From NCBI RefSeq assembly GCF_004795015.1, contig NZ_SSBI01000005.1:1-64000 (forward strand): a stretch of 64,000 nt of DNA. Reading direction: 5' to 3'. Positions 1 to 64,000 of the stretch are shown here, one piece after another. Position numbers and translations under genes: made by a program. The notes below the pieces were generated by a model. It saw only the letters and a program-made list of their open reading frames with translations. It was not told where the DNA came from and searched no databases. The stretch comes from Streptomyces sp. A1277. GTDB lineage: Bacteria > Actinomycetota > Actinomycetes > Streptomycetales > Streptomycetaceae. Each line of letters begins with the position of its first letter. Position 1 is the stretch's first letter.

Positions 1-9
1 CGCCGGGTG

Positions 10-476
10 TCAGACCCGTTCCAGCCGCCAGAGCTGCGGCTGCTGGCCGTTGCAGGTCCACTGCTGAACATGGGCGCCCGCCGTACGGGAGCCCTGGGAG
101 ACGTCCAGCCACTGCCCGGAGGACTTCACCACCAGGCGGTAGTAACCTCGCCCCGCGTTCTCCAGCCGCCAGTCCTGGGCCGGCTGGGCGTTGCAGTACC
201 ACTGCCGTACGTTCGCGCCGGGGGTGGCGGAGCCGTTCTCCACGTCCAGGTGTTGTGTTCCAGCCGGATGGCCCGGGGGTAGAGGCCGGTCCCACTGCCG
301 AGGGGGGTGCCGTTGGCCGCGAGGAGGGCGGCGGACGTGGCGGGGGACGCGGACGACGCGGGTGCGGCCGAGGCCGGCGCGAACGACAGGCCCGGTGTCG
401 CGGCCAGGACCGGAGCGACGGCACGCACCGCCCAGCGGGCGAGGCGGCCGGTCGTCGTGGGGGAGGGGCGGGGCAC
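10..476 (-). pseudogene. Decayed secreted glycosidase (sialidase-like start) with C-terminal ricin-type lectin domain
   Basis: The start (ATG at 476) encodes a signal peptide of about 38 residues with an Ala-Pro-Ala-Ser-Ala-Ala cleavage region. A short stretch ending GTGLYPRAIRL follows, which resembles the beginning of exo-alpha-sialidase/BNR-type glycosidases. Near position 255 the frame changes, and the rest encodes a ricin B-type carbohydrate-binding module with two QxW repeats (NVRQW, HVQQW) ending WRLERV and TGA at 10-12. The whole catalytic region expected between signal peptide and lectin module is missing. The sequence directly shows signal peptide, frame change and lectin repeats. 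The sialidase identity rests on one short motif and is tentative. Internal deletion with frameshift is the simplest explanation. Confidence 0.6.
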
Positions 477-881
477 GGAGGCGTGGGGGCGGCCGGGCGG
501 AGCTGCTGACGGCGAAACCCGTAGAGCCGGGTGTACATCGATGTAGACAAGTGTGCAGAGTTCCGCTGTTCCGCGTTCTGCGGCACTCGGAGGTGTCTGC
601 CGCCCTGCGCGGGTCCGGTGTCCCGCGCTCCGGTCGGGACGCAGTCAGCGTCATCTCGAAGAAGTACCGGGACGCCTGTAGAGGTGGGAGCCGCATTCCA
701 CCGGGCGTCCGCCGTCGCCGAGGACCGTGCGTTCCATGGTGAGCAGCCGCGCGGCTCCGTCAGCAGGCGGACTCCGCCGCCGTGGCCCTGCGCGGGGTGG
801 CAGGGGGAGCCGAGGCCGAGTGAGGGATCAAATGAAGGGATGGTTAGCATATGAGCACCCTCTAGCTCGAAAGATAAACCT
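477..881. other. Intergenic region upstream of gap, no gene seen
   Basis: This 405-bp stretch separates the decayed lectin gene from gap, which are divergent. It must contain the gap promoter. A perfect 12-bp palindrome, TACATCGATGTA, lies at 534-545, just upstream of the broken secreted gene. The 60 bases before gap are AT-richer than their surroundings. I could not place a convincing -35/-10 pair and see no conserved coding frame. Confidence 0.5.
534..545. promoter_or_regulatory. 12-bp palindrome, possible operator
   Basis: TACATCGATGTA is a perfect inverted repeat, 58 bp upstream of the start of the decayed secreted glycosidase and 337 bp upstream of gap. The position suits an operator of the broken gene. 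No regulator is adjacent, so this is inference from symmetry alone. Confidence 0.25.
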
Positions 882-2327
882 GTGACTGTCAATGACGACG
901 CGTTCACCAACTGGAAGAACCGCGAGGAAATCGCGGAGTCGATGATTCCGATCATCGGGAAGCTGCACCGCGAGCGGGACGTCACCGTCCTCCTGCACAG
1001 CCGCTCGCTGGTGAACAAGTCGGTGGTGAGCATCCTCAAGACCCACCGTTTCGCCCGGCAGATCGACGGTGCGGAGCTCTCGGTCACCGAGACCCTGCCC
1101 TTCCTCCAGGCCCTGACCACACTGGACCTCGGCCCCTCCCAGATCGACATCGGCATGCTCGCCGCGACGTACAAGGCCGACGACCGCGGCCTGAGCCCGG
1201 CGGAGTTCACCGCCGAGGCCGTCGCGGGCGCCACGGGAGCCGACAAGATCGAGCGCCGCGAACCGCGCGACGTCGTCCTCTACGGCTTCGGCCGCATCGG
1301 CCGCCTCCTCGCCCGGCTGCTCATCGAGAAGGCCGGCTCCGGCAACGGCCTGAGGCTGCGCGCCATCGTCGTCCGCAAGGGTGCGGGCCAGGACATCGTC
1401 AAGCGCGCCTCGCTGCTGCGCCGCGACTCCATCCACGGCCAGTTCCAGGGCACGATCACCGTGGACGAGGCCAACAACCAGATCATCGCCAACGGCAACG
1501 AGATCCAGGTCATCTACTCCGACGACCCGACGTCGGTGGACTACACGGCCTACCGGGTCAACGACGCCATCCTCATCGACAACACCGGCAAGTGGCGCGA
1601 CCGCGAAGGGCTTTCGAAGCACCTGCGGCCGGGCATCGCCAAGGTCGTCCTGACCGCGCCGGGCAAGGGCGACGTCCTCAACGTCGTCCACGGCGTCAAC
1701 CACGACATGATCAAGCCGGACGAGCAGATCATCTCCTGCGCCTCCTGCACGACCAACGCGATCGTGCCGCCGCTGAAGGCGATGGCGGACGAGTACGGCG
1801 TGCTGCGCGGCCATGTGGAGACCATCCACTCGTTCACCAACGACCAGAACCTGCTGGACAATTACCACGGCTCGGACCGCCGGGGCCGCTCCGCGCCGCT
1901 CAACATGGTCATCACCGAGACGGGCGCCGCCTCCGCCGTCGCCAAGGCGCTGCCCGACCTGGACGCGACGATCACGGGCAGCTCGATCCGCGTCCCCGTG
2001 CCGGACGTCTCCATCGCGATCCTCAGCCTGAAGCTCGGGCGCGAGACCAACCGCGCCGAGGTCCTCGACTACCTCCGCGACGTGTCGCTGACCTCCCCGC
2101 TCAAGCGGCAGATCGACTTCACGACCGCCCCCGACGCGGTGTCGAGCGACTTCATCGGCTCGCGCCACGCCTCCATCGTCGACGCGGGCCCCACCCAGGT
2201 CGACGGCGACAACGCGATCCTCTACCTCTGGTACGACAACGAGTTCGGCTACTCCTGCCAGGTCATCCGGGTCGTGCAGTACGTCTCCGGGGTCGAGTAC
2301 CCGACCTACCCGGTACCGGTCCTCTGA
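882..2327 (+). CDS. gap: Glyceraldehyde-3-phosphate dehydrogenase, long 481-aa actinobacterial form
   Basis: Oxidises glyceraldehyde-3-phosphate to 1,3-bisphosphoglycerate with NAD(P) in central carbon metabolism. An N-terminal extension of about 125 residues, typical of this long GAPDH type, precedes the Rossmann dinucleotide motif GFGRIGR (residues 135-141). The catalytic cysteine is Cys289 in SCASCTTN. The C-terminal signature WYDNEFGYS is intact near residue 456. The GTG start at 882 gives the usual MTVNDD amino terminus. The gene is full length. A Tn7-like transposon begins seven bases after its stop codon, so gap has been cut off from the hairpin terminator that now lies at 17212-17244, and its transcription points straight into tnsA. 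Family assignment is certain; the paralogue type is less so. Confidence 0.97.
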   Translation: MTVNDDAFTNWKNREEIAESMIPIIGKLHRERDVTVLLHSRSLVNKSVVSILKTHRFARQIDGAELSVTETLPFLQALTTLDLGPSQIDIGMLAATYKADDRGLSPAEFTAEAVAGATGADKIERREPRDVVLYGFGRIGRLLARLLIEKAGSGNGLRLRAIVVRKGAGQDIVKRASLLRRDSIHGQFQGTITVDEANNQIIANGNEIQVIYSDDPTSVDYTAYRVNDAILIDNTGKWRDREGLSKHLRPGIAKVVLTAPGKGDVLNVVHGVNHDMIKPDEQIISCASCTTNAIVPPLKAMADEYGVLRGHVETIHSFTNDQNLLDNYHGSDRRGRSAPLNMVITETGAASAVAKALPDLDATITGSSIRVPVPDVSIAILSLKLGRETNRAEVLDYLRDVSLTSPLKRQIDFTTAPDAVSSDFIGSRHASIVDAGPTQVDGDNAILYLWYDNEFGYSCQVIRVVQYVSGVEYPTYPVPVL

Positions 2328-2328
2328 C

Positions 2329-2333
2329 GGACG
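2329..2333. repeat. Target-site duplication, gap side (GGACG)
   Basis: GGACG directly precedes the TGTAGG terminus of the transposon and recurs at 17206-17210 directly after the CCTACA terminus. Five bases is the duplication length made by Tn7-family transposition. Confidence 0.9.
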
Positions 2334-2409
2334 TGTAGGTTCCGCGATCCGGTGCGCACTGTAGCCGTGATATGCGCACCCGATGCGCAATTCCAGGGAT
2401 CTGTGCGCA
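2334..2409. repeat. tnsA-proximal transposon end with four TGCGCA transposase sites
   Basis: From the tip TGTAGG, TGCGCA occurs at 2353-2358, 2373-2378, 2384-2389 and 2404-2409, with start-to-start spacings of 20, 11 and 20 bp, close to whole helical turns. The first and last copies share the longer form GTGCGCACTG. Tn7's right end, also next to tnsA and the target gene, likewise has four closely packed TnsB sites. The array lies just upstream of tnsA, so bound transposase could repress the tns operon, as TnsB does in Tn7. The binding role is inferred. Confidence 0.82.
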
Positions 2410-2440
2410 CTGACTCCGCACGGTAACTAGCTTCCGACCT

Positions 2441-3193
2441 ATGGTCATTCCGATTCCAGCCCGGGTCCGCGGGAAGTACAAGCAGCCGATGGCGTCGGTG
2501 CGTTACGACGACGCGTCGGTGCGCCAGGTCCCGTTCAAGGATCTGCGGTTGGCGGATTTCACATGGTCGGTTCCATGGCGGAAGTTTCACTCCGTCCATG
2601 GCCAGGCGCACTACTCAGGGCGGTACGCGTCGGCAACTATGGCCGGCTTCGTGGTGTATGAGAGCCGCTTGGAGCTGGCACGGCTTCTCCTGGCCGACAT
2701 GGATCCTGCCGTGCGGGGGATCTATGCCCAGCCGTGTCACCTGACCGCTCGGGTAGGCGATCGGGTATGGCGGCACGTGCCGGACTTCCTGCTGATCATG
2801 GAGTCGGGAGCGGTGCGGGTGGTGAACGTCAAGCCTGCAGACCGACTCACGGACCACAAGATTGCGGAGGCGCTGGCTTGGCCGGGTGACCTGGTCGAAC
2901 GGCACGGTTGGGAGTACGAGATCTGGTCCGGGGCAGACCGGGTAGTCCTGGAGAACGTCCGGTTCCTCGCGGCCTACCGTCGCCCGGGCATGGTGCCGGA
3001 AGCCGAGATCGAGCGTGCTTGGGAAAGCGTGCAGGACGGTGATCGACTGGGTGTGGCCGAGCGACGGCTGGCAGCTGGACGCCCGGACCACGAGGCGCGA
3101 CCAGCGCTCTTGGCGCTGGTGTGGTCTGGGCGGCTGACCACTGATTTGTCCCGCCCGCTGAGTGGCGACTGGGTCCTGCGGAGGTCACTGTGA
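2441..3193 (+). CDS. tnsA: TnsA-like transposon endonuclease
   Basis: In Tn7-family elements TnsA cuts the 5' strands at the transposon ends while TnsB cuts the 3' strands, giving cut-and-paste movement. This 250-aa protein shows the TnsA nuclease pattern: glutamates in VVYESRLELA (Glu74/Glu78), Asp115 in HVPDFLL, and Lys131 in VNVK, where the family usually has Gln/Glu-x-Lys. A tail of about 100 residues follows, as in other TnsA proteins. It is the first gene of the tns operon and overlaps tnsB by four bases. ATG 2441 is used as start; ATG 2489 is an alternative, and neither has a strong ribosome site. The gene order supports the call as much as the motif does. Confidence 0.85.
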   Translation: MVIPIPARVRGKYKQPMASVRYDDASVRQVPFKDLRLADFTWSVPWRKFHSVHGQAHYSGRYASATMAGFVVYESRLELARLLLADMDPAVRGIYAQPCHLTARVGDRVWRHVPDFLLIMESGAVRVVNVKPADRLTDHKIAEALAWPGDLVERHGWEYEIWSGADRVVLENVRFLAAYRRPGMVPEAEIERAWESVQDGDRLGVAERRLAAGRPDHEARPALLALVWSGRLTTDLSRPLSGDWVLRRSL

Positions 3194-4833
3194 ACGCCTG
3201 GACAACGACTCTGCGGACTGGTCTGCCACTCATCTATGACGGCGAGCAGTTCACGATCGCGGAGATCGAGGGCCGCCGCATCCTCCTTCAGCACATGTCG
3301 GCAGAGGGCCGCCCCACGTGGCGACAGGTCGACTTGCCGGTGCTGCTGGCACACCCCTCTACCGAGTTCCTGGTGGAGACCTCACCTGCGGAGCCGGCGG
3401 CCGCAGCGTTGCTGGGCGGTCTCAGTAGTGCGGAGGACGACGCGCTCACCGTTCGGTTCCGGCATGTGCAGGAAGTTCGCTTCGGCTTTCAACTCGGTTC
3501 TTCCGAGTTGGCTTTGGAGGGTGAGCCACGGCCGGACTATGCGCCAGGGATGCCTTTGATGCATCGGTACCGGGCAAAGGCCACCGAGCTCGGCGTCGAC
3601 CCGGCAACGGTCCGCCGATGGGTGTCCAAGGTCGAGCGGGACGGGCCGGCCGGGCTGGTGAGCAAGCGCCAGCCCAAAGGCGTGCTGGACCGGGCCGATC
3701 CGCGCTGGTTGGAGATGGCACGCACGGTCATCGGGAGCCTGGAGAAGTCCAGCCGCCCGGTTCGTGGCCTGGTGCTGATGGAGATCGAAGAACGGCTGGC
3801 CAAGAAGTACGGCCGTGATGAGGTGAGCATTCCGAAGCAGACCACGGGCTATGCGCTGCTGAAGGAACTCGGTCGGGGGACGAACGCGTTCCAGGGCAGC
3901 ACGAAGGGGAAGCGGTCCATCGCGAACCGTCCTCAGGGGGTCTTCGGCAAGCTGCGGGCAACGCGACCGGGTGAGTACGTCGTGCTGGACACCAACAGCC
4001 TGGATGTCTTCGCAATGGAGCCGGTGACCTGCCGGTGGGTGCAGTGCGAACTCACCGTCGCCATGGACCTCTACAGCAAGGTGATCACCGGGTTGCGTCT
4101 GACGCCGGTATCGACGAAGTCGACCGACGTGGCCGGTGTCCTGTTCGAGACGATCCGACCGCGGGAGGTGCCGTCTGCTGGAACGGGCGAGCCGCTTCCG
4201 TACTGCGGGGTTCCTTCCACGGTGGTGTTCAACGCGGAGAAGCTGGTGGACGCGCACGGGCAGCCGCTGCTGCCCGCGGTCGCGGCGGAGACGATCATCT
4301 ATGACCACGGCCGGATCTACGTCTCGAACCACATCGCGAGCGTCAGCGCGAAGCTCGACATCTCGCTGCAGCCGGCTCGCCCCCATACGCCGACCGACAA
4401 GCCGGTGGAGCGGTGGTTCAAAACGTTGAACCAGGGGCTTCTGGCGGCGCTTCCCGGCTACAAAGGGCCGGACGTGCACAGCCGGGGCGAGAAGGTGGAG
4501 GACGAGGCGTACTTCTTCCTGGACGAGCTTGAGATGATCATTCGTGAGTGGATCACCTTGATCTATCACAGGCGGCACCACCGAGGTCTGACGGTCCCGG
4601 AGGTCCCGGGTCTGAAGCTGAGCCCGCTGGAGATGTTCGAGCACGGCGTGAACCGGGCGGGACCCTTGCGTATCCCGTCCAGGCCGGGCCTCGCGTTCGA
4701 GTTCCTGGAGGAGGAGTGGCGCCCCATCCACCACTACGGAGTGGAGATCAACGGGCTCCGCTACAACGGTGACGGGCTCGACGACTATCGCAACCGGATC
4801 AGCCCGCACCGCGGCGAGCACGCCGGAAAATGA
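3190..4833 (+). CDS. tnsB: TnsB-like DDE transposase
   Basis: Catalytic transposase that binds the repeated end sites and performs 3' cleavage and strand transfer. The 547-aa protein has an N-terminal half with a helix-turn-helix near residues 130-157 (ATELGVDPATVRRWV), then a retroviral-integrase-fold core with Asp267 in VVLDTNSLD, Asp372 in IYDHGRIYV and Glu407 in DKPVERWF. The last two are 35 positions apart, the classic DDE spacing. A Mu/TnsB-type C-terminal beta domain follows. All three acidic residues are present, so the enzyme looks active. It overlaps tnsA by four bases (GTGA) and is followed nine bases later by a small unknown gene. Its partners are TnsA (end cutting) and the TnsC ATPase. 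Confidence 0.93.
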   Translation: MNAWTTTLRTGLPLIYDGEQFTIAEIEGRRILLQHMSAEGRPTWRQVDLPVLLAHPSTEFLVETSPAEPAAAALLGGLSSAEDDALTVRFRHVQEVRFGFQLGSSELALEGEPRPDYAPGMPLMHRYRAKATELGVDPATVRRWVSKVERDGPAGLVSKRQPKGVLDRADPRWLEMARTVIGSLEKSSRPVRGLVLMEIEERLAKKYGRDEVSIPKQTTGYALLKELGRGTNAFQGSTKGKRSIANRPQGVFGKLRATRPGEYVVLDTNSLDVFAMEPVTCRWVQCELTVAMDLYSKVITGLRLTPVSTKSTDVAGVLFETIRPREVPSAGTGEPLPYCGVPSTVVFNAEKLVDAHGQPLLPAVAAETIIYDHGRIYVSNHIASVSAKLDISLQPARPHTPTDKPVERWFKTLNQGLLAALPGYKGPDVHSRGEKVEDEAYFFLDELEMIIREWITLIYHRRHHRGLTVPEVPGLKLSPLEMFEHGVNRAGPLRIPSRPGLAFEFLEEEWRPIHHYGVEINGLRYNGDGLDDYRNRISPHRGEHAGK

Positions 4834-4842
4834 CCCGTCGCC

Positions 4843-5373
4843 GTGGATCGCGCCGACATCAGGAAGATCTACTTCCAGGATCCGGAGCGGTCTCACCTGT
4901 GGCACACCCTGGACTGGGAGCACGCCCCGGCCCTGAACGGGCCGGCCAGCCTGGAGGCGTTGAAGTACGCGCGCCGGATCGCGGCCAAGACGCATCGTTT
5001 CCCGGACACCAAACGCGCCCTGATCGAGTTGCTGGAACGCTGGGGTGCCGGGCTGACCGTGGATCGGGCCGAGCGGCGCATGGCGGTGCGCTTGTCGCAG
5101 GACCGTCTGCGCCTGATGGGCGAAGACGGTTCCGGGGTCGACGAGATCGCCGAGCTCCCTTCCGTGCGCCGTCTGACAGAGCTCAGCTCGCCAAATGCGG
5201 GAACAGGCCGAAGGCAGGCACCCGATGTGCAGGTGGGGGTCGTGCCTGCAGATGAGGACCTGGGCGGGGACGACGACGAGGACGAGGAGTGCGAGGCAGC
5301 CCCGGCAGACGAGGAGACCGCGGGCCTGGTCGATGAGGATGAGTACTACGCCGACGTCTGGGAAAGCCGTTGA
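4843..5373 (+). CDS. Uncharacterised 176-aa protein between tnsB and tnsC
   Basis: Not a family I recognise. The first ~85 residues look helical and mixed in charge (WHTLDWEHAPALNG, RIAAKTHRFPDTKRALIELL). Residues ~135-176 are strongly acidic (DEDLGGDDDEDEECE) and probably disordered. The GTG start at 4843 lies nine bases after the tnsB stop, and its TGA overlaps the TTG start of tnsC, so it is translationally locked into the core operon rather than cargo. That placement implies a role in transposition, for example as an adaptor between TnsB and TnsC, a regulator, or a DNA mimic via its acidic tail. Those roles are inference only. Nothing in the reading frame looks broken. Confidence 0.75.
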   Translation: MDRADIRKIYFQDPERSHLWHTLDWEHAPALNGPASLEALKYARRIAAKTHRFPDTKRALIELLERWGAGLTVDRAERRMAVRLSQDRLRLMGEDGSGVDEIAELPSVRRLTELSSPNAGTGRRQAPDVQVGVVPADEDLGGDDDEDEECEAAPADEETAGLVDEDEYYADVWESR

Positions 5374-6503
5374 GTACGGCCGACCGCCCCGCGCCGTTCG
5401 AGGGCGACGACCGCCAGTACTCGCCCACCCGCCTCCCGGGCTGGCTGCAGGAGGTCAACGGCTCGGACCGGATCCAACCCCGGCAGCTCACCCGGGCCCA
5501 GCTCGCCGGACTGTCGCCGCGGGGTCTGCTGGTGGACAACGATGGCCGGGAGGTCTGGCACGCCAACCTCGGCCCCATCGACACCCCGCAGCTCCTGGCT
5601 CTGCACGCAGACCTGCGGGAGATCGTCGAGTCGAACCGGCAGGACGGCAGCAAGACCAAACCGGCCGCCCTGGTGGACGCTCACCCGGGCCTCGGCAAGA
5701 GCACGGCGGTGCGCGCGTACGGCTGTGACCTGTTCAAACGGCAGGTCAACCTGCGTGGGGACACCACCGCGGCCGGCGCACGCCGGGTGCCGGTCATCTA
5801 CATCGCGCTGAGCGGCAACACCCAGATCCGTGGCCTGAACGCGGCGATCTGCCGGTTCTACGGACTGCCCGTCAAGGGGGATGCGGACACCCTGGCCGAG
5901 CGGGCCGTGGACGCGGTCCTGTCGCTGAAGACGGTCGCCATGATCATCGATGACATCCACTTCCTGGCCGGTAACAAGTCCAACTCGATCCGCATGGCCA
6001 ACCAGCTCAAGTACCTCTCCAACGTCTTCCCCGTGACCCTCATCTACGTGGGGGTCGGCGTCCAGGAACGCGGCATTCTCCATGAGGGCTTCTCGCCGAG
6101 GGAGAGCCCGCTCGCGCAGTTCGGGCGCCGTACCACCGCGCTGACGTTGCTGCCCTTCCAGGTCGATGACGACGAGGGCCGCCTTCAGTGGCACCAGCTG
6201 CTCAAGACGGTCGAGCAGAAGCTCGTCCTGGCCGAGAAGTACCCCGGCATGCTCGCCGAGGACCTCTCGGACTACCTCTTCGCTCGCTCCACCGGCCACT
6301 TCGCCTCTCTCATGGCGCTCATCAACCGTGGCTGCCTGCGCGCGATCCGCAGCGGCCACGAGCGGCTGGATACGGAGCTGATGAACCAGGTGAAGAACGA
6401 CGCCGCGGCCGAGGAAGCCCGCCGGGAACTCCAGGCCGCGATCACAGCCGGTCTGCTGACCACCCGTCCCACCCGCCAAGCCGGCCGGAGGCGGTCGGCG
6501 TGA
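5370..6503 (+). CDS. tnsC: TnsC/TniB-like AAA+ ATPase
   Basis: ATP-dependent switch that links target selection by TnsD/TniQ to the TnsAB transposase and gives target immunity in Tn7. The 377-aa protein has a Walker A motif AHPGLGKST at residues 104-112 (Lys110), with the usual first glycine replaced, a Walker B MIIDDIHFL at 191-199, and a sensor-1-like strand TLIYVGVG near 223-230. An N-terminal extension of about 95 residues contains a TnsC-like HANLGPIDTPQ segment. Start is the TTG at 5370 overlapping the upstream stop (TTGA), and the 3' end overlaps tniQ (GTGA), so all five core genes are translationally coupled. The AAA+ assignment is certain; TnsC identity comes from gene order. Confidence 0.92.
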   Translation: MSTADRPAPFEGDDRQYSPTRLPGWLQEVNGSDRIQPRQLTRAQLAGLSPRGLLVDNDGREVWHANLGPIDTPQLLALHADLREIVESNRQDGSKTKPAALVDAHPGLGKSTAVRAYGCDLFKRQVNLRGDTTAAGARRVPVIYIALSGNTQIRGLNAAICRFYGLPVKGDADTLAERAVDAVLSLKTVAMIIDDIHFLAGNKSNSIRMANQLKYLSNVFPVTLIYVGVGVQERGILHEGFSPRESPLAQFGRRTTALTLLPFQVDDDEGRLQWHQLLKTVEQKLVLAEKYPGMLAEDLSDYLFARSTGHFASLMALINRGCLRAIRSGHERLDTELMNQVKNDAAAEEARRELQAAITAGLLTTRPTRQAGRRRSA

Positions 6504-9100
6504 CTCCATGGACCGACGAACGCATCCCTCTGTTCGTCGCGCCGTCCCCCGGGGAAGCCCTGGACAGCTGGCTTGAGCGCTACGCGCACCGCCTGAGAAC
6601 ACACACCGTGGACTTCGCCGACTACCTGGGGCTGCGGCACGCCTCCGTACGCAGAATGGTGCGCCGCCTCAACGACGACGAACGCGAACTTCTCCAGCGC
6701 CGCACCGGCATCACGGCCGAGCAGCTGAGCTCGATGACCCTGGAGCGGTTCGACGGCTCCCTCGTACGGATTGCCCCGCAGACTCGGCGCCTGACGGCGC
6801 CGGCCCGCTGGCGGTTCTACGGCACCACCTCGCGTTACTGCCCCGCCTGCCTGGCAGACGACCGGGGGCGGTGGCAGCTGCACTGGCGCCTCGGCTGGGC
6901 CTTCGCCTGCACGCGGCACAACCTGCTGCTCCTGGAGCACTGCCCGGCCTGCGGCAAGCACCCGCCGGTGGCCAGCGGCGGAAACCACCGCATGCTGCCC
7001 CACCCGGAAGCCTGCCGCGCCCTGACCGACCGGAGCGGGCGCGGGGCACGCTGCGGGTTCCCGCTGACGCAGGCTCCCGCGGTCGGCCTCAGTTCCGGCG
7101 GGGCGGTCCTGCTCGCCCAGGTCCATGTGGACGCGACGGTCATCGCCGATCACCACAGCCCTGCGGCGCTGGAGCGGGCCGGTGAGCTGTCACATCTGGG
7201 CCGCAGGGCTCTGCGCGGCATCCGCACCCGCCCCGAGGACGTCCCCGCCATCGCCCTGGACATCATCGACGCATGCGGCCGGGCCCTCAGCGGGGACGAG
7301 GCGTCGTGGGAGGTTCATGACACGCGAAACGTCGCCATCGGTACCACCCTGGCCACCATCGCCACCGACCCCGACCATTCGCTCAGAGAGGAGGTGTTCG
7401 CGTGGATGTGCCTCTCGCCCGAACAGGAGACCGGTGAACTGCGCGAGCATCCGACCCGGTATCTGCCCAACTGGAGGTCCGCAGGCCCCCGCGTGATCAA
7501 TCGCATCCTCGCCGCGTCCGACGGCCAGCTCACGCTCAAGGCCCGGCTGCGCTACGGCACAGCGACCGCCGAGCCCGCCGAGCCCTACCTGAGCGAGACC
7601 GACATCACCGTGCGGGCGTCCAAGACGCCCGGCATGCTCTGGCCGTCCTGGACGCTGCGGCTGCTGCCGCCCAAGAGCCCACACCAGCCGAGGATCGCGG
7701 GCCTGCGACGCGCCTGCGCAAGCCTCATGCTCATTCCCGGCGGCCCGGCCGGACACCGCCAGGCCGCCCGGATCATGGGCAATCCGCACTTCCGCAGCAA
7801 CCTGGAGGCCCTGCTGGCCTTCGTCAACGCCGACCACATCTGCAGCACGCTGACCCACTACGCGCGCGTCCTCGACGCGCACGAGGTACCGATCGACTAC
7901 GCACGCCGCCGAGCCCTGTTCGCCGACGAGACGACTCCGCTGCTCCTCGACGAAAACGCGCACTGGCGCCTCTGCAAGGGCCTGGGCACCCGGCAGTTCC
8001 AACAAGTCCACCTCTACCGGCTGCGCTGGCAGCTGCGGCGGCTACCACTCGGGGCCGACCCTCAGCTCGGCAACCACGCACCCGCCTGGACACACCGCTT
8101 CGCCTACCGGACGCACCCGAAGATCCTCGCCTTCCTCGACCAGCAGGCCCACCGCAACCTCGCCGCCCACCACGTCACCGACGAACCGGTGACGTGGGAG
8201 CCGCCAGGACACTGGCTCGACAACATCGCCTTGCCCCAACCGCCCATCGGAACGCCCACGGAGCACGTCCGGAACCTGCTGACCCCCGACTCCACCGCCC
8301 GCGACGTCGCCCGGACGCTCGGCCTCACGGTGCACCAACTGCGCCTGATGATGGAAAACCACCGCCTGAGCGCGCAGACCCGCCCGCACAACAAGGGCAA
8401 CTACCCCCGCCCGCCACGCCAGGGCTACCTGGTACCCGACAAACTGCGCGACCTCTACCAGCGGCAGGGCCTGCAGCAGCAGCAGATCGCCGAACTCGCC
8501 GGATGCACAACCTCGATCGTCAAGACCGCGCTGAAGCAGGCGAACATCCCGCTGCGACCCCACCGCGCACCGGGCGAACTGAAACGATCCGTCGCCCCGG
8601 CATGGCTACGCACCGAGTACCACGACAAAGGCAGAACGGTGGCCGACATCGCCCGCGAACTGGCCGCCCCCGACACCAACGTCTCCCAGCTTCTCGACGC
8701 GTGGCGCATTCCCCGCCATCCGGCCGGCCACAACGCACCTCCGGCCTGGCAACCGAGCCCCTTCGCCGAACTCGGCATCCCCCTGTCCAAGCCGATGGAG
8801 TACATCAGTACCCGCAAGGGCGGGACCGAATGGCTGCGCACCGCCCTCCTCATTCCCGGGCACCGTACGCGCCGCGCGGCCGCCCTCACCCTGGGCATCC
8901 CCCGCACCTCACTCAACGCGCGGCTGAAGATGCTGGAGACCGCCGCCGGATTTGAGATCTTCAATCACCGCACACGGCCCGTCGTCGCGACGCCGCGCGG
9001 CCGAGCGCTCCTCGAAGAAGCACAGAGGCTCTTCGACCGACTGGACCAGACACACGTAGAGCTCCCCGGCCGATCCTCTGCGAGAACGAGCCCGCCATAA
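6500..9100 (+). CDS. tniQ: TniQ/TnsD-family target selector with C-terminal LysR-type HTH
   Basis: TniQ/TnsD proteins bind the attachment site and recruit TnsC. The start used is GTG 6500, overlapping the tnsC stop, giving 866 residues, a TnsD-like size. The N-terminal TniQ domain has the expected zinc-binding set: Cys114, Cys117, Cys137, His140, Cys148 and Cys151 (YCPACLAD, FACTRHN, HCPACGK). The central and C-terminal parts carry several helix-turn-helix-like stretches (ARDVAR-LGLTVHQLR, QQQIAELAGCTTSIVKTAL, VADIAREL). The last ~80 residues read as a LysR-family winged HTH (TRRAAALTLGIPRTSLNARLK, LEEAQRLF). Serial DNA-binding modules fit recognition of an extended fixed site, here probably the 3' end of gap. 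Target identity is inferred from the insertion point. Confidence 0.9.
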   Translation: MTPWTDERIPLFVAPSPGEALDSWLERYAHRLRTHTVDFADYLGLRHASVRRMVRRLNDDERELLQRRTGITAEQLSSMTLERFDGSLVRIAPQTRRLTAPARWRFYGTTSRYCPACLADDRGRWQLHWRLGWAFACTRHNLLLLEHCPACGKHPPVASGGNHRMLPHPEACRALTDRSGRGARCGFPLTQAPAVGLSSGGAVLLAQVHVDATVIADHHSPAALERAGELSHLGRRALRGIRTRPEDVPAIALDIIDACGRALSGDEASWEVHDTRNVAIGTTLATIATDPDHSLREEVFAWMCLSPEQETGELREHPTRYLPNWRSAGPRVINRILAASDGQLTLKARLRYGTATAEPAEPYLSETDITVRASKTPGMLWPSWTLRLLPPKSPHQPRIAGLRRACASLMLIPGGPAGHRQAARIMGNPHFRSNLEALLAFVNADHICSTLTHYARVLDAHEVPIDYARRRALFADETTPLLLDENAHWRLCKGLGTRQFQQVHLYRLRWQLRRLPLGADPQLGNHAPAWTHRFAYRTHPKILAFLDQQAHRNLAAHHVTDEPVTWEPPGHWLDNIALPQPPIGTPTEHVRNLLTPDSTARDVARTLGLTVHQLRLMMENHRLSAQTRPHNKGNYPRPPRQGYLVPDKLRDLYQRQGLQQQQIAELAGCTTSIVKTALKQANIPLRPHRAPGELKRSVAPAWLRTEYHDKGRTVADIARELAAPDTNVSQLLDAWRIPRHPAGHNAPPAWQPSPFAELGIPLSKPMEYISTRKGGTEWLRTALLIPGHRTRRAAALTLGIPRTSLNARLKMLETAAGFEIFNHRTRPVVATPRGRALLEEAQRLFDRLDQTHVELPGRSSARTSPP

Positions 9101-9188
9101 GGGGGCCGGCCCGGCGGTCGAGGTAGTCGGCGCCGGGGTCGGTTTTCAGTGAACGCGCCGGGGAGACGCGCCGCTGTCCGGTTGTGTG

Positions 9189-9796
9189 TTACCAGGCCGC
9201 CTTGACGGTGTTGTAAGCGGTACGGCAGGCGGCGTCGGGGGCGGCGGTGGACAGATTCGTCATGGCTTCCCGCCAGACCTTCTTGGCGACCGTCTCCAGC
9301 TTCCGGCTCGCGGCAGGGATGTTGGGAGAGTACTTCTTGACCGATCCCATGGTGGCGACGGTGAACTTGTTGCACGCCGGGGCGGGAGCGTTCTGGAACC
9401 GGGCGTCGAGGTCCTTGGCCACGACGGGGCCGTTGGCGACAGCCCAGTTGTTCCAGGCGCTGCACGCGGTTTCGGTGAGCTCCGCCTGCTCGGCCTCGGT
9501 CAGGTGGCTCAGGGCGTTCAGCAGGGCGTTCCAGGGCTCGTCGGGGATGGTGTAGTGGGTGGTGGGGAACTTCTCGCTGGTTTTGAAGATGGCCTCCGTG
9601 CACGCCGGGGGCAGCGGGGCGGCGGCCTGCACCAGGGGGCTGCGGCAAGCATCTGAGAGGCTCCGGCCAAGTGCTGGGGAGCTGCCGTCGTCGGCTGGGC
9701 CGATGCGGTCACGGCCGGGGAGGAGGTGGCCAGGATGGCGGCTGAGGCTACTGCGGTGGCGAGCGCGGTGCGCTTGAGGATGCGGCGGTAGGCCAC
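9189..9796 (-). pseudogene. Frameshifted gene for a small secreted four-cysteine protein
   Basis: The ATG at 9796 opens a clear signal peptide (MAYRRILKRTALATAVASAA, then SSPAVTASAQ). After about 50 residues the frame runs into proline/arginine-rich shadow sequence. The remaining domain continues in another frame from about position 9640 (residues reading PLPPACTEAIFKTSEKF) to TAA at 9189. Restoring one C in a C-run near 9638-9642 joins the frames into a secreted protein of about 200 residues. The mature part has four cysteines (PACTEA, TACSAW, PACNKF, AACRTA), probably two disulphides. I do not recognise the family. It is the first cargo gene after tniQ, facing the core. The frameshift may be a real mutation or a homopolymer sequencing error. 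Confidence 0.62.
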
Positions 9797-9993
9797 GAAT
9801 GTACTCCTTGGTTACGAGGCGTGTGTGCGGGTTTGGGCGTAGCGGCCCGGTTGTGGAACGATCTCGGGCCGGTGCGGGAAACGGGCCACCGGTCGCCCCG
9901 TGATCGGCACAGTGGTTCGGGTGCCGCCGTCAGCGCTGGTGTCCGGTGAGCTGGTGACGTCTACCGGGGAGCGTCGTGCCCGTTCTCACGCCT

Positions 9994-10587
9994 TCAGCGC
10001 AGGGCGGTGAAGACGGATCCGCTGACGAGCGTCGACAGGAGGAATCCGACGACGACCTGGGCCGGAGTGTGGGCTTGGAGTTTCACTCGGGACCAGCCCG
10101 TCACCGCGATGAGCGGGAGGAGGGCGAGGGCCGGGAGCCCGTAAGCCAGAGCGAGGGTGGTGGCGGCTCCCGTGGCCACAGCCGTGTGAACGGAGATCTT
10201 CCATACGGTGGTGACGGTCAGGATGACCACAACCCCGGCGGTCATCGCGCCGATGAGTGCCGTGAGCTCGCTAGGTGCCTGCAATGCGTGCATCAGGGCG
10301 GTGCCGGTCAGAACGCAGGCCATGAGGGCGGGCAGGGCGGTGAGCCGGTCCTGGCGGTGGTGGAAGTGGGCGTCTGTCCAGAACCCGCGGCGCACTCCGA
10401 AGGCGATGAGCATCAAGGGCAGAACGATGGTGAAGAGGATCGCGAACAGGGACCAGCCGATGCCGACCAGACCATCGGCGTGCCAGCCCATGAGCAGGAT
10501 GACGAAGAGAGTCCAGTTCAACGGGCCGAACAGGTCACTGGCCAGTTCTGCGGAGCGCGAGCCGACAGAGGTGGTGGAGGTAGTCAA
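9994..10587 (-). CDS. PAP2-family membrane phosphatase
   Basis: Integral-membrane lipid or prenyl diphosphate phosphatase of the PAP2 superfamily. About six membrane helices are visible. The active-site motifs are present in a variant form: VWKISVHTAVA, corresponding to the central Ser-x-His motif, and WSRVKLQAHTPAQVVVG, corresponding to the C-terminal Ser-Arg...His motif. The start chosen is TTG at 10587 with a GGAG box six bases upstream; it gives 197 residues beginning just before the first helix. It lies downstream of the cis-prenyltransferase gene in the same direction, so a natural substrate would be that enzyme's prenyl diphosphate product. The pairing is inference from context. Confidence 0.8.
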   Translation of the reverse strand: MTTSTTSVGSRSAELASDLFGPLNWTLFVILLMGWHADGLVGIGWSLFAILFTIVLPLMLIAFGVRRGFWTDAHFHHRQDRLTALPALMACVLTGTALMHALQAPSELTALIGAMTAGVVVILTVTTVWKISVHTAVATGAATTLALAYGLPALALLPLIAVTGWSRVKLQAHTPAQVVVGFLLSTLVSGSVFTALR

Positions 10588-10790
10588 AGAGGGCTCCGGG
10601 CCGGTCTTCGTCGGGAAGTAGGGGATTTCGCGATCCGGATGTGCAGTGCACGGGTCTGTTGAGAACCGGCTGGGAAGCACGTCCCGTGGGCGGGCGTGGC
10701 GAGATGCCCGGCGCCTGCCTGGTCTGTCAGTCGCTCCGGTGCGGGTGGGCCATGCGGGACTGAATAGAGCGCGCGTCTGCTGGTGGCCGG

Positions 10791-11645
10791 TCAGTGCAGG
10801 GTGAGGGGTGTGGTGGCGCGCTGTTCGGGGAGGGCCTCGGTGGAGGCAGTTCCGTAGCGGCGCTGGCGGTTGTGATAGGACGCGACGGCCCGGGCCAGGT
10901 GTTCGGCGCGGAAGTCGGGCCACAGGACAGGCGAAAAGTACATTTCGGCGTAAGCCATCTGCCACAGCAGGAAGTTGGAGAGCCGGTGTTCGCCCGAGGT
11001 GCGGATGAGCAGGTCGACGTCGGGCAGGTCGGGTAGCTGCATGTGCTGGGCGAGGGTTTTCTCGTTCACGTCCTCTGCTGTGATGCCGGTGCCGATCAGG
11101 GAGCGGACGGCGTTGACCAGGTCCCGACGGCCGCCGTGGTTGAAGGCCGTGGTCAGCGTCATGCCGGTGTTGGCGGCCGTGAGTTCCTCGACCTGCATGA
11201 TGTCCTCGCGGAGGAAATCGGGGACTGGGGCATCCAGTGCGCCCAGATAGCGCATCCGCATACCCATGCTGCGCCAGCGTGGGGCGTTGTTGCGGATCAC
11301 GCGCTGGTTGAACCGCATCAGGTAGTCGACTTCCGGCTGAGGCCGGCGCCAGTTCTCGGTGGAGAACGCGAACAGGGTGAGCCACTTGATGCCCATGTCG
11401 TGGGCGGCCTGGACGGTGGCGGTGATCGCGGCCTCACCGGCGGAGTGCCCCTCGGTCCGCTCCAGGCCGCGCTGCTGTGCCCAGCGGCCGTTGCCGTCCA
11501 TGATGCATGCCACATGCGTAGGCGCGGGCTGGCCCGGTGCCGGGCTGGGCTGGCCGGGCGTGGACAGGTGTTCCCTTGGGGCAGCAAGGTCATGGCCAGG
11601 GGTCGTCTGTTGGGATGGTGTTTGTGGCCCCGAGGCGGAAATCAC
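10791..11645 (-). CDS. Undecaprenyl-diphosphate-synthase-like cis-prenyltransferase
   Basis: Condenses isopentenyl diphosphate units onto an allylic diphosphate in cis configuration. Family hallmarks are intact: HVACIMDGNGRWAQQRG with the catalytic Asp50, ENWRRP, FNHGGRRDL and RTSGEHRLSNFLLWQ. The start is GTG 11645, seven bases after an AGGAG box, giving 284 residues with a proline/glutamine-rich 40-residue leader before the catalytic domain. Housekeeping uppS is expected elsewhere in the genome; this copy is transposon cargo between a P450 and a PAP2 phosphatase. It therefore probably makes a specialised prenyl chain for modification and export rather than cell-wall carrier lipid, although a resistance or backup carrier-lipid role is not excluded. 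Confidence 0.92.
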   Translation of the reverse strand: MISASGPQTPSQQTTPGHDLAAPREHLSTPGQPSPAPGQPAPTHVACIMDGNGRWAQQRGLERTEGHSAGEAAITATVQAAHDMGIKWLTLFAFSTENWRRPQPEVDYLMRFNQRVIRNNAPRWRSMGMRMRYLGALDAPVPDFLREDIMQVEELTAANTGMTLTTAFNHGGRRDLVNAVRSLIGTGITAEDVNEKTLAQHMQLPDLPDVDLLIRTSGEHRLSNFLLWQMAYAEMYFSPVLWPDFRAEHLARAVASYHNRQRRYGTASTEALPEQRATTPLTLH

Positions 11646-11830
11646 GGCATTCTCCTGGAGTTGGAGCGGAGGGGAAGCAGAGAGGTGACAGAGAGGCGGT
11701 GGTAGGTGCCCTCTCAGGCAGTGACATGGCACCACTCCTGCAAACGACTCATCGGGCCACTGGACACGTAACGAGATACGACAATCACGAGACGAGTAGG
11801 CCGCTCGTCAAGCCCGGGCGCCTGCGGCGC

Positions 11831-13213
11831 CTAAGAAGTGAGCCGGTGTTCCGGGGTCATCGGCAGGGGGCCGGGGGAGAGGAAGATGCGGGGCGTCGGC
11901 CGGCGGATTCGGTGGCCGGGCCGCGGGCGCAGGTGCCATTGGGTGCTGAGGGTGGCCAGGGCGGTCAGCATGTGGGTCATGGCGAGGTTGTCGCCGATGC
12001 ATTTGCGCGGCCCTGTCCCCAGGGCCAGGTAGGAGGAGGGGGCGAGGGTCTTGGCGCGTTCGGGCAGCCAGCGGTCTGGGTCACAGACCTCCGGGTCGGG
12101 GTAGACCTGGGGGTTGCGGTGCAGTTCGTAGGGGCTGAAGGCGATTTCCGCGCCGGCGGGCAGGTGGGCGTCGCCCAGCTGGACGGGGACGAGGGTGCGG
12201 CGCGCGAGAATCCACACCGGCGGGTACAGGCGCAGTACTTCCTGCAGGAGCCGCCGTGTGTAGTCGAGGCGGGGCAGGTCCTCGGGCTGGACGGGACGCC
12301 CGGCGAGGACGGTGTCGAGTTCGTCGTGGAGGCGCTGCTCGATATGCGGGTTGAGGGCCAGTTCATGGAAGGTGTGGGGCAGGGCGTCGCTGAGGGCGTG
12401 GACCGCGGCGAAGAGGTAGAAGATGACCTCGCGGACGATCTGGGCGTCCTCCAGGGGCTCGTCCGTGTCGGCGTAGCGGGTTGCCAGGAGCTGGGAGAGG
12501 ACGTCCGGGGTGTCCTGGTCGCCGGTGGTGCGGCGGTGCTGGATCGAGGCGGTGATTGCCTGTTGCAGGCGGGTTCGGGCCTTATTGAAGGCTCCGGTGC
12601 CCGGGACGTGGGAGAGGTACGCCATGCGGGGCAGGGCTAGACGCCAGTACAGGCCGCGGGTGACCTGCGGGAGAAGGTCGGCCAGGGCGTCGGCCACCGC
12701 ATGGGCGGTGGGCCCCTCACCACAGAGGGTGCGGGCGTTGACCGTGCAGGCCAACCGTTTAAGCTCCTGGTCTACGCGCACGGTCTGTCCGGGCTGCCAC
12801 CGAGCGATCTGCGTCCGGGTGGCTTCGCGGACGGTGTGAGTCTGAGCTGCGATGCGGGGCCGGCGGAATCCGGACTGGACGGTGCGGCGGTGACGGCGGT
12901 GGGATTCAAAGAGCGTCAGCCCCTCGAACTGCATGTCCATCCCCACGCTGGAGCCGAACTGCGAGCCGATCCCTTCCGACAGCCGGCCTTGGGAGTAGTC
13001 ACGTGTTTCGGTCACCAGGATGCGGTGGAGCAGTTCGGGCGAGGTGACCATGTAGACATCGGGGCCGGGGCCCAGCAGGCGGACCACGGGGCCGTGTTGG
13101 TGGAGTGAGGCGGTGAAGGCCAGCGGCCTGATCAGCATGTGGTGTCCGTGGCCGATCAGCGGCAGGGCGCCCGGAGCGGTCGGGACAGGGCGGGCGGTGG
13201 CTGGGGTGGTCAT
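11831..13213 (-). CDS. Cytochrome P450 with atypical I-helix
   Basis: Haem monooxygenase of 460 residues. Visible motifs are the K-helix ExxR (EVLR, residues 325-328), the PERF-like DRWLPERA, and the haem loop LGTGPRKCIG with proximal Cys405. The I-helix normally has Ala/Gly-Gly-x-Asp/Glu-Thr-Thr, but here residues 269-276 read AAVHALSD, so both the conserved glycine and the acid/threonine pair used in proton delivery are replaced. Start ATG 13213 has a GAGGA site. It is the first gene of the minus-strand cargo operon, upstream of the cis-prenyltransferase, and shares a divergent promoter region with the ABC exporter genes. A prenyl or terpenoid substrate is likely from context; the I-helix change hints at unusual chemistry. 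Confidence 0.93.
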   Translation of the reverse strand: MTTPATARPVPTAPGALPLIGHGHHMLIRPLAFTASLHQHGPVVRLLGPGPDVYMVTSPELLHRILVTETRDYSQGRLSEGIGSQFGSSVGMDMQFEGLTLFESHRRHRRTVQSGFRRPRIAAQTHTVREATRTQIARWQPGQTVRVDQELKRLACTVNARTLCGEGPTAHAVADALADLLPQVTRGLYWRLALPRMAYLSHVPGTGAFNKARTRLQQAITASIQHRRTTGDQDTPDVLSQLLATRYADTDEPLEDAQIVREVIFYLFAAVHALSDALPHTFHELALNPHIEQRLHDELDTVLAGRPVQPEDLPRLDYTRRLLQEVLRLYPPVWILARRTLVPVQLGDAHLPAGAEIAFSPYELHRNPQVYPDPEVCDPDRWLPERAKTLAPSSYLALGTGPRKCIGDNLAMTHMLTALATLSTQWHLRPRPGHRIRRPTPRIFLSPGPLPMTPEHRLTS

Positions 13214-13247
13214 GGGTCCTCGTCGTTGACGCCAAATGGACTATCAC

Positions 13248-13287
13248 GGAAGGTCACACCTAGTGTGCTCTGCGTGATGACCCTTCC
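13248..13287. promoter_or_regulatory. Imperfect inverted repeat in divergent cargo promoter region
   Basis: GGAAGGTCA (13248-13256) and TGACCCTTCC (13278-13287) form inverted arms with one extra C, about 21 bp apart, inside the 146-bp gap between the P450 gene and the ABC ATPase gene. This is a good place for an operator controlling both cargo operons. No regulator gene is recognisable in the element unless the LysR-type tail of TniQ plays that part. Confidence 0.35.
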
Positions 13288-13359
13288 TTGTTCTGCCCCG
13301 TTACCGTTGCCGCCCGCTGTACTGCGGCATTGCGCCTCCGCGGGCCTGCAAGGACAGCG

Positions 13360-14037
13360 ATGAGCGGGAGCGATCCGGTCCTGCGCGTACGGGACGTGCA
13401 CAAGAGCTACCGCCGCCGGAAGGTACTCGAAGGAGTGAACTTCGACCTGCCCCCGGGACAGCTGACGGGCATCGTCGGTGAGAACGGCGCGGGCAAGAGC
13501 ACCCTGCTGCGCATCCTGATCGGTGACCTCCCCCTGGACCACGGTTCGGTGCAGTCCCAGGGCGTCATGGGGTACTGCCCCCAGGAAACCGTCCTGCACG
13601 AGGCGTTCACCGTCGTACAGCACCTGCGGTTCTTGCAGACCGCCTACGCCCTGGACACCCTGGACCGGGCGCACGAAGTGCTGGAGATCCTGCACTGCAC
13701 CGACTACCTCAACGACCGCATCGCCACGCTCAGCGGCGGCACCCGCCAAAAACTCAACCTCACCCTCGCCCTGATGCACGGCCCGCAGGTGCTGCTCCTG
13801 GACGAGCCGTACCAGGGCTTCGACTGGGAGACCTACCTGCGCTTCTGGGACCTCGCACAGGATCTGCGGGACCGCGGCTGCTCCGTGCTGGTCGTCTCCC
13901 ACCTCGCCTACGACGCCTCCCGCCTGGACCGCATGTACCGCCTGCACAACGGCGTCCTGGTGGAGAGCGAGCGCACCGGCGTAAGCCCCGCACACGCCGC
14001 GACAAACCCCGCCAGCACGAGCGGGGTGCGGTCATGA
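13360..14037 (+). CDS. ABC transporter ATP-binding protein
   Basis: Nucleotide-binding subunit of a two-gene exporter, 225 residues. Walker A is GENGAGKST, the signature region is LSGGTRQKLNL, Walker B is VLLLDEP, followed by the switch histidine in VVSHLAYD. The start is ATG 13360, preceded by AAGGAC. Earlier in-frame starts would add an unlikely 24-residue leader. It overlaps the permease gene by four bases. The Q-loop reads YCPQETVLHE. ABC-2-type pairs like this usually export lipids, drugs or natural products, so it may secrete the product of the adjacent cis-prenyltransferase/P450 genes or give self-resistance. Confidence 0.93.
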   Translation: MSGSDPVLRVRDVHKSYRRRKVLEGVNFDLPPGQLTGIVGENGAGKSTLLRILIGDLPLDHGSVQSQGVMGYCPQETVLHEAFTVVQHLRFLQTAYALDTLDRAHEVLEILHCTDYLNDRIATLSGGTRQKLNLTLALMHGPQVLLLDEPYQGFDWETYLRFWDLAQDLRDRGCSVLVVSHLAYDASRLDRMYRLHNGVLVESERTGVSPAHAATNPASTSGVRS

Positions 14038-14948
14038 GGCGCTGGATGTCCTGCCTGACGGATGCCGTGCGGTTCGCCGTGATCGAGCAGCTGCGCAACC
14101 GGCTCGCGCTGCTGCTCGTGCTGTTCTTCGTCCCCTTGTGGATCACCTTGGGGTACAAGGTGATGGCCGACGATCCGGTGCGCTTCTTCGTCCGGCCCGC
14201 CGACCGGTCGATCACGATGGACGGCAACGTCATCACCCAGATGTCCGGGGCGCTGCACTCCCTCGCTCTGATCGTCGGCTTCATGATGTTCCTCGCCACC
14301 GCCCGCTCGGCCGCCTTCGACCGGCGCCTGGTGATGGCCGGCTATCCGAGACTGTGCCTGGCGCTGGCGAAGTTCACCGCCCTCGTGCTGGCCGCCGCCG
14401 TCGTCGCCGCCTACGGAGCGGTGTGGATGCGCATGTTCTGGGTTCCACAGCAGCTGTTCCTGCTGGCCGTCGGATTGTTCATGGGGGCACTGATCTACGG
14501 CGGGATCGGTGTCATGCTCGCCGCCGTGCTGCGCAGTGAACTGGCCGGCATGTTCCTCGTAATCATGGTCAGTTTCGTTGACCTGTCCCTGCAGAACCCG
14601 ATCGCCAACCCGGCCGCCGACAGCCCTCTGCTGCGCTACTTCCCGGCCTACGGTGCCATGCAGACCGTCGTCACCGCCGGAGGGCTGAACATCGTCCCCT
14701 GGCAGGAGCTCGCCATGGGCGTGCTGTGGGCTCTCGGCATGGTCGCAGCCGGCATGACGGCCTTCGCCGTACGCAGCCGCTCACACCGCACCACCGGCTC
14801 CGTGGTGGTCGCGCCCGTGCACAGCGTGGGCAGCCCCGGACTGGCTGTCCTTGCCGCCGGATCCAGGTCCGTCAGCGGTCCCCGCGGCGTCCCTTCCGAC
14901 CAACGGCCGGCAGATCAGTGCAACCGCCGCGATTCCCCTACCGGATAA
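14034..14948 (+). CDS. ABC-2 type transporter permease
   Basis: Membrane partner of the preceding ATPase; start ATG 14034 overlaps the ATPase stop. About six hydrophobic segments are visible (LALLLVLFFVPLWITLGY, LALIVGFMMFLATA, AALVVA-type helices, FLLAVGLFMGALIYGGIG, FLVIMVSFVDLSL, MGVLWALGMVAAGMTAFAV). The order of cytoplasmic start, long first external loop and C-terminal LQNPIANP segment is typical of ABC-2 permeases. The last ~55 residues are a polar tail without obvious domain. The GMC oxidoreductase gene starts eight bases downstream, so export and oxidation genes are co-transcribed. Confidence 0.88.
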   Translation: MRRWMSCLTDAVRFAVIEQLRNRLALLLVLFFVPLWITLGYKVMADDPVRFFVRPADRSITMDGNVITQMSGALHSLALIVGFMMFLATARSAAFDRRLVMAGYPRLCLALAKFTALVLAAAVVAAYGAVWMRMFWVPQQLFLLAVGLFMGALIYGGIGVMLAAVLRSELAGMFLVIMVSFVDLSLQNPIANPAADSPLLRYFPAYGAMQTVVTAGGLNIVPWQELAMGVLWALGMVAAGMTAFAVRSRSHRTTGSVVVAPVHSVGSPGLAVLAAGSRSVSGPRGVPSDQRPADQCNRRDSPTG

Positions 14949-14956
14949 GGCTCACC

Positions 14957-16867
14957 ATGCCCAAGCCCCCAGGGACGGAGCCTGCCGCGTACAACGTCCT
15001 GGTGATCGGCTCCGGATTCGGCGGAAGCGTCGCCGCGCTGCGCCTGGCCGAGAAGGGGTACACCGTCACCGTCATCGAAGCCGGACGCCGCTTCGCCGAC
15101 GAGGACTTCGCCACCTCACCCTGGCAACTCGGGCGCCTGCTGTGGGCTCCCCGGCTGGGATTGCACGGCATCATGCGGGTCCACCTGCGGCGCCGGCTCC
15201 TGGCCCTGACCGGGGTAGGGGTTGGCGGAGGATCACTGGCCTACGCCGCGGTCCACTACCGCCCCGCCCCCGAGGCATTCGGCGCAGAAGGCTGGGACCC
15301 GGCGGTCGACTGGGCCACCGAACTCGTCCCACACTACGACGAGGCCGAGCGCATGCTCGGAACAACGACCGCCCCCGGGATGTCGGCGGGGGACCTGCTG
15401 TTGCAAAAGACCGCCGTCGAGCTCGGGGTGGGAGCGACCTTCCACCACACCCGGGTCGGCATCCGCTTCGGACCGCCCGGTCAGTCGACCGGTGACCCGT
15501 ACTTCGCCGGACAGGGGCCCGCCAGGAAGGGCTGCACCCAGTGCGGGCAGTGCACCAGCGGCTGCCCCACCGGTGCGAAGAACACCCTGACCAAGAACTA
15601 TCTCCACCTGGCCGAACGCGCGGGCGTCAAAATCCGTCCGCTGACCACCGCCGTCGCCCTGCACCCGCAGCCGGATGGAACCTGGCAGGTCCAGACCCTG
15701 CGTACCGTGCTCGACCACGGAATCCCGCGCCGCAGACGCGAGGTCCTGACAGCCGGCGAAGTGGTACTGGCCGCCGGCGCGTGGGGCACCACCGAACTGC
15801 TCCACCGCTCCCGGCCCCACCTGCCCCTACTCTCGCCCGCCCTGGGCACCCGGACCTGTACCAACCGCGAAGTGATCACCGCCGCCTCCGCACCCGGTTT
15901 CGACACCGGCCCCGGCCCCGCCATCACCTCCGCCATCCGCCCCACCCCCACCACCCTCCTCCAGCTGTGCCGCGTCGGCCCTGGCACCCACCCCCTCGCC
16001 GCAGCGCTTCGGCCCTTCCCCCTGCCGTTCCGCGCCTTCGGCCGGCGCACCGCACTGCTGTTCACCATGGAACTGCGGAACTCCGCCCTCACCAGCCACT
16101 ACCGGCCCCGGCTCTTCGGCAGACGGCTCGTCTTCCGCCCCGGCACCATCCGCCCGGAACCCGTCCGCAGCCCCAGCGCAGAAACCGTCACGCGCACGTA
16201 CGCGGCGGCCATCCGAGGCCGTGCCCGCCGCCTGTGGACGACACTGCTCCGGGTGCCGGTCACCGCCCACCTGATGGGCGGCTGCCCCCTCGGCACCGAT
16301 CCCGCCCACAGCGTCGCCGACCCCTACCACCGCGTGCACGGCTACCCGACCCTGCACGTCACTGACGCCTCCGCGATCCCCGGAAACCTGGGACATAACC
16401 CGTCGCTGACCATCACCGCCATGGCCGAACGCGCCCTCGATGCCTGGCCCCTGGCCGGCGCCCGCGACCTCCGACCGCACCAGGACGAGCCCTACCGCTC
16501 CCTAACCCCGCTGAAAGCACCGACCGTCCCATGCCAAACCACCCGTTCATCGTCCACCTCGGCCGCACCCGCCTCTTCACCCGCATCGCCCCCCGCCTGC
16601 TGCCGGCCTGCGACCTCGCCGTCCACCGCCTCACCCGCGGCCGCCTGCTCCCCAGCCGCCTGTTCATCACCACCGTCATCCTCCACACCACCGGCCACCG
16701 CACCGGCGCGGCCCGCACCACCCCTCTCTGCGCCCACCACAGCCCCGACGGCAGCTGGCTCGTCATCGCCAGCAACTTCGGCAAACCCCGCCACCCCGCC
16801 TGGAGCACCAACCTCCTCCACACCCCCACCGCCAGGATCACCACCGGCAGGCATTCCCACGACGTGA
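14957..16867 (+). CDS. GMC-family FAD oxidoreductase (cholesterol-oxidase-like) with lost stop codon
   Basis: Flavin-dependent oxidase/dehydrogenase. The FAD Rossmann motif VIGSGFGGSVAA starts at residue 16. A cysteine cluster CTQCGQCTSGCPTGAKNT, typical of this GMC subgroup, lies near residues 194-211. The C-terminal block HVTDASAIPGNLGHNPSLT carries the catalytic-region histidine/asparagine. Start ATG 14957 follows AAGG. The normal family end, a short tail after ALDAWPL ending near PYRSLTPL, is reached at about 16510, but no in-frame stop occurs until 16865-16867. The frame therefore runs 337 bp across the next gene as low-complexity sequence. A TAA at 16503-16505 in the +1 frame suggests a one-base indel removed the natural end. 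Likely substrate: a prenyl alcohol or P450 product, by context. Confidence 0.85.
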   Translation: MPKPPGTEPAAYNVLVIGSGFGGSVAALRLAEKGYTVTVIEAGRRFADEDFATSPWQLGRLLWAPRLGLHGIMRVHLRRRLLALTGVGVGGGSLAYAAVHYRPAPEAFGAEGWDPAVDWATELVPHYDEAERMLGTTTAPGMSAGDLLLQKTAVELGVGATFHHTRVGIRFGPPGQSTGDPYFAGQGPARKGCTQCGQCTSGCPTGAKNTLTKNYLHLAERAGVKIRPLTTAVALHPQPDGTWQVQTLRTVLDHGIPRRRREVLTAGEVVLAAGAWGTTELLHRSRPHLPLLSPALGTRTCTNREVITAASAPGFDTGPGPAITSAIRPTPTTLLQLCRVGPGTHPLAAALRPFPLPFRAFGRRTALLFTMELRNSALTSHYRPRLFGRRLVFRPGTIRPEPVRSPSAETVTRTYAAAIRGRARRLWTTLLRVPVTAHLMGGCPLGTDPAHSVADPYHRVHGYPTLHVTDASAIPGNLGHNPSLTITAMAERALDAWPLAGARDLRPHQDEPYRSLTPLKAPTVPCQTTRSSSTSAAPASSPASPPACCRPATSPSTASPAAACSPAACSSPPSSSTPPATAPARPAPPLSAPTTAPTAAGSSSPATSANPATPPGAPTSSTPPPPGSPPAGIPTT

Positions 16868-17001
16868 CCGCCCGGCTGCTGAGCCCCGAGGAGAAGTCAG
16901 CCCACCGCCACCGCATCCTCGCCGCCCTGCCCGTCTACGACACCTACAACGCCCGCACCACCCGCGACATCCGCGTCTTCCACCTCACGCTCAGCCGCTA
17001 A
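16531..17001 (+). CDS. Nitroreductase/deazaflavin (F420)-dependent-type reductase
   Basis: A 156-residue protein of the Ddn-like split-beta-barrel family, recognised by LHTTGHRTGAARTTPL, SWLVIASNFGKPRHPAW and a C-terminal RDIRVFHL. These enzymes use F420 or FMN to reduce activated double bonds or quinones. ATG 16531 sits inside the run-on end of the GMC frame, in a different frame. It is the last gene of the plus-strand cargo operon and lies 204 bp from the transposon tip. A role in saturating a prenyl/terpenoid intermediate would fit the neighbours; cofactor choice cannot be settled from sequence here. Confidence 0.8.
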   Translation: MPNHPFIVHLGRTRLFTRIAPRLLPACDLAVHRLTRGRLLPSRLFITTVILHTTGHRTGAARTTPLCAHHSPDGSWLVIASNFGKPRHPAWSTNLLHTPTARITTGRHSHDVTARLLSPEEKSAHRHRILAALPVYDTYNARTTRDIRVFHLTLSR

Positions 17002-17114
17002 CGGACCTTCTCGGCCAAGACGCTAGGGAGCCCGAACGGGCGTCGATCCGAACCACCACAGTGCCAAGGCCCGCTACCGGCAGTGACTACGCCAGCGGGC
17101 CAGATGGGAGATTC

Positions 17115-17205
17115 TGCTCATGATCACCGGATAGGACCGGTGCTCATCCGACACGGAATCGCTAATCCCGCAGGAAGCAATGCTCATGAAGCTGCGCTCC
17201 CTACA
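17115..17205. repeat. Distal transposon end with three TGCTCA transposase sites
   Basis: Reading inward from the tip CCTACA (17200-17205), TGCTCA occurs at 17181-17186, 17141-17146 and 17115-17120, that is 19, 59 and 85 bp from the end. The first is at exactly the same distance as the first TGCGCA at the other end, and the motifs differ by one base. Three spaced sites at the tnsA-distal end match the design of Tn7's left end. Binding is inferred; the spacing match is directly visible. Confidence 0.8.
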
Positions 17206-17210
17206 GGACG
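17206..17210. repeat. Target-site duplication, EF-G side (GGACG)
   Basis: Second copy of the GGACG found at 2329-2333, directly abutting the CCTACA terminus. Confidence 0.9.
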
Positions 17211-17211
17211 A

Positions 17212-17244
17212 CAGGTCCCGCCCGCCACCGGCGGGCGGGACCTG
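17212..17244. terminator. Bidirectional hairpin terminator once shared by gap and the EF-G paralogue
   Basis: Perfect 15-bp arms (CAGGTCCCGCCCGCC and its complement) around a 3-base loop, ending four bases before the TAG of the EF-G-like gene. Before the transposon inserted, this hairpin lay 11 bp after the gap stop and served both convergent genes. It still serves the EF-G-like gene but no longer gap. Confidence 0.85.
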
Positions 17245-17247
17245 CTT

Positions 17248-19338
17248 CTAGTCGGTGCCGGAGACCGTCGCGGGCGCGGGGGCGTACCCCGTCGCCCGGG
17301 TGGTGAACGTCCCCCGGCCCTGCGTCCGGCTGCGCAGCCGGGTCGCGTAACCGAACAGCTCGGCCAGCGGAACGGTCGCGGTGACGACCGCGGCACCGGC
17401 CCGCGCGGTGGAACCGGACACCCGGCCGCGCCGGGCGGCCAGGTCGCCGAGCACCCCGCCGACCGCGTCGTCGGGCACGGTGACCGTGACCTCGACCACC
17501 GGCTCCAGCAGCACCATCGCACTGGCGCGCAGCGCTTCCCGGAGCGCGAACCTCCCGGCCGTACGGAACGCCATCTCCGAGGAGTCCTTGGGATGGGTGG
17601 CGCCATCGGTCAGCACCACCCGCACCCCGGTCACCGGATGCCCGCCGAGCGGGCCCTCGGCCAGGGCGTCCCGGCAGCCGGACTCGACCGCCCGCACGTA
17701 CTCCTGCGGCACCCGGCCGCCGACCACCGCCGAACGGAACGCGAACTCGGCGGCTCCCTCGCCGCCCTCCCCGCCGGTGGCCTCCAGCGGCTCGACGTCG
17801 ATGACGACGTGCGCGAACTGACCTGATCCGCCGTCCTGTTTGACGTGCCGGTAGACCAGCCCGGACACCCCGCGCACAAGCGTCTCCCGGTGCGCGACCT
17901 GCGGCCGGCCGACCCGGACATCGAGACCGTGGTCGCGGCGGATCTTCTCCGCGGCCACCTCCAGATGCAGTTCGCCCATGCCCGAGAGCACGGTCTGACC
18001 GGTCTCGGAATCCGTCCGCACGGCGAGCGACGGGTCCTCGTCGGCCAGCCGCACCAGAGCCGCCATCAGCCGCTCGGTGTCCGTGCTCCGCCGCGCCTCC
18101 ACCGCCACGGACACGACAGGTTCGGCCACCGTGGGCGGTTCGAGGACCAGCGGGGCGTCGGGCGCGCACAGCGTGGCACCCGGGCGGACGGCCTTCGGAC
18201 CGATGACCGCGACGATGTCCCCGGCCACCGCCGTGTCCACATCGACGTGCCGGTCCGCCTGGACCCGCAGGATGCGGCCGACGCGTTCGCCGCGCCGTGT
18301 ACCGGCGTCCAGCACCGTTTCCCCCTTCCGGACCGTTCCCGAGTACACGCGCAGATACGTCAGCCGGCCCGTCGCGGTCGCGTTCACCTTGAACACCAGC
18401 GCGGCGAACGGCCCCGCCGGATCGGCGGCCCGCTCCTGCACCGCCTCACCGAGCATGCCCCGGACGGGCGGCACGTCGGCGGGCGAGGGCAGATACGCCA
18501 CGACCGCCTCCAGCAACGGTTCGACGCCCCGGTTCCGGTAGGCCGAACCGCACAGCACCACGACCCCCTCGCCGGTCCGCGTGAGATCCCGCAGCGCCCC
18601 GGCCAGCGTCCGCTCCGAAAGCCCGGAAGGCGCGCAGAACTCCTCCAGCGCCGCCGGGTGCAGCTCGGCGACCGCCTCATCGAGCAGACGCCGGCGCCGG
18701 CCCGCCTCCTCCCGCAGCTCGACGGGTACCTCCCCCTCCTCGTACGTGTCGGCGCCGTCGGCCCACACCAGGGCGCGCATGCGCAGCAGGTCCACGACCC
18801 CGCGGAACCCGTCCTCCCGCCCGATCGGCAGCTGGACCACGAGCGGGACCGTGTGCAGCCGCTCACGGATGGAGGCGACCGCGGTGTCGAGGTCGGCGCC
18901 CGCCCGGTCGAGCTTGTTGACGAAGGCGATGCGCGGGACGGAGTGCCGGTCGGCCTGGCGCCACACCGATTCGCTCTGCGGCTCCACCCCGGCCACCGCG
19001 TCGAACACCGCGATCGCCCCGTCGAGCACCCGCAGCGAACGCTCCACCTCGTCGGCGAAGTCGACGTGCCCCGGGGTGTCGATGAGGTTGATGCGGTGGC
19101 CGGCCCAGGTGCAGCTGACGGCCGCGGCGAAGATGGTGATGCCCCGGTCGCGTTCCTGCGGGTCGAAGTCGGTGATGGCCGTACCGTCGTGGACCTCGCC
19201 GCGCTTGTGGGTGGTGCCGGTGGTGTAGAGGATGCGCTCGGTGACGGTGGTCTTGCCGGCGTCGACGTGGGCGAGGATGCCCAGGTTGCGGACGGTGTCG
19301 AGCGCGGAGTTGAGGGGACGGTGCTGTTCGGTACGCAC
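17248..19338 (-). CDS. Elongation-factor-G-like translational GTPase (FusA paralogue)
   Basis: Translational GTPase related to EF-G, 696 residues with start GTG 19338; longer in-frame starts add a low-complexity arginine-rich leader. GTPase motifs are intact: AHVDAGKTT (23-31), DTPGHVDF (87-94), NKLD (141-144). Domains II-V follow, including GELHLEV and the domain IV region SGQFAHV. It lacks nothing obvious for EF-G. Divergence and isolation from the rpsL-rpsG-fusA-tuf operon mark it as a paralogue, either a secondary EF-G or a ribosome-protection-type factor; resistance function cannot be read from the sequence. It was the convergent neighbour of gap before the transposon arrived. Confidence 0.88.
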
Positions 19339-19854
19339 GGCCGGTGGCCTTTCGGGATGATCCGGAAGAAGACGGCGCGATGCCCGGACGAAGCGGCCCC
19401 GGGCCGGGCCTGCGGAGCCCGCCGTTCCCCTCGTGGAGGAGGTGACGGCCAACCAACAGGCTTACAGGGGCCAGGCGTTCGTTACGGGGTCCGGGGCCGG
19501 CCGCGCAGCCGGCGCCGGGCGCCGTGAGACACCAGGATCACCTCGAACCGCGACGGGGGGACGACGGCGGCGGTGCGGTGGCGCACGGCGGTCTCCCCTC
19601 AACGGTCACGGCGGGCGCGGCGGCGGAGAGCCGGCGCGCGATGTGCGGCGAGTCTAGGGAACGGGGCGCGGGCGGGGGAACCGGTTTTCCGGCCGGGCGC
19701 CCGCACCGTCGCCGTTCCGTGGCCGACCGGGGGCCGTTCCGTACCGCGCCGGGCGCAACCGGGAGGCGTGCCGGTGCGTCAGGCGCGGCCTCGCGGAGCC
19801 CAACGGGGGCGGTGCGTCAGGCGCGGCCTCGCGGAGCCCAACGGGGGCGGTGCG
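19339..19854. other. Intergenic leader region upstream of the EF-G-like gene
   Basis: About 500 bp with no convincing gene. It holds the promoter and leader of the EF-G-like gene and, at 19773-19884, a 38-bp unit repeated three times in tandem. The sequence is extremely GC-rich and all six frames are open by composition only. Confidence 0.5.
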
Positions 19855-19884
19855 TCAGACGCGGCCTCGCGGAGCCCAACGGGA
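19773..19884. repeat. 38-bp tandem repeat, three copies
   Basis: A unit starting GGTGCGTCAGGCGCGGCCTC begins at 19773, 19811 and 19849. Copies one and two are identical; copy three differs at one base (GTCAGA for GTCAGG) and ends early, around 19884. The unit length is not a multiple of three. There are no intervening spacers, so this is a minisatellite and not a CRISPR array. It overlaps the 3' end of the small gene at 19855-20139. Confidence 0.9.
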
Positions 19885-20139
19885 CGGGCGCGTACGGGGC
19901 TTCCACGCGTCCCGGCGGCACCGGCGGATCGCGCTCCGGCCGCAGCCGCGCCACTCGGCGGGCGACACACCCGCGCCCCGGCCGCCCCGGGTGATCAGGG
20001 CGTTCACGGGTGAGTGCGGGTCCAGGGCCATCGTGCGGGCCAGCAGAACGCCGATCACCAGCGGGGCGAGCGTGAGGGCCAGGGTGGTGCCGGCACTGGT
20101 GACGTGCCGCATGCGAAGGCGCTGTGCGTCGGGAGCCAT
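19855..20139 (-). CDS. Possible small membrane protein, 94 aa
   Basis: ATG at 20139 opens a frame with one good membrane segment (SAGTTLALTLAPLVIGVLLA, residues 15-34), followed by an NALITRGG stretch and an arginine-rich tail. The last ~20 residues come from the 38-bp tandem repeat, so the natural end may have been replaced by repeat sequence. No strong ribosome site is seen. It could be a real one-helix protein or chance; the hydrophobic segment with correct codon bias is the only support. Confidence 0.35.
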   Translation of the reverse strand: MAPDAQRLRMRHVTSAGTTLALTLAPLVIGVLLARTMALDPHSPVNALITRGGRGAGVSPAEWRGCGRSAIRRCRRDAWKPRTRPSRWAPRGRV

Positions 20140-20245
20140 GCCCCCATCTCAGCGCCCGGACCCCGAAGCGGGATCGGGTGACGTACTCAGACCGGACGGC
20201 CCGGGTACTCAGTACCCCGGGCCGTCCGGTCCGGCCTCTGGACGG

Positions 20246-21160
20246 TCAGGCGGTCGTGCCGGGCCCCGAGCCCGCGCCCGAGGCCGCCTTGATGCCCTTG
20301 GTGATGTCGTCCAGGACGGACAGCGCCGGGGCCTTGGAGTTGATGTCGAACCCCGAGCGGACGACGACCAGCATGTCCTTGGACAGCGGCGAGGGGAAGG
20401 CGAGCGACTCGACGTAGCCGTCGTCACCGTTCTTCGTCACCACCTTCCACCGCACCCGGTAGCCCTGCTGGCCGGCCACCGTGACCGCCTCGGACTTCAG
20501 CTGCTGGTGCGAGGTGATGCCGCCGTAGATCTTGCCGCCGTAGGACTGCTCGGCGTTGTCCTCGATGTCCTTCTCGGCGGTGGCCTTCGCGGTCTTCGCG
20601 GTCAGCTTCAGCGCCTCGGCCGGGGCGGAGAACACCCCGCCGCGCACGCACTTCTCACCGGTGTCACCGGGGCAGGTGTACGAACCGGTGGTCACCCCGG
20701 CGCCCAGGCCCGACTCGCCGTCCCAGCCGTCGGGGACCGGGATGCTGATGCCGCTGGCCAGGTCCGTCGCGTAGCCGTCCTCGGGCTGCGGCTGCTCCTG
20801 TTCGGGCGTCTCGCGCCCACCGCCGTCGCCGCCACTGCCGCCGTTGTCGCCGCTGTCCCCGTTCCCGCCGCGCCGGCGGTCCGGGCCGGGGGAGGGGGAG
20901 GCGGACGGGGCGGAGGCCGTGGTGTCGCTCTTGCCGCCCGAGTCGTCATTCAGCAGATAGACACCGCCCCCGATGGCGGCGAGCACCACCACGGCGGCGG
21001 TGATGCCGGCCCCGACGCGCAGCCGCCGGCTGCGCGCGGCCGCCGGCGGTACGCGCAGGTGGTCGGTCCACTGGGTGCCGTCCCACCAGCGCTCCTGGCG
21101 GGGGCCAAATCCTGAATACCCGGGGTCTGGATGCCAGCCGGGCGGGCTCGTCTGGGTCAC
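20246..21160 (-). CDS. DUF2510 membrane-anchored protein
   Basis: The protein has 304 residues with start GTG 21160. The N-terminus is a DUF2510 module (PPGWHPDPG...ERWWDGTQWT), then one membrane helix (GAGITAAVVVLAAIGGGVYLL), a Ser/Pro/Gly-rich linker, and an extracellular domain of about 170 residues with one cysteine pair (SYTCPGDTGEKCVRGG). DUF2510 is common in actinobacterial membrane proteins of unknown function. The outer domain resembles other Streptomyces extracellular domains but I cannot name it. Monocistronic by spacing. Confidence 0.85.
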   Translation of the reverse strand: MTQTSPPGWHPDPGYSGFGPRQERWWDGTQWTDHLRVPPAAARSRRLRVGAGITAAVVVLAAIGGGVYLLNDDSGGKSDTTASAPSASPSPGPDRRRGGNGDSGDNGGSGGDGGGRETPEQEQPQPEDGYATDLASGISIPVPDGWDGESGLGAGVTTGSYTCPGDTGEKCVRGGVFSAPAEALKLTAKTAKATAEKDIEDNAEQSYGGKIYGGITSHQQLKSEAVTVAGQQGYRVRWKVVTKNGDDGYVESLAFPSPLSKDMLVVVRSGFDINSKAPALSVLDDITKGIKAASGAGSGPGTTA

Positions 21161-21359
21161 GCCGGACACCGTATCCGGGTTGCCTGAGAATCCTATGAAC
21201 TGGGTGTGCCGATCTCCGGGACGATCCGGTCGAAAGCCGCAGCCGTCTTCTGCCGTCCTTGGTCTAGACAACTGGAGGGCCGGTCGCTAGCATCCGCCGA
21301 CGAGGCGCGGCGGAGCCGACCGGCCGTCGCCCGCCCGATCGCGGCAGGAGTGGAATCTC

Positions 21360-22100
21360 GTGGAAGCAACCGCTCCCGACCGCCGTTTCGCCGAGGACTA
21401 CCGCCTCGCCCGTGAGATACCGCGCGACGGGCTCACCGCCTGGCGGGCGGCCATCGCCGCGGAGGTGGACCTCGCGCCCGGCGGGACCGTGCTGGACGTC
21501 GGCGCGGGCACCGGCGCCTTCGCCTCGGCGTTCGCCGACTGGTTCGGTGTGCGGGTGCTGGCCGTGGAACCCGCCGCCGCCATGCGCGCGCTGATCCCCC
21601 GCACCGCGCGCATCGAGGCGCTGGACGGGCGGGCCGAGGAGCTGCCGGTGCCGGACCGCTGCGCGGACGCGGCCTGGCTGGGCTCGGTCGTGCACCACAT
21701 CGGCGATCTGCGCGCCGCCGCGCGGGAGTTGCGCCGCGCGCTGAAGCCCGGGGCCCCGGTGCTCATCCGCAACTCCTTCCCGGGCCGGTGCGCACGCGAC
21801 CTGCGGGTGCGGTTCTTCCCCGGGGCCGAGCGCATCGTCGACGGCTATCCGACCGTCGAGCAGACCTGCGCCGCGTTCGCCGGGGCCGGCTTCGCCCGCG
21901 TCGCGCTGCACGCGGTCCCGCAGGAGAGCGCGCCGAGCCTCACCGCGTTCGCCGACCGGATCAGGCGCGACACCGACGCGAAGCTCCGGGGCCTGGACGA
22001 CGACGAGTTCGAGCGCGGCATGCGGCGGTTGCGGACGGCGGCCGAGCAGGAGCCGGACCGGCCGGCCGTGAGCTGGATGGACCTGCTGGTTCTGGCCTGA
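21360..22100 (+). CDS. Class I SAM-dependent methyltransferase
   Basis: The 246-residue protein has motif I VLDVGAGTGAFA (residues 45-56), an acidic end of the second strand (VLAVEPAAAM) and the post-motif WLGSVVHHI, typical of UbiE-like small-molecule methyltransferases. Start GTG 21360 has an AGGAG sequence about ten bases upstream. Substrate unknown. A short NTF2-like gene follows 30 bases downstream, possibly co-transcribed. Confidence 0.85.
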   Translation: MEATAPDRRFAEDYRLAREIPRDGLTAWRAAIAAEVDLAPGGTVLDVGAGTGAFASAFADWFGVRVLAVEPAAAMRALIPRTARIEALDGRAEELPVPDRCADAAWLGSVVHHIGDLRAAARELRRALKPGAPVLIRNSFPGRCARDLRVRFFPGAERIVDGYPTVEQTCAAFAGAGFARVALHAVPQESAPSLTAFADRIRRDTDAKLRGLDDDEFERGMRRLRTAAEQEPDRPAVSWMDLLVLA

Positions 22101-22130
22101 CGCGGCGAGGCAGCCCGTAGAGTCGGGCAC

Positions 22131-22553
22131 ATGACGCGAAGCGACGAGGAGGAGCAGGCCGTACGGGCCGCCATGGAGGGCGAGCTGCGGCTGCTCGACC
22201 CGGCGGTACGGGCATCGAACGAGGCGGTGAACGCGCTTCTCGACCCGGAGTTCACCGAATTCGGCGCCTCCGGCCGCCGCTACGACCGCACGTCCGTCCT
22301 GGCCGTCACCTCCGCCGCCGACGAGGACGACCCCGGCCCCAGCGCCGCCACCGAGATGACCGGTGCGCTGCTCGCCCCGGGCCTGGTCCACCTGACGTAC
22401 GTCACCGAACGCAACGGCCGGATGTTCAGGCGCAGTTCGCTGTGGCGGCAGGCCGGTGAGCGCTGGCGGATGTACTTCCACCAGGGCACCCCGGCCGGTG
22501 CGTCGCGGCCGGCCGCAGATTATCCGGCGGACAGCCCCGAGGCCGCTGACTAG
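22131..22553 (+). CDS. NTF2-like / DUF4440-type small protein
   Basis: A 140-residue cystatin-fold (NTF2-like) protein. The pattern EGELRLLDPAVRAS...LLDPEFTEFGASGRRYDR...LVHLTYV...SSLWRQAGERWRMYFHQGT is characteristic of DUF4440 proteins, which include small enzymes and binding proteins of mostly unknown function. It starts with ATG 22131 just after the methyltransferase gene. No catalytic residues can be assigned. Confidence 0.8.
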   Translation: MTRSDEEEQAVRAAMEGELRLLDPAVRASNEAVNALLDPEFTEFGASGRRYDRTSVLAVTSAADEDDPGPSAATEMTGALLAPGLVHLTYVTERNGRMFRRSSLWRQAGERWRMYFHQGTPAGASRPAADYPADSPEAAD

Positions 22554-22562
22554 GCTCACCGG

Positions 22563-22887
22563 ATGACGCCATCCCGCTATCCGTCCAAGCCCCGCCCCGG
22601 CGACCGCGTCGCCGTGCTCTCCCCCTCGTCAGGACTCCCCGGCGCGCCGCATCCGCTGACGGCTGAGTCCCTGCGGGCCGCGCTCTTCAGCCGCGCGGCC
22701 ACGAGCTGACCCCGGCGAAGGAGAGCGGCAGCGGCAGGCGGTGCTCCGGGCGTTGGAGGAGTACGCCCCCGAGACCATGGCCGTCTTCGACGTCGACCTC
22801 GGCCACACGGACCCGCAGGTGATCATGCCGTACGGCGGCCGGGTCCGGGTGGACGGCGTGGCCCGCCGCATCGTGGTGACCTACTGA
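22563..22887 (+). pseudogene. Decayed S66-family LD-carboxypeptidase
   Basis: ATG 22563 starts PSKPRPGDRVAVLSPSSGLPG, the usual N-terminus of MccF-like LD-carboxypeptidases. After about 48 residues the frame hits TGA. From about 22752 the sequence resumes as a C-terminal fragment (EEYAPETMAVFDVDLGHTDPQ, then PYGGRVRVDG and a final VVTY) ending TGA 22885-22887. Roughly 200 internal codons, including the catalytic serine region, are missing. Both remnants match the ends of a normal S66 peptidase, so internal deletion is the cause. Confidence 0.85.
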
Positions 22888-22921
22888 CGGGCTGGTGTCC
22901 GTCTGTGACGGCGCCCTCCGG

Positions 22922-22940
22922 CATGTGGTCCGACCACATG
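22922..22940. promoter_or_regulatory. Palindromic operator upstream of the lut regulator
   Basis: CATGTGGTCCGACCACATG: 9-bp perfect arms around a central C, 48 bp before the regulator start. The core TGGTCnGACCA is shared with the site at 23830-23844 before lutA and matches the TGGTnnnACCA consensus of FadR-subfamily GntR proteins. Probably autoregulatory. Confidence 0.85.
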
Positions 22941-22987
22941 CCGTGTGTGACATAGTTGGATGTTCCGACCGGAACAGAGGATGGCCC

Positions 22988-23722
22988 ATGCCCGTCGATT
23001 GGGAGCCTGTACGGCAGTCGCGTACGCATGAACTGGTGCTCCAGAGCATCGAGCAGCGCGTGTTCGCCGGCGATCTCAAGGCCGGTGACCGGCTGCCGCC
23101 CGAACGTGAACTCGCCCCTGTCCTCGGCGTGAGCCGGTCGGCGCTGCGCGAGGCGCTGCGGGTGCTGGAGACCATCGGTGTGCTGGTCGCCCAGCCGGGC
23201 CGGGGGCCGGACGCGGGTGCCCGCATCGTCCGCAACCCGGACGACGCGCTCGGCCGGCTGCTCCGCCTCCACTTCGCCCTCGGCAGCTACAGCCTGGGGG
23301 ACATGCTGGAGGCCCGCGTCGTGCTGGAGCGGTCCAGCTTCGAGGCGGCCGCGCGGTACGCCGCACCGGCCGAGCTGGACGAGGCGGAGGAACTAGTCGT
23401 GCGCATGGGGGCGGCGGACGTCGGGGTGGTCGAGTTCAACGACCTGGACACCAGGTTCCACGTCCGGATCGCCCGCAGCTCCGGCAACGCGCTGACCTCC
23501 ACGCTCACCTCGGCCGTCCGCGAATCCGTCCGGCCGCTCATCCTGCGCGCGCTGGAGGCGGAACCCGACTGGCCGGCCACCGCCGCCGCGCTCAACGCCG
23601 GCCACGCCGAGCTGCTGCGTCTGGTCCGCGCGGGCGAGGGGACGCGGGCGGCCGACCTGGTGGAGACCCATATCCGGGGACTGCACGGCACCCTCGTCGA
23701 CGAGAAGTTCTCCGACGCCTGA
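22988..23722 (+). CDS. FadR-subfamily GntR regulator of lactate utilisation
   Basis: The 244-residue regulator has an N-terminal winged HTH (residues ~10-75: LKAGDRLPPERELAPVLGVSRSALREALRVLE) and a C-terminal FCD all-helical ligand domain with the metal/ligand pattern DLDTRFHVRIARSSGN. Start ATG 22988 has an AGAGGA site. It lies directly upstream of lutABC in the same direction but is separated from them by a hairpin terminator. Identical operator cores precede both the regulator and lutA, so it most likely represses both units until L-lactate or a related acid binds. Function as an LldR/LutR-type regulator is inferred from neighbours and operator placement. Confidence 0.9.
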   Translation: MPVDWEPVRQSRTHELVLQSIEQRVFAGDLKAGDRLPPERELAPVLGVSRSALREALRVLETIGVLVAQPGRGPDAGARIVRNPDDALGRLLRLHFALGSYSLGDMLEARVVLERSSFEAAARYAAPAELDEAEELVVRMGAADVGVVEFNDLDTRFHVRIARSSGNALTSTLTSAVRESVRPLILRALEAEPDWPATAAALNAGHAELLRLVRAGEGTRAADLVETHIRGLHGTLVDEKFSDA

Positions 23723-23735
23723 CCCGTACGCCACC

Positions 23736-23787
23736 GAAGAGCCGCCGCGCCGCCCCCCGATCCAGGAGGTGGGCGCGGCGGTTCTTC
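23736..23787 (+). terminator. Hairpin terminator after the lut regulator
   Basis: GAAGAGCCGCCGCGCC pairs with GGCGCGGCGGTTCTTC (one G:T) across a ~20-base loop. It begins 14 bases after the regulator stop and separates its transcript from lutABC, which then needs its own promoter. Confidence 0.75.
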
Positions 23788-23829
23788 CGTATCCGCGCGG
23801 CGCTTCGACCACTTTCGGATGGATCGTAG

Positions 23830-23844
23830 TATGGTCGGACCATA
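23830..23844. promoter_or_regulatory. Palindromic operator overlapping the lutA promoter
   Basis: TATGGTCGGACCATA, a perfect palindrome around a central G, 49 bp before lutA. A good -10 hexamer, TAGTAT, at 23827-23832 overlaps its left arm, so a bound repressor would block RNA polymerase. Confidence 0.87.
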
Positions 23845-23892
23845 AGTCGGCCGCGTGGCGCCCGACCACCCAGAGCCATGATCGGGAGACTC

Positions 23893-24660
23893 ATGCGTAT
23901 CGGACTCTTCGCCACCTGTCTGGGAGACACGCTCTTCCCCGAGGCGGTGAAATCCACCGCGGTGCTCCTGGCCCGCCTGGGCCACGACGTGGTGTTCCCG
24001 CCGGGCCAGACCTGCTGCGGCCAGATGCACGTCAACACCGGGTACCAGCGCGAGCCGGTCCCGCTGGTGCGCAACTTCGCCGAGCAGTTCGGTGACGCCT
24101 CCATCGACGCCGTCGTCATGCCGTCGGGCTCGTGCGCCGGCTCGGTCCGCCACCAGCACGAGATCATCGCCGAGCGGTACGGGGACGCGGCCCTGCGTGC
24201 GGGCGTCGCCACCGTCAAGGCCAAGACCTACGAGCTCTCGGAGCTGCTGGTCGACGTGCTGGACGTGACCGATGTCGGCGCCTACTTCCCGCACCGGGTC
24301 ACGTACCACCCCACCTGCCACTCGCTGCGCATGCTGCGGGTCGGCGACAAGCCGCTGCGGCTGCTGCGGGCCGTCGACTCGATCGACCTGGTCGAGCTGC
24401 CCGAGGCGGACGCCTGCTGCGGGTTCGGCGGCACCTTCGCCGTGAAGAACGCCGAGACCTCGACGGCGATGCTCCAGGACAAGATGCGCAACGTCACCGC
24501 GACCGGCGCCGCCGTGTGCACCGCGGGCGACTCGTCCTGCCTGATGCACATCGGCGGCGGGCTCTCCCGGATCAGCTCCGGCACCCGCACCCTGCACCTG
24601 GCCCAGATCCTCTCCTCCACCCGCACCTCGCCGCACGTCCTGACGGAGGCCGCCCGATGA
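23893..24660 (+). CDS. lutA: L-lactate utilisation protein LutA (Fe-S oxidoreductase subunit)
   Basis: The first subunit of the LutABC iron-sulphur L-lactate dehydrogenase complex that converts L-lactate to pyruvate. The 255-residue protein has two cysteine-rich CCG-type motifs: TCCGQMHVNTGY at residues 40-51 and ACCGFGGTFAVK near 174-185, each with companion cysteines (SGSCAGS, HPTCHSL, SSCLMHIG). ATG 23893 is preferred over ATG 23878 because GGGAG lies six bases upstream. It overlaps lutB by four bases. Expression is probably controlled by the adjacent FadR-type regulator. Confidence 0.93.
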   Translation: MRIGLFATCLGDTLFPEAVKSTAVLLARLGHDVVFPPGQTCCGQMHVNTGYQREPVPLVRNFAEQFGDASIDAVVMPSGSCAGSVRHQHEIIAERYGDAALRAGVATVKAKTYELSELLVDVLDVTDVGAYFPHRVTYHPTCHSLRMLRVGDKPLRLLRAVDSIDLVELPEADACCGFGGTFAVKNAETSTAMLQDKMRNVTATGAAVCTAGDSSCLMHIGGGLSRISSGTRTLHLAQILSSTRTSPHVLTEAAR

Positions 24661-26198
24661 GCGCAACCTTTCTCGGCATGCCCGCGACCCCGCCCCGCTC
24701 CCCGTACGGCACGGGGAACCTGCGCGGCGACCGGAAGTTCCCCGCCGCCGCCCACGACGAGCTGCGCAACGACCAGCTGCGCCGCAACCTCGGCCGCGCC
24801 ACCCACACCATCCGCGCCAAACGGCTGACCGTCACCGGCGAGCTGCCCGACTGGGAGGAGCTGCGCGACGCCGGATCGGCCATCAAGACCGACGCCATGA
24901 ACCGCCTCCCCGAACTCCTGGAGGAGCTGGAGCGCAACGTCACCGCGCGCGGCGGCACCGTCCACTGGGCGCGCGACGGCGTCGAGGCCAACGAGATCGT
25001 CGCCCGGCTGATCAAGGAGACGGGCAGCGAGGAGGTCATCAAGGTCAAGTCGATGGCCACCCAGGAGATCGGCCTCAACGAGCACCTCGAATCGCTCGGC
25101 ATCACCGCGCACGAGACCGACCTCGCCGAACTCATCGTGCAGCTCGCCCACGACAAGCCCTCGCACATCCTGGTGCCCGCGATCCACCGCAACCGGGACG
25201 AGATCCGGCAGATCTTCCTCAAGGAGATCCCGGGCGTCGACCCGTCCCTGGACAACGTCCCCGCGCACCTGGCCGGCGCGGCCCGTGTGTATCTGCGCGA
25301 GAAGTTCATGACCACGAAGGTGGCCGTCTCCGGGGCCAACTTCGGCATCGCCGAGACCGGCACCCTGTCCGTCGTGGAGTCGGAGGGCAACGGCCGCATG
25401 TGCCTGACCCTGCCCGACACCCTGATCACCGTCATGGGCATCGAGAAGGTCCTGCCGCGCTACCAGGACCTGGAAGTCTTCCTCCAGCTCCTGCCGCGCT
25501 CCTCCACGGGCGAGCGGATGAACCCGTACACCTCGATGTGGACCGGCGTCACCCCCGGGGACGGACCGCAGACCTTCCACCTGGTCCTCCTCGACAACGG
25601 CCGGACCGCGGCCCTCGCGGACCGGATCGGGCGCCAGGCGCTCAACTGCATCCGCTGCTCGGCCTGCCTCAACGTCTGCCCGGTGTACGAACGCACCGGC
25701 GGCCACGCCTACGGCTCGACCTACCCCGGCCCGATCGGCGCCGTCCTCACCCCGCAGCTCGCAGGCATGGACGCAGCCAAGGGCGACCCCAACAGCTCCC
25801 TGCCGTACGCCTCCAGCCTCTGCGGTGCCTGTTTCGACGCCTGCCCCGTCAAGATCGACATCCCCTCGCTCCTCGTCGAGCTGCGCCACCAGCACACCGA
25901 GCAGTCCGGCACCACGCCCGAGAAGCTGGCGATGAAGGCGGCCGCCGGGGTGATGAGCAGGCCCAAGGTGTACACGGCCGCGCAGAAGGCCGCGGGACTC
26001 GGCCGGGTCCTGGCCGGCCGCGACGGAAAGCTCTCGCACCTGCCGCCGCCGCTCTCCGGCTGGAGCGACAGCCGCGACACCCCGGCCCCGCCCGCACAGA
26101 CCTTCCGGGCCTGGCTGGCCTCGAAGGAAGGAACCGCGACCATGCGCGCGGCCACCGACGAGCACACCCGTAACCAGCAGCAGGAGGAGGACAAATGA
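24657..26198 (+). CDS. lutB: L-lactate utilisation protein LutB (4Fe-4S protein)
   Basis: Iron-sulphur electron-transfer subunit, 513 residues. The N-terminal two thirds is a LUD domain (VAVSGANFGIAETGTLSVVE). Two 4Fe-4S motifs follow: CIRCSACLNVCP near residue 331 and CGACFDACPVKI near residue 388. The ATG start overlaps the lutA stop (ATGA) and the end overlaps lutC the same way, so the three subunits are translationally coupled. Full length, no defects. Confidence 0.95.
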   Translation: MSATFLGMPATPPRSPYGTGNLRGDRKFPAAAHDELRNDQLRRNLGRATHTIRAKRLTVTGELPDWEELRDAGSAIKTDAMNRLPELLEELERNVTARGGTVHWARDGVEANEIVARLIKETGSEEVIKVKSMATQEIGLNEHLESLGITAHETDLAELIVQLAHDKPSHILVPAIHRNRDEIRQIFLKEIPGVDPSLDNVPAHLAGAARVYLREKFMTTKVAVSGANFGIAETGTLSVVESEGNGRMCLTLPDTLITVMGIEKVLPRYQDLEVFLQLLPRSSTGERMNPYTSMWTGVTPGDGPQTFHLVLLDNGRTAALADRIGRQALNCIRCSACLNVCPVYERTGGHAYGSTYPGPIGAVLTPQLAGMDAAKGDPNSSLPYASSLCGACFDACPVKIDIPSLLVELRHQHTEQSGTTPEKLAMKAAAGVMSRPKVYTAAQKAAGLGRVLAGRDGKLSHLPPPLSGWSDSRDTPAPPAQTFRAWLASKEGTATMRAATDEHTRNQQQEEDK

Positions 26199-26830
26199 CG
26201 ACCGCCCGTGAGACCGTCCTCGGCCGCATCCGGGACGCACTCGCCCTCGCACCCGCCGCAGACGGCGCCCCCGTGCCGCGCGCCTACCGCACCGGTCGCA
26301 CCCTGCCCGACGATGAACGCCTCGCGCTGTTCACCGACCGCCTCGTCGACTACAAGGCGCAGGTTCACCCCTGCACCGCCGACCGGACCGCCGAGGTCAT
26401 CGCCGAAGTGCTGCGGGAGAAGGGGGCCGAGCGGATCGGCGTCCCCGCCGGACTCGACCCGCGGTGGCTCTCCGCCCACGACGGCGAGGTCCAGCAGGAC
26501 TCCGCGGACATCCCGGCGCCGCACCTGGACGCCCTCGACGGCGTCGTCACCGCCTCCGCCGCCGGCTGCGCCGAGACCGGCACCATCTTCCTGGACGGTT
26601 CGCCCGACCAGGGGCGGCGCGCGCTGTCCCTGGTGCCCGACCTCCATGTGTGCGTGGTCGACCTGTCGAGCGTGGAGGTGGGCGTACCGGAAGCGGTGGC
26701 CCGGCTGGTGCCGGAGCGGCCGACCACCCTGATCAGCGGTCCTTCGGCCACCTCCGACATCGAACTGGAACGCGTCGAGGGGGTCCACGGCCCGCGCACC
26801 CTGGCGGTCGTCATCCGCACCGACGTCTAG
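26195..26830 (+). CDS. lutC: L-lactate utilisation protein LutC
   Basis: The third subunit of the lactate-oxidising complex, a 211-residue LUD-domain protein. The conserved core is TASAAGCAETGTIFLDGSPDQGRRALSL with LVPDLHVCVV and a C-terminal ISGPSATSDIELERVEGVHGP, the usual LutC/YkgG signature. It overlaps lutB by four bases. The next gene begins 51 bases further on and is functionally separate or loosely attached. Confidence 0.94.
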   Translation: MTTARETVLGRIRDALALAPAADGAPVPRAYRTGRTLPDDERLALFTDRLVDYKAQVHPCTADRTAEVIAEVLREKGAERIGVPAGLDPRWLSAHDGEVQQDSADIPAPHLDALDGVVTASAAGCAETGTIFLDGSPDQGRRALSLVPDLHVCVVDLSSVEVGVPEAVARLVPERPTTLISGPSATSDIELERVEGVHGPRTLAVVIRTDV

Positions 26831-26881
26831 CGGGGCGCCACGCCGGGCCGGACGGGGTGGGGATTACGCTCTCTGCCTGGC

Positions 26882-27649
26882 ATGGACACACTTACGCTCT
26901 GGCAACTGGCGGCACTGGCCGCGGCATCCGCACTCGTCGGCTTCTCCAAGACGGCCGTCAGCGGTGCCAACACGATCAGCCTCGCGGTCTTCGCGGCGGT
27001 CCTCCCCGCCCGCGAGTCGACCGGAGTGCTGCTCCCGCTCCTGATCGCCGGCGATCTGCTCGCCGTCCTCGTCTACCGGCGCCACGCGCACTGGCCGACC
27101 CTGCTGCGGCTCTTTCCGGCCGTCGCCGTCGGTGTGGTGGCGGGGACGCTGTTCATGGTGTGGGCCGACGACGCCACCGTGCGGACCTCGATCGGCGCGA
27201 TCCTGGTCTTCATGGCCGCTGTCACCATCCGGCGCCGGCGCCGGACGGAGGCCGGCGAGGAACCGGGAGCCAAGGACGCGCCGCCGACCGCGGCCGAGCG
27301 GCTCAAGGCCCGCTCGTACGGGGTGCTCGGCGGGTTCACCACCATGGTCGCCAACGCGGGCGGCCCCGTGATGTCGCTCTATCTGCTCTCGGCCGGATTC
27401 CGCAAACTCGGCTTCCTGGGCACATCGGCGTCGTTCTTCCTGATCGTCAACGTCGCGAAGGTGCCGTTCAGCGTCGGCCTCGGGCTGATCGACGGGCAGT
27501 CGCTGCTGCTGGACGCCTGCATGCTGCTGTTCGTGCTCCCGGGCGCCTGGCTCGGCCGTGTGTGCGTGGACCTGATCAACCAGAGGCTCTTCGAACGCCT
27601 CGTCCTGGCCGCCACCGTCCTCGGCGGCCTCCAACTGCTCCTGTTCTGA
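26882..27649 (+). CDS. TauE/SafE-family membrane permease
   Basis: The 255-residue membrane protein has about seven helices in two homologous halves, each starting with a small-residue-rich segment (AAASALVGFSKTAVSGANTI and GVLGGFTTMVANAGGPVMSL). The paired G-F-x-S/T-x-x...N-x-G-G motifs are characteristic of TauE/SafE anion exporters (sulphite, sulphoacetate and similar). A charged cytoplasmic loop of about 30 residues separates the halves. It lies right after lutC, so a carboxylate/lactate transport role is possible, but the family mostly handles sulphur anions. Confidence 0.88.
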   Translation: MDTLTLWQLAALAAASALVGFSKTAVSGANTISLAVFAAVLPARESTGVLLPLLIAGDLLAVLVYRRHAHWPTLLRLFPAVAVGVVAGTLFMVWADDATVRTSIGAILVFMAAVTIRRRRRTEAGEEPGAKDAPPTAAERLKARSYGVLGGFTTMVANAGGPVMSLYLLSAGFRKLGFLGTSASFFLIVNVAKVPFSVGLGLIDGQSLLLDACMLLFVLPGAWLGRVCVDLINQRLFERLVLAATVLGGLQLLLF

Positions 27650-27660
27650 CGGCGGATGAG

Positions 27661-27697
27661 GCCGGCCCCTCCGGACGGTCGTCCGAAAGGGGCCGGC
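27661..27697. terminator. Bidirectional terminator between TauE and APC permease genes
   Basis: GCCGGCCCCT pairs with AGGGGCCGGC, with an inner CGGAC/GTCCG stem, between two convergent genes. It lies 11 bases past the plus-strand stop and 17 bases before the minus-strand stop. Confidence 0.8.
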
Positions 27698-27714
27698 GGG
27701 CCGGGCGAGCCCGG

Positions 27715-29244
27715 TCAGATGATGCCTTCCTCGATCTGTGCCTGCTCGCGCGCGTTTCCGTACGCCGACGGCGTGCCGTACGAACGTCGCGCGATGAACC
27801 ACCAGACGGTGGCCAGGACCAGCACGGCGACCAGCGCGATCGACGCGTAGTTCATCGAGTCGATCGTCACCGGCGAGGACTGCGGCAGCAGGAACAGCAC
27901 GGTCACGATCGCCACCCACGCCACGGCGATCCAGCCGACCGGCTTCGACCAGCGGCCCAGGTGCCACGGCCCGCGCTCGAAACGGCTGCCCGCACGCAGC
28001 TTCAGGAAGATCGGTATCGCGTACGCCGGCGTGATGCCGATGACGTTGATCGCGGTCACCGCGCCGTACGCGGTCTCCGAGTACAGCGACGGCACGGCGA
28101 GCACGCCGGCGACGATCACCGACAGCCACACCGCCGGGACCGGCGTCTGGGTGCGGGCGCTCACCTTGCGCCAGAGCGCCGAGCCGGGCAGCGCGTTGTC
28201 CCGGCTGAAGGCGAACACCATCCGGCTGGCGGCGGCGACCTCGGCGTTGCCGCAGAACAGCTGCGCCGCGATCACGATCAGCAGCATCGTCGTGGCGCCC
28301 GAGGTGCCCAGCGCGTCGATCAGGATCTGGGCGGGCGGCACACCGGTGGCGCTGTCCTGGGTGCCCGCGTAGTCCTGGATCGCGAACGTGAGCCCGGCCA
28401 GCAGCACGAAGCCGGCCACCCATGACACCCAGATGGCCCGGACGATGCCGCGCGCGGCCGAGACCGAGGCGTTCGAGGTCTCCTCGGACAGGTGTGCGGA
28501 GGCGTCGTAGCCGCAGAAGGTGTACTGGGCCAGCAGCAGTCCGATCGCCGCCACGTAGAGGGGGTTGTGCCAGCCGGTGTCGTTGACGAACTCGGTGAAG
28601 ACGAAGGAGGGCGACTGGTGGTGCGAGGGCACGATCGCCAGTACGGAGACGATCACCGCGACACCGGCCAGGTGCCACCACACGCTGATGGAGTTCAGGA
28701 TGCTGACGAGCCGCACACCGAAGAGGTTCAGCACGGCGTGGAGCAGCAGGATGCAGACAAAGATGATCATGGTCTTGCCGGGGGTGGGTGTGAAGCCCCA
28801 CTGGAGGTTCATCAGCGCCCCGGTGAACAGCGCGGCGCCGTAGTCGATGCCCGCGATCGCACCGAGCAGCCCGAGCAGATTCAGCCAGCCGGTGTACCAG
28901 CCCCATTTGCGGCCGCCCAGCCGGTCCGCCATGTAGTAGAGGGCCCCGGACGTCGGATACGCGCTTGTCACCTCGGCGAGCGCCATGCCGACGCAGAGCA
29001 CGAACAGGCCGACCCCGGCCCAGCCCCAGAGCATCACCGCCGGCCCGCCCGTCGACATGCCGAAGCCGTACAGGGTCATGCACCCGGACAGGATCGAGAT
29101 GACGGAGAAGCTGATGGCGAAGTTGCCGAACCCGCCCATGCGGCGGGCCAGCACCGGTTGGTAGCCGAGTTCGCGGAGCCGTTGCTCCTCGTCCTTCGCC
29201 GCGGTCGTCCCGGCGCCCTTCTGGGGCGAGGTGGACACGGACAT
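27715..29244 (-). CDS. APC-superfamily amino acid permease (GABA/choline-type)
   Basis: Twelve-helix secondary transporter of 509 residues. The start is ATG 29244 behind a perfect AGGAGG. The first helix region MGGFGNFAISFSVISILSG and the FCGYDASAHLSEETSNAS motif in the middle are typical of the eukaryote-like amino acid/choline transporter group (GABA permease, BAT1-like). Substrate cannot be fixed. It is the second gene after a divergent hypothetical; a 58-bp gap follows the upstream minus-strand gene, so they may be co-transcribed. Confidence 0.9.
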   Translation of the reverse strand: MSVSTSPQKGAGTTAAKDEEQRLRELGYQPVLARRMGGFGNFAISFSVISILSGCMTLYGFGMSTGGPAVMLWGWAGVGLFVLCVGMALAEVTSAYPTSGALYYMADRLGGRKWGWYTGWLNLLGLLGAIAGIDYGAALFTGALMNLQWGFTPTPGKTMIIFVCILLLHAVLNLFGVRLVSILNSISVWWHLAGVAVIVSVLAIVPSHHQSPSFVFTEFVNDTGWHNPLYVAAIGLLLAQYTFCGYDASAHLSEETSNASVSAARGIVRAIWVSWVAGFVLLAGLTFAIQDYAGTQDSATGVPPAQILIDALGTSGATTMLLIVIAAQLFCGNAEVAAASRMVFAFSRDNALPGSALWRKVSARTQTPVPAVWLSVIVAGVLAVPSLYSETAYGAVTAINVIGITPAYAIPIFLKLRAGSRFERGPWHLGRWSKPVGWIAVAWVAIVTVLFLLPQSSPVTIDSMNYASIALVAVLVLATVWWFIARRSYGTPSAYGNAREQAQIEEGII

Positions 29245-29302
29245 GGGGAACCTCCTGAGCGGTGGATGGGCAAGAAAAGGGGGAGAGCCGGCGGGGCCGT
29301 GC

Positions 29303-30304
29303 TCAGCTCTGTCTGCCGGGGCCCCGGTCCGCCGCGAGGGCGCGGCTGCGGGCACGCACGAACACTTCCTCGGCGCCGCCGGGGTCGCCGGGTGTCCGGG
29401 AGCGGTAAGCCCAGGGCAGTGAGGTGAAGTACGGGCCCAGCTCCCTGAACACTTCAGCGGCGTCGGCGAATTGGAGCGCCCCCCACAGGGCGTGCGCCAA
29501 GTGGTTGAGGTCGGGCAGGGTGCGGGTGGCGGCGGGGGAGCGGTGGTACCAGATCTCCAGCGCCCGCAGGGCCTCGCGTTCCGCGTCCTCGGTGACCCAG
29601 TGCAGGTCGAGGGCCTTGTCGTGGTCGTGTTCGCGGCGGTAGCGCTCGACCCGGACGTACAGCGGCAGGACGTGGAGGGGTGAGCCCTCGGGCGCCGAAG
29701 AGGACGCCCACTGGACGAAGTTGACCGCTGCGGAGAGGGTTCCGCCGGCCTTGCGGGCGTACACGAACTGGAGCATCCGGTGGTATGCCTCGCGGTTGTG
29801 CGGGTCGCGCTGGTCGGCCTCGGCCAGCAGCCCCCACGGACCGGGGAAGAGCATGGGGCCCGGCGGTGGCAGCCGGTGCTCGGCCAGCCCCTGGTCCTCG
29901 TCGAGCTGGGACAGGGCCAGCAGGCACACCCAGGGCACCGGGTCCGGCGGTGAGGCGTGGGCCGCCGACCGGCACGCCTCCCATGCCTCCTGCCAGAGCT
30001 GCCGGCCGCTGGGGTGTCCGGCGCGGTGGGCCCGTACGGCCTGTTCCACGGCGACCCGGGCGCGCATCACGGCGGCGGCGACGCTCCGGGGTTCCTCCGT
30101 CAGCCACGCCTGTACCGCGTCCGAGCCCGCGGCGACCGCACCGAGGACCTGGGTGCGCTGGGTCCACAGGCCCCAGTCCGGGGTGCGCTCCAGCAGGTCG
30201 CGCATGGCGAGCCAGCGTCCGGTGCGTAAGTCCTGTACCGCCGCTCTGAGTTCATTGTCGTGGCCGGCCGGATGGTAAACCGGCCGGAATTCACCGTTGG
30301 CCAT
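29303..30304 (-). CDS. Hypothetical TPR-like helical protein
   Basis: The 333-residue soluble, mostly helical protein begins MANGEFRPVYHPAGHDNELRAAV. It is rich in Trp, Ala and Leu with helix pairs spaced like degenerate tetratricopeptide repeats (LRTGRWLAMRDLLERTPDWGLWTQR). I do not recognise a named family; similar uncharacterised proteins are common in Streptomyces. It sits upstream of the APC permease on the same strand. No signal peptide or membrane segment. Confidence 0.75.
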   Translation of the reverse strand: MANGEFRPVYHPAGHDNELRAAVQDLRTGRWLAMRDLLERTPDWGLWTQRTQVLGAVAAGSDAVQAWLTEEPRSVAAAVMRARVAVEQAVRAHRAGHPSGRQLWQEAWEACRSAAHASPPDPVPWVCLLALSQLDEDQGLAEHRLPPPGPMLFPGPWGLLAEADQRDPHNREAYHRMLQFVYARKAGGTLSAAVNFVQWASSSAPEGSPLHVLPLYVRVERYRREHDHDKALDLHWVTEDAEREALRALEIWYHRSPAATRTLPDLNHLAHALWGALQFADAAEVFRELGPYFTSLPWAYRSRTPGDPGGAEEVFVRARSRALAADRGPGRQS

Positions 30305-30624
30305 GGACGCGCTCGGGTCTGGGTGCTGAATTCATCGATCCTCAGGAATATTGCGGCGAAGAAACTGTTGAATTGCGAACTGCTCTTAGGCGTCCGGTTG
30401 CTGCTCGGCGGTGAGTGTAGAGCCCTTTGCGCGGAACTCTCGAACGAATCATGGATTTCATTCAAGTCCCGTCTGGCTGGACGGTGTTGGCTATCTCCGC
30501 ACGGTTCCGGACATACGGGTTGCGGGCGCTTGACGTAACCGCTGGTCTGCACCACTCTGGGTTGCCGCGACCGACGATCATGATTCCGTTCAAGCCCCCG
30601 GGCTTGCGTACCGCTGGAGAACCG
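30305..30624. other. Intergenic region upstream of the glycerol-type operon
   Basis: 320 bp between divergent genes, AT-richer in its first 130 bases (around ATTCATCGATCCTCAGGAAT) and likely to contain both promoters. A TTGACG hexamer near 30530 is a possible -35 for the kinase operon but no clear -10 follows at the right distance. No gene or RNA seen. Confidence 0.4.
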
Positions 30625-32058
30625 ATGACAGGCCCGGTGCTCGCAATCGACCAGGGCACCTCGGGAACGAAGGCGCTCGTCATCTGTCCCGAGCGCGGCG
30701 TGATCGGTTCCGGATCGGCCCTCGTGCGGCCCCGGTACGGACCCGGTGGAGCGGTCGAGGCGGACCCCGCCGAATTGCTCGGATCGGTCATCGAGGCGGG
30801 GCAACGGGCGCTCGCCGAATCGGGCGGGAGCGTCGACGCAGTCGGGCTCGCCAACCAGGGCGAGACCGTACTCGCCTGGGACCCGGACACCGGACGCCCG
30901 CTCACCGAGGCGATCGTCTGGCAGGACCGGCGCGCCGAGGCCGTCTGCACGGAACTCGCCTCCCGCGGACAAGAGCTGAAGCAGCTGACCGGGCTTCCGC
31001 TCGACCCCTACTTCGCCGCCCCGAAAATGGCCTGGTTACGCCGCGAACTGACCCGGGAAGGCGTCGTCACCACCAGCGACGTCTGGCTCGTCCACCAGCT
31101 CACCGGCGCCTTCGTCACGGACGCCGCCACCGCCGGGCGCACCCAGCTGCTCGACCTGGACCGCGCCGCCTGGTCACCGGCCGCGCTGGACGTCTTCGGC
31201 CTCGGCGGCGAACGGCTGCCGGACGTGGTCGACGCCGCCGGAACCTTCGGCACGACCGGCGCGTTCGGCGCCGAACTCCCGCTCACCGGCCTCCTCGTCG
31301 ACCAGCAGGCGGCCCTGCTCGCCCAGAGCGCCCTGGACCCCGGCATCGCCAAATGCACCTACGGCACCGGCGCGTTCCTGCTGGCCGGGACCGGCTCCAC
31401 GCCGTGCCGGGGCAGCAGCGGGCTCGTCAGCTGCGTGGCCTGGCGGCTCGGCGGACGCACCAGCTACTGCCTGGACGGGCAGGTCTACACGGCGGCCTCC
31501 GCCGTGCGCTGGCTCACCGGCCTCAAGGTGATCTCCGGCGCCGCCGACCTCGACCCGGTCGGCGCCTCCGTCCCGGACTCCGGGGGCGTCACCTTCGTCC
31601 CCGCCCTCGCCGGCCTCGCCGCCCCCTGGTGGCGGGGCGACCTGCGCGGCTCGGTCACCGGCCTCGGCCTGGACACCTCGGCCGGGCACCTGGTGCGCGC
31701 CCTGTGCGAAGGGATCGCCGCCCAGGTGGTCGAGCTCGCCGGCGCGGTGACGGCCGACCGCGGCTCGCCGCTGTCCGTGCTCCGCGTCGACGGCGGGCTC
31801 ACCCGCTCCGCCCTCCTCATGCAGACCCAGGCCGACCTGCTGCAACGGCCCGTCGAGGTGTCCGCGCTGCCCGACGTCACCGCGCTCGGCGTCGGCGCGG
31901 TGGCCCGCATGGGCCTCGATCCCGCGCTCCCGCTCGACCGGGCCGTCCCCGACTGGAAACCCGCCGCGGTCTACGAACCACGGATCGGCCCCGACGAGGC
32001 CGCCGAACGGCTGGGCACCTTCCGCGCCGCCGTGCACACCCTCCTGGAACGGTCATGA
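30625..32058 (+). CDS. FGGY-family kinase, glycerol-kinase-like
   Basis: ATP-dependent polyol/sugar kinase of 477 residues. The phosphate-binding start LAIDQGTSGTKALV (residues 6-19), GLPLDPYFAAPKMAWL (like the glycerol kinase LPLDPYF segment) and the catalytic Asp226 in VDQQAAL are present. The C-terminal adenosine motif RVDGGLTRS is intact. Start ATG 30625 has GGAGA upstream; the longer frame to 30427 lacks family similarity. It is followed by GlpA-like and GlpB-like dehydrogenase genes, so the operon probably phosphorylates glycerol or a related polyol and oxidises the product. It differs enough from housekeeping glpK to leave the exact polyol open. Confidence 0.88.
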   Translation: MTGPVLAIDQGTSGTKALVICPERGVIGSGSALVRPRYGPGGAVEADPAELLGSVIEAGQRALAESGGSVDAVGLANQGETVLAWDPDTGRPLTEAIVWQDRRAEAVCTELASRGQELKQLTGLPLDPYFAAPKMAWLRRELTREGVVTTSDVWLVHQLTGAFVTDAATAGRTQLLDLDRAAWSPAALDVFGLGGERLPDVVDAAGTFGTTGAFGAELPLTGLLVDQQAALLAQSALDPGIAKCTYGTGAFLLAGTGSTPCRGSSGLVSCVAWRLGGRTSYCLDGQVYTAASAVRWLTGLKVISGAADLDPVGASVPDSGGVTFVPALAGLAAPWWRGDLRGSVTGLGLDTSAGHLVRALCEGIAAQVVELAGAVTADRGSPLSVLRVDGGLTRSALLMQTQADLLQRPVEVSALPDVTALGVGAVARMGLDPALPLDRAVPDWKPAAVYEPRIGPDEAAERLGTFRAAVHTLLERS

Positions 32059-32100
32059 CCGTCGCTCGGACTCCTGGAACGGTCATGACCGCCGCTCGGG
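32041..32100. repeat. 30-bp tandem duplication across the kinase stop codon
   Basis: A 30-bp unit beginning CTCCTGGAACGGTCATGACC is present at 32041-32070 and again at 32071-32100 with two changes. The first copy holds the kinase's last codons and its TGA; the second is untranslated and lengthens the gap to the next gene to 49 bp. Without it the kinase and dehydrogenase would be 19 bp apart. Confidence 0.85.
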
Positions 32101-32107
32101 CCACCCG

Positions 32108-33520
32108 ATGACCCCCGCCGTCACCGGGGCAGGAGAGCCGCTGCCCGACAGCACGCCGTACGACGTCACGGTCATCGGCGCCGGGGTGGTCGGTACCGCC
32201 ATCGCCCGGGAACTCGCCCGCTACCCGCTGCGCACCGCCCTGGTCGAGGCCGCGGACGACGTCGGCAACGGCACCTCCAAGGCCAACACCGCCATCCTGC
32301 ACACCGGGTTCGACGCCGTCCCCGGCACCCTGGAGGCCCGCCTCGTACGCGATGGCCGGCGCCTGCTCGCCGCGTACGCCGCCCGGACGGGCATCCCCGT
32401 CGAACGCGTCGGCGCCCTCCTCGTCGCCTGGGACCAGGAACAACTCGACGCCCTGCCCGGCCTGTTGGCAAAGGCCGAACGCAACGGCTACCGCGCGGCC
32501 CGGTTGCTGGACGCCGAGGAGACCGCCGCGCGCGAACCCCACCTCGGGCCCGGCGCGCTCGGCGCCCTGGAGATCCCCGACGAATCCGTCATCTGCCCCT
32601 GGACCACCCCGCTCGCCTTCGCCACCCAAGCGGTCCGGGCCGGGGTCCACCTCCACCTGGACTGCCCCGTCCAGGACATCGCGTACACCGACGGCCTGCA
32701 CACCCTCACCACCGGCCGGGGCACCCTGCGCACCCGCCTCCTGATCAACGCCGCCGGGCTGCACGCCGACCAGATCGACCGCCTGCTCGGCCACCACACC
32801 TTCACCGTGCGCCCGCGCCGCGGCCAGCTCATCGTCTTCGACAAACTCGCCCGCGACCTGGTCGGCCACATTTTGCTCCCCGTGCCCACCGCCGCGGGCA
32901 AGGGCGTCCTGGTGGCCCCGACCGTCTTCGGCAACGTCCTGCTCGGCCCCACCGCCGAGGACCTGGACGACAGGACGGCCACCGAATCCACTGCCGAAGG
33001 GCTCGCCCTCCTGCGCGAGAAGGGGCGCCGCATCCTGCCCCGGCTGCTCGACGAGGAGGTCACCGCCGTCTACGCGGGCCTGCGGGCGGCCACCGGCCAG
33101 GAGGACTACCGCATCACGGCCCACCCGGACCAGCGCCTCATCACCGTCGGCGGCATCCGCTCCACCGGCCTCACCGCCTCCATGGCCATCGCCGCGTACG
33201 TCGTCTCCCTCCTCCCCGACACCGGACTCGACCCGGGCGAACCCGCCGAACTCGACCCCGTGACCATGCCCGGCCTCGGCGAGACGGCCGACCGCCCCTA
33301 CCTCGACGCCGCGCTCATCGCCCGGGATCCCGCCTACGGCACCCTGGTCTGCCACTGCGAACGCGTCACCGAGGGCGAGATCCGCGACGCCCTCACCTCC
33401 ACGCTCCCGCCCCGCTCGGCCGAAGGGCTCGCCCGCAGGACCCGGGCCGGCAACGGCCGCTGCCAGGGCTTCCACTGCGGGGCCGCGATCCGCGCGCACA
33501 TCGAGGGAGCCCGCTCATGA
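32108..33520 (+). CDS. GlpA-like FAD-dependent glycerol-3-phosphate dehydrogenase with BFD-like [2Fe-2S] domain
   Basis: The 470-residue flavoprotein has the FAD motif VIGAGVVGTAIARELARY near residues 21-38, the DAO fold, NTAILHTGFD and RRGQLIVFDK. It ends with a BFD-like cluster-binding domain of four cysteines, LVCHCERVTEGE and GRCQGFHCG, the layout of anaerobic GlpA and fused GlpA/hydroxyglutarate-type dehydrogenases. It overlaps the next gene by four bases. With the upstream kinase and downstream GlpB-like protein it forms a kinase plus two-subunit dehydrogenase pathway. Substrate glycerol-3-phosphate or a related polyol phosphate. Confidence 0.88.
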   Translation: MTPAVTGAGEPLPDSTPYDVTVIGAGVVGTAIARELARYPLRTALVEAADDVGNGTSKANTAILHTGFDAVPGTLEARLVRDGRRLLAAYAARTGIPVERVGALLVAWDQEQLDALPGLLAKAERNGYRAARLLDAEETAAREPHLGPGALGALEIPDESVICPWTTPLAFATQAVRAGVHLHLDCPVQDIAYTDGLHTLTTGRGTLRTRLLINAAGLHADQIDRLLGHHTFTVRPRRGQLIVFDKLARDLVGHILLPVPTAAGKGVLVAPTVFGNVLLGPTAEDLDDRTATESTAEGLALLREKGRRILPRLLDEEVTAVYAGLRAATGQEDYRITAHPDQRLITVGGIRSTGLTASMAIAAYVVSLLPDTGLDPGEPAELDPVTMPGLGETADRPYLDAALIARDPAYGTLVCHCERVTEGEIRDALTSTLPPRSAEGLARRTRAGNGRCQGFHCGAAIRAHIEGARS

Positions 33521-34728
33521 ACCGCCGCGAACGCACCGTCGACGTCCTGGTCGTCGGAGCCGGACCGGCCGGACTCGCCGCCGCGACCGGCCTCGCCGCT
33601 GCCGGACCGCTCCACGTAGAAGTCCTGGAACGCGAACAGACCGCGGGCGGCATCCCCCGCCACTGCGCCCACGGCGGTTTCGGCACGCGCGAGACCGGCG
33701 ACCTCAGCGGCCCCGCTTACGCCCTGCACTGCGCGGCCGAGGCGAGACGAGCCGGCGCCACGCTGCGCACCGGCATCACCGCCACCGGCTGGGCCGGACC
33801 CCGCACGCTCGACACCACCGGCCCCGGCGGCCTCGAACGGATCACCGCCCGGGCCGTCGTCCTCGCCACCGGCGCCCGCGAACGCCCCCGCGCCGCACGG
33901 CTCGTCCCCGGCACCCGCCCCGCCGGCGTCTACACCACCGGCGAACTCCAGCAGGCCGTCCACCTCCACCACCAGCACATCGGCACCCGGGCGGTGATCA
34001 TCGGCGACGAACCGGTCGCCATCGCGGCCGCCGACACCCTGCGCACCGCCGGAGTCCACCTCGTCGCCCGGGTCACCGACCACCCGCCGCGCGCCTTCGC
34101 CGCCGTCCGGTCGGGCGGCGGCGCACCGCTGCTCACCCGCACCACCGTCACCGCCCTGACCGGCCGCCCCCGGCTCACCGGAGTCCAGGTGCGCCACGAG
34201 GACGGCCGCACCACCACCCTGGCCTGCGACACCGTGGTCTTCACGGCCGACTGGATCCCGGAGCACGAACTCGCGCGGCGCGGCGGCCTGCCCATGGACC
34301 CCGGAACCCGGGGCCCCGCCCACGACCCCGCGTACCGCACCGGGCAGCCGGGGGTCTTCGCCGTGGGCGGCCTCCTGCACGGCGGGGAGAGCGCGGGCAC
34401 CGCCGCGCGCGAGGGCCGGGCCGTCACCGCGCCCGTACTGCGCCACCTGGCCACCGGCGCCTGGCCCGCGAGCGGGCCGCCCCTCACCGTCGAGGCACCG
34501 CTGGAATGGATCGCCCCCAACCTGGCCGGGCCCGGCGCCGGCCGCCTCCTCCTGCGCACATCCCGGCGGCTGACCGCACCGCTGCTCGTCGTCAGCCAGG
34601 ACGGGGCGGTGCTGCACCGCCGCCGTACGGCCCTAACCGTCCCGCCGGGCCGCACCTTCCCCCTCGCCGCCGACTGGCTGGCCCGGGCCGACCCGCAGGG
34701 CGGTGCCGTGCACATCAGGACCGGGTGA
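33517..34728 (+). CDS. GlpB-like NAD(P)/FAD-dependent oxidoreductase
   Basis: The 403-residue pyridine-nucleotide-disulphide-type flavoprotein has VLVVGAGPAGLAAATGLAA (residues ~10-28) for FAD, GGIPRHCAHGGFG, ATGARERPRAARLVPG and GVFAVGGLLHGGESAG. The HCAHGG motif and absence of a redox CxxC match the subunit that partners GlpA-type enzymes. Start ATG 33517 overlaps the upstream stop (ATGA), so the two subunits are translationally coupled. Probably passes electrons from the GlpA-like subunit. Confidence 0.85.
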   Translation: MNRRERTVDVLVVGAGPAGLAAATGLAAAGPLHVEVLEREQTAGGIPRHCAHGGFGTRETGDLSGPAYALHCAAEARRAGATLRTGITATGWAGPRTLDTTGPGGLERITARAVVLATGARERPRAARLVPGTRPAGVYTTGELQQAVHLHHQHIGTRAVIIGDEPVAIAAADTLRTAGVHLVARVTDHPPRAFAAVRSGGGAPLLTRTTVTALTGRPRLTGVQVRHEDGRTTTLACDTVVFTADWIPEHELARRGGLPMDPGTRGPAHDPAYRTGQPGVFAVGGLLHGGESAGTAAREGRAVTAPVLRHLATGAWPASGPPLTVEAPLEWIAPNLAGPGAGRLLLRTSRRLTAPLLVVSQDGAVLHRRRTALTVPPGRTFPLAADWLARADPQGGAVHIRTG

Positions 34729-34761
34729 TCCGGCCGCCCGACGACCACAGGGGCCGGCTGC

Positions 34762-35157
34762 TCAGGGGATCAGCAGCCAGTCCGAACCGATCGCGGCGAG
34801 CAGCCCGAGCCCGAGCAGCCAACTGCCCAGACGGGTGCGGCCGTTCCGGCTCAGCTCGATCACGATCCCGCAGAGGATCAGGGCGAGCCCGTACACCCCG
34901 ACCACCAGCACGGAGGACCGGCTCGCGATCCGCATACCGAGCACCACCGCCATCGCCGCCATCCCCACCGACGAGAGCACGATGCGCAGCCGTCTCGCCT
35001 GGCGCGGAGTCAGCCGGCGGTCGCCGGTGCCCTCGGCCACACCCTCGTCCTCCGCTACGCCGTCCAAGGAGGCGTCCGCGGCGTACTGCGTCACGTCCTC
35101 GGCTGCGCCGTCGGCTATCGGGGCGTCCACGGGCCGGTCCTGGTCAGAAGTGCTCAT
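34762..35157 (-). CDS. Small three-helix membrane protein (hypothetical)
   Basis: 131 residues from ATG 35157. An acidic ~50-residue cytoplasmic start (APIADGAAEDVTQYAADASL) precedes three membrane helices (IVLSSVGMAAMAVVLGM, VLVVGVYGLALILCGIVI, LGSWLLGLGLLAAIGSDWL). Similar small membrane proteins of unknown role are widespread in Streptomyces. Convergent with the GlpB-like gene; a DUF309 gene lies upstream on the same strand. Confidence 0.75.
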   Translation of the reverse strand: MSTSDQDRPVDAPIADGAAEDVTQYAADASLDGVAEDEGVAEGTGDRRLTPRQARRLRIVLSSVGMAAMAVVLGMRIASRSSVLVVGVYGLALILCGIVIELSRNGRTRLGSWLLGLGLLAAIGSDWLLIP

Positions 35158-35250
35158 GACGCCGGATCGTAATGGCTCCGCCCGCACCTGTTCGCCGTTG
35201 TCAACCAACACCGTCGAAAGCAGGCCGAGTTCACGTGCCCCGCCTCCCGG

Positions 35251-35745
35251 CTACGAGGCGTCCGCCCGGAGCCTCGGCGCCTCGGCGGCCGCGTCGACCG
35301 GCCCCGCGCCCGCACGCTGCACCCGCTCCGCCAGCTCCCGCGCCCAGCAGGCCAGCGCCCCGACGCCGATTCCGTGCGTACCGGCCGGCCCGTACGCCTC
35401 CAGCGCCGCCGCGCCCCGCCGCAGCAGCCGCGCCCCGCCCGTCGCGTTGCCCCGGGCCGCGTGGGTCAGCCCGACGGCCAGCTGGGCGAGCCCGCGCCAC
35501 AACTCCCGTTCCCCGTCGGGGCCCGACTTCCAGGCGTCCTCGAAAACCTCGTGCGCGTGGAACGGCATACCCGCGTCCAGCAGCCGCTGGGCCTCGCGTA
35601 CGGTCTCGTCGGCGCTGCGCACGACACCCTCCGGCTGCCGCTCCACCCCCGGTGTCCCGTACGGAAGCGGGCGGCCCAGCCCGTCGCGGGGGCGCGCGTT
35701 GTGCGCCCTGCCCTCGGAGTCGCGGTCCCTGCGTGTCTCGTTCAC
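35251..35745 (-). CDS. DUF309 protein
   Basis: 164 residues from GTG 35745. The DUF309 core is clear: ETVREAQRLLDAGMPFHAHEVFEDAWK followed by ELWRGLAQLAVGLTHAARGN. The paired histidine/glutamate motif HAHEVFE is conserved in this family of small helical proteins, whose function is unknown and which may bind metal. A 30-residue polar leader precedes the domain. Confidence 0.85.
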   Translation of the reverse strand: MNETRRDRDSEGRAHNARPRDGLGRPLPYGTPGVERQPEGVVRSADETVREAQRLLDAGMPFHAHEVFEDAWKSGPDGERELWRGLAQLAVGLTHAARGNATGGARLLRRGAAALEAYGPAGTHGIGVGALACWARELAERVQRAGAGPVDAAAEAPRLRADAS

Positions 35746-35855
35746 ACCACCGATTGTGCCCCGCACCTGCGGCGAACTGTCCGAACCCCTGTCGGTGGGG
35801 GCCCGCGCACGACTAGGCTCGACCACCATGGTCATCACATTGGGGGAGGCTAGGC

Positions 35856-38489
35856 ATGAAGCCGTCCCGGCCGCTTTATGAGCGCGAACCGGAACTCGCC
35901 ACTGCCGCACAAGCCATCGACGCGCTCTGCGGTGCGCAGGCGACCGGCGGGCTGCTGGTCTACAGCGGCGAAGCAGGCATCGGCAAGACCGCGCTCCTCG
36001 CCGAGATCCGCGCCATGGCGGAGGACCGGTGCACCATCTGGTCCGCACGCGGCGGCGAGACGGTCACCTCGGTGCCGTTCCACGTCGTACGGCAGCTGCT
36101 CCAGCCCGCGCTCAACGAGTTCCCGGCGGACGACGTACGGGCCCTGTTCGGCTCCTGGTTCGACATCGCAGCCCCGGCGCTGGGACTCGCCGAGCCCTCC
36201 GGCCCGCAGCCCGATCCGCAGGGCGTGCGCGACGGCCTCGACTACGTGGTCAAGCGCCTCGCCTCCCGGCTGAGCCACCGCCCGCTGCTCCTCCTCATCG
36301 ACGACGCCCACTGGGCGGACGGCGAATCCCTGGCCTGGCTCTCCTCGTTCACCGCCCGCCTCGGCGACCTGCGCGTCCTCGTCGTCCAGGCACACCGCCC
36401 CGAGGAGCTGGCGGCCCGCGAGGCCGCGCGCAACGCCGCGGGCGGCCACCCCGCGCAGATCCGCGTCGCCCTGCGCGCCCTCACCCCCGACGCCACCGCC
36501 GAGCTGGTCCGCGCGGCCCTCGGCGAGCACGCCGACGACCCGTTCTGCCGCGAGGTCTGGGCGGTCACCGGCGGCAACCCGTACGAGGCGGTCGAGCTCG
36601 TCGCGAAGGTCCAGGACCGCGAGCTCGTCCCGCTGGAGGAGTCCGCCGGGCTGCTGCGCGAACTCGGCGCGTCCGCCCGGGGCAGCGGCCTCGTCGCCCG
36701 GCTCGAACGGCTCGGCACCAACGCCACCCGCTTCGCCTGGGCGGCCGCCGTCCTCGGCACCGAGATCTCCCAGGACCTCGCCGCCTCCCTGGCCGGAATG
36801 ACCCCGGCCGAGGCGGCCGACTGCACCGCCCGGCTGCGCGAGGCCCGTATCGTCGGCGGCTTCGACCCGCTGGAGTTCGTACACCCGCTGATCGCCTCAG
36901 CCGTGTACCGCTCCATCCCGCCGGCCACCCGCACCGCCATGCACGGCAGGGCCGCCTGGGCGATCACCCGGGCCGGACGCGGCCCGGCCGCAGCCTCCCG
37001 CCACCTGCTCGAAGTCCACCCGGACGACGACCAGGAACTGGTCGAGCAGCTGCGGGCCGCCGCGAAGCAGCACCTCGCCGTCGGCGCCCCCGAGGCCGCC
37101 CGCCGCTGCCTGGAACGCGCCCTCCAGGAGCCGCCGCGCCACGACGTGCGCGCCACCCTGCTGTACGAGCTGGGCTGCGCGACACTGCTCAGCTCCCCGG
37201 CCACCACCGTGCAGCACCTTCGGGCCGCGCTCGACATGCCCGGCCTCGCCGACGACCTGCGGGTCGACGCCACCTTCCGGCTCGCCGCCGCGCTCTCCCA
37301 CAACAACCAGCTCAAGGAAGCCGCCCTGGCCCTCGCGGCCGAGGCGGAACGCACCGCGCCCGGGCCCGGCCTGATGCGTCTGCAGGCCGCGCACTTCCTC
37401 TGGGAGGGCATGCAGGCCACCGAGGAGGACGGGCCCGGCCGCTCGCGCCGGCTCGCCGCCAACGCCGACCACCTCACCGGCCGGGACAACGCCGAGCGCG
37501 CCCTGCTCACCCTGCGGGCCTTCGACGCCATGCTGCGCGGCGAGAACGCCCAGATCGTCGTCGACTTCTGCGAACGCGCCCTGGTCGACGGCCACCCCGC
37601 ACGCGGACTCGGCTGGACCGACACCGAGTGGGGCTTCGAGCTCCCGGCCCTGGTCGGCATCACGTACGCCTTCACCGACCGGCTCGACCGCGCCGAGGAA
37701 CTGTTCGGCGAAGCGGTCCGGGCCTTCGAGATCTCCGGCTGGAGCGGCGCCCACCTGGCCTTCGCGCACACCCTCCTGGGCCTGGTCCACCGCCGCCGCG
37801 GCCGTCTCGCCGAGGCGGAGGGCTTCCTGCGCGAGGGACTGCGCCTCGCCGACCGGGTCGGCAGCGGGCTCCCCGTCCACTGGGACGCAGCCTGCCTGCT
37901 CATCGACACCCTGCTGGCCCGCGGCCGGGTCCCCGAGGCACGCAAGGTCGCCGACCAGTACGACTTCGGCCTGCCCTACCCCAGCGCCATGGTGCTGCCG
38001 GACGCCCCCTGCGTCCGCGGCCGCCTGCTGCTGGCCGAAGGCCGTACGAAGGAGGCCGTGACCGAGCTGGAGGCGGCCGGGCGGGCGATGGAGCCGCGCG
38101 GCAGGTTCAACGGCATCTGGGGACCCTGGGCCGGTGACCTGGCACGCGCCCTGGCGGAGGAGGACCCGGGCCGCGCAGCCCAGATCGCCAACACCGCCCG
38201 GCTGCACGCGGAGCGCTTCGGCACGGACACCGCCATCGGCGAGGCCCTGCGCTGCGTCGCCCTCTTCGCCCGCCCGGAGGAGGCCGTGCACCTCCTGAGC
38301 GAGGCCGTCCGCCACCTGGAGGCTTCGCCCTCCACGTTCGAGTTCGCCCAGGCGCTGGTCGACTACGGCATCGCGACCCGTTCGCCCCGGGAGCTGGCCC
38401 GCGCCCACAAGCTGGCCACGGCCTGCGGCGCGGAGGGACTGGCGACCCGCGCCCAGCAGGCCCGCGCGTCGATCCGGTCCGCCGAGTGA
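35856..38489 (+). CDS. Large AAA+ ATPase resembling LuxR-type (LAL) regulators but without the HTH
   Basis: 877 residues. The N-terminal ATPase domain has Walker A GEAGIGKTAL near residues 38-47 and Walker B LLLLIDDAHWAD near 142-153, then a long array of TPR-like helices, as in large ATP-binding LuxR (LAL) regulators and orphan AAA regulators of Streptomyces. LAL proteins end with a LuxR HTH of about 60 residues; here the protein stops at ARAQQARASIRS-type helices with no such motif. Either the HTH was lost or this is a non-DNA-binding signalling ATPase. It lies directly upstream of tRNA-Pro. Start ATG 35856. Confidence 0.85.
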   Translation: MKPSRPLYEREPELATAAQAIDALCGAQATGGLLVYSGEAGIGKTALLAEIRAMAEDRCTIWSARGGETVTSVPFHVVRQLLQPALNEFPADDVRALFGSWFDIAAPALGLAEPSGPQPDPQGVRDGLDYVVKRLASRLSHRPLLLLIDDAHWADGESLAWLSSFTARLGDLRVLVVQAHRPEELAAREAARNAAGGHPAQIRVALRALTPDATAELVRAALGEHADDPFCREVWAVTGGNPYEAVELVAKVQDRELVPLEESAGLLRELGASARGSGLVARLERLGTNATRFAWAAAVLGTEISQDLAASLAGMTPAEAADCTARLREARIVGGFDPLEFVHPLIASAVYRSIPPATRTAMHGRAAWAITRAGRGPAAASRHLLEVHPDDDQELVEQLRAAAKQHLAVGAPEAARRCLERALQEPPRHDVRATLLYELGCATLLSSPATTVQHLRAALDMPGLADDLRVDATFRLAAALSHNNQLKEAALALAAEAERTAPGPGLMRLQAAHFLWEGMQATEEDGPGRSRRLAANADHLTGRDNAERALLTLRAFDAMLRGENAQIVVDFCERALVDGHPARGLGWTDTEWGFELPALVGITYAFTDRLDRAEELFGEAVRAFEISGWSGAHLAFAHTLLGLVHRRRGRLAEAEGFLREGLRLADRVGSGLPVHWDAACLLIDTLLARGRVPEARKVADQYDFGLPYPSAMVLPDAPCVRGRLLLAEGRTKEAVTELEAAGRAMEPRGRFNGIWGPWAGDLARALAEEDPGRAAQIANTARLHAERFGTDTAIGEALRCVALFARPEEAVHLLSEAVRHLEASPSTFEFAQALVDYGIATRSPRELARAHKLATACGAEGLATRAQQARASIRSAE

Positions 38490-38540
38490 GGTAATGTTTG
38501 TCCTGCAGCAGCCGCCCGGCCCGACCGGGCGGACTCGCCG

Positions 38541-38627
<87 letters not shown>

Positions 38628-38633
38628 CAGGTC

Positions 38634-38667
38634 AGGGCCGGTTTCGGAGAAATCCGAATCCGGCCCT
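38634..38667 (+). terminator. Hairpin downstream of tRNA-Pro
   Basis: AGGGCCGG pairs with CCGGCCCT, with an inner TTCGGA/TCCGAA stem capped by GAAA. A strong stem 20 bases after the tRNA, likely its terminator. Confidence 0.7.
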
Positions 38668-38713
38668 TGGCCATTTCCGGGGACCAGCTGAAGACCAGCA
38701 TCCTTCATCGGCG

Positions 38714-38955
38714 TCAACGGGTCATGACGATCGGGCTCGGCAGGGAGCGCGGTGCGCGGAGCGCACCGAGGTGTGCGGAGAGTGCTGTGCCAGCCGCCGT
38801 GAGCTTGCGTACGTCCGGGTGGGGGTAGCGCTGGGTGGTCACCATTGATCCGTGGCCGGCGATTCTGCGGAGGACGTGCACCTGGACTCCGGCGTCGGCG
38901 AACCAGGTGAGTCCCGTATGCCGGAGGTCGTGGCGGCGCAGGTGCTCGTAGCCAC
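38714..38955 (-). pseudogene. Tyrosine integrase, C-terminal remnant
   Basis: Reading leftward from about 38955, the frame gives RRHDLRHTGLTWFADAGVQV, then HVLRRIAGHGSMVTTQRYPHPD, and ends TGA at 38714-38716. This is the catalytic C-terminus of a phage-type tyrosine recombinase: His-x-x-Arg box (HDLRHT), the Gly-His box (AGHGS) and the nucleophilic tyrosine in QRYPHPD. The N-terminal two thirds is missing and replaced by a dehydrogenase fragment on the other strand. Inactive. It shows which enzyme once integrated the element at tRNA-Pro. Confidence 0.88.
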
Positions 38956-39190
38956 GAAGAACGCCGTGCGCACCCTGTCCGAGGGTCTGCGCCAGGAGGC
39001 CGGTGACAGCCTGCGGGTGACTGTTGTTTCACCGGGTGCCGTCCGCACGGACTTCGCGGAGCGCATGGATCCGGCCGCGAAGTCACAAGTCGACAAGTTG
39101 ATGGACATCGCTCTGACGCCGGACTCGGTGGCCCGAGCGATCGCCTTCGCGGTCGAGCAGCCTCACGATGTCGACGTAGGCGACATCGTG
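38955..39190 (+). pseudogene. Short-chain dehydrogenase, C-terminal fragment
   Basis: In frame: TKNAVRTLSEGLRQEAGDSL, VTVVSPGAVRTDFAERM and AIAFAVEQPHDVDVGDIV, the C-terminal third of an SDR enzyme (after the catalytic tyrosine). It has no Rossmann motif or start codon and abuts the integrase fragment at one side and the inverted repeat at the other, where the normal last residues are replaced. A rearrangement product. Confidence 0.82.
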
Positions 39191-39203
39191 AGGCTGCTCG
39201 ACC
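39151..39203. repeat. Perfect 23-bp inverted repeat with 7-bp spacer
   Basis: The left arm, 39151-39173, begins GGTCGAGCAGCCTCACGATG. The spacer is ACGTAGG (39174-39180). The right arm, 39181-39203, is its exact complement. The left arm is the end of the dehydrogenase fragment's coding sequence, so the right arm is an inverted copy of coding DNA: a fold-back rearrangement scar, not a normal terminator. Confidence 0.92.
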
Positions 39204-39434
39204 GCCCGGGGATGGACCCCCCGTGCCCACGCCCCACCGCCTTCACCTTACGGGTGCCCCCGACCGGCGAGACACGGCGGGCCGTCGTCGAGTGGATGCA
39301 CGCTTGCCGACCGAATGCATTTCGTGGGCAGCCCTGCCCGGGGCGGTCCTCAGTCTGCTTGGCCGCATGAGGCTGTGACAGGAGACGGCTAGTCCACCCC
39401 GTACCGCGGCTGCGGCGTTGATTGGCATACTGCC

Positions 39435-39935
39435 GTGGTGAGCCCCGCACCCGAGCACATGAACTTCAGAACAGCCGCCGCGTGGACGGTCGCGCTTGCC
39501 GTTCTCGGCGGGTTCGCCGGATTCGCCTGGGGAGGAGCTTTCCTCGCTGTGACCTGCGGCCTCTCTCTGGCAGGCGGTGGTGCTCTGGGAGCGGTTCTGT
39601 CCCACCGTCGAGTGGTCGCCGGCGCTGGGGGAAGCCGGGCCCAGACGGCTGTCCCCGGGTACGCCGACGGTGTTGCGGACACGATGGTGCTGGGGATACA
39701 CGCATACAGGCACTCCGCCTTTCCGCTGTCCGGTCCCGGCGCTGTGGACCCCGCAGAGCGCATGGCCCGCCGTGAGGAGGCATACCGCCTCACTGCCGCC
39801 GAGGGCCTTCCCCACCACGTCCGGGAGGCCGCGGCCGCCACTCTGGAAGCAATCGATGGCGGCTGTGAAAGTGCCGCCCTGTCCGCCGTCGAAGACCTCA
39901 GGAAAGCCATCCGGACGCGCCACTGCGACCTTTAG
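39435..39935 (+). CDS. Hypothetical two-helix membrane protein
   Basis: About 166 residues. Start is one of two adjacent GTG codons at 39435/39438. Two hydrophobic helices near the N-terminus (TAAAWTVALAVLGGFAGFAW, LAVTCGLSLAGGGALGAVLS) are followed by a soluble helical domain (PAERMARREEAYRLTAAEGL). Not recognised. It lies inside the tRNA-Pro element and is its only apparently intact gene. No strong ribosome site. Confidence 0.55.
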   Translation: MVSPAPEHMNFRTAAAWTVALAVLGGFAGFAWGGAFLAVTCGLSLAGGGALGAVLSHRRVVAGAGGSRAQTAVPGYADGVADTMVLGIHAYRHSAFPLSGPGAVDPAERMARREEAYRLTAAEGLPHHVREAAAATLEAIDGGCESAALSAVEDLRKAIRTRHCDL

Positions 39936-40190
39936 ATACACCCGGAACGGGTTCCTCCGAGGGGTAATGGGGACGCTACGCCGTACGCGGGCTGACCGAC
40001 ACCCAGGTCTCGTTCTACCGTGCCGCTCACCGACTGCACGACATCTCAGGTCAATTTCGGCCGAGATGGCGGCCACTACGACGCCGACACGGTGATCTCG
40101 CAGCTGGAGGAACTGGCGGACTGGCAGCCGATGGACGAAGAAGGCTGGTACACCAACGATTCCTCGCGGTGGCACCAGGCGTTCCTGACG
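39936..40190. other. Unassigned right part of the tRNA-Pro element
   Basis: 255 bp of lower coding quality. A frame from 40020 reads DADTVISQLEELADWQPMDE but has no support beyond being open and ends by running into the repeated tRNA end. Another frame gives RGLTDTQVSFYRAAHRLHDI. These look like gene scraps. Nothing firm. Confidence 0.35.
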
Positions 40191-40229
40191 CGCAGGTTCA
40201 ACTCCCGTCGTCCCGACTGGAGACAGTCG
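40191..40229. repeat. attR-like repeat (partial tRNA-Pro copy)
   Basis: Matches 38589-38627 at 37 of 39 positions. The mismatches (A to C, T to C) fall in the T loop and stem. Only the 3' 24 bases of the tRNA are present, so it is not a second tRNA gene. Confidence 0.85.
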
Positions 40230-40231
40230 TA

Positions 40232-40266
40232 GTTCAAGGGGGGGTCCTCCAAGACCCCCCTTGAAC
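40232..40266. terminator. Hairpin just outside the tRNA-Pro element
   Basis: GTTCAAGGGGGG pairs with CCCCCCTTGAAC, with GTC/GAC inside. It is probably the original terminator of tRNA-Pro, displaced 1.6 kb when the element integrated. Confidence 0.7.
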
Positions 40267-40363
40267 GTTTCCCGACAGCCTGGTGATCGCATACGCCACT
40301 GCCCGGCAAGCCGAGTGCGGCTTGCCGGGCAGTGACATATGTCCTGCGGTCAGACCGGGCGGC

Positions 40364-40394
40364 GGGGGCTCCGCGTCGGTGCCGCGGAGCCCCC
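40364..40394 (-). terminator. Terminator of the peptide ABC transporter operon
   Basis: GGGGGCTCCGCG and CGCGGAGCCCCC form perfect 12-bp arms around a 7-base loop, nine bases past the stop codon of the substrate-binding protein gene. Confidence 0.85.
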
Positions 40395-40402
40395 GGACGG
40401 GC

Positions 40403-42100
40403 TTACTTCTGCCAGCCGATGAGCTCAGGGGCGCCCATGTTGCCGTAGTTGCCGTAGAACTGGGCCGAGCCGAAGTTGGCGAGGCCCTTCTTGACGGCCC
40501 AGATGGTGGGGCCGTTGTGCGTCGGCATGACGCCGTAGGTCTCCATGGCCTTCTTCTCGACCTCGTTGCCGGCCTTGATCTGCTCGTCCAGGGTCGGCAG
40601 GTTGCTGACGGCCTTGGTCTCCTCGTCCATGCTCTTCGGGACCGAGCGCGAGACGTTCAGCGTCGAGTCGGAGCAGTACGTCTGGCAGATGAAGAGCATG
40701 CCGTTCGGGTCGCCGGAGATGAAGCCCATGCCGAAGATGTCGAAGGAGCGCTCCGTGAACACCTTGTTGAAGTCGGCGGACGGGTGCGCCGCGATGTTCA
40801 CCTTGACGCCGATGTTCTTCAGCATCTGGGCGACGGCCGTGGCACGGGCCTTGACGGTGGAGCTGTCACCGATGGTGGGGTAGGACAGCTCCAGCTTCTT
40901 GCCGTCCTTGGCGCGCACACCGTCCGAGCCGGCCTTCCAGCCCGCGGCGTCCAGGTCCTTCTTCGCCTGCTCGGCGTCGAACTTCACCAGCTTGCCGAAG
41001 GTGTCCTGGTACCCCTTCTGGAAGGGGTAGAGAGTGAGGGAGCCGGGCAGCGGCTCCGTGTAGTCCATACCCTGGAACGAGATCTTCGCGAGCTGGGAGC
41101 GGTCGATCCCCTCCATCACGGCCTTGCGCACCGCGACGTCCTTCAGCTGCGGCGAGGTGCTGTTGAAGACGAGGATGTTGTTGGCGGTGGTCGTGCCGCG
41201 GCGAAGCTCGGAGCCCTCCACCGACTTCACCTGGTTGATCTGCTCGGCGTTCTTCAGTTGGGTCGCGTCGATCTGGCCGTTCTTGAAGGCGTTGATGCTG
41301 GCGCTCTCCTCCATCTGTACGAAGGTGAGCGTGTCCAGGTGCGGCTTCTCGCCCCACCAGTTGGGGTTGGGCTTGTAGGAGACGGTGCCGCCCTTGGCGT
41401 CGAACTTGGAGATGGTGTACGGGCCGGCACCCCACTCGGCGTGCGGCTTGCCCACGTACGCCTTGTTGAAGTCGTCGGCCTTGACGATGTGCGGGTTGAC
41501 GATCTGGTAGAAGAGGGACTTCCAGTAGACGAACGCACCCTTGAAGGTGACGACCGCCTGCTTGGCGTCCTTGCCCTTCTTCACCGAGGTGATGCTGGAG
41601 TACCCGTCAGTCGAGCTGACGTTGTACTCCTTGTTCTTCCCGTTCTGGACGTTCCAGGAGTCGCGGAACACCGTCCAGTCGATGTCCTTGCCGTCGTTCC
41701 ACTTGGCCTTCGGGTTGATGGTGTACGTGACCTGGGTGTTGCCACCCACCGTCTCCTGCTTGACGTCGGTCAGGTAGTCCTTGTTGAAGGTGACGTTGCC
41801 CTTCGCGTCGTTGAAGGACAGCTGCGGCTGGTAGAACCAGGCGATCTTCGACGTGTAGAGCGACCCGTCACCGTTCATCGGGTTGAGCTGGTCGGGGATC
41901 TCCACGATGGGAAGCGTCATCTTGCCCCCCTGCTTCAGGTTGCTCGCAGGCTGGGGGTTGTACGAGGTCAGGACATCCTTCTCCGAGGTGGCGCCCTTGG
42001 ACTTCGGCTCCTTGGAGTTGTCGGAGTCGCTGCTGCACCCGGTGAGGACGAGGGAAGAGGCGGCGGCGAGCGCCACCAGGCTCAGAGAGATCTTTCTCAT
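40403..42100 (-). CDS. Oligopeptide-type ABC transporter substrate-binding lipoprotein
   Basis: Family 5 extracellular solute-binding lipoprotein, 565 residues. The signal peptide ends in the lipobox LVLTGC with Cys22 as the lipidated residue. The typical SBP_bac_5 blocks are present: GGKMTLPIVEIPDQLNPM, YTINPKAKWNDGKDIDWTVF, GAGPYTISKFDAKGG and DVAVRKAVMEGIDRSQLAK. Last gene of a four-gene operon, downstream of the fused ATPase and two permeases. Ligand probably a peptide; this type also carries signals in Streptomyces (BldK-like), so a signalling role is possible. Confidence 0.93.
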   Translation of the reverse strand: MRKISLSLVALAAASSLVLTGCSSDSDNSKEPKSKGATSEKDVLTSYNPQPASNLKQGGKMTLPIVEIPDQLNPMNGDGSLYTSKIAWFYQPQLSFNDAKGNVTFNKDYLTDVKQETVGGNTQVTYTINPKAKWNDGKDIDWTVFRDSWNVQNGKNKEYNVSSTDGYSSITSVKKGKDAKQAVVTFKGAFVYWKSLFYQIVNPHIVKADDFNKAYVGKPHAEWGAGPYTISKFDAKGGTVSYKPNPNWWGEKPHLDTLTFVQMEESASINAFKNGQIDATQLKNAEQINQVKSVEGSELRRGTTTANNILVFNSTSPQLKDVAVRKAVMEGIDRSQLAKISFQGMDYTEPLPGSLTLYPFQKGYQDTFGKLVKFDAEQAKKDLDAAGWKAGSDGVRAKDGKKLELSYPTIGDSSTVKARATAVAQMLKNIGVKVNIAAHPSADFNKVFTERSFDIFGMGFISGDPNGMLFICQTYCSDSTLNVSRSVPKSMDEETKAVSNLPTLDEQIKAGNEVEKKAMETYGVMPTHNGPTIWAVKKGLANFGSAQFYGNYGNMGAPELIGWQK

Positions 42101-42125
42101 GACGGCCTTGGCCTTTCTGGCTCAG

Positions 42126-44258
42126 TTAGTTGTCGGCAGACGTGGTCGTGCTCGTGCCCGCGAAGTGGCATGCGTCGCGGTGGTCCGGGTCCCCTCTCTC
42201 GGTGAGCAGGGGAGTGACTCCGCGGCACTGCTCCTTCTGGGGCTCCGACAGCGTCGTGTGGAGCGGACACCTGGAGACGAACCGGCAACCGGGCTGTTCG
42301 TCGGTAGGGCTGGGAAGGTCGCCCTCAAGGAGGACGCGTTCCCGGGTGCGTTCAGCCACCGGATCGGGCAGAGGGATCGCGGAGAGGAGCGCCTTGGTGT
42401 AGGGGTGCCTGGGGTTGTCGAAGACGGAGTCGGTGGACCCGATTTCAACGATCCGCCCCAGGTACATCACCGCCACGCGGTCGGAGATGTGGCACACCAC
42501 CGACAGGTCGTGGGCGACGAAGAGGTAGGACAGGCCCAGCTCGGCCTTGAGGTCGTTGAGCAGGTTGATGACGCCGGCCTGCACCGAGACGTCGAGGGCC
42601 GAGACCGGCTCGTCGAGGACCAGCAGCTGGGGCTTGGTGGAGAGCGCCCTGGCGATGCCGATGCGCTGCCGCTGCCCGCCGGAGAAGGCGGCGGGGAAGC
42701 GGTCGCGGTGCTCGGGGTCGAGCCCCACCAGTTCCATGAGGTCCGCGACCTTGGTGCTGAGCACCTTCTTGTCGCGCTCCCCGACCGCGCGGAGGGGTTC
42801 CGCGAGGATGTCGAAGACCGTCATGCGGGGGTCCAGCGCCCCCATGGGGTCCTGGAACACCATCTGGATGTTGCGGCGGACGGCGCTGATGTCCTGTTTC
42901 CGCTTCAGGTCGGCGGTGTCCTGGCCGCAGACGGCGATGCTGCCCTGCTCCGGCGGCTTCAGCCCCATGATCTCCAGCAGGGTGGTGGTCTTGCCGCACC
43001 CCGACTCGCCGACCAGCCCGAGCGTCTCGCCCTCGCGGATGTCCAGGTCGATGCCGTTGACGGCGAAGACCGTGCCCACCTTGCGCTTGAGCAGGCCACC
43101 CTTGGTGAGCGGGAAGGTCTTGGTGACACCGGAGAGCTCAAGGACCTTCGGCCGGTCCTCGCGCGGGACGTCCGCGACGCGGTCCTCCCGCGCGCCCGGG
43201 ACGGGGAAGATCGGTTCGCCGCCGATGGCGCCGTCGCTGATCTCCGCGGCACGTCGGCAGGCGGTCGAGTGCCTGGTGGTGGTGCCGCTCCCGGCGATCG
43301 TCAGCAGGGGAGGCTCGGCCTCCCGGCAGGCGTCCTCGACCGCGGGGCACCGTGCGGCGAAGGGGCAGGCGTCGGGAAGGTCCACCAGCAGCGGCGGCGT
43401 TCCCGGAACCGGGGTCAGGGCCTCCCTGTCACGGTCGTCCAGACGGGGGATCGCCCCCATCAGACCGATGGTGTACGGCATCCGCGGTTGCGCGAAGAGT
43501 TCGTCCACCCCGGCGTGCTCGACCGGCCGGCCGGCGTACATCACCATGACGTCGTCGGCGGAGCCGGCCACCACTCCGAGGTCGTGGGTGATCATGATGA
43601 CCGCGGCGCCGGTCTCACGCTGGGCCGTCTTGAGGACTTCCAGGATCTGGGCCTGCACGGTGACGTCCAGGGCGGTCGTCGGTTCGTCGGCGATGATCAG
43701 GTCGGGGTCGTTCGCGATGGCCATGGCGATCACGGCCCGCTGGCGCATGCCGCCCGAGAACTCGTGCGGGAACCCCTTGGCGCGGCGGTCCGGGTTGGGG
43801 ATGCCGACCAGGTCCAGCAGCTCGACGGCCCGCTTCCAGGCGGCGGCGGACGAGATGTTCTGGTGGATCTGGAGGGACTCGACGATCTGGGCCCCGATGC
43901 TGAAGATCGGGGTGAGCGACGAGAGCGGGTCCTGGAAGATCATGCCGATCTGCCGGCCGCGGACCTTGGACATCCGTTCGTCGTTCAGGTCGAGGAGGTT
44001 CTTCCCGTCGAGCATGATCTCGCCGGTGACCGAGGCGTACTCGGGAAGCAGCCCCATGATGGCCATCGACGTGACGGACTTGCCCGACCCCGATTCGCCC
44101 ACGATGCCGAGGGTCTTGCCGCGGTGCAGGTCGAAGGAGACCCCGCGAACGGCGTCCACCCGGCCGGCTTCCGAGGGGAAGGCCACCTTCAGATCACGCA
44201 CGGAGAGCAGTGCCTGCTTGGTACCGGGCTCGGTCGTGACTGCGCGCTGCTCGATCAT
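42126..44258 (-). CDS. Fused DppD-DppF peptide ABC transporter ATPase
   Basis: 710 residues with two complete ABC cassettes in one chain. The first has Walker A GESGSGKS (54-61) and signature FSGGMRQRAV; the second has Walker A GESGCGKTT near residue 417 and signature FSGGQRQRIG. Each is followed by the oligopeptide-type C-terminal domain with cysteine-rich blocks (CPFAARCPAVEDAC and CRFVSRCPLH), probably 4Fe-4S-like sites typical of DppD/OppF. In most systems the two ATPases are separate proteins. It overlaps the upstream permease gene by four bases. Confidence 0.93.
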   Translation of the reverse strand: MIEQRAVTTEPGTKQALLSVRDLKVAFPSEAGRVDAVRGVSFDLHRGKTLGIVGESGSGKSVTSMAIMGLLPEYASVTGEIMLDGKNLLDLNDERMSKVRGRQIGMIFQDPLSSLTPIFSIGAQIVESLQIHQNISSAAAWKRAVELLDLVGIPNPDRRAKGFPHEFSGGMRQRAVIAMAIANDPDLIIADEPTTALDVTVQAQILEVLKTAQRETGAAVIMITHDLGVVAGSADDVMVMYAGRPVEHAGVDELFAQPRMPYTIGLMGAIPRLDDRDREALTPVPGTPPLLVDLPDACPFAARCPAVEDACREAEPPLLTIAGSGTTTRHSTACRRAAEISDGAIGGEPIFPVPGAREDRVADVPREDRPKVLELSGVTKTFPLTKGGLLKRKVGTVFAVNGIDLDIREGETLGLVGESGCGKTTTLLEIMGLKPPEQGSIAVCGQDTADLKRKQDISAVRRNIQMVFQDPMGALDPRMTVFDILAEPLRAVGERDKKVLSTKVADLMELVGLDPEHRDRFPAAFSGGQRQRIGIARALSTKPQLLVLDEPVSALDVSVQAGVINLLNDLKAELGLSYLFVAHDLSVVCHISDRVAVMYLGRIVEIGSTDSVFDNPRHPYTKALLSAIPLPDPVAERTRERVLLEGDLPSPTDEQPGCRFVSRCPLHTTLSEPQKEQCRGVTPLLTERGDPDHRDACHFAGTSTTTSADN

Positions 44259-45208
44259 GCGCGGCCTCCAGACTGCGATGTGGGGTCCAGGGCGTCGCGC
44301 AGACCGTCACCGATGAGGGCCATGGCCACGGTGAGCAGCACCACCAGCGCCGCGGGCATGTAGAACAGCCAGGGAGCGGTGGACAGGGTGTTCTGCCCGT
44401 CGGCAAGCATGGAACCCAGCGATACGTCGGGCTGCTTGACGCCGAAACCGATGAAGGAGAGTGCCGTTTCGGACTGCACGGTCGAGGCGACGCCGAGGGT
44501 GAACGTCACGATCAGCAGGGACCCGATGTTCGGCACCAGGTGGCGGATGATGGTGCGGATCGGGCTGACACCCATGAAGCGGGCCGCCATCACGTACTCG
44601 CGCTCCCGCAGGGAAGTGGCCAGGGACCAGATCACCCGGGCGGTGAGCATCCAGCCGAACAGCGTGAGGACCACGACCAGGACCTGCCAGTCACCGCGGT
44701 AGTGCGTGCCGACCAGGGCGATGATGAGGAACGAGGGCAGGATGAGCAGGAAGTGCACGAAACCGAGCATCGCCCGCTCGACCTTCCCGCCGAAGTAGGC
44801 GGCCGTGGTGCCGAACAGGCCGGCGATGGCGGTGGTCAGGAGCGACACCGTCACGGCGATGATCAGCGACCTGCCGAGGCCGTGCACCAGCTGGGCGTAG
44901 ACGTCGTTGCCCGCCCCGTTGGTGCCCAGGAGATGACCGCCGACCCCGGGGGCGACGGAGAGGGCGGTGAAGTCCGCCTCCTCGTGGTCCCAGTGGGTCA
45001 GGTACCGGCCGAACACCGAGAAGAGTACGAGCAGGACGAAGAGGATCAGACCGACGAGCGCGGGCTTGTTGCGCGCGAAACGCCGCAGGTAGAGCCTGGA
45101 CGGGGAGAGGCGCTTGCCGCCTCCGGTCGTGCCGGGCTCCAGCACTTCGGCGATCTCCGGGGGCGCCTCTTCGGGGGCGGTTCCGGCGCCGGGCATGTTG
45201 ATGGCCAC
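44255..45208 (-). CDS. Peptide ABC transporter permease, DppC-like
   Basis: 317 residues with a polar leader, then about six membrane helices and the BPD-type coupling motif EREYVMAARFMGVSPIRTIIRHLVP. The GTG start at 45208 lies one base past the upstream permease stop. The N-terminal OppC helix RRFARNKPALVGLILFVLLV is characteristic. Functions with the DppB-like permease and fused ATPase. Confidence 0.93.
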   Translation of the reverse strand: MAINMPGAGTAPEEAPPEIAEVLEPGTTGGGKRLSPSRLYLRRFARNKPALVGLILFVLLVLFSVFGRYLTHWDHEEADFTALSVAPGVGGHLLGTNGAGNDVYAQLVHGLGRSLIIAVTVSLLTTAIAGLFGTTAAYFGGKVERAMLGFVHFLLILPSFLIIALVGTHYRGDWQVLVVVLTLFGWMLTARVIWSLATSLREREYVMAARFMGVSPIRTIIRHLVPNIGSLLIVTFTLGVASTVQSETALSFIGFGVKQPDVSLGSMLADGQNTLSTAPWLFYMPAALVVLLTVAMALIGDGLRDALDPTSQSGGRA

Positions 45209-45209
45209 G

Positions 45210-46193
45210 TCAGCTCACCCGGATCCTGGGGTCGAGGGCCACGACGACGAGGTCGGCCAGGATCGCGCCGATGGCCGTCATGAGGGCGCCGAAGGCTGCG
45301 ACGGCGACGGCGCCGTGCACGTCGTTCGTGCTGATGGTCTTGGTGAAGTACTCACCCATGCCGTGCCACGCGAAGACCGTTTCCGTGATGACCGCGCCGG
45401 TGAAGAGCGCAGGCATCGCGAAGGCGACCTGGGTGGCGACGGGAATGATCGAGGTCCGCAGCCCGTGCCGGTAGATGGCCTGCTTCCGCGTCAGCCCCTT
45501 GGACCGTGCGGTGCGCACGTAGTCGGAGTTGATGTGGTCCAGCAGAAGCGAGCGCTGCAACAGGTGGTATCCGGCATAGGAGATGAACGTGAGGGAGATC
45601 GTGGGGAGAATCGCGTGCATCGCCCTCGACCCCAAAACCGGCCAGAACCCGGCGACTTCCGGGCTCTGCGCTCCGGCGACGGGCAGCAGCGTGCTGCCGA
45701 GGGACTGGTTGAGCCAGATGGCCGCGAGCACCACGCCGAGGGAGGCCACCGCGGAGGGCGTGTTGAAGGAGATGACGGAGAGTCCCTGCCACACCCGGTC
45801 GCCGGCCTTGTACTGGCGCGACGCGGTGTAGACGCCCAGCCCGACGCCGATGACGATCGACAGGATCGTCGAAGCGAGGACCAGCTGGCCACTGACGAAG
45901 ATCCGGTAGGAGACCTGGTCGTTGACACTGCCCCCGGTCGGCGACTGCCCCCAGTCGAAATGGGTCACGATCTGACTGATCCAGTGCCACCACCGATCCA
46001 TGATCGGTTTGTCTGGATTGAGGTTGTAAAGCGCCAGTGATTGGTTGATCTGGGCTGGAGTTCGAGGCGGCCGCAACGCGGTGTAGTTCGACGCAGGCTT
46101 GAGGAACGCATTAGCGAGGAAATACGTGATGTTGGTTGCGACAGCGATCATCAAAAACCAGCCGACTGCTTTGCGGGCGATGTAACGCAGCAC
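45210..46193 (-). CDS. Peptide ABC transporter permease, DppB-like
   Basis: The start is GTG 46193 (VLRYIARKAVGWFLMI), which begins at the first helix with AAAGG upstream, giving 327 residues. The longer frame from 46376 adds a 61-residue polar leader with no family support. The coupling motif is DYVRTARSKGLTRKQAIYRHGLR. The large periplasmic insert between helices 1 and 2 (WWHWISQIVTHFDWGQS) is typical of DppB. First gene of the operon. Confidence 0.92.
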   Translation of the reverse strand: MLRYIARKAVGWFLMIAVATNITYFLANAFLKPASNYTALRPPRTPAQINQSLALYNLNPDKPIMDRWWHWISQIVTHFDWGQSPTGGSVNDQVSYRIFVSGQLVLASTILSIVIGVGLGVYTASRQYKAGDRVWQGLSVISFNTPSAVASLGVVLAAIWLNQSLGSTLLPVAGAQSPEVAGFWPVLGSRAMHAILPTISLTFISYAGYHLLQRSLLLDHINSDYVRTARSKGLTRKQAIYRHGLRTSIIPVATQVAFAMPALFTGAVITETVFAWHGMGEYFTKTISTNDVHGAVAVAAFGALMTAIGAILADLVVVALDPRIRVS

Positions 46194-47055
46194 TGTGAGC
46201 CGGCCTTTCTTGATATGGGGGCCCGCAGATCCGGTGAGTGACTGGACGCTTGGCCGCGTTGACCGGGCACCGGGTTGCGAGCGCTCGGACAGGACGTGCG
46301 GACTCTCGAGGTCAGAAAATGATTGGTGCGAAGACGTTCCGGTGTAGGAGTCTGCAGTGTGCTGACGGTGCTGCACGGGTAGGGGGGGTAGGGGTGAGCA
46401 GTGCGCCGGGCATGAAGCGACAACCTTGCGTCGGAATGAGCCAATTCGTGGCGGCTGCCCGATTCGGCAGCGGTCGATGCTGACGATTCCAACTGCCCGT
46501 GATCACGTCAAGGCTGGTCAGGTCGCGATCCGGTTAAGCCGAAGCCGCATAACGGTCATACGGCGCGTAAGTTTTCAACGCCGTGGTGGACGCGCGAAGA
46601 GCGGCGAAGCCGAAACCCCTCAAAAGGGGCATGAGCACTCTTCCGCTTCCATTCGGATCTTTATGCTTGATCCGGGCTGCCGGCCGGGCTCGAAGCGCGC
46701 TCATGCCGAGTCGTCGAGAGCGTGGCGGCGTCCGGCGCCGTGGAAGCAGCCGCGGACGATGTGGGGCCTGCGCCGCCGTCTGCGGGAAAACGTCGGGTCC
46801 CGGCGGCGGGTTCACACCGGTTTTCCGGACGCGATGGCTTCTGGCCGGGCCGTGTCCAAGCGAGTTTGAACCGCAAGTGAGGCAATGGCGGCCGTCGTTG
46901 TATCCGGGTACGGCCGGGGCGCCATCGGCCGAGCACCCTTCAGCGGCGGTTGCTCCGCGGGGTGCCGCCGGCGCCGGGGGTGTGCGCCATGAAACCGGCA
47001 GGGTCCGGGACCGCGGCGTCGCCGCAGCCCCGGACCCGGACGTGCCGTCGCTCGG
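46194..47055. other. Intergenic region upstream of the peptide transporter operon
   Basis: About 860 bp with no recognisable gene on either strand. Frames here are short and composition is mixed. It contains the dpp promoter and, at 47001-47037, the terminator of the GH5 gene. The stretch 46320-46600 is AT-richer than average, and CATAACGG/TCATACGG-like sequence lies near 46550. Confidence 0.5.
47001..47037 (-). terminator. Terminator of the GH5 cellulase gene
   Basis: GGGTCCGGG pairs with CCCGGACCC, enclosing a second GC-rich stem, 19 bases past the cellulase stop codon. Confidence 0.75.
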
Positions 47056-48447
47056 TCAGCTGGTGGGGAAGTTGTCCGCGGTGCTGATCCGGCTCTTGAT
47101 CAGTGCGCCGGACTCGGTCAGCACACCGCTGCTGCTGTAGTCACTGCCGTCGCAGGTGCCGGGCCGGAACGCGGCACTGCTCTCGTCTGCGTCGGAGTAG
47201 GTCCAGTTCGCGTAGCCGATCTTCAGCTGGTCGAGCAGGTTCAGCCAGGCCGTGGTGCTCTCCCGGTCCATCGCGCCGCCGCCGGTGGCGCTCACCGTGC
47301 CGAACTCGGTGGCGAACATGGGCAGTCGGGAGGCCGCGCGACTCAGCGTGGAGCGGTAGGCGTCCTTGTGGCTCGCGGCGTAGAAGTGGAAGGCGTACAT
47401 GATGTTGTCGGCGTTGACGGGATTGTTGACGATCTCGGTCTCGTCGGAGCCGTCCGAGACGCCCAGCGAGGACCAGCCGCGGGTGCCGACGATGACGACG
47501 GCGTCCGGGTCGGCGGCGCGGATCACGGGGATGACCTGCTCGGCGTAGCTCTTGATGCCGGCCCAGCTCACACCGTTGGGCTCATTGGCGATCTCGTAGA
47601 TCACGTTCTTCTTGTCGGCGTTGCGGGCCGCGACGGACGCGAAGAACGTCTTCGCGCGGTCGAGGTTGTAGTTCGGGTCGCCCGGCGTCAGGGTGTGGAA
47701 ATCGACCAGCGCGTACATGCCCCGCGCCTCGGCCTTGTCGACGAGGCCGTTCACCCGGTTGGTGAAGCCCGCCGGGTCGGTCTCGTAACCGTCCTCCTGC
47801 ACGTACATGGAGATGCGCAGCAGGTCCGCCTTCCAGTCGTTCGCCAGCGCGTCCAGGGACGCGTCGTTGTAGCACTGGCTGAACCACTGGATGCCGTGGG
47901 TGCTCATTCCGCGCAGCTGTACGGGGCGGTCGTACTGGTTGCACAGGTGCACGCCGCACACGTGGACCTGCCCGTTGATCCCCACGGGGGTGCCGGAGGA
48001 GGTGCCGTCACCCGGGTCGGGCGGTGTGGTGTCGTCGCCGCCCACGGAGCCCGTGCAGGCGACCCCGTTGAGCGTGAACGCCGTGGGCTTCGGGTTGGCG
48101 CCCGTGAAGGAGCCCACCAGGCCCAGGTCGGCCGAGGCGCCGGTGGCCAGCGCGCGGTTCCAGTCGACGCCGGCGGCGGTGACCGCGGAGCCGGACTGCG
48201 ACCAGGTGGCGTTCCAGCCCTGGACGACCTTCTGGCCCGAGTCCGGCAGGGTGAAGCCGAGGGTCCAGCCGTCGACGGGGGAGCCGAGGTTGGTGACCTT
48301 GACCCCCGCCTGGAAGCCGCCCTGCCACTGGCTGGTGACCGTGTAGTCGACCTTGCACCCCGCGGCGGCCACCGCGTGCGGGCTGAACGCGACGGTGAGA
48401 CCCAGCATCGTCGCGCAGGTCGACAGCAGAGCCAATAGGCGTTTCAC
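47056..48447 (-). CDS. Secreted GH5 endoglucanase with N-terminal CBM2
   Basis: Cleaves internal beta-1,4 bonds in cellulose outside the cell. 463 residues from GTG 48447, behind a GGAGG. Signal peptide 1-28; CBM2 cellulose-binding module 30-132 with bounding Cys31/Cys131 and surface tryptophans; a short Pro/Asp/Gly linker; then a GH5 catalytic domain with acid/base Glu289 in IANEP and nucleophile Glu381 in FATEFG. Two CebR-type boxes lie 36 and 148 bp upstream, so it should be induced by cello-oligosaccharides. It is divergent from a LacI-type regulator of the same regulon. Confidence 0.95.
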   Translation of the reverse strand: MKRLLALLSTCATMLGLTVAFSPHAVAAAGCKVDYTVTSQWQGGFQAGVKVTNLGSPVDGWTLGFTLPDSGQKVVQGWNATWSQSGSAVTAAGVDWNRALATGASADLGLVGSFTGANPKPTAFTLNGVACTGSVGGDDTTPPDPGDGTSSGTPVGINGQVHVCGVHLCNQYDRPVQLRGMSTHGIQWFSQCYNDASLDALANDWKADLLRISMYVQEDGYETDPAGFTNRVNGLVDKAEARGMYALVDFHTLTPGDPNYNLDRAKTFFASVAARNADKKNVIYEIANEPNGVSWAGIKSYAEQVIPVIRAADPDAVVIVGTRGWSSLGVSDGSDETEIVNNPVNADNIMYAFHFYAASHKDAYRSTLSRAASRLPMFATEFGTVSATGGGAMDRESTTAWLNLLDQLKIGYANWTYSDADESSAAFRPGTCDGSDYSSSGVLTESGALIKSRISTADNFPTS

Positions 48448-48482
48448 AGCATTCCTCCATGTATGAAGCGGGGACGATGCGG

Positions 48483-48496
48483 TGGGAGCGCTCCCG
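48483..48496. promoter_or_regulatory. CebR-type operator 1
   Basis: TGGGAGCGCTCCCG, 13 of 14 positions of the CebR palindrome TGGGAGCGCTCCCA, 36 bp upstream of the GH5 start. Confidence 0.9.
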
Positions 48497-48594
48497 ACGG
48501 CCGGTGGTGCGCGTACGGCCGGACTTCGCCAGGTGAGCGGAAGGAACGTCGGCGCGGTCCGGTGCCGGAGTGGGCCGAGGGGGCACCGCAGTAA

Positions 48595-48608
48595 TGGGAG
48601 CGCTCCCA
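48595..48608. promoter_or_regulatory. CebR-type operator 2
   Basis: TGGGAGCGCTCCCA, a perfect match, between the divergent cellulase and LacI-type regulator genes; it could act on both. Confidence 0.93.
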
Positions 48609-48825
48609 ATCTCGGGGTTCTCCGGACGCGCCGTCAAGCGGTTGGACAGGATTGGCCGTTGCTGCCGGGCCGAGGGGGCGCGTCGGCCCGGTTCCGGTCG
48701 TCGTTCGCCCGGCCCGGCGCGGAGGCCGCTCCGTCGTGCGCTCCCGGGGCTCGCGGACGGTTCGCCGGAACCCTCGGCCGCGCCCTCAACGGGCCGTAGG
48801 ATCAAGGGTTCTTGGGGGTGGGAAC

Positions 48826-49848
48826 ATGCTGAAGCGGGGTTCCGGGACACCGACACTGGAGGAAGTGGCCGCCCTGGCCGGAGTGGGGCGGGGCACGGTC
48901 TCCCGGGTCATCAACAACGCGTCGGGCGTCAAGGCGTCCACGCGCCGCGCCGTGCAGCGCGCCATCGACGAACTCGACTACGTGCCCAATCTGGCCGCGC
49001 GTTCACTGGCAGGGCGGCGCGCGGACGCCGTCGCACTGGTCATGACGAAGTCGGACTGGCGGCTGTTCGGCGAGCCGTTCTTCTCGGAGGTCGCGAGGGC
49101 GGTCGGCGAGGCCCTGGCGGAGGCGGGCGTGCAACTGCTGCTCACGCTCGTGCACACGGACACCGAACGGCAGCGGCTCGTGGAGTACGTGCGGGGCGGC
49201 CGGGTCGACGGGGCGCTGCTGATGTCCGTACCGGCGGGGGACCGGTTGCCCGACATGCTCGCCGACGCCGGGCTGCCCACGGTGCTGCTGGGCAGGCGCT
49301 CGGGTGAGGAGCGGGTGACCTATGTCGACGCGGACAACGTCGGCGGTGCCCGGGCGGCGGTCGAGCATCTGGTGAGCGGCGGGCGGCGGGCCATCGCCGC
49401 CATCACGGGTCCGCCCGAGATGTACGTCGCCCGGTGCAGGCTGCGCGGCTACCGGGAGGCGCTGCGCGACGCGGGGCTCGGCGAGGCGCCGTCCCTGGTC
49501 GCCCAGGGGGACTTCACCGAGGCGAGCGGGCGGCGCGCGATGGCCGGACTCATCGAGCGGCACCCGGAGGTGGACGCCGTCTTCGCCGCGTCGGACAGCA
49601 TGGCCGCCGGGGCGCTGGCCGCCCTGCACGCTGCGGGCCGCCGGGTGCCGCAGGACGTGGCGGTGATCGGCTTCGACGACTTCGAGCTGGCCGAGCAGAC
49701 CGAGCCGGCCCTGACCACGGTCCGTCAGCCGATGGAGGAGATCGGCCGGACCATGGTGCGGTTGCTTCTTGAGGAGATGGGCCGGCCGGAGGTGGCCTGG
49801 CGCCATGTGATCCTGCGGACCCGGCTGGTGGTGCGCGAGTCGGCCTGA
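48826..49848 (+). CDS. LacI-family repressor of cellulose utilisation (CebR-like)
   Basis: 340 residues from ATG 48826. The N-terminal LacI HTH TLEEVAALAGVGRGTVSRVI (residues ~8-27) has the hinge helix PNLAARSLAGRR. The periplasmic-binding-protein-like sensor domain ends with VAVIGFDDFELAEQTEPALT. Three TGGGAGCGCTCCCA-type boxes surround its gene and precede the cellulase and LPMO genes, the known CebR operator in Streptomyces. It is therefore a local cellulose regulator that is probably released by cellobiose or longer cello-oligosaccharides. The classical cebR lies next to cebEFG-bglC; this copy is a paralogue or relocated relative. Confidence 0.88.
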   Translation: MLKRGSGTPTLEEVAALAGVGRGTVSRVINNASGVKASTRRAVQRAIDELDYVPNLAARSLAGRRADAVALVMTKSDWRLFGEPFFSEVARAVGEALAEAGVQLLLTLVHTDTERQRLVEYVRGGRVDGALLMSVPAGDRLPDMLADAGLPTVLLGRRSGEERVTYVDADNVGGARAAVEHLVSGGRRAIAAITGPPEMYVARCRLRGYREALRDAGLGEAPSLVAQGDFTEASGRRAMAGLIERHPEVDAVFAASDSMAAGALAALHAAGRRVPQDVAVIGFDDFELAEQTEPALTTVRQPMEEIGRTMVRLLLEEMGRPEVAWRHVILRTRLVVRESA

Positions 49849-50006
49849 GGCGCCGGGCCGGGGCCGCCGCTGCGGCCGCCCCGGGCGGTCGGCTCCGTGT
49901 GCCGCGCCCCTTGCCCGACCGCCCCGCCGTGGTCCGTGCGACGCATTCCGCCGCGAGGGGTTGTCAGGGGCATGCCTAGCTCCTACAGTCCCTACGAACC
50001 ATTGAG

Positions 50007-50020
50007 TGGGAGCGCTCCCA
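50007..50020. promoter_or_regulatory. CebR-type operator 3
   Basis: TGGGAGCGCTCCCA, a perfect match, 241 bp upstream of the LPMO gene. Confidence 0.93.
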
Positions 50021-50247
50021 AGCTTCGCGGTCGGCGCTCCCGATGCCCTTGCCGCCCCATCCGTCCGATCCTTCCTGAACCCGCCCGGGCACCCGGCCCG
50101 CCCCCACCCACACACACCGTCCCGCAATGTCCGCCCCACGCAGGCGCGGGCTGCCGGGCGCAAGAAGGTTCTCCCGCGAACGCGTGACCGCAGGAGAAGA
50201 GAAAGGTCCGACCGGAAGGCAGTCCTCACACAGGCACAGGAGACACC

Positions 50248-51375
50248 ATGGCTCGACGCAGGAGACAACTCGTCTCGATGATGGCGGCGTTCGCGACGCT
50301 GCTCGGCGGGATCGCCCTGACCTTAATGGGCCAGGGCAGCGCGCAGGCGCACGGCGTGACGATGATGCCGGGATCGCGCACCTACCTCTGCTACCTGGAC
50401 GCCCGGACCAGCACGGGCGCCCTCGATCCGACCAACCCGGCGTGCAAGGCCGCGCTCGCCGAGAGCGGTGCCACCTCGCTGTACAACTGGTTCGCCGTGC
50501 TCGACTCCAACGCGGGCGGACGGGGCCAGGGTTACGTACCGGACGGGAAGCTGTGCAGCGCCGGCGACCGGTCGCCGTACGACTTCAGCGGGTACAACGC
50601 CGCCCGCGCCGACTGGCCCCGGACCCACCTGACCTCGGGGAGCACGATCGAGGTCAAGCACAGCAACTGGGCCGCGCACCCGGGCTCGTTCCGGGTGTAC
50701 CTCACCAAGCCCGGTTACTCACCCACCAGCGAACTCGGCTGGAGCGACCTGGAGTTGATCGACACCGTCACCAACCCGCCGCAGGTGGGCTCGCCGGGCA
50801 CGGACGGCGGCCACTACTACTGGAACCTGAACCTGCCCTCGGGCCGCTCGGGTGACGCGCTGATGTTCATCCAGTGGGTGCGCTCGGACAGCCAGGAGAA
50901 CTTCTTCTCCTGCTCCGACATCGTCTTCGACGGCGGTCACGGCGAAGTGACCGGCATGCGCGGCTCGGGTGGCACGCCCACCCCGGACCCGACGGACCCG
51001 ACCGGCCCGACGGACCCCACGGACCCGACCGATCCGACGGACCCGACCGATCCGACCGACCCGCACACCGGGTGCATGGCGGTGTACAGCGTGACCAACT
51101 CCTGGAGCGGTGGCTTCCAGGGCTCCGTCGAGGTCATGAACCACGACACGAAGGCACTCGACGGCTGGGCGGTCCAGTGGAAGCCCGGCGCGGGCACCGC
51201 GATCAGCAGCGTGTGGAGCGGTGTGCTGACCACCGCGTCGGACGGCACGGCCACGGTCAAGAACGCCGACTACAACCGGACCATCCCGCCGGACAGCAGC
51301 GTGACCTTCGGGTTCACGGCGACATCGACCGGCAACAACTTCCCGGTCGGCTCGATCGGCTGCGTCAACCCGTAG
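50248..51375 (+). CDS. Secreted AA10 lytic polysaccharide monooxygenase with C-terminal CBM2
   Basis: Copper enzyme that oxidatively cleaves crystalline cellulose. 375 residues, start ATG 50248 behind AGGAG. The signal peptide ends so that His35 (AHGVTMM) becomes the mature N-terminus. The second histidine-brace residue is His144 (AAHPGS), the same numbering as the cellulose-active Streptomyces enzyme CelS2/ScLPMO10C. The axial region DALMFIQWVRSDSQENFF is present. A (DPT)n linker follows, then a C-terminal CBM2 with bounding cysteines (HTGCMAV, SIGCVNP). It works with the divergent-operon GH5 endoglucanase under CebR control. Confidence 0.95.
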   Translation: MARRRRQLVSMMAAFATLLGGIALTLMGQGSAQAHGVTMMPGSRTYLCYLDARTSTGALDPTNPACKAALAESGATSLYNWFAVLDSNAGGRGQGYVPDGKLCSAGDRSPYDFSGYNAARADWPRTHLTSGSTIEVKHSNWAAHPGSFRVYLTKPGYSPTSELGWSDLELIDTVTNPPQVGSPGTDGGHYYWNLNLPSGRSGDALMFIQWVRSDSQENFFSCSDIVFDGGHGEVTGMRGSGGTPTPDPTDPTGPTDPTDPTDPTDPTDPTDPHTGCMAVYSVTNSWSGGFQGSVEVMNHDTKALDGWAVQWKPGAGTAISSVWSGVLTTASDGTATVKNADYNRTIPPDSSVTFGFTATSTGNNFPVGSIGCVNP

Positions 51376-51520
51376 CCGATGACCGATGAAGGCGGCAGCG
51401 CCGGCTCCCCCGCGTCCCACGGGGAACCGGCGCTGGCGCGCGCCTGGCGGCCGTCCGTCCGGCCGGACGGCCCGCTGCGGGGCGGTTCGGGCCCTGGCGG
51501 GTCGGGCGCTGTGTCGGTCC

Positions 51521-52875
51521 CACCACAGCGGAACGCACTTCTTCCCCGCCGGCCGGGGCACCGACGCCGGCCGGCGGGGCATGCTGCTGATCAACCACGA
51601 GCCGGTGGACCCCGCCCTGCTGTACCCGGGCCGGCGCTCCGGGGCACGGAAGGTGACCGCGACGAGGTGGCCAAGGGCCTTGCCGCCCAGGGCGTTTCCG
51701 CCGTCGAGATCACGATGCGGTCCGACGGCACCTGGCGGCCGACCGGTTCGGCGCGCGAGCCCGCATCACCGGCACGACGCCCGTGGCGTTCCGCGGACCG
51801 GTGACCGCCCGGCACCCCGCCCTGGGGGCCGGTGACGCCCCCGTCGGCACCCTGAGCAACAGCGGTCACGGCGCCACACCGTGGGGCTCGTACCCGGCGT
51901 GCGAGGAGAACGCCAACAGCTGGTTCGGCACCGACGACCCGGCATGGCGGCCCACGGCGACACAGCGCCGCTACGGCCTCGGCGCGCCTCCCCACGGCCC
52001 CCGCTGGCACGAGGCCGATACCCGCTTCGACCTCGCCCGCACCCCCAACGAGCCGAACCGGTACGGATGGGTCGTCGAGACCGACCCCGGCGGACGCCTC
52101 CCGGAGCGTCCCGGTGAAGCGGACCGCGCTCGGGCGCTTCAACCACTCGTCGGCCGCGGCCTCCGAGACCCGGGACGGGCGCGTCGTCGTGTACAGCGGC
52201 GACGACCAGGACGGCGGCTACCTCTACAAGTTCGTCGGCGCCGCCCCCTGGAAGAGCGAACGCGCCCGGGGCCGCAGCCCGTTGGACCACGGTGTGCTGT
52301 TCGTCGCACGCTTCCAGGAGGACGGTACGGGCCAGTGGCCGGCGCTCACCCACGGCCGGGGCGCGCTCACCACCGCCCTGGGCTGGAAGGACCAGGCCGA
52401 CATCCTCCTGCGGGCCCGCGAGGCCGCCGACGCGCTCGGCGCGACCCGGCTGGACCGCCCGCAGCAGATCGCCGTCAGCCCCGGCAACGGCGACGTCTAC
52501 TGCGCACTCGCCAACAGCGCGGGCGGCCACACGCGGGCGGTGGGGCCCCGGGACGCGAACCCGCACGGCCACATCGTCCGCTGGCAGGAGGGGCCCGACA
52601 CCGGAGCCGGCTTCCACTGGGACGTCTTCCTGCCGGCCGGAGACCCGGCGCACGACAAGGGCATCGCCCTGGGCGAGGCGGGCCGGCTCGCCTCGCCCAA
52701 GGGCCTGGCCTTCGGCAGCGCCGGACAGCTGTGGGGCAGCACCGGCATCGCGGCCGACGCGCTGCACCGCGAGGACCGCCACCACGAGAACCTCGGCAAC
52801 AACGCGCTCCTCGCCGCCGACCCCCGTACCGGCGAAGTCCGCCGCCTCGCCGGAGGCGTGATCGGCGCGGCCTGA
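51521..52875 (+). pseudogene. Decayed PhoX-type alkaline phosphatase (DUF839)
   Basis: Pieces of a PhoX-like phosphatase lie in order in four frame segments: GTHFFPA and GMLLINHEPVDPALLYPG (from 51521), EVAKGLAAQGVSAVEITM (from about 51655), RITGTTPVAFRGPV to WGSYPACEENANSWFG (from about 51757), and VKRTALGRFNHSSAAA to the end (from about 52100, TGA 52873-52875). The Tat signal and about 100-150 N-terminal residues are absent. At least three frameshifts plus the missing start make it non-functional. The metal-site cysteine/glutamate block CEEN survives. Confidence 0.85.
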
Positions 52876-52941
52876 GCGCTGTCGCCCCGACCTCCCCGCC
52901 CGCACAGCTCATTTCGCCGAACCCGTACGGAGAACCGGTCC

Positions 52942-53497
52942 ATGGTCACCATCGTCACCCGCGAGGAATGGGGCGCACGCCCCCGCAAGAAGCCCGAGAC
53001 GGCCTCCTTCAGCCCCTGGCTGGGAGGTTCCGTCATCCCCCACCTCGGGCCCGGCAAGCAGGCGCAGAGCCACCACGGCGACTGCTACGCGCACATGCGC
53101 GACATCTAGAACGAGCAGATGTTGTGGCAGCGGCGGTTCGGGGGGCGGTGGGGGGATGACGTCGGTGGGGTCGGTGGCCGCCCAGCAGCAGGCGGTCAAC
53201 GGTTTCGGCTACAGCCCCGCCCTCGTTGTGGACGGTGAGTGGGGTCCGTTGACCGGTGCGGGTGTGCGGTGGCTTCAGGGGCGGGTCGGTGTGGCCGCGG
53301 ACAGGCTGTGGGGACCGGCCACCGGAGCCGCGTACAACGGCAGCGTCGACAACGGGGCCGGTCTCACCGTCGACGGGGGCTTCGGCCCGGCGACCATCAA
53401 GGCCACCCAGCGCGTCATCGGCGTCACCGTGGACGGCGCCTGGGGACCGGCCACCGTGCGCGCCCTGCAAACCGCGCTGACCCGGGGGCAGTTCTGA
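52942..53497 (+). pseudogene. Decayed peptidoglycan amidase with peptidoglycan-binding domain
   Basis: ATG 52942 opens MVTIVTREEWGARPRKKPET, the start of a PGRP/amidase-2 domain. After 55 codons, at a position that normally encodes RxIQNxHM, the frame reads HMRDI-stop-NEQM, a CAG-to-TAG-type nonsense change at 53107-53109. The zinc-site remainder of the amidase is missing. From 53156 an open frame encodes two peptidoglycan-binding repeats (LVVDGEWGPLTGAGVRWLQ, VTVDGAWGPATVRALQTAL), ending TGA at 53495-53497. Deletion plus nonsense mutation of a phage-like lysin or secreted amidase. Confidence 0.82.
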
Positions 53498-53531
53498 CCG
53501 ATCCAGCGGGAAGGAGTGCGCCGGGCTCCCG

Positions 53532-54515
53532 TCAGGAACGACAGCCCGGCGCACCGCCGTCCGGCCAGGGGTCGGCCCGGCGGCCCAGTACGGGCAGGGC
53601 CAGGACGACCCCCGTGCGTTCCGCCGCGCGGGTCAGGAAGTCCATCGTGGCCGTGAAGTCGTCGAGGAACGCGCGGAACGGCCGCAGGGGCCGGTCCAGG
53701 GGGCGGAAGAAGTCGTCCCAGTGGACGGGGACGACCCGCCGGGCGCCCGTGGCGGTGACCAGCCGGTGCCAGTACTCCTCCCGGAACGCCTCGTCCTGAT
53801 GGCCCAGCGCGCCGATACCCAGGTACACCGTCTCGGCACGGTGGCCGTCGAGCGCGCCGGGGAGGCTGTGGGCGCTGGCGTGGATCAGGAGTTCACGGGT
53901 GCCGTGGCGGACGTGCAGGGTGTAGCAGTCGCCGGTCCGGTAGTCGGTGGCCCGGACCGGTGGCCGTAGCGGCCGGTCGATGCGGCCGGGGGCGAGGTCG
54001 CCCGGGCTGTGCCGGGCGGGCAGGGCGGTCAGCGTGAAGGAGCCGACCGTGAACGGCTCCCCGATGGCAGCCAGTTGGAAGCGGTCGTCGGGGAAGCCCT
54101 GCCCCCGGGCGATGTTGCGGGTGGACGGGGAGCCGATGAGCCGGGCCCCCGTGGCGGCGGCCACCTGGGGCGAGTCCAGCGCGTGGTCGTAGTGCGAGTG
54201 GACCACGAAGACGGCGTCGAGCCGGTCGGCACCGCCCCGGCGCAGACCCGCCGCGATGCGTACGGGGTCGGGGCGGAGCCGGCCGAAGCGCATGCGCAGG
54301 AGACCGGGGCGGCTGAAGAACCCGTCCGTGAGGATCGCGGTGTCCCCGTCGTCCAGCAGGATCGTGGACACCCCCAGGAACACGGCGCGCGGCGCACCCG
54401 GCCGGGGCGGCGCCGGCGGCTCGTACAGGTGGGCCCAGGGGGCGAGCCCCGGTGCGCGCAGGCCCCGCAGCACAGCCGTCGCGCGCGGGCCACGGCGTCC
54501 GGTGTCGGTGTCCAT
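53532..54515 (-). CDS. Metallo-beta-lactamase-fold hydrolase (UlaG/NAPE-PLD-like)
   Basis: 327 residues from ATG 54515 with GAGGA upstream. The zinc motif HSHYDH (residues 106-111) and later metal ligands (ALPARHSPGD, LIHASAHS, VPVHWDDF) are in the order of MBL-fold hydrolases; AVFLGVSTILLDDG is the usual first strand. The ligand set resembles N-acylphosphatidylethanolamine-phospholipase-like and UlaG-like enzymes. Substrate unknown. Divergent from the rubber oxygenase gene across a 212-bp intergenic region. Confidence 0.85.
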   Translation of the reverse strand: MDTDTGRRGPRATAVLRGLRAPGLAPWAHLYEPPAPPRPGAPRAVFLGVSTILLDDGDTAILTDGFFSRPGLLRMRFGRLRPDPVRIAAGLRRGGADRLDAVFVVHSHYDHALDSPQVAAATGARLIGSPSTRNIARGQGFPDDRFQLAAIGEPFTVGSFTLTALPARHSPGDLAPGRIDRPLRPPVRATDYRTGDCYTLHVRHGTRELLIHASAHSLPGALDGHRAETVYLGIGALGHQDEAFREEYWHRLVTATGARRVVPVHWDDFFRPLDRPLRPFRAFLDDFTATMDFLTRAAERTGVVLALPVLGRRADPWPDGGAPGCRS

Positions 54516-54727
54516 GCGGCGTCCTCGTTCCGGGAAGCGTGCGGGAAGCCCCCATGATGCCTCGCGCACACCCTCTCGGTCACCACCATTGCCGACGGCT
54601 ACACACCTCGCTATGTTAATCGGAAATCACATATGCGTGACAAGATCCACAGCGCGTTGGTCGCGCAATCAGCAAGTCTGAGAAGGCGCCTGGAACTGTC
54701 TGGTCCTCCACGGAAGCAGGTAAGTCA

Positions 54728-55927
54728 ATGGAAAATCTCAGCAGGCGAAAGCTACTGACGCTCGGTGCCGCACTCGGCCTCGCGGGCGTGGCGAACCCCG
54801 TCCCGGCGTGGGCGTCCTCGGGCTCGGCGACCACCGCCGACGCCGGGACGGGACCGCAGTGGATCTGGGACGACCTGGCGGACCCCCTGATGGTGTCGAT
54901 GCTGGAGAACGGCCACGTGCCCGCGATCAACACCGCGTGGGCGTCGTGGGTGAACAACAAGGACCCGCTGCCCACCGGGCTGCCGGCCGAGTTCAGCGGC
55001 TACCTGCAACAGGTCAACCGGCTGCCCTCCTGGGCCGACCAGGCCAAGCTGGACCGCGCCGCCGACTTCAACCGGCGCAAGGACACCTACCTGTTCATGC
55101 TGTACGGCCTCGGCAGCGGCATCATGAGCACCGTGATCCCGCGCGAGGCCAGGAGCGTCTACTGGTCCGCGGGCGGCGCCGACATGCAGGACCGGGCGGC
55201 CAAGACGTTCACGTTCGGCTACGACCTGGCCCAGCTGGGGGCCTTCCGTCCACAGGGGCAGTTCGTCGTCACCGCCAACAAGACCCGCGTGGTGCACGCG
55301 GCGGTGCGCCACCTGCTGCCGCAGTCGCCGCACTGGCGGGCCGTCGCCGACGAGTCCGTCCCGATCAGCGCCGCCGACATCCTGGTCACCTTCCACAGCC
55401 TGGGCACCTATGTGCACCGGAAGCTGCTCGACTGGAAGGTGCCCTTCTCGGCGGCGGACCAGGAGGCGTTCCTGCACTCGTGGCAGGTCGCCATCCACCT
55501 GCTCGGCGTGCCGGACGAGCACATCCCCCAGACCTGGGCGGCGGCCCATGCGCAGTCGGAGCAGGTGCTGACCCCGATCCTCACCCCGACCACCGAGGGC
55601 ATCGCACTGGCCGGGCAACTGCTCGGTCTGACCGCGCAGATCGACCTCGGCGTCACACGCGGGTTCCTGAACGAGTTCGTGCGCTACGTCCTCAGCGACG
55701 CGGTCGGCGACTGGCTGGGGCTGAAGCGCGACTACGTGTCCGCGGCCCTCGTCCGCACCGCGTGGCCGGCGTACATCCTCTTCCGTGAGGGCCTCTCACC
55801 CATCATGCCGGGCACGTTCTACGCGATCGACCAGATGGTGCGCGGTCTGGCGATGCTCTTCCTCAACAAGGGCTCCTCCGGGACCGCCACGCCCATCACG
55901 ATCCCCACCGGGAACCGGGCCGCCTGA
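54728..55927 (+). CDS. lcp: Latex clearing protein, rubber oxygenase (DUF2236/MpaB fold)
   Basis: Haem b dioxygenase that cleaves cis-1,4-polyisoprene double bonds outside the cell. 399 residues. A twin-arginine signal SRRKLLTLGAALGLAG occupies the N-terminus. The active-site residues characterised in Lcp of Streptomyces sp. K30 (Arg164, Lys167, Thr168, His198) align with Arg156, Lys159, Thr160 (DRAAKTF) and His190 (RVVHAAVRH) at a constant offset of eight. The upstream region is unusually AT-rich and contains the promoter. A perfect bidirectional terminator separates it from a convergent tandem TetR regulator that may control it. Confidence 0.93.
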   Translation: MENLSRRKLLTLGAALGLAGVANPVPAWASSGSATTADAGTGPQWIWDDLADPLMVSMLENGHVPAINTAWASWVNNKDPLPTGLPAEFSGYLQQVNRLPSWADQAKLDRAADFNRRKDTYLFMLYGLGSGIMSTVIPREARSVYWSAGGADMQDRAAKTFTFGYDLAQLGAFRPQGQFVVTANKTRVVHAAVRHLLPQSPHWRAVADESVPISAADILVTFHSLGTYVHRKLLDWKVPFSAADQEAFLHSWQVAIHLLGVPDEHIPQTWAAAHAQSEQVLTPILTPTTEGIALAGQLLGLTAQIDLGVTRGFLNEFVRYVLSDAVGDWLGLKRDYVSAALVRTAWPAYILFREGLSPIMPGTFYAIDQMVRGLAMLFLNKGSSGTATPITIPTGNRAA

Positions 55928-55933
55928 GCCGCA

Positions 55934-55977
55934 CCGATTCCGCTGCGCCCGCCCCCGGGCGGGCACAGCGGAATCGG
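55934..55977. terminator. Bidirectional terminator between lcp and the tandem TetR gene
   Basis: CCGATTCCGCTG and CAGCGGAATCGG form perfect 12-bp arms, with an inner CCGCCC/GGGCGG-type stem. Convergent genes on both sides. Confidence 0.9.
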
Positions 55978-55991
55978 ACGGGAGCCTTCGC

Positions 55992-57188
55992 TCACAGGCC
56001 CAGCGCGCTCACGACCAGCGCGGTCACCGCCTCACGGTGACCGGGGCGATCCCGCCACCGCAGTCCCCGTCCCGCCTCGACCGCCACGCCGAACCCCGCG
56101 TGCACCAGTACCCGGGCCTGGCGCGGGTCCAGCTCCGGGCGGGCCAGGCGCAACTGCTGCTCCCAGACGGCGATGTGCTCCCGCTGGGCCAGGACCAGGG
56201 GCCGCCGCAGATCGGCCGGCAGGCCGGCGACCTCCGCCTCGGCGACGCTGTTGAGCTCGGTGTGCTCGAAGCTGTAGGCCACATAGGTCGCCGCCAGTGC
56301 GACGATCGCCTCGTGCGGGCCCGCCACCCCGCGCAGGCTCTGCTCCACGCCCTGGGCCAGCAGCCCCGCTGCCTGGAGACACGCCGCCGCCAGGATGTCG
56401 ATCTTGCCCGGGTAGTGACGGTAGAGCGCGGACGGAGTCAGCCCCACCGCCTGCGCGATCTGTCCGTTGGTGACACTGGCGAAGCCGTCCCGGGCGAAGA
56501 GCGGCACGGACGCCGCGAGGATCTGCGCGCGCCGGGTGCGCGGCACCGGCTGGGCGGGCAGCTCGACGGGGTGCGCGTCGGGCCGGCCCGCCGAGGGATC
56601 GCAGGCGGCCACGTTCAGCGCGGACGCCAGCAGCAGGTCCTCGGCCCGGCGCTGCGCGATGGAGGTGTGATGCATCGTGATGGAGGCGATGGCACCGAGG
56701 GCGGCCATCGCCCGCAGGCGGTCGTCGGGCAGCGGAAACTCGCGCCGCACAGCCTCGTCCACCCGCGCGACCAGGCGGCCGAACTTCGCCCCGAGACGCC
56801 GCCGGTCCTCGCGGCTGAGATAGCGGGCCTCCCAGCGGTACACACCGCCCGACGCGCGATGCGTGACGGTGATCCGGGTGAGCGGCAGCAGTACGTCCGT
56901 CAGGGCCGCCCCGGGCTCCACCTGGTCCAGCGCGGCGACCAGTCCGTCCACCATGACGTCGGCGCACTCGGCGAACAGGGCGTACTTGTTCGGGAAGTGC
57001 CGGTACAGGGCGGCGGCGGTGATCCCGACCGCGGAGGCCACCTCCTCCATGGACGCCGTGTGGTAGCCGCGCTCGCTGAACACCCGCCCGGCCGCCTCGA
57101 CGATCAGCTGCCTGCGGTTGCGGGGCCGGGTCGCCGCCGTCCGGTCGCCGGTCGCGGCCCGGCGGGCGGAGCGGGGGGCTGGGACCAT
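55992..57188 (-). CDS. Tandem TetR regulator with two DNA-binding domains
   Basis: 398 residues made of two consecutive TetR units. The first HTH is residues ~25-70 (IVEAAGRVFSERGYHTASMEEVASAVGITAAALYRHFPNK, split here as motif description); the second begins near residue 215 with ILAASVPLFARDGFASVTNG and IAQAVGLTPSALYRHYPGK. Each is followed by a helical ligand domain. Double TetR proteins of this kind occur in actinobacteria and often regulate lipid or hydrocarbon catabolism. Start ATG 57188. It could regulate the convergent lcp gene or the downstream catabolic cluster. Confidence 0.88.
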   Translation of the reverse strand: MVPAPRSARRAATGDRTAATRPRNRRQLIVEAAGRVFSERGYHTASMEEVASAVGITAAALYRHFPNKYALFAECADVMVDGLVAALDQVEPGAALTDVLLPLTRITVTHRASGGVYRWEARYLSREDRRRLGAKFGRLVARVDEAVRREFPLPDDRLRAMAALGAIASITMHHTSIAQRRAEDLLLASALNVAACDPSAGRPDAHPVELPAQPVPRTRRAQILAASVPLFARDGFASVTNGQIAQAVGLTPSALYRHYPGKIDILAAACLQAAGLLAQGVEQSLRGVAGPHEAIVALAATYVAYSFEHTELNSVAEAEVAGLPADLRRPLVLAQREHIAVWEQQLRLARPELDPRQARVLVHAGFGVAVEAGRGLRWRDRPGHREAVTALVVSALGL

Positions 57189-57238
57189 GCGGATCAGTCA
57201 ATCACACAGGGTCAGCGGGCCGGCCCGCCGTCGCCGCC

Positions 57239-58003
57239 TCAGAAGGTGAGGACCGGTTCGACCACGCTGCCGTCCCGCATCGCGGCCGCCGCCCTGCCGA
57301 TCTCCTCGAACGGGAACGTGGTGACCAGCCGGTCGAGCGGGAAGAGACCGCGCCGGTACAGGGCGACCAGCTCGGGGACGAAGCGACCGGGGTCGGAGTC
57401 GCCCTCGATCACCCCGTGGACCCGCACACCCTTGGCGAGCAGACCCATCACGTCGAAGGTCACCTCGCCGCCCAGGCCCAGCAGGTGAGTTCACCGCGGG
57501 GCCGCAGCGCCCCGACGGCCCGGCGGACCGTCTCCGGGCGGCCGGTGGTCTCCACGACGTGGTGCGCGCCGCCGCCCGTCAGCTCGCGCAGCGCCGCCGC
57601 CAGGCCGTCCCCCGGGGCCAGCGCGGCCGCCGCACCGAGCGCGGTGGCCAGCTCCCGGCGGGAGGCGACCGGATCGACGGCCACCACCGGATCACAGCCC
57701 ACGGCGACGGCGGCCATCAGGGCGCTCAGGCCGACCCCGCCGGCGCCCAGGACGACCAGCGAGGACCCCGGTCCGGGCCGCAGCCGCACCCACCGCCTCG
57801 ACCCGGCCGGCGCCCTCGTGGCCGAAGACCATCGGGGTGAGGTGGCGCGGCCAGGTGCCTTGCATCGCGAGGTCGGTGTGGCAGAGGCCCGCCGCCGTCA
57901 TCCGCACCAGCACCTCGCGCGGGCGCGGGTCCTGGAGGTCCGCGTCCCGGACGGCGAACGGGGCGCCGGGGGCGTCGGTGACCGCCGCGCGGACGTGCCT
58001 CAC
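57239..58003 (-). pseudogene. Decayed zinc-type alcohol dehydrogenase (MDR family)
   Basis: Three pieces of one medium-chain dehydrogenase remain. From GTG 58003: RAAVTDAPGAPFAVRDADLQ through GLCHTDLAMQGTWP and MVFGHEGAGRVEAVG, the zinc-site N-terminus. From about 57789, after a deletion: GPGSSLVVLGAGGVGLSALM, the Rossmann domain, to LRPRGEL. From about 57470, after a frameshift: MTFDVMGLLAKGVRVHGVIEG to the TGA at 57239-57241. About 100 residues including the structural zinc loop are gone. It overlaps the DUF4334 gene, so an ancestral catabolic operon is evident. Confidence 0.85.
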
Positions 58004-58500
58004 GCCCCCTCGCCGGCGGCGGGCGGTGCCTCGGAAGCCCGCTCCAGGAAGAAGTAGTAGAAGGGGCCGTCGGCGGGCACCCCCTTGGCGTTCATGATCC
58101 CCATCAGCGTCGTCCCGTCCACCCGCTTGAAGTGGTCGAAGACCGGCCGGCCGTCGTAGACCATGGTGGCCGTCGACTCGCCGCGGAACTCGACCGTCCA
58201 CAGGCTGGCTTCGCCCTGGCCGAGCTCCAGGTTGGAGTACAGCTCGCCTGCCGCGTTGCGGCACATCAGCGGCTTGGCGTCGTGCACGGAGGCGAACGTC
58301 TTGCCGTACCAGTCGGCCTCGGCCGGCACCCCTTCGAGCGGGTGGCCGGTACGGAACTCGCCGCCCTTCCACTCGCCGAGTACGTCCTGCGGGCGGACGG
58401 TGTCCAACGCCGCCCACACGGCGTCGAGTTCACCGGGTTCGATCAGGCCGTCCCCTTCCCGCAGTTCCCGGAACCGGGCGCGGGCGTCGAGCGCGTTCAT
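58000..58500 (-). CDS. GXWXG/DUF4334 protein
   Basis: 166 residues from ATG 58500. An N-terminal GXWXG module (VLGEWKGGEFRTGHPLEG) and a C-terminal DUF4334 module (STATMVYDGRPVFDHFKRVD...LMGIMNAKG, FYYFFLERA) are both clear. Such proteins often accompany catabolic dehydrogenases and acyl-CoA enzymes, but function is unknown. The stop overlaps the start of the decayed alcohol dehydrogenase, indicating a former operon. Confidence 0.87.
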   Translation of the reverse strand: MNALDARARFRELREGDGLIEPGELDAVWAALDTVRPQDVLGEWKGGEFRTGHPLEGVPAEADWYGKTFASVHDAKPLMCRNAAGELYSNLELGQGEASLWTVEFRGESTATMVYDGRPVFDHFKRVDGTTLMGIMNAKGVPADGPFYYFFLERASEAPPAAGEGA

Positions 58501-58542
58501 ACGGGTGTCCTCTCGTCGGTACTGCCTCGGCGGAGCGGGGAT

Positions 58543-59184
58543 TCAGGGTGTGGCCGCCGGGGAGTGGCCCACGGTGCCCAGGCTCAGCAGGACGTGCCGT
58601 TCCGCGACCTCCTCGGCGGTGAGCGGGCCGTCCGAGCGGAACCAGTTGGCGACCCCCTGGCACATGGTGAGCACCGCGCGCACGGCGTCGGCGGGGATCG
58701 GTGTGCTGAACACGCCCCGGGCGCGGCCCGCCTCCACGGTGTCCAGCAACATGTGTTCGAGGTAGTCGCGCAGCGCCACGTATCGGGCCCGGTTCTCCGG
58801 CTCCAGGCTGCGGATCTCGGTGTCCAGGAAGGCCAGTTGGCGGCGGTGGGCCATGGAGAGCACGATCGACTCGACCATCCGGCAGTACCGCGCCAGCGGA
58901 TCGTCCCCGGCCTCGGCCGCCGCGGACCGGCAGCGGTCCAGGACGTCCTTGATGGACGTCTCCAGCAAGGTGGCCAGCAGGGCCTGCTTGTTCGCGTAGT
59001 GGTAGTACAGCGCGGGCACGGTGACGCCCACCCGGCCGGCGATGTCCCGGACCGAAGTGCCGTGGTAGCCGTGCTCGTTGAACGCCTCCATGGCGTGCGT
59101 CAGGATCGGGTGCAGGTCGAGCGGCCGGTAGGAGCGCCAGTGCTCCGCCGGTGGTGCGATGTCCTGGCTGGTCTCGGTGCTCAA
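58543..59184 (-). CDS. TetR-family regulator
   Basis: 213 residues from TTG 59184 (GGAGAG upstream). HTH residues ~28-73: AMEAFNEHGYHGTSVRDIAG and VGVTVPALYYHYANKQALL. The C-terminal ligand domain has LDTEIRSLEPENRARY, like TetR proteins that control CoA-linked degradation (KstR2/FadR types). It is divergent from the LLM oxidoreductase-acyl-CoA ligase operon and two matching 16-bp boxes lie between them, so it probably represses both directions. Confidence 0.9.
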   Translation of the reverse strand: MSTETSQDIAPPAEHWRSYRPLDLHPILTHAMEAFNEHGYHGTSVRDIAGRVGVTVPALYYHYANKQALLATLLETSIKDVLDRCRSAAAEAGDDPLARYCRMVESIVLSMAHRRQLAFLDTEIRSLEPENRARYVALRDYLEHMLLDTVEAGRARGVFSTPIPADAVRAVLTMCQGVANWFRSDGPLTAEEVAERHVLLSLGTVGHSPAATP

Positions 59185-59257
59185 CTGCTCTCCTCGGGAC
59201 GGGCGGCGATCGGCGGCTTCGTACGGCCCGTGCGTCGCAAGTGCCTCGTTCCAGTTG

Positions 59258-59273
59258 CTTAGCGCTCGATCAG
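59258..59273. promoter_or_regulatory. Candidate TetR operator, copy 1
   Basis: CTTAGCGCTCGATCAG, 74 bp upstream of the TetR start. Thirteen of 16 positions match the second box at 59380-59395; the AGCGnnCG core is near-palindromic. Confidence 0.6.
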
Positions 59274-59379
59274 GAAACTCCGGCGGTCAGCCTACTGCCG
59301 GCTCTCGCTTCACCGGTAGATGCCCGCAAGAACTCGTTCGCTACAGGGAGTTGACCGCCCGGCGCCGCACTTCTACGTT

Positions 59380-59395
59380 CTTAGCGAACGCTCAG
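59380..59395. promoter_or_regulatory. Candidate TetR operator, copy 2
   Basis: CTTAGCGAACGCTCAG, with perfect AGCG-AA-CGCT symmetry, 51 bp upstream of the LLM oxidoreductase gene. Confidence 0.65.
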
Positions 59396-59446
59396 TAGAC
59401 CCGGACCGGGCGGTGGCGTGCGTACCGCATGCCGAGAGAGGAACCC

Positions 59447-60472
59447 ATGGAACTGTCCTCACCCCTGACCTACGCCGGCGATCCGCGCGCCGCCGCCGAC
59501 CGGGCCGCCGCCCTGGAGCCCGCCGGACTCGACGCCGTCTGGGTGGCGGAGGCGTACGGCTTCGACTCCCCGACGGTCATGGGGTACCTGGCCGCGAAGA
59601 CCGACCGGATGCGGATCGGCTCGGCCATCGTCAACGTCTATTCGCGCACCCCCGCCCTGATCGCCCAGACCGCCGCCGGCCTGGACGCGATCAGCGGCGG
59701 CCGCGCCCTCCTCGGGGTCGGCGCCTCCGGACCCCAGGTGGTCGAGGGCTGGCACGGCCGCCGCTACGACCGCCCGCTCGGCCGCACCCGCGAGGTGATC
59801 GAGCTCTCCCGGAGGATCTGGCGGCGCGAGGTGATCGAGCACCACGGCATCACCGACCTGCCGCTGCCGCCGGAGAAGGGCGGCACCCTCGGCAAGCCGC
59901 TGAAGCTGCTGAACCACCCCGTCCGCGACACCATCCCCGTCTACGTCGCGGCACTGGGCCCCGCCAACGTGCGGATGACCGCCGAGACCGCCGACGGCTG
60001 GCTGCCGTTCCTGTACGTTCCCGAGCGCGCCGCCGACGTCTGGGGGAAGGCCCTGTCCGAGGGCGCCGCCGGGCGTGATCCCGCGCTCGGCCCGCTCCAG
60101 GTCGTGGCGGGCGGCCCGCTGGCCATCGGCGACGACGCCGAGGCGGTCCGCGACCTCATGCGCCCCACCGTCGCCCTCTACGTCGGCGGCATGGGCGCGC
60201 CCGGCCGCAACTTCTACCACGACCTCGTCTGCTCCTACGGCTACGAGGGCGAGGCGGCGGCCATCCAGGAGCACTACCTCGCGGGCCGCAGGAAGGAGGC
60301 GGAGGCGGCGGTCCCGGCCGAACTGCTGGAGCGCCTGTGCCTGGCCGGTCCCGAGGGCTACGTCCGCGACCGCGTCGAGGTCTTCCGCGAGGCGGGCGTC
60401 ACCATGCTCAACGTCACCCCGGTGGGCCCCGACCCCGCCCGGCTGATCGAACGCGTCAGGAGCTGGCTGTGA
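59447..60472 (+). CDS. F420-dependent LLM-class oxidoreductase
   Basis: 341 residues of the luciferase-like monooxygenase fold, F420-dependent subgroup. Characteristic blocks are GLDAVWVAEAYGFDSPTVMGYLA (split in the fold), IGSAIVNVYSRTPALIAQTA, GGRALLGVGASGPQVVEGWHG and PVYVAALGP. ATG 59447 follows GAGAGAGGAA. Such enzymes often act in steroid, lipid or xenobiotic catabolism (for example dehydrogenation of CoA-linked or alcohol substrates). The acyl-CoA ligase starts 50 bases after its stop, making an operon. Confidence 0.9.
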   Translation: MELSSPLTYAGDPRAAADRAAALEPAGLDAVWVAEAYGFDSPTVMGYLAAKTDRMRIGSAIVNVYSRTPALIAQTAAGLDAISGGRALLGVGASGPQVVEGWHGRRYDRPLGRTREVIELSRRIWRREVIEHHGITDLPLPPEKGGTLGKPLKLLNHPVRDTIPVYVAALGPANVRMTAETADGWLPFLYVPERAADVWGKALSEGAAGRDPALGPLQVVAGGPLAIGDDAEAVRDLMRPTVALYVGGMGAPGRNFYHDLVCSYGYEGEAAAIQEHYLAGRRKEAEAAVPAELLERLCLAGPEGYVRDRVEVFREAGVTMLNVTPVGPDPARLIERVRSWL

Positions 60473-60521
60473 CCACGGCGGACGCCACCGCACCCCGTCC
60501 ACCATCCGCAAGGAGGCCCCG

Positions 60522-62354
60522 ATGACACCGGCACCCCGCACCACCGTCGAGCTGCCCGAAGCCCCGGCCGACCGCACGCTGCCCCAGCTGCTGGCCCGCA
60601 ACGCACACACGTACCCGCACCTGCCCGCGCTCTCCTGGCAGCCGGCGGGCTCCGGCGGCGGCTGGTCGACGTACAGCTGGGCGGAGGTCGAGGAGCACAC
60701 CCGTACGCTCGCCGCCGGTTTCCGGGCCCTCGGGGTCGGCCGCGGCGACCGTGTCCTGCTGATGATGCCGAACCGGCCCGAGCACTGGCTGTCCGACCTG
60801 GCCCTGGTCCGGCTCGGCGCGGTCCCGGTCAGCGTCTACGGCACCGCGGCCCCCGAGCAGGTCACGCACATCGCCCGCAACTGCCGGGCCCGCCTGGCCG
60901 TGGTGGACGCTGCCGCCCAGGTGGCGGTGTGGGAGCCGCTGCTGACCGACGCCGGAACACCGCTGGAGCGCCTGGTGGTGGCCGAGCCGGGGGCGGAGGG
61001 CGGCCATCTCCCGTACGCCGCGCTGCTCGGGGAGCCGGCGGCGGTGGGGTTCGCCGGGGAGCTGGACGCGGCACGCCCCGAGGACCCGCTGACCGTCGTC
61101 TACACCTCCGGCACCAGCGGCGAGCCCAAGGGCGTCGTCCTGACCCACCGCCAGGTGCTGTCCAACGCGCTCGCGCTGGACGCCGTGGTGGAGTTGCCGC
61201 CGCACGTCGAGCACATCTGCTACCTGCCGTTCGCCCACATCGCCGAACGGATGCTCGGCATCTACCTGCCCTGTCACCGGGCCTCGCACGTCTACCTCTG
61301 CGCCGACCCGACGGGAGTGGCCGCGGTGGTGCGCGAGGTGCGGCCCGCGCAGTTCTTCGGGGTGCCGAGGATCTGGGAGAAGCTGTCCGCCACCGTGCGC
61401 GGCATCCTCTCGCTGATGCCGGCCGAGCAGCGGAAGGTCATCGACGAGGCGTTCGAGGTCGGGCGCGAGCACGTCGGGTACCGGGAGCGTGGCGAGACAC
61501 CGCCCGCCGAACTGGAGAAGCGCTACGGCCAGGTGCGCGAGGACGTGCTGCTGCCGATGCTGGCCGCGGGCGGCCTGGACCGGGTGACCTGGTCGGCCAG
61601 CGCGTCGGCGCCGATGCCGGTCGACGTGGTGAGGTTCTGGGCCGGTTTCGGCATCGTCGTCATGGATGCCTGGGGGCTGACCGAGACGACCGGGGTGGCC
61701 ACCAGCAACAGCCCGCGGGCCGGGTTCCGGCTCGGCTCGGTGGGGCGCCCGGTGGAATCCGTGGAGGTCCGGGTCGCCGAGGACGGGGAGATCCTGGTGC
61801 GGGGCGCGTCCGTCTGCTCCGGCTACCTCAGGCCGGACGGTTCGGTGCTGGCCGCCGTGGACGACGACGGCTGGCTGGCCACCGGTGACATCGGGCGGAT
61901 GGACGAGGACGGCTTCCTCTGGCTCACCGACCGCAAGAAGGAGATGATCGTCACCTCCACCGGCAAGAACGTCTCGCCGGCCCTGGTCGAGAACGCCCTC
62001 AAGGAACACCCGCTGATCGGCCAGGCCATGGTGCACGGCGACAACCGCTCCTACCTGGTCGCCCTGCTGGTCCTCGACGCGGAGGCCGCACCCGCCTGGG
62101 CCGAGGCCAACGGCGTCCCCGTCGACGGGGGACTGGCCGGGCTCGCCCAGCACCCGGCCGTCCTGGCGGAGACGGACCGGGCGGTCGCCGCCGCCAACGC
62201 CCGGCTCAACCGCAGCGAGCAGGTCAAGCGGTACGAGCTGCTGGCCGAGGAATGGGGTCCGGCCACCGGTGAGCTGACGCCGTCGCTGAAGATGCGGCGC
62301 CGGGTCATCCGGGACAAGTACGGCGACGCGCTCTTTGGGCTCTACCAGGACTGA
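60522..62354 (+). CDS. AMP-forming long-chain-type acyl-CoA ligase
   Basis: 610-residue ANL-superfamily ligase that activates a carboxylic acid to its CoA thioester via an acyl-AMP. The P-loop VYTSGTSGEPKGVVLTH begins near residue 193. AWGLTETTGVAT (A5), WLATGDIG (A7/A8) and a C-terminal DRKKEMIVTSTGKNVSP with the hinge aspartate and catalytic lysine region are intact. Closest in style to FadD15-like long-chain ligases. Probably supplies CoA thioesters to the neighbouring acyl-CoA dehydrogenase. Confidence 0.93.
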   Translation: MTPAPRTTVELPEAPADRTLPQLLARNAHTYPHLPALSWQPAGSGGGWSTYSWAEVEEHTRTLAAGFRALGVGRGDRVLLMMPNRPEHWLSDLALVRLGAVPVSVYGTAAPEQVTHIARNCRARLAVVDAAAQVAVWEPLLTDAGTPLERLVVAEPGAEGGHLPYAALLGEPAAVGFAGELDAARPEDPLTVVYTSGTSGEPKGVVLTHRQVLSNALALDAVVELPPHVEHICYLPFAHIAERMLGIYLPCHRASHVYLCADPTGVAAVVREVRPAQFFGVPRIWEKLSATVRGILSLMPAEQRKVIDEAFEVGREHVGYRERGETPPAELEKRYGQVREDVLLPMLAAGGLDRVTWSASASAPMPVDVVRFWAGFGIVVMDAWGLTETTGVATSNSPRAGFRLGSVGRPVESVEVRVAEDGEILVRGASVCSGYLRPDGSVLAAVDDDGWLATGDIGRMDEDGFLWLTDRKKEMIVTSTGKNVSPALVENALKEHPLIGQAMVHGDNRSYLVALLVLDAEAAPAWAEANGVPVDGGLAGLAQHPAVLAETDRAVAAANARLNRSEQVKRYELLAEEWGPATGELTPSLKMRRRVIRDKYGDALFGLYQD

Positions 62355-62366
62355 GCGGGGACCCCA

Positions 62367-62399
62367 GGGGCGCGGCGGGTGGTCGTCCCGCCGCGCCCC
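62367..62399. terminator. Bidirectional terminator between ligase and acyl-CoA dehydrogenase
   Basis: GGGGCGCGGCGGG and CCCGCCGCGCCCC, perfect 13-bp arms with a 7-base loop between convergent genes. Confidence 0.88.
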
Positions 62400-62406
62400 G
62401 GCCGTC

Positions 62407-63546
62407 TCAGAGGCCGTACGTCCTGCCGATGACGTCCCGCTGGATCTCGCTGGTCCCGCCGTACACCGTGGAGACCACCGCGGCCCGCAGATGGCGTTCC
62501 ATGTCGAACTCCGTGGTGTAGCCGTAGCCGCCCATCATCTGCATGCCCTCCAGCGCGGCCCGCTTGGCGGTCTCGGTCGCCTTCAGCTTGGCCATCGACG
62601 CCTCGCGCGGAAACAGCTTGTCGGGCTGCGCGTCGCAGTCCAGAGCCACTTCCCGCACCAGCAGCCGGGCGCACTCGATCTCGGTGGCGAGATCGGCGAT
62701 CCGGTGCCGCAGCGCCTGGAAGGAGCCGACCGGCCGGCCGAACTGCTCCCGCTCGCGCACATAGCCGACCGTGTCGTCGAAGGCGCGGCGCGCCAGACCC
62801 AGCATGTTCGACGCCAGGAACAGCCGCTCGTGGTTCAGCCCCGCCATCAGCTGCCGCCAGCCGTTGTCCACCTGCCCGACGACCGCGTCCGCGGGCAGGT
62901 GGACGCCGGTGAGGAAGACGTCGTTGACCTCGCGGCCGCCCATGGTGTCGATGCGCCGGATCTCCACGCCCGGGGCGCGGGCGGGCAGATGGAACATGGT
63001 CAGGCCGCCGTGCTTGTCCTCGCCGGTACGGGCCACCAGCAGGATGTGCTCGGCGCAGTGCGCGTTGGAGATCCAGGTCTTCTGGCCGTCGATCACCCAT
63101 GTGCCGTCCGGATCCCGCCGGGCCCGGCAGCGCAGCGCGCCGACGTCCGACCCGGCCCCCGGCTCCGACATGGCGATGGACAGCACGTCACCGCGCACGA
63201 CCCCGGACAGCACCTCCCGCCGCTGCTCCTCGGAGCCGAAGCTCTCGTACGCCTTCGCGGCGATGACGGTGGTGATGAAGCCGCCGGCCGGGACCATCCC
63301 GTACGAGGTCTCCTCCAGGAAGAGGCAGGCGTCGGCCAGCCCGCCGCCGGCGCCTCCGTACTCCTCGGGCAGGCACACCCCCAGCCAGCCCAGCTCGGCG
63401 AGCCGCCCGTACAGCTCGGGGTTGTGGGCCTCGCGGCCGCCGGCGGTCAGCGCGTCGCGCTGCTCCCGGGTCCCGCACTCCCGCTTGGCGAAATCGCGGA
63501 TGGCGGCGACGAAACCGGCCTGTTCCTCGGTGAGGCGACTGCCCAT
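62407..63546 (-). CDS. Acyl-CoA dehydrogenase
   Basis: 379 residues from ATG 63546, six bases after AGGAGG; earlier in-frame ATGs lack a site. FAD-dependent alpha,beta-dehydrogenation of acyl-CoA. Blocks visible: GWLGVCLPEEYGGAGGGLAD, SIAMSEPGAGSDVGALR, TWVIDGQKTWISNAH, GREVNDVFLTGVHLP, RREREQFG-type helix and the C-terminal YGGTSEIQRDVIGRTYG. The catalytic base glutamate is expected in that terminal region (TSEIQ). Divergent from a TetR gene at the window end, with a possible operator between them. Confidence 0.93.
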   Translation of the reverse strand: MGSRLTEEQAGFVAAIRDFAKRECGTREQRDALTAGGREAHNPELYGRLAELGWLGVCLPEEYGGAGGGLADACLFLEETSYGMVPAGGFITTVIAAKAYESFGSEEQRREVLSGVVRGDVLSIAMSEPGAGSDVGALRCRARRDPDGTWVIDGQKTWISNAHCAEHILLVARTGEDKHGGLTMFHLPARAPGVEIRRIDTMGGREVNDVFLTGVHLPADAVVGQVDNGWRQLMAGLNHERLFLASNMLGLARRAFDDTVGYVREREQFGRPVGSFQALRHRIADLATEIECARLLVREVALDCDAQPDKLFPREASMAKLKATETAKRAALEGMQMMGGYGYTTEFDMERHLRAAVVSTVYGGTSEIQRDVIGRTYGL

Positions 63547-63570
63547 CAGGTCCTCCTGGGTCGGAAGCAT

Positions 63571-63590
63571 GTTACTGAGGGATGGTAAAC
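63571..63590. promoter_or_regulatory. Possible TetR operator between ACAD and TetR genes
   Basis: GTTACTGAGGGATGGTAAAC has imperfect outer symmetry (GTTAC/GTAAAC) and sits 24 bp upstream of the acyl-CoA dehydrogenase start and 45 bp before the divergent TetR gene. Confidence 0.4.
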
Positions 63591-63635
63591 GTTTCATCGA
63601 CTCACGGGGAGGGGTCCGCCGGTATCGTGAGCGGC

Positions 63636-64000
63636 ATGAGAACTGACACGAACGACTCGGCGCTCACCCGGGCCATCGCCGAGTCGGAGACGGAGGACCC
63701 GACGGCGCGGCGGATTCTCGACGCCGCGCTGGAGCAGTTCACCCTGCTGGGCCTGCGCCGCTCCTCCGTGGACGACGTCGCCAAGCGGGCCGGGGTCTCC
63801 CGCGTCACCGTCTTCCGGCGCTTCCAGACCAAGGACAACCTGGTCATGGCCACCCTGCTGCGCGAACACGGCCGGTTCTTCCAGCGGCTGGACGCGGCCG
63901 TCGCGGCGCTGCCCACCATGGAGGAGCGGGTCGTCGAGGGCTTCGTGGTCGCTCTCCGCCACACCCGCGCCCACCCGCTCTTCGGCGGGCTGCTGAAGCT
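63636..64000 (+). CDS. TetR-family regulator, cut by window end
   Basis: ATG 63636 opens a TetR regulator; the first ~121 codons are present. HTH: RRILDAALEQFTLLGLRRSS and VDDVAKRAGVSRVTVFRRF (residues ~25-65). The ligand domain begins (LREHGRFFQRLDAAVAALP) and runs off the window. Likely controls the divergent acyl-CoA dehydrogenase. Confidence 0.88.
   Translation, partial: MRTDTNDSALTRAIAESETEDPTARRILDAALEQFTLLGLRRSSVDDVAKRAGVSRVTVFRRFQTKDNLVMATLLREHGRFFQRLDAAVAALPTMEERVVEGFVVALRHTRAHPLFGGLLK

What the first reader, a model, noticed from the sequence alone, without database searches (positions are those of the whole stretch)
2334..17205. Complete Tn7-like transposon with exact ends, target duplication and full core
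Both tips (TGTAGG/CCTACA), a 5-bp direct repeat GGACG outside them, four plus three transposase-type sites placed at matching distance from the tips, and a coupled tnsA-tnsB-orf-tnsC-tniQ operon are all visible. Intact DDE, nuclease, ATPase and zinc motifs suggest a working element. Defined Tn7-like elements in Streptomyces with this cargo are not something I recall seeing described.
Basis: partly seen in the sequence, partly recalled or inferred. Interest (0 to 1): 0.93.

Follow-up and report, generated by a model that had tools for sequence, protein, structure and literature searches.

The report
Stalled Tn7-like transposon beside gap gene
A 14.9-kb mobile element related to Tn7 sits right behind a sugar-metabolism gene (gap) in a Streptomyces genome, with exact ends and a duplicated 5-bp target; its transposase gene carries a stop codon that related copies lack, so this copy is likely stalled, while its family appears to swap a protein that is predicted to choose the landing gene.

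Summary
In detail: window 2334-17205 (14,872 bp) has matching tips, a GGACG target duplication, four plus three regularly placed repeats, and tnsA-tnsB-tnsC-tniQ. At least 9 of 392 genomes of the genus have the uninterrupted site; the closest has one GGACG and then the hairpin. Twelve other elements show exact 5-bp duplications. Two claims fail. The extra 'orf' is the cut-off end of tnsB: an in-frame TGA at 4831-4833 splits a frame that is open in 12 of 13 relatives compared (one not comparable) and in a near-identical database protein, so this copy is probably not autonomous. And the kind is known: a survey reports an actinobacterial Tn7-like clade, none tested (passages). New here is targeting: related elements recur at five gene classes, and TniQ and TnsC similarity follows the target better than TnsB does. 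Three elements sit 6-8 bp after the gap stop codon. The window copy is an exception: its TniQ groups with those of elements at a glycosyltransferase gene that this host lacks. How it reached gap is unresolved.

The parts
882..2327 (+). gap, glyceraldehyde-3-phosphate dehydrogenase; the element begins 6 bp after its stop codon
   Evidence: NF006139 760 bits; distance
2329..2333 (.). left copy of the target duplication GGACG
2334..2339 (.). left tip TGTAGG
2353..2409 (+). left-end repeats TGCGCA at 2353, 2373, 2384 and 2404 (putative TnsB sites)
   Evidence: binding not tested
2441..3193 (+). tnsA, endonuclease subunit
   Evidence: NF033179 230.8 bits, cut-off 110
3190..4833 (+). tnsB up to the in-frame TGA at 4831-4833 (547 codons)
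   Evidence: relatives open there
   Evidence: same frame; 179 of 179 residues equal to P0123
5370..6503 (+). tnsC, AAA+ regulator
   Evidence: Pfam TniB and AAA_22
6500..9100 (+). tniQ/tnsD, 866 aa, predicted target selector with N-terminal TniQ domain and C-terminal LysR-type winged helix
   Evidence: Pfam TniQ and HTH_1; model and fold matches
9192..9797 (-). cargo: small secreted-like protein, frame probably disrupted
   Evidence: 65% to S. humidus element protein over residues 59-202; frames
9994..10590 (-). cargo: PAP2-type phosphatase
   Evidence: Pfam PAP2
10791..11735 (-). cargo: cis-prenyl diphosphate synthase
11831..13213 (-). cargo: cytochrome P450
13360..14037 (+). cargo: ABC transporter ATPase
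14034..14948 (+). cargo: ABC-2 type membrane protein (weak match, under cut-off)
14957..16534 (+). cargo: GMC oxidoreductase
16531..17001 (+). cargo: F420-dependent reductase family
17115..17186 (-). right-end repeats TGAGCA at 17181-17186, 17141-17146 and 17115-17120 (putative TnsB sites)
17200..17205 (.). right tip CCTACA
17206..17210 (.). right copy of the target duplication GGACG
17212..17244 (+). hairpin (terminator-like) next to the insertion, kept in the empty site of G214
   Evidence: -37.9 kcal/mol for 17206-17260, z -5.0
17248..19452 (-). convergent EF-G-like gene, right neighbour
   Evidence: TIGR00484 780 bits

Best explanation
This is a 14,872-bp Tn7-like transposon inserted 6 bp after the stop codon of gap, with a 5-bp target duplication; it was likely placed there by cut-and-paste transposition through TnsA and TnsB, with TnsC likely linking them to a target protein of the TniQ/TnsD type, and it is probably stalled now because tnsB carries an in-frame stop codon. 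Shown by sequence: ends, duplication, uninterrupted site elsewhere, four-gene core, stop codon, family relationships. Inferred: TnsB binds the 6-bp repeats; TnsA and TnsB cut the element out; TniQ binds the 3' end of a host gene through its helix-turn-helix and winged-helix parts and recruits TnsC; insertion falls a fixed distance downstream so that the gene stays intact. Across the family TnsC and TniQ seem to be exchanged together between TnsAB cores, which would change the target. For the window copy, selector and site do not fit that pattern: its TniQ belongs with those at a glycosyltransferase gene, while gap is used by another TniQ group. I favour a recent change of specificity or help from a gap-type TniQ of another element, and cannot choose between them.
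For: Ends, duplication and repeats. Uninterrupted gap/EF-G site in at least 9 of 392 genomes, one GGACG in the closest. Of 21 loci with a left end (own included; inner elements of tandem rows not counted), 16 have a right end and 13 of these an exact 5-bp duplication. Elements in G250 and G321 lie 8 bp after the gap stop in the same orientation. In three glycosyltransferase insertions the tip is 34, 35 and 34 nt from the same conserved codons. The nearest relative by TniQ C-terminal half shares the target in 12 of 15 elements (10 of 15 by whole TniQ), by TnsC in 11 of 14, TnsA 7 of 14, TnsB 6 of 14. Stop codon: 12 of 13 relatives compared are open, one not comparable; the position is invariant in the 46 TnsB proteins aligned (45 of 120 listed homologues plus S. 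microflavus); P0123 is full length and equals the window's two pieces but for one residue and the stop position. TniQ fold.
Against: The window copy itself breaks the TniQ-target rule; so does G413, and S. humidus, whose TniQ is 85% like the window's in the C-terminal half, sits at neither gene. Hosts of the four nearest relatives (S. microflavus, S. globisporus, S. humidus, G152) have a gap site without element, so this TniQ group does not routinely use gap. gap and glycosyltransferase flanks show no similarity above chance, and no residue is shared by the three gap TniQ alone. Left and right repeats differ by one base. No mobility was tested, and the stop could be an assembly error. The p values ignore shared ancestry (TnsB p 0.04, TnsA p 0.02 also differ from shuffles). 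The end profiles were trained on members of the same set, own included. Three of 16 loci with both ends lack an exact 5-bp duplication (G250, G315, G255).
Confidence: 0.82

Rival explanations
1. The element is fully working as it stands: the tnsB C-terminal part is made as a separate protein by restarting at the GTG 9 nt after the stop, or by reading through it, and the two halves act together.
For: A GTG follows the stop by 9 nt in frame and the downstream frame is open to 5373 with no further damage.
Against: None of the 12 comparable relatives has the stop, the GTG is an ordinary codon in most of them, and the break falls inside the predicted C-terminal barrel.
Confidence: 0.1
2. The stop codon (and the cargo frame break) are assembly errors and the strain carries an intact element.
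For: A near-identical full-length protein is in the database; the genome is in 115 contigs.
Against: The window's TniQ differs from P0002 in five residues and has a unique proline at 516, which fits real divergence of this copy.
Confidence: 0.15
3. A gap-type TniQ (as in G321 or G250) from another element placed this element at gap in trans, using its ends and its TnsAB.
For: gap is the site of the G250/G321 TniQ group (64% alike) and the window's TniQ is in another group; rows of related elements show that several meet in one cell.
Against: No gap-group TniQ was found in the window's genome (only its own and a distant fragment); spacing is 6 bp, not 8, after the stop.
Confidence: 0.35
4. TniQ (with TnsC) was exchanged by recombination after the insertion, so the present selector is not the one that chose gap.
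For: TnsC-TniQ and TnsAB have different relatives in other elements: window and S. globisporus TnsB 69% but TniQ 78%, window and G152 TnsB 97% but TniQ 58-59%.
Against: Window and S. humidus agree over the whole core (DNA 91% from the left tip to 9025), with no break between tnsB and tnsC seen.
Confidence: 0.15

Closest known systems
Actinobacterial clade of Tn7-like transposons (Benler et al. 2021, PMC8649781; passages read)
   Same: Actinobacterial hosts, Tn7-type core, subterminal repeat arrays at both ends. The text says none of that clade had been characterised experimentally.
   Different: 'glyceraldehyde' and 'streptomyces' do not occur in its main text. Whether this very element is in its tables could not be tested (supplements not available).
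Escherichia coli Tn7 with TnsD (PMC2918618, abstract read)
   Same: TnsABC plus TnsD, insertion just downstream of a conserved gene; N-terminal TniQ/TnsD fold shared.
   Different: gap instead of glmS; C-terminal LysR-type winged helix; TnsE not looked for; tnsB interrupted.
Elements of S. humidus, S. microflavus and S. globisporus (L054, L053, L055)
   Same: Same kind of ends and core; TniQ 86, 83 and 77-79% identical; S. humidus shares four kinds of cargo gene.
   Different: Inserted at a glycosyltransferase 3' end (S. microflavus, S. globisporus) or at no recognised gene (S. humidus); tnsB open; S. globisporus tniQ has a frame change.
Tn7706 of Rhodococcus erythropolis (PMC12915292, one passage read)
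   Same: Named actinobacterial Tn7-like transposon with tnsA, tnsB, tniQ and tniB.
   Different: Other genus; sequences not compared here.
6.7-kb transposase segment of Streptomyces rimosus (PMC9045324, passages read)
   Same: TnsA-like and Mu-type genes are named for a 6.7-kb stretch, close to the smallest full cores here (6,858-6,940 bp); a 6.7-kb segment is reported as moved from chromosome to plasmid in strain M4018.
   Different: Not compared by sequence; that both passages mean one element, and that it belongs to this subfamily, is my guess.

Membership tests
Tn7-like transposon | TnsA-type endonuclease gene | tested here: met
   NF033179 230.8 bits over cut-off 110; Pfam TnsA_N 24.1, just under its 26.5
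Tn7-like transposon | TnsB-type DDE transposase (homology) | tested here: met
   67-97% identical to TnsB of the 11 compared elements that have exact duplications; PHROG transposase match
Tn7-like transposon | uninterrupted TnsB in this copy | tested here: not met
   in-frame TGA 4831-4833
Tn7-like transposon | TnsC-type AAA+ regulator | tested here: met
   Pfam TniB and AAA_22 above cut-off
Tn7-like transposon | TniQ/TnsD target-selection protein | tested here: met
Tn7-like transposon | arrays of transposase-site repeats at both ends | tested here: met
   four left, three right, first at +20 on both; binding itself not tested
Tn7-like transposon | 5-bp target duplication | tested here: met
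   GGACG here; 13 of 16 loci with both ends, own included
Tn7-like transposon | preferred site, transposase end towards the target gene | tested here: met
   three elements 6-8 bp after the gap stop, same orientation; the window's TniQ group does not match the site
Tn7-like transposon | transposition in vivo | not testable with these tools
   needs an assay
Tn7 itself | TnsE second selector | not tested
   no TnsE search made
CRISPR-associated transposon | cas genes or CRISPR array inside the element | tested here: not met
   no repeat array in 2334-17205 at 22 nt or longer; 7 of 8 cargo ORFs scanned give no Cas match in PADLOC

The most novel reading that the evidence does not exclude
Streptomyces Tn7-like elements form a naturally re-aimable system: a common TnsA-TnsB core with fixed end spacing picks up interchangeable TnsC-TniQ cassettes, each TniQ carrying a chain of helix-turn-helix units that ends in a LysR-type head and reads the coding end of a particular host gene (gap, a glycosyltransferase, ABC exporters, BTAD regulators, a methyltransferase). 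The window element is a snapshot of re-aiming: a glycosyltransferase-type selector found at the gap site.
Probability: 0.4. Interest if true: 0.75.

Novelty: new member of a known kind. Interest (0 to 1): 0.52.

Why it matters
It gives exact ends, an uninterrupted site and target genes for a group of Tn7-like elements that a 2021 survey called experimentally uncharacterised. If the TnsC-TniQ exchange is real, close pairs with the same TnsAB but different TniQ would show which part of TniQ picks the target, which bears on site-specific insertion tools for Streptomyces, with the gap 3' end as one landing site. For the window copy the practical message is a caution: a core that looked complete to the eye was not intact.

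Tried and rejected
Rejected: a separate fifth core gene (same frame as tnsB). Rejected: stop-codon readthrough as a trait of the family (none of the 12 comparable relatives has the stop). Rejected: that this TniQ group routinely uses gap (the four hosts of its nearest relatives that I looked at have a gap site without element). Looked for and not found: residues shared only by the three gap TniQ (0 columns); similarity between gap and glycosyltransferase flanks; the right end in the three named relatives by DNA search (one search gave only short weak hits, one of which led to the S. humidus right end); right ends at the S. microflavus, G321, G441, F8 and G361 loci within the DNA held; Rfam families other than one tRNA. 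Foldseek alone gave no match to the TniQ model below E 0.001. The TnsB model was poor as a whole (mean pLDDT 56), so only its region of about 510-630 is used. Rows dropped before counts: G181 (no left end); G315 at the stop; G028 (no TniQ matched) and N829 (no TnsB matched) in parts; loci without a recognised target. Not followed: most of the 149 of 392 genomes with a TnsA match (13 besides the window's were fetched) and most of the 117 plasmid records (6 fetched).
Full report
What is there. The element runs from 2334 to 17205 (14,872 bp). Its tips are TGTAGG and CCTACA, and GGACG stands directly outside both. Inside the left tip TGCGCA occurs at +20, +40, +51 and +71; inside the right tip TGAGCA occurs at +20, +60 and +86. 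Away from the ends no 100-bp stretch of the window has three or more TG[AC]GCA (0 of 63,402 sliding positions on each strand). The element begins 6 bp after the stop codon of gap. On its other side lie a strong hairpin (-37.9 kcal/mol, z -5.0) and a convergent EF-G-like gene.

Uninterrupted site. A 400-bp query made of the two flanks with one GGACG matched end to end in at least 9 of 392 genomes of the genus, at 81-96% identity (its match list is cut, so 9 is a lower bound). In the closest, G214, the sequence after the gap stop reads CGGACG and then the hairpin (the junction was printed for 4 of the 9, the other 5 missed my search pattern, and only G214 has the GGACG). G214 has gap (98%) and the EF-G gene (93%) next to each other.

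The core. TnsA, TnsC and TniQ have clear family matches. Thirteen relatives were compared there: 12 read straight through and one (G315) is too disrupted to compare. The position is invariant in the 46 proteins of alignment A2. Three annotated plasmid relatives have a four-gene core with one tnsB of 724-729 codons. A database protein without shown source, P0123, equals the window's two pieces except for one residue and the stop position, so open copies of nearly this same tnsB exist. In the S. microflavus protein the break falls inside a weakly matched Mu-type C-terminal domain (505-565), and the model is fairly confident there though poor as a whole. Losing this part probably removes function, because in relatives of Tn7 the TnsB C-terminus contacts TnsC (recalled; an entry titled 'TnsBctd-TnsC-TniQ complex' is listed). 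The window's TniQ also has a proline at 516, where the 12 other aligned rows have leucine (11) or valine (1).

Relatives. One scan of genome contigs with TniQ gave three named relatives: S. microflavus, S. humidus and S. globisporus. Six plasmid records were added from 117 with a match. In all, 21 loci have a left end, own included, inner elements of tandem rows not counted. Sixteen have a right end, and 13 of these show an exact 5-bp duplication: own, S. humidus, S. globisporus, G152, G413, G028, G184, G197, S. clavuligerus, S. scopuliridis, NBC_01454, NBC_01435 and NBC_00829. G250 (8-nt repeat), G315 (6-nt offset repeat) and G255 (none) do not. For G152 and S. clavuligerus the duplication flanks a tandem row.

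Targets. Left flanks fall into classes: gap 3' end (own, G250, G321), a family-2 glycosyltransferase 3' end (S. microflavus, S. globisporus, G152), ABC exporter 3' end (S. clavuligerus, S. scopuliridis, NBC_01435, G413, G028), BTAD-type regulator 3' end (G441, G255, NBC_00829) and a methyltransferase coding region (G197, F8). The glycosyltransferase and ABC names have Pfam support for one member each; the F8 neighbour is annotated as an L11 methyltransferase; the BTAD name is my reading of translations. G361 lies in an ABC gene but at another place; S. humidus, G184, G315 and NBC_01454 have no recognised target. A pattern for gap next to a left tip hit 2 of 392 genomes, G250 and G321; with the window, three such sites are known here.

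Who follows the target. The nearest relative by TniQ C-terminal half shares the target in 12 of 15 classified elements (label shuffles, p 0.0001), by whole TniQ in 10 of 15 (p 0.0006), by TnsC in 11 of 14, by TnsA in 7 of 14 (p 0.02), by TnsB in 6 of 14 (p 0.04). Examples: window and G152 TnsB are 97% alike, their TniQ 58-59%; window and S. globisporus TnsB are 69%, their TniQ 78%. This suggests that TnsC and TniQ move together between cores. The misses for the C-terminal half are the window, S. microflavus (whose nearest is the window) and G413. The p values ignore shared ancestry.

The odd one out. The window's TniQ (87% S. microflavus, 85% S. humidus in the C-terminal half) belongs to the glycosyltransferase group, yet it sits at gap. 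Its genome has no match to that glycosyltransferase at E 0.001, nor has S. humidus; S. microflavus, S. globisporus, G152 and G250 have it, G321 and G214 show only weak partial matches, G413 and G441 none (10 genomes). But S. humidus did not go to gap, and the gap sites of S. microflavus, S. globisporus, S. humidus and G152 carry no element. The two flank types share nothing above chance, and no TniQ residue is shared by the three gap elements alone. Landing within 2 bp of the site used by another TniQ group is hardly chance (6 against 8 bp after the stop). Either specificity changed, or a gap-type TniQ helped in trans, or TniQ was exchanged after insertion. I cannot decide.

Cargo. PAP2 phosphatase, cis-prenyl diphosphate synthase, P450, ABC ATPase with a membrane protein, GMC oxidoreductase, F420-type reductase and a small secreted-like protein. 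The S. humidus element has relatives of four of these (ABC 57%, membrane protein 48%, synthase 41%, secreted 65%). A lipid or terpenoid pathway with export is a guess, no more.

What is known. A survey reports an actinobacterial clade of Tn7-like transposons, uncharacterised (PMC8649781, passages). Target selectors were surveyed in PMC10293859 (passages), whose main text has no hit for 'glyceraldehyde' or 'LysR'. In seven paper searches no title or start of abstract shown names gap as a Tn7-like site; most listed papers were not opened and supplements could not be read, so tables may hold these elements.

Noticed in passing
G152 (loci L098-L099): Four related elements head to tail behind the glycosyltransferase gene, 5-7 nt apart, the whole row flanked by ACGAA; S. 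clavuligerus pCLA1 (L133) and G250 (L106, at gap) show shorter rows. Target immunity seems weak.
   Followed up: partly
L134, about 15258-26733: In S. scopuliridis the element lies at the 3' end of an ABC transporter gene annotated beside asparagine synthase and lasso peptide B2 genes, i.e. in a peptide biosynthesis cluster.
   Followed up: no
G413 (L100-L101), element flanks: About 23 bp of the ABC gene end are present on both sides of the element, more than the 5-bp duplication explains.
   Followed up: no
window genome, contigs C29 (L140) and C39 (L139): C29 holds another, distant TnsA-TnsB-TnsC set; C39 holds a TnsC-like and short TniQ pair.
   Followed up: partly
window 2353-2409 and 17115-17186: Left repeats are all TGCGCA, right repeats all TGAGCA; the S. 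humidus and G152 ends show nearly the same split, so mixed ends may work together or be a relic of recombination in tandem rows.
   Followed up: partly
G250 (L106), about 5900-7400: tnsC and tniQ run together in one frame, as after an internal deletion, in the gap-located element.
   Followed up: no
L053, 1500-4600: Upstream of the S. microflavus element lie ORFs that look like a Tn554-type recombinase set (recalled, not searched).
   Followed up: no
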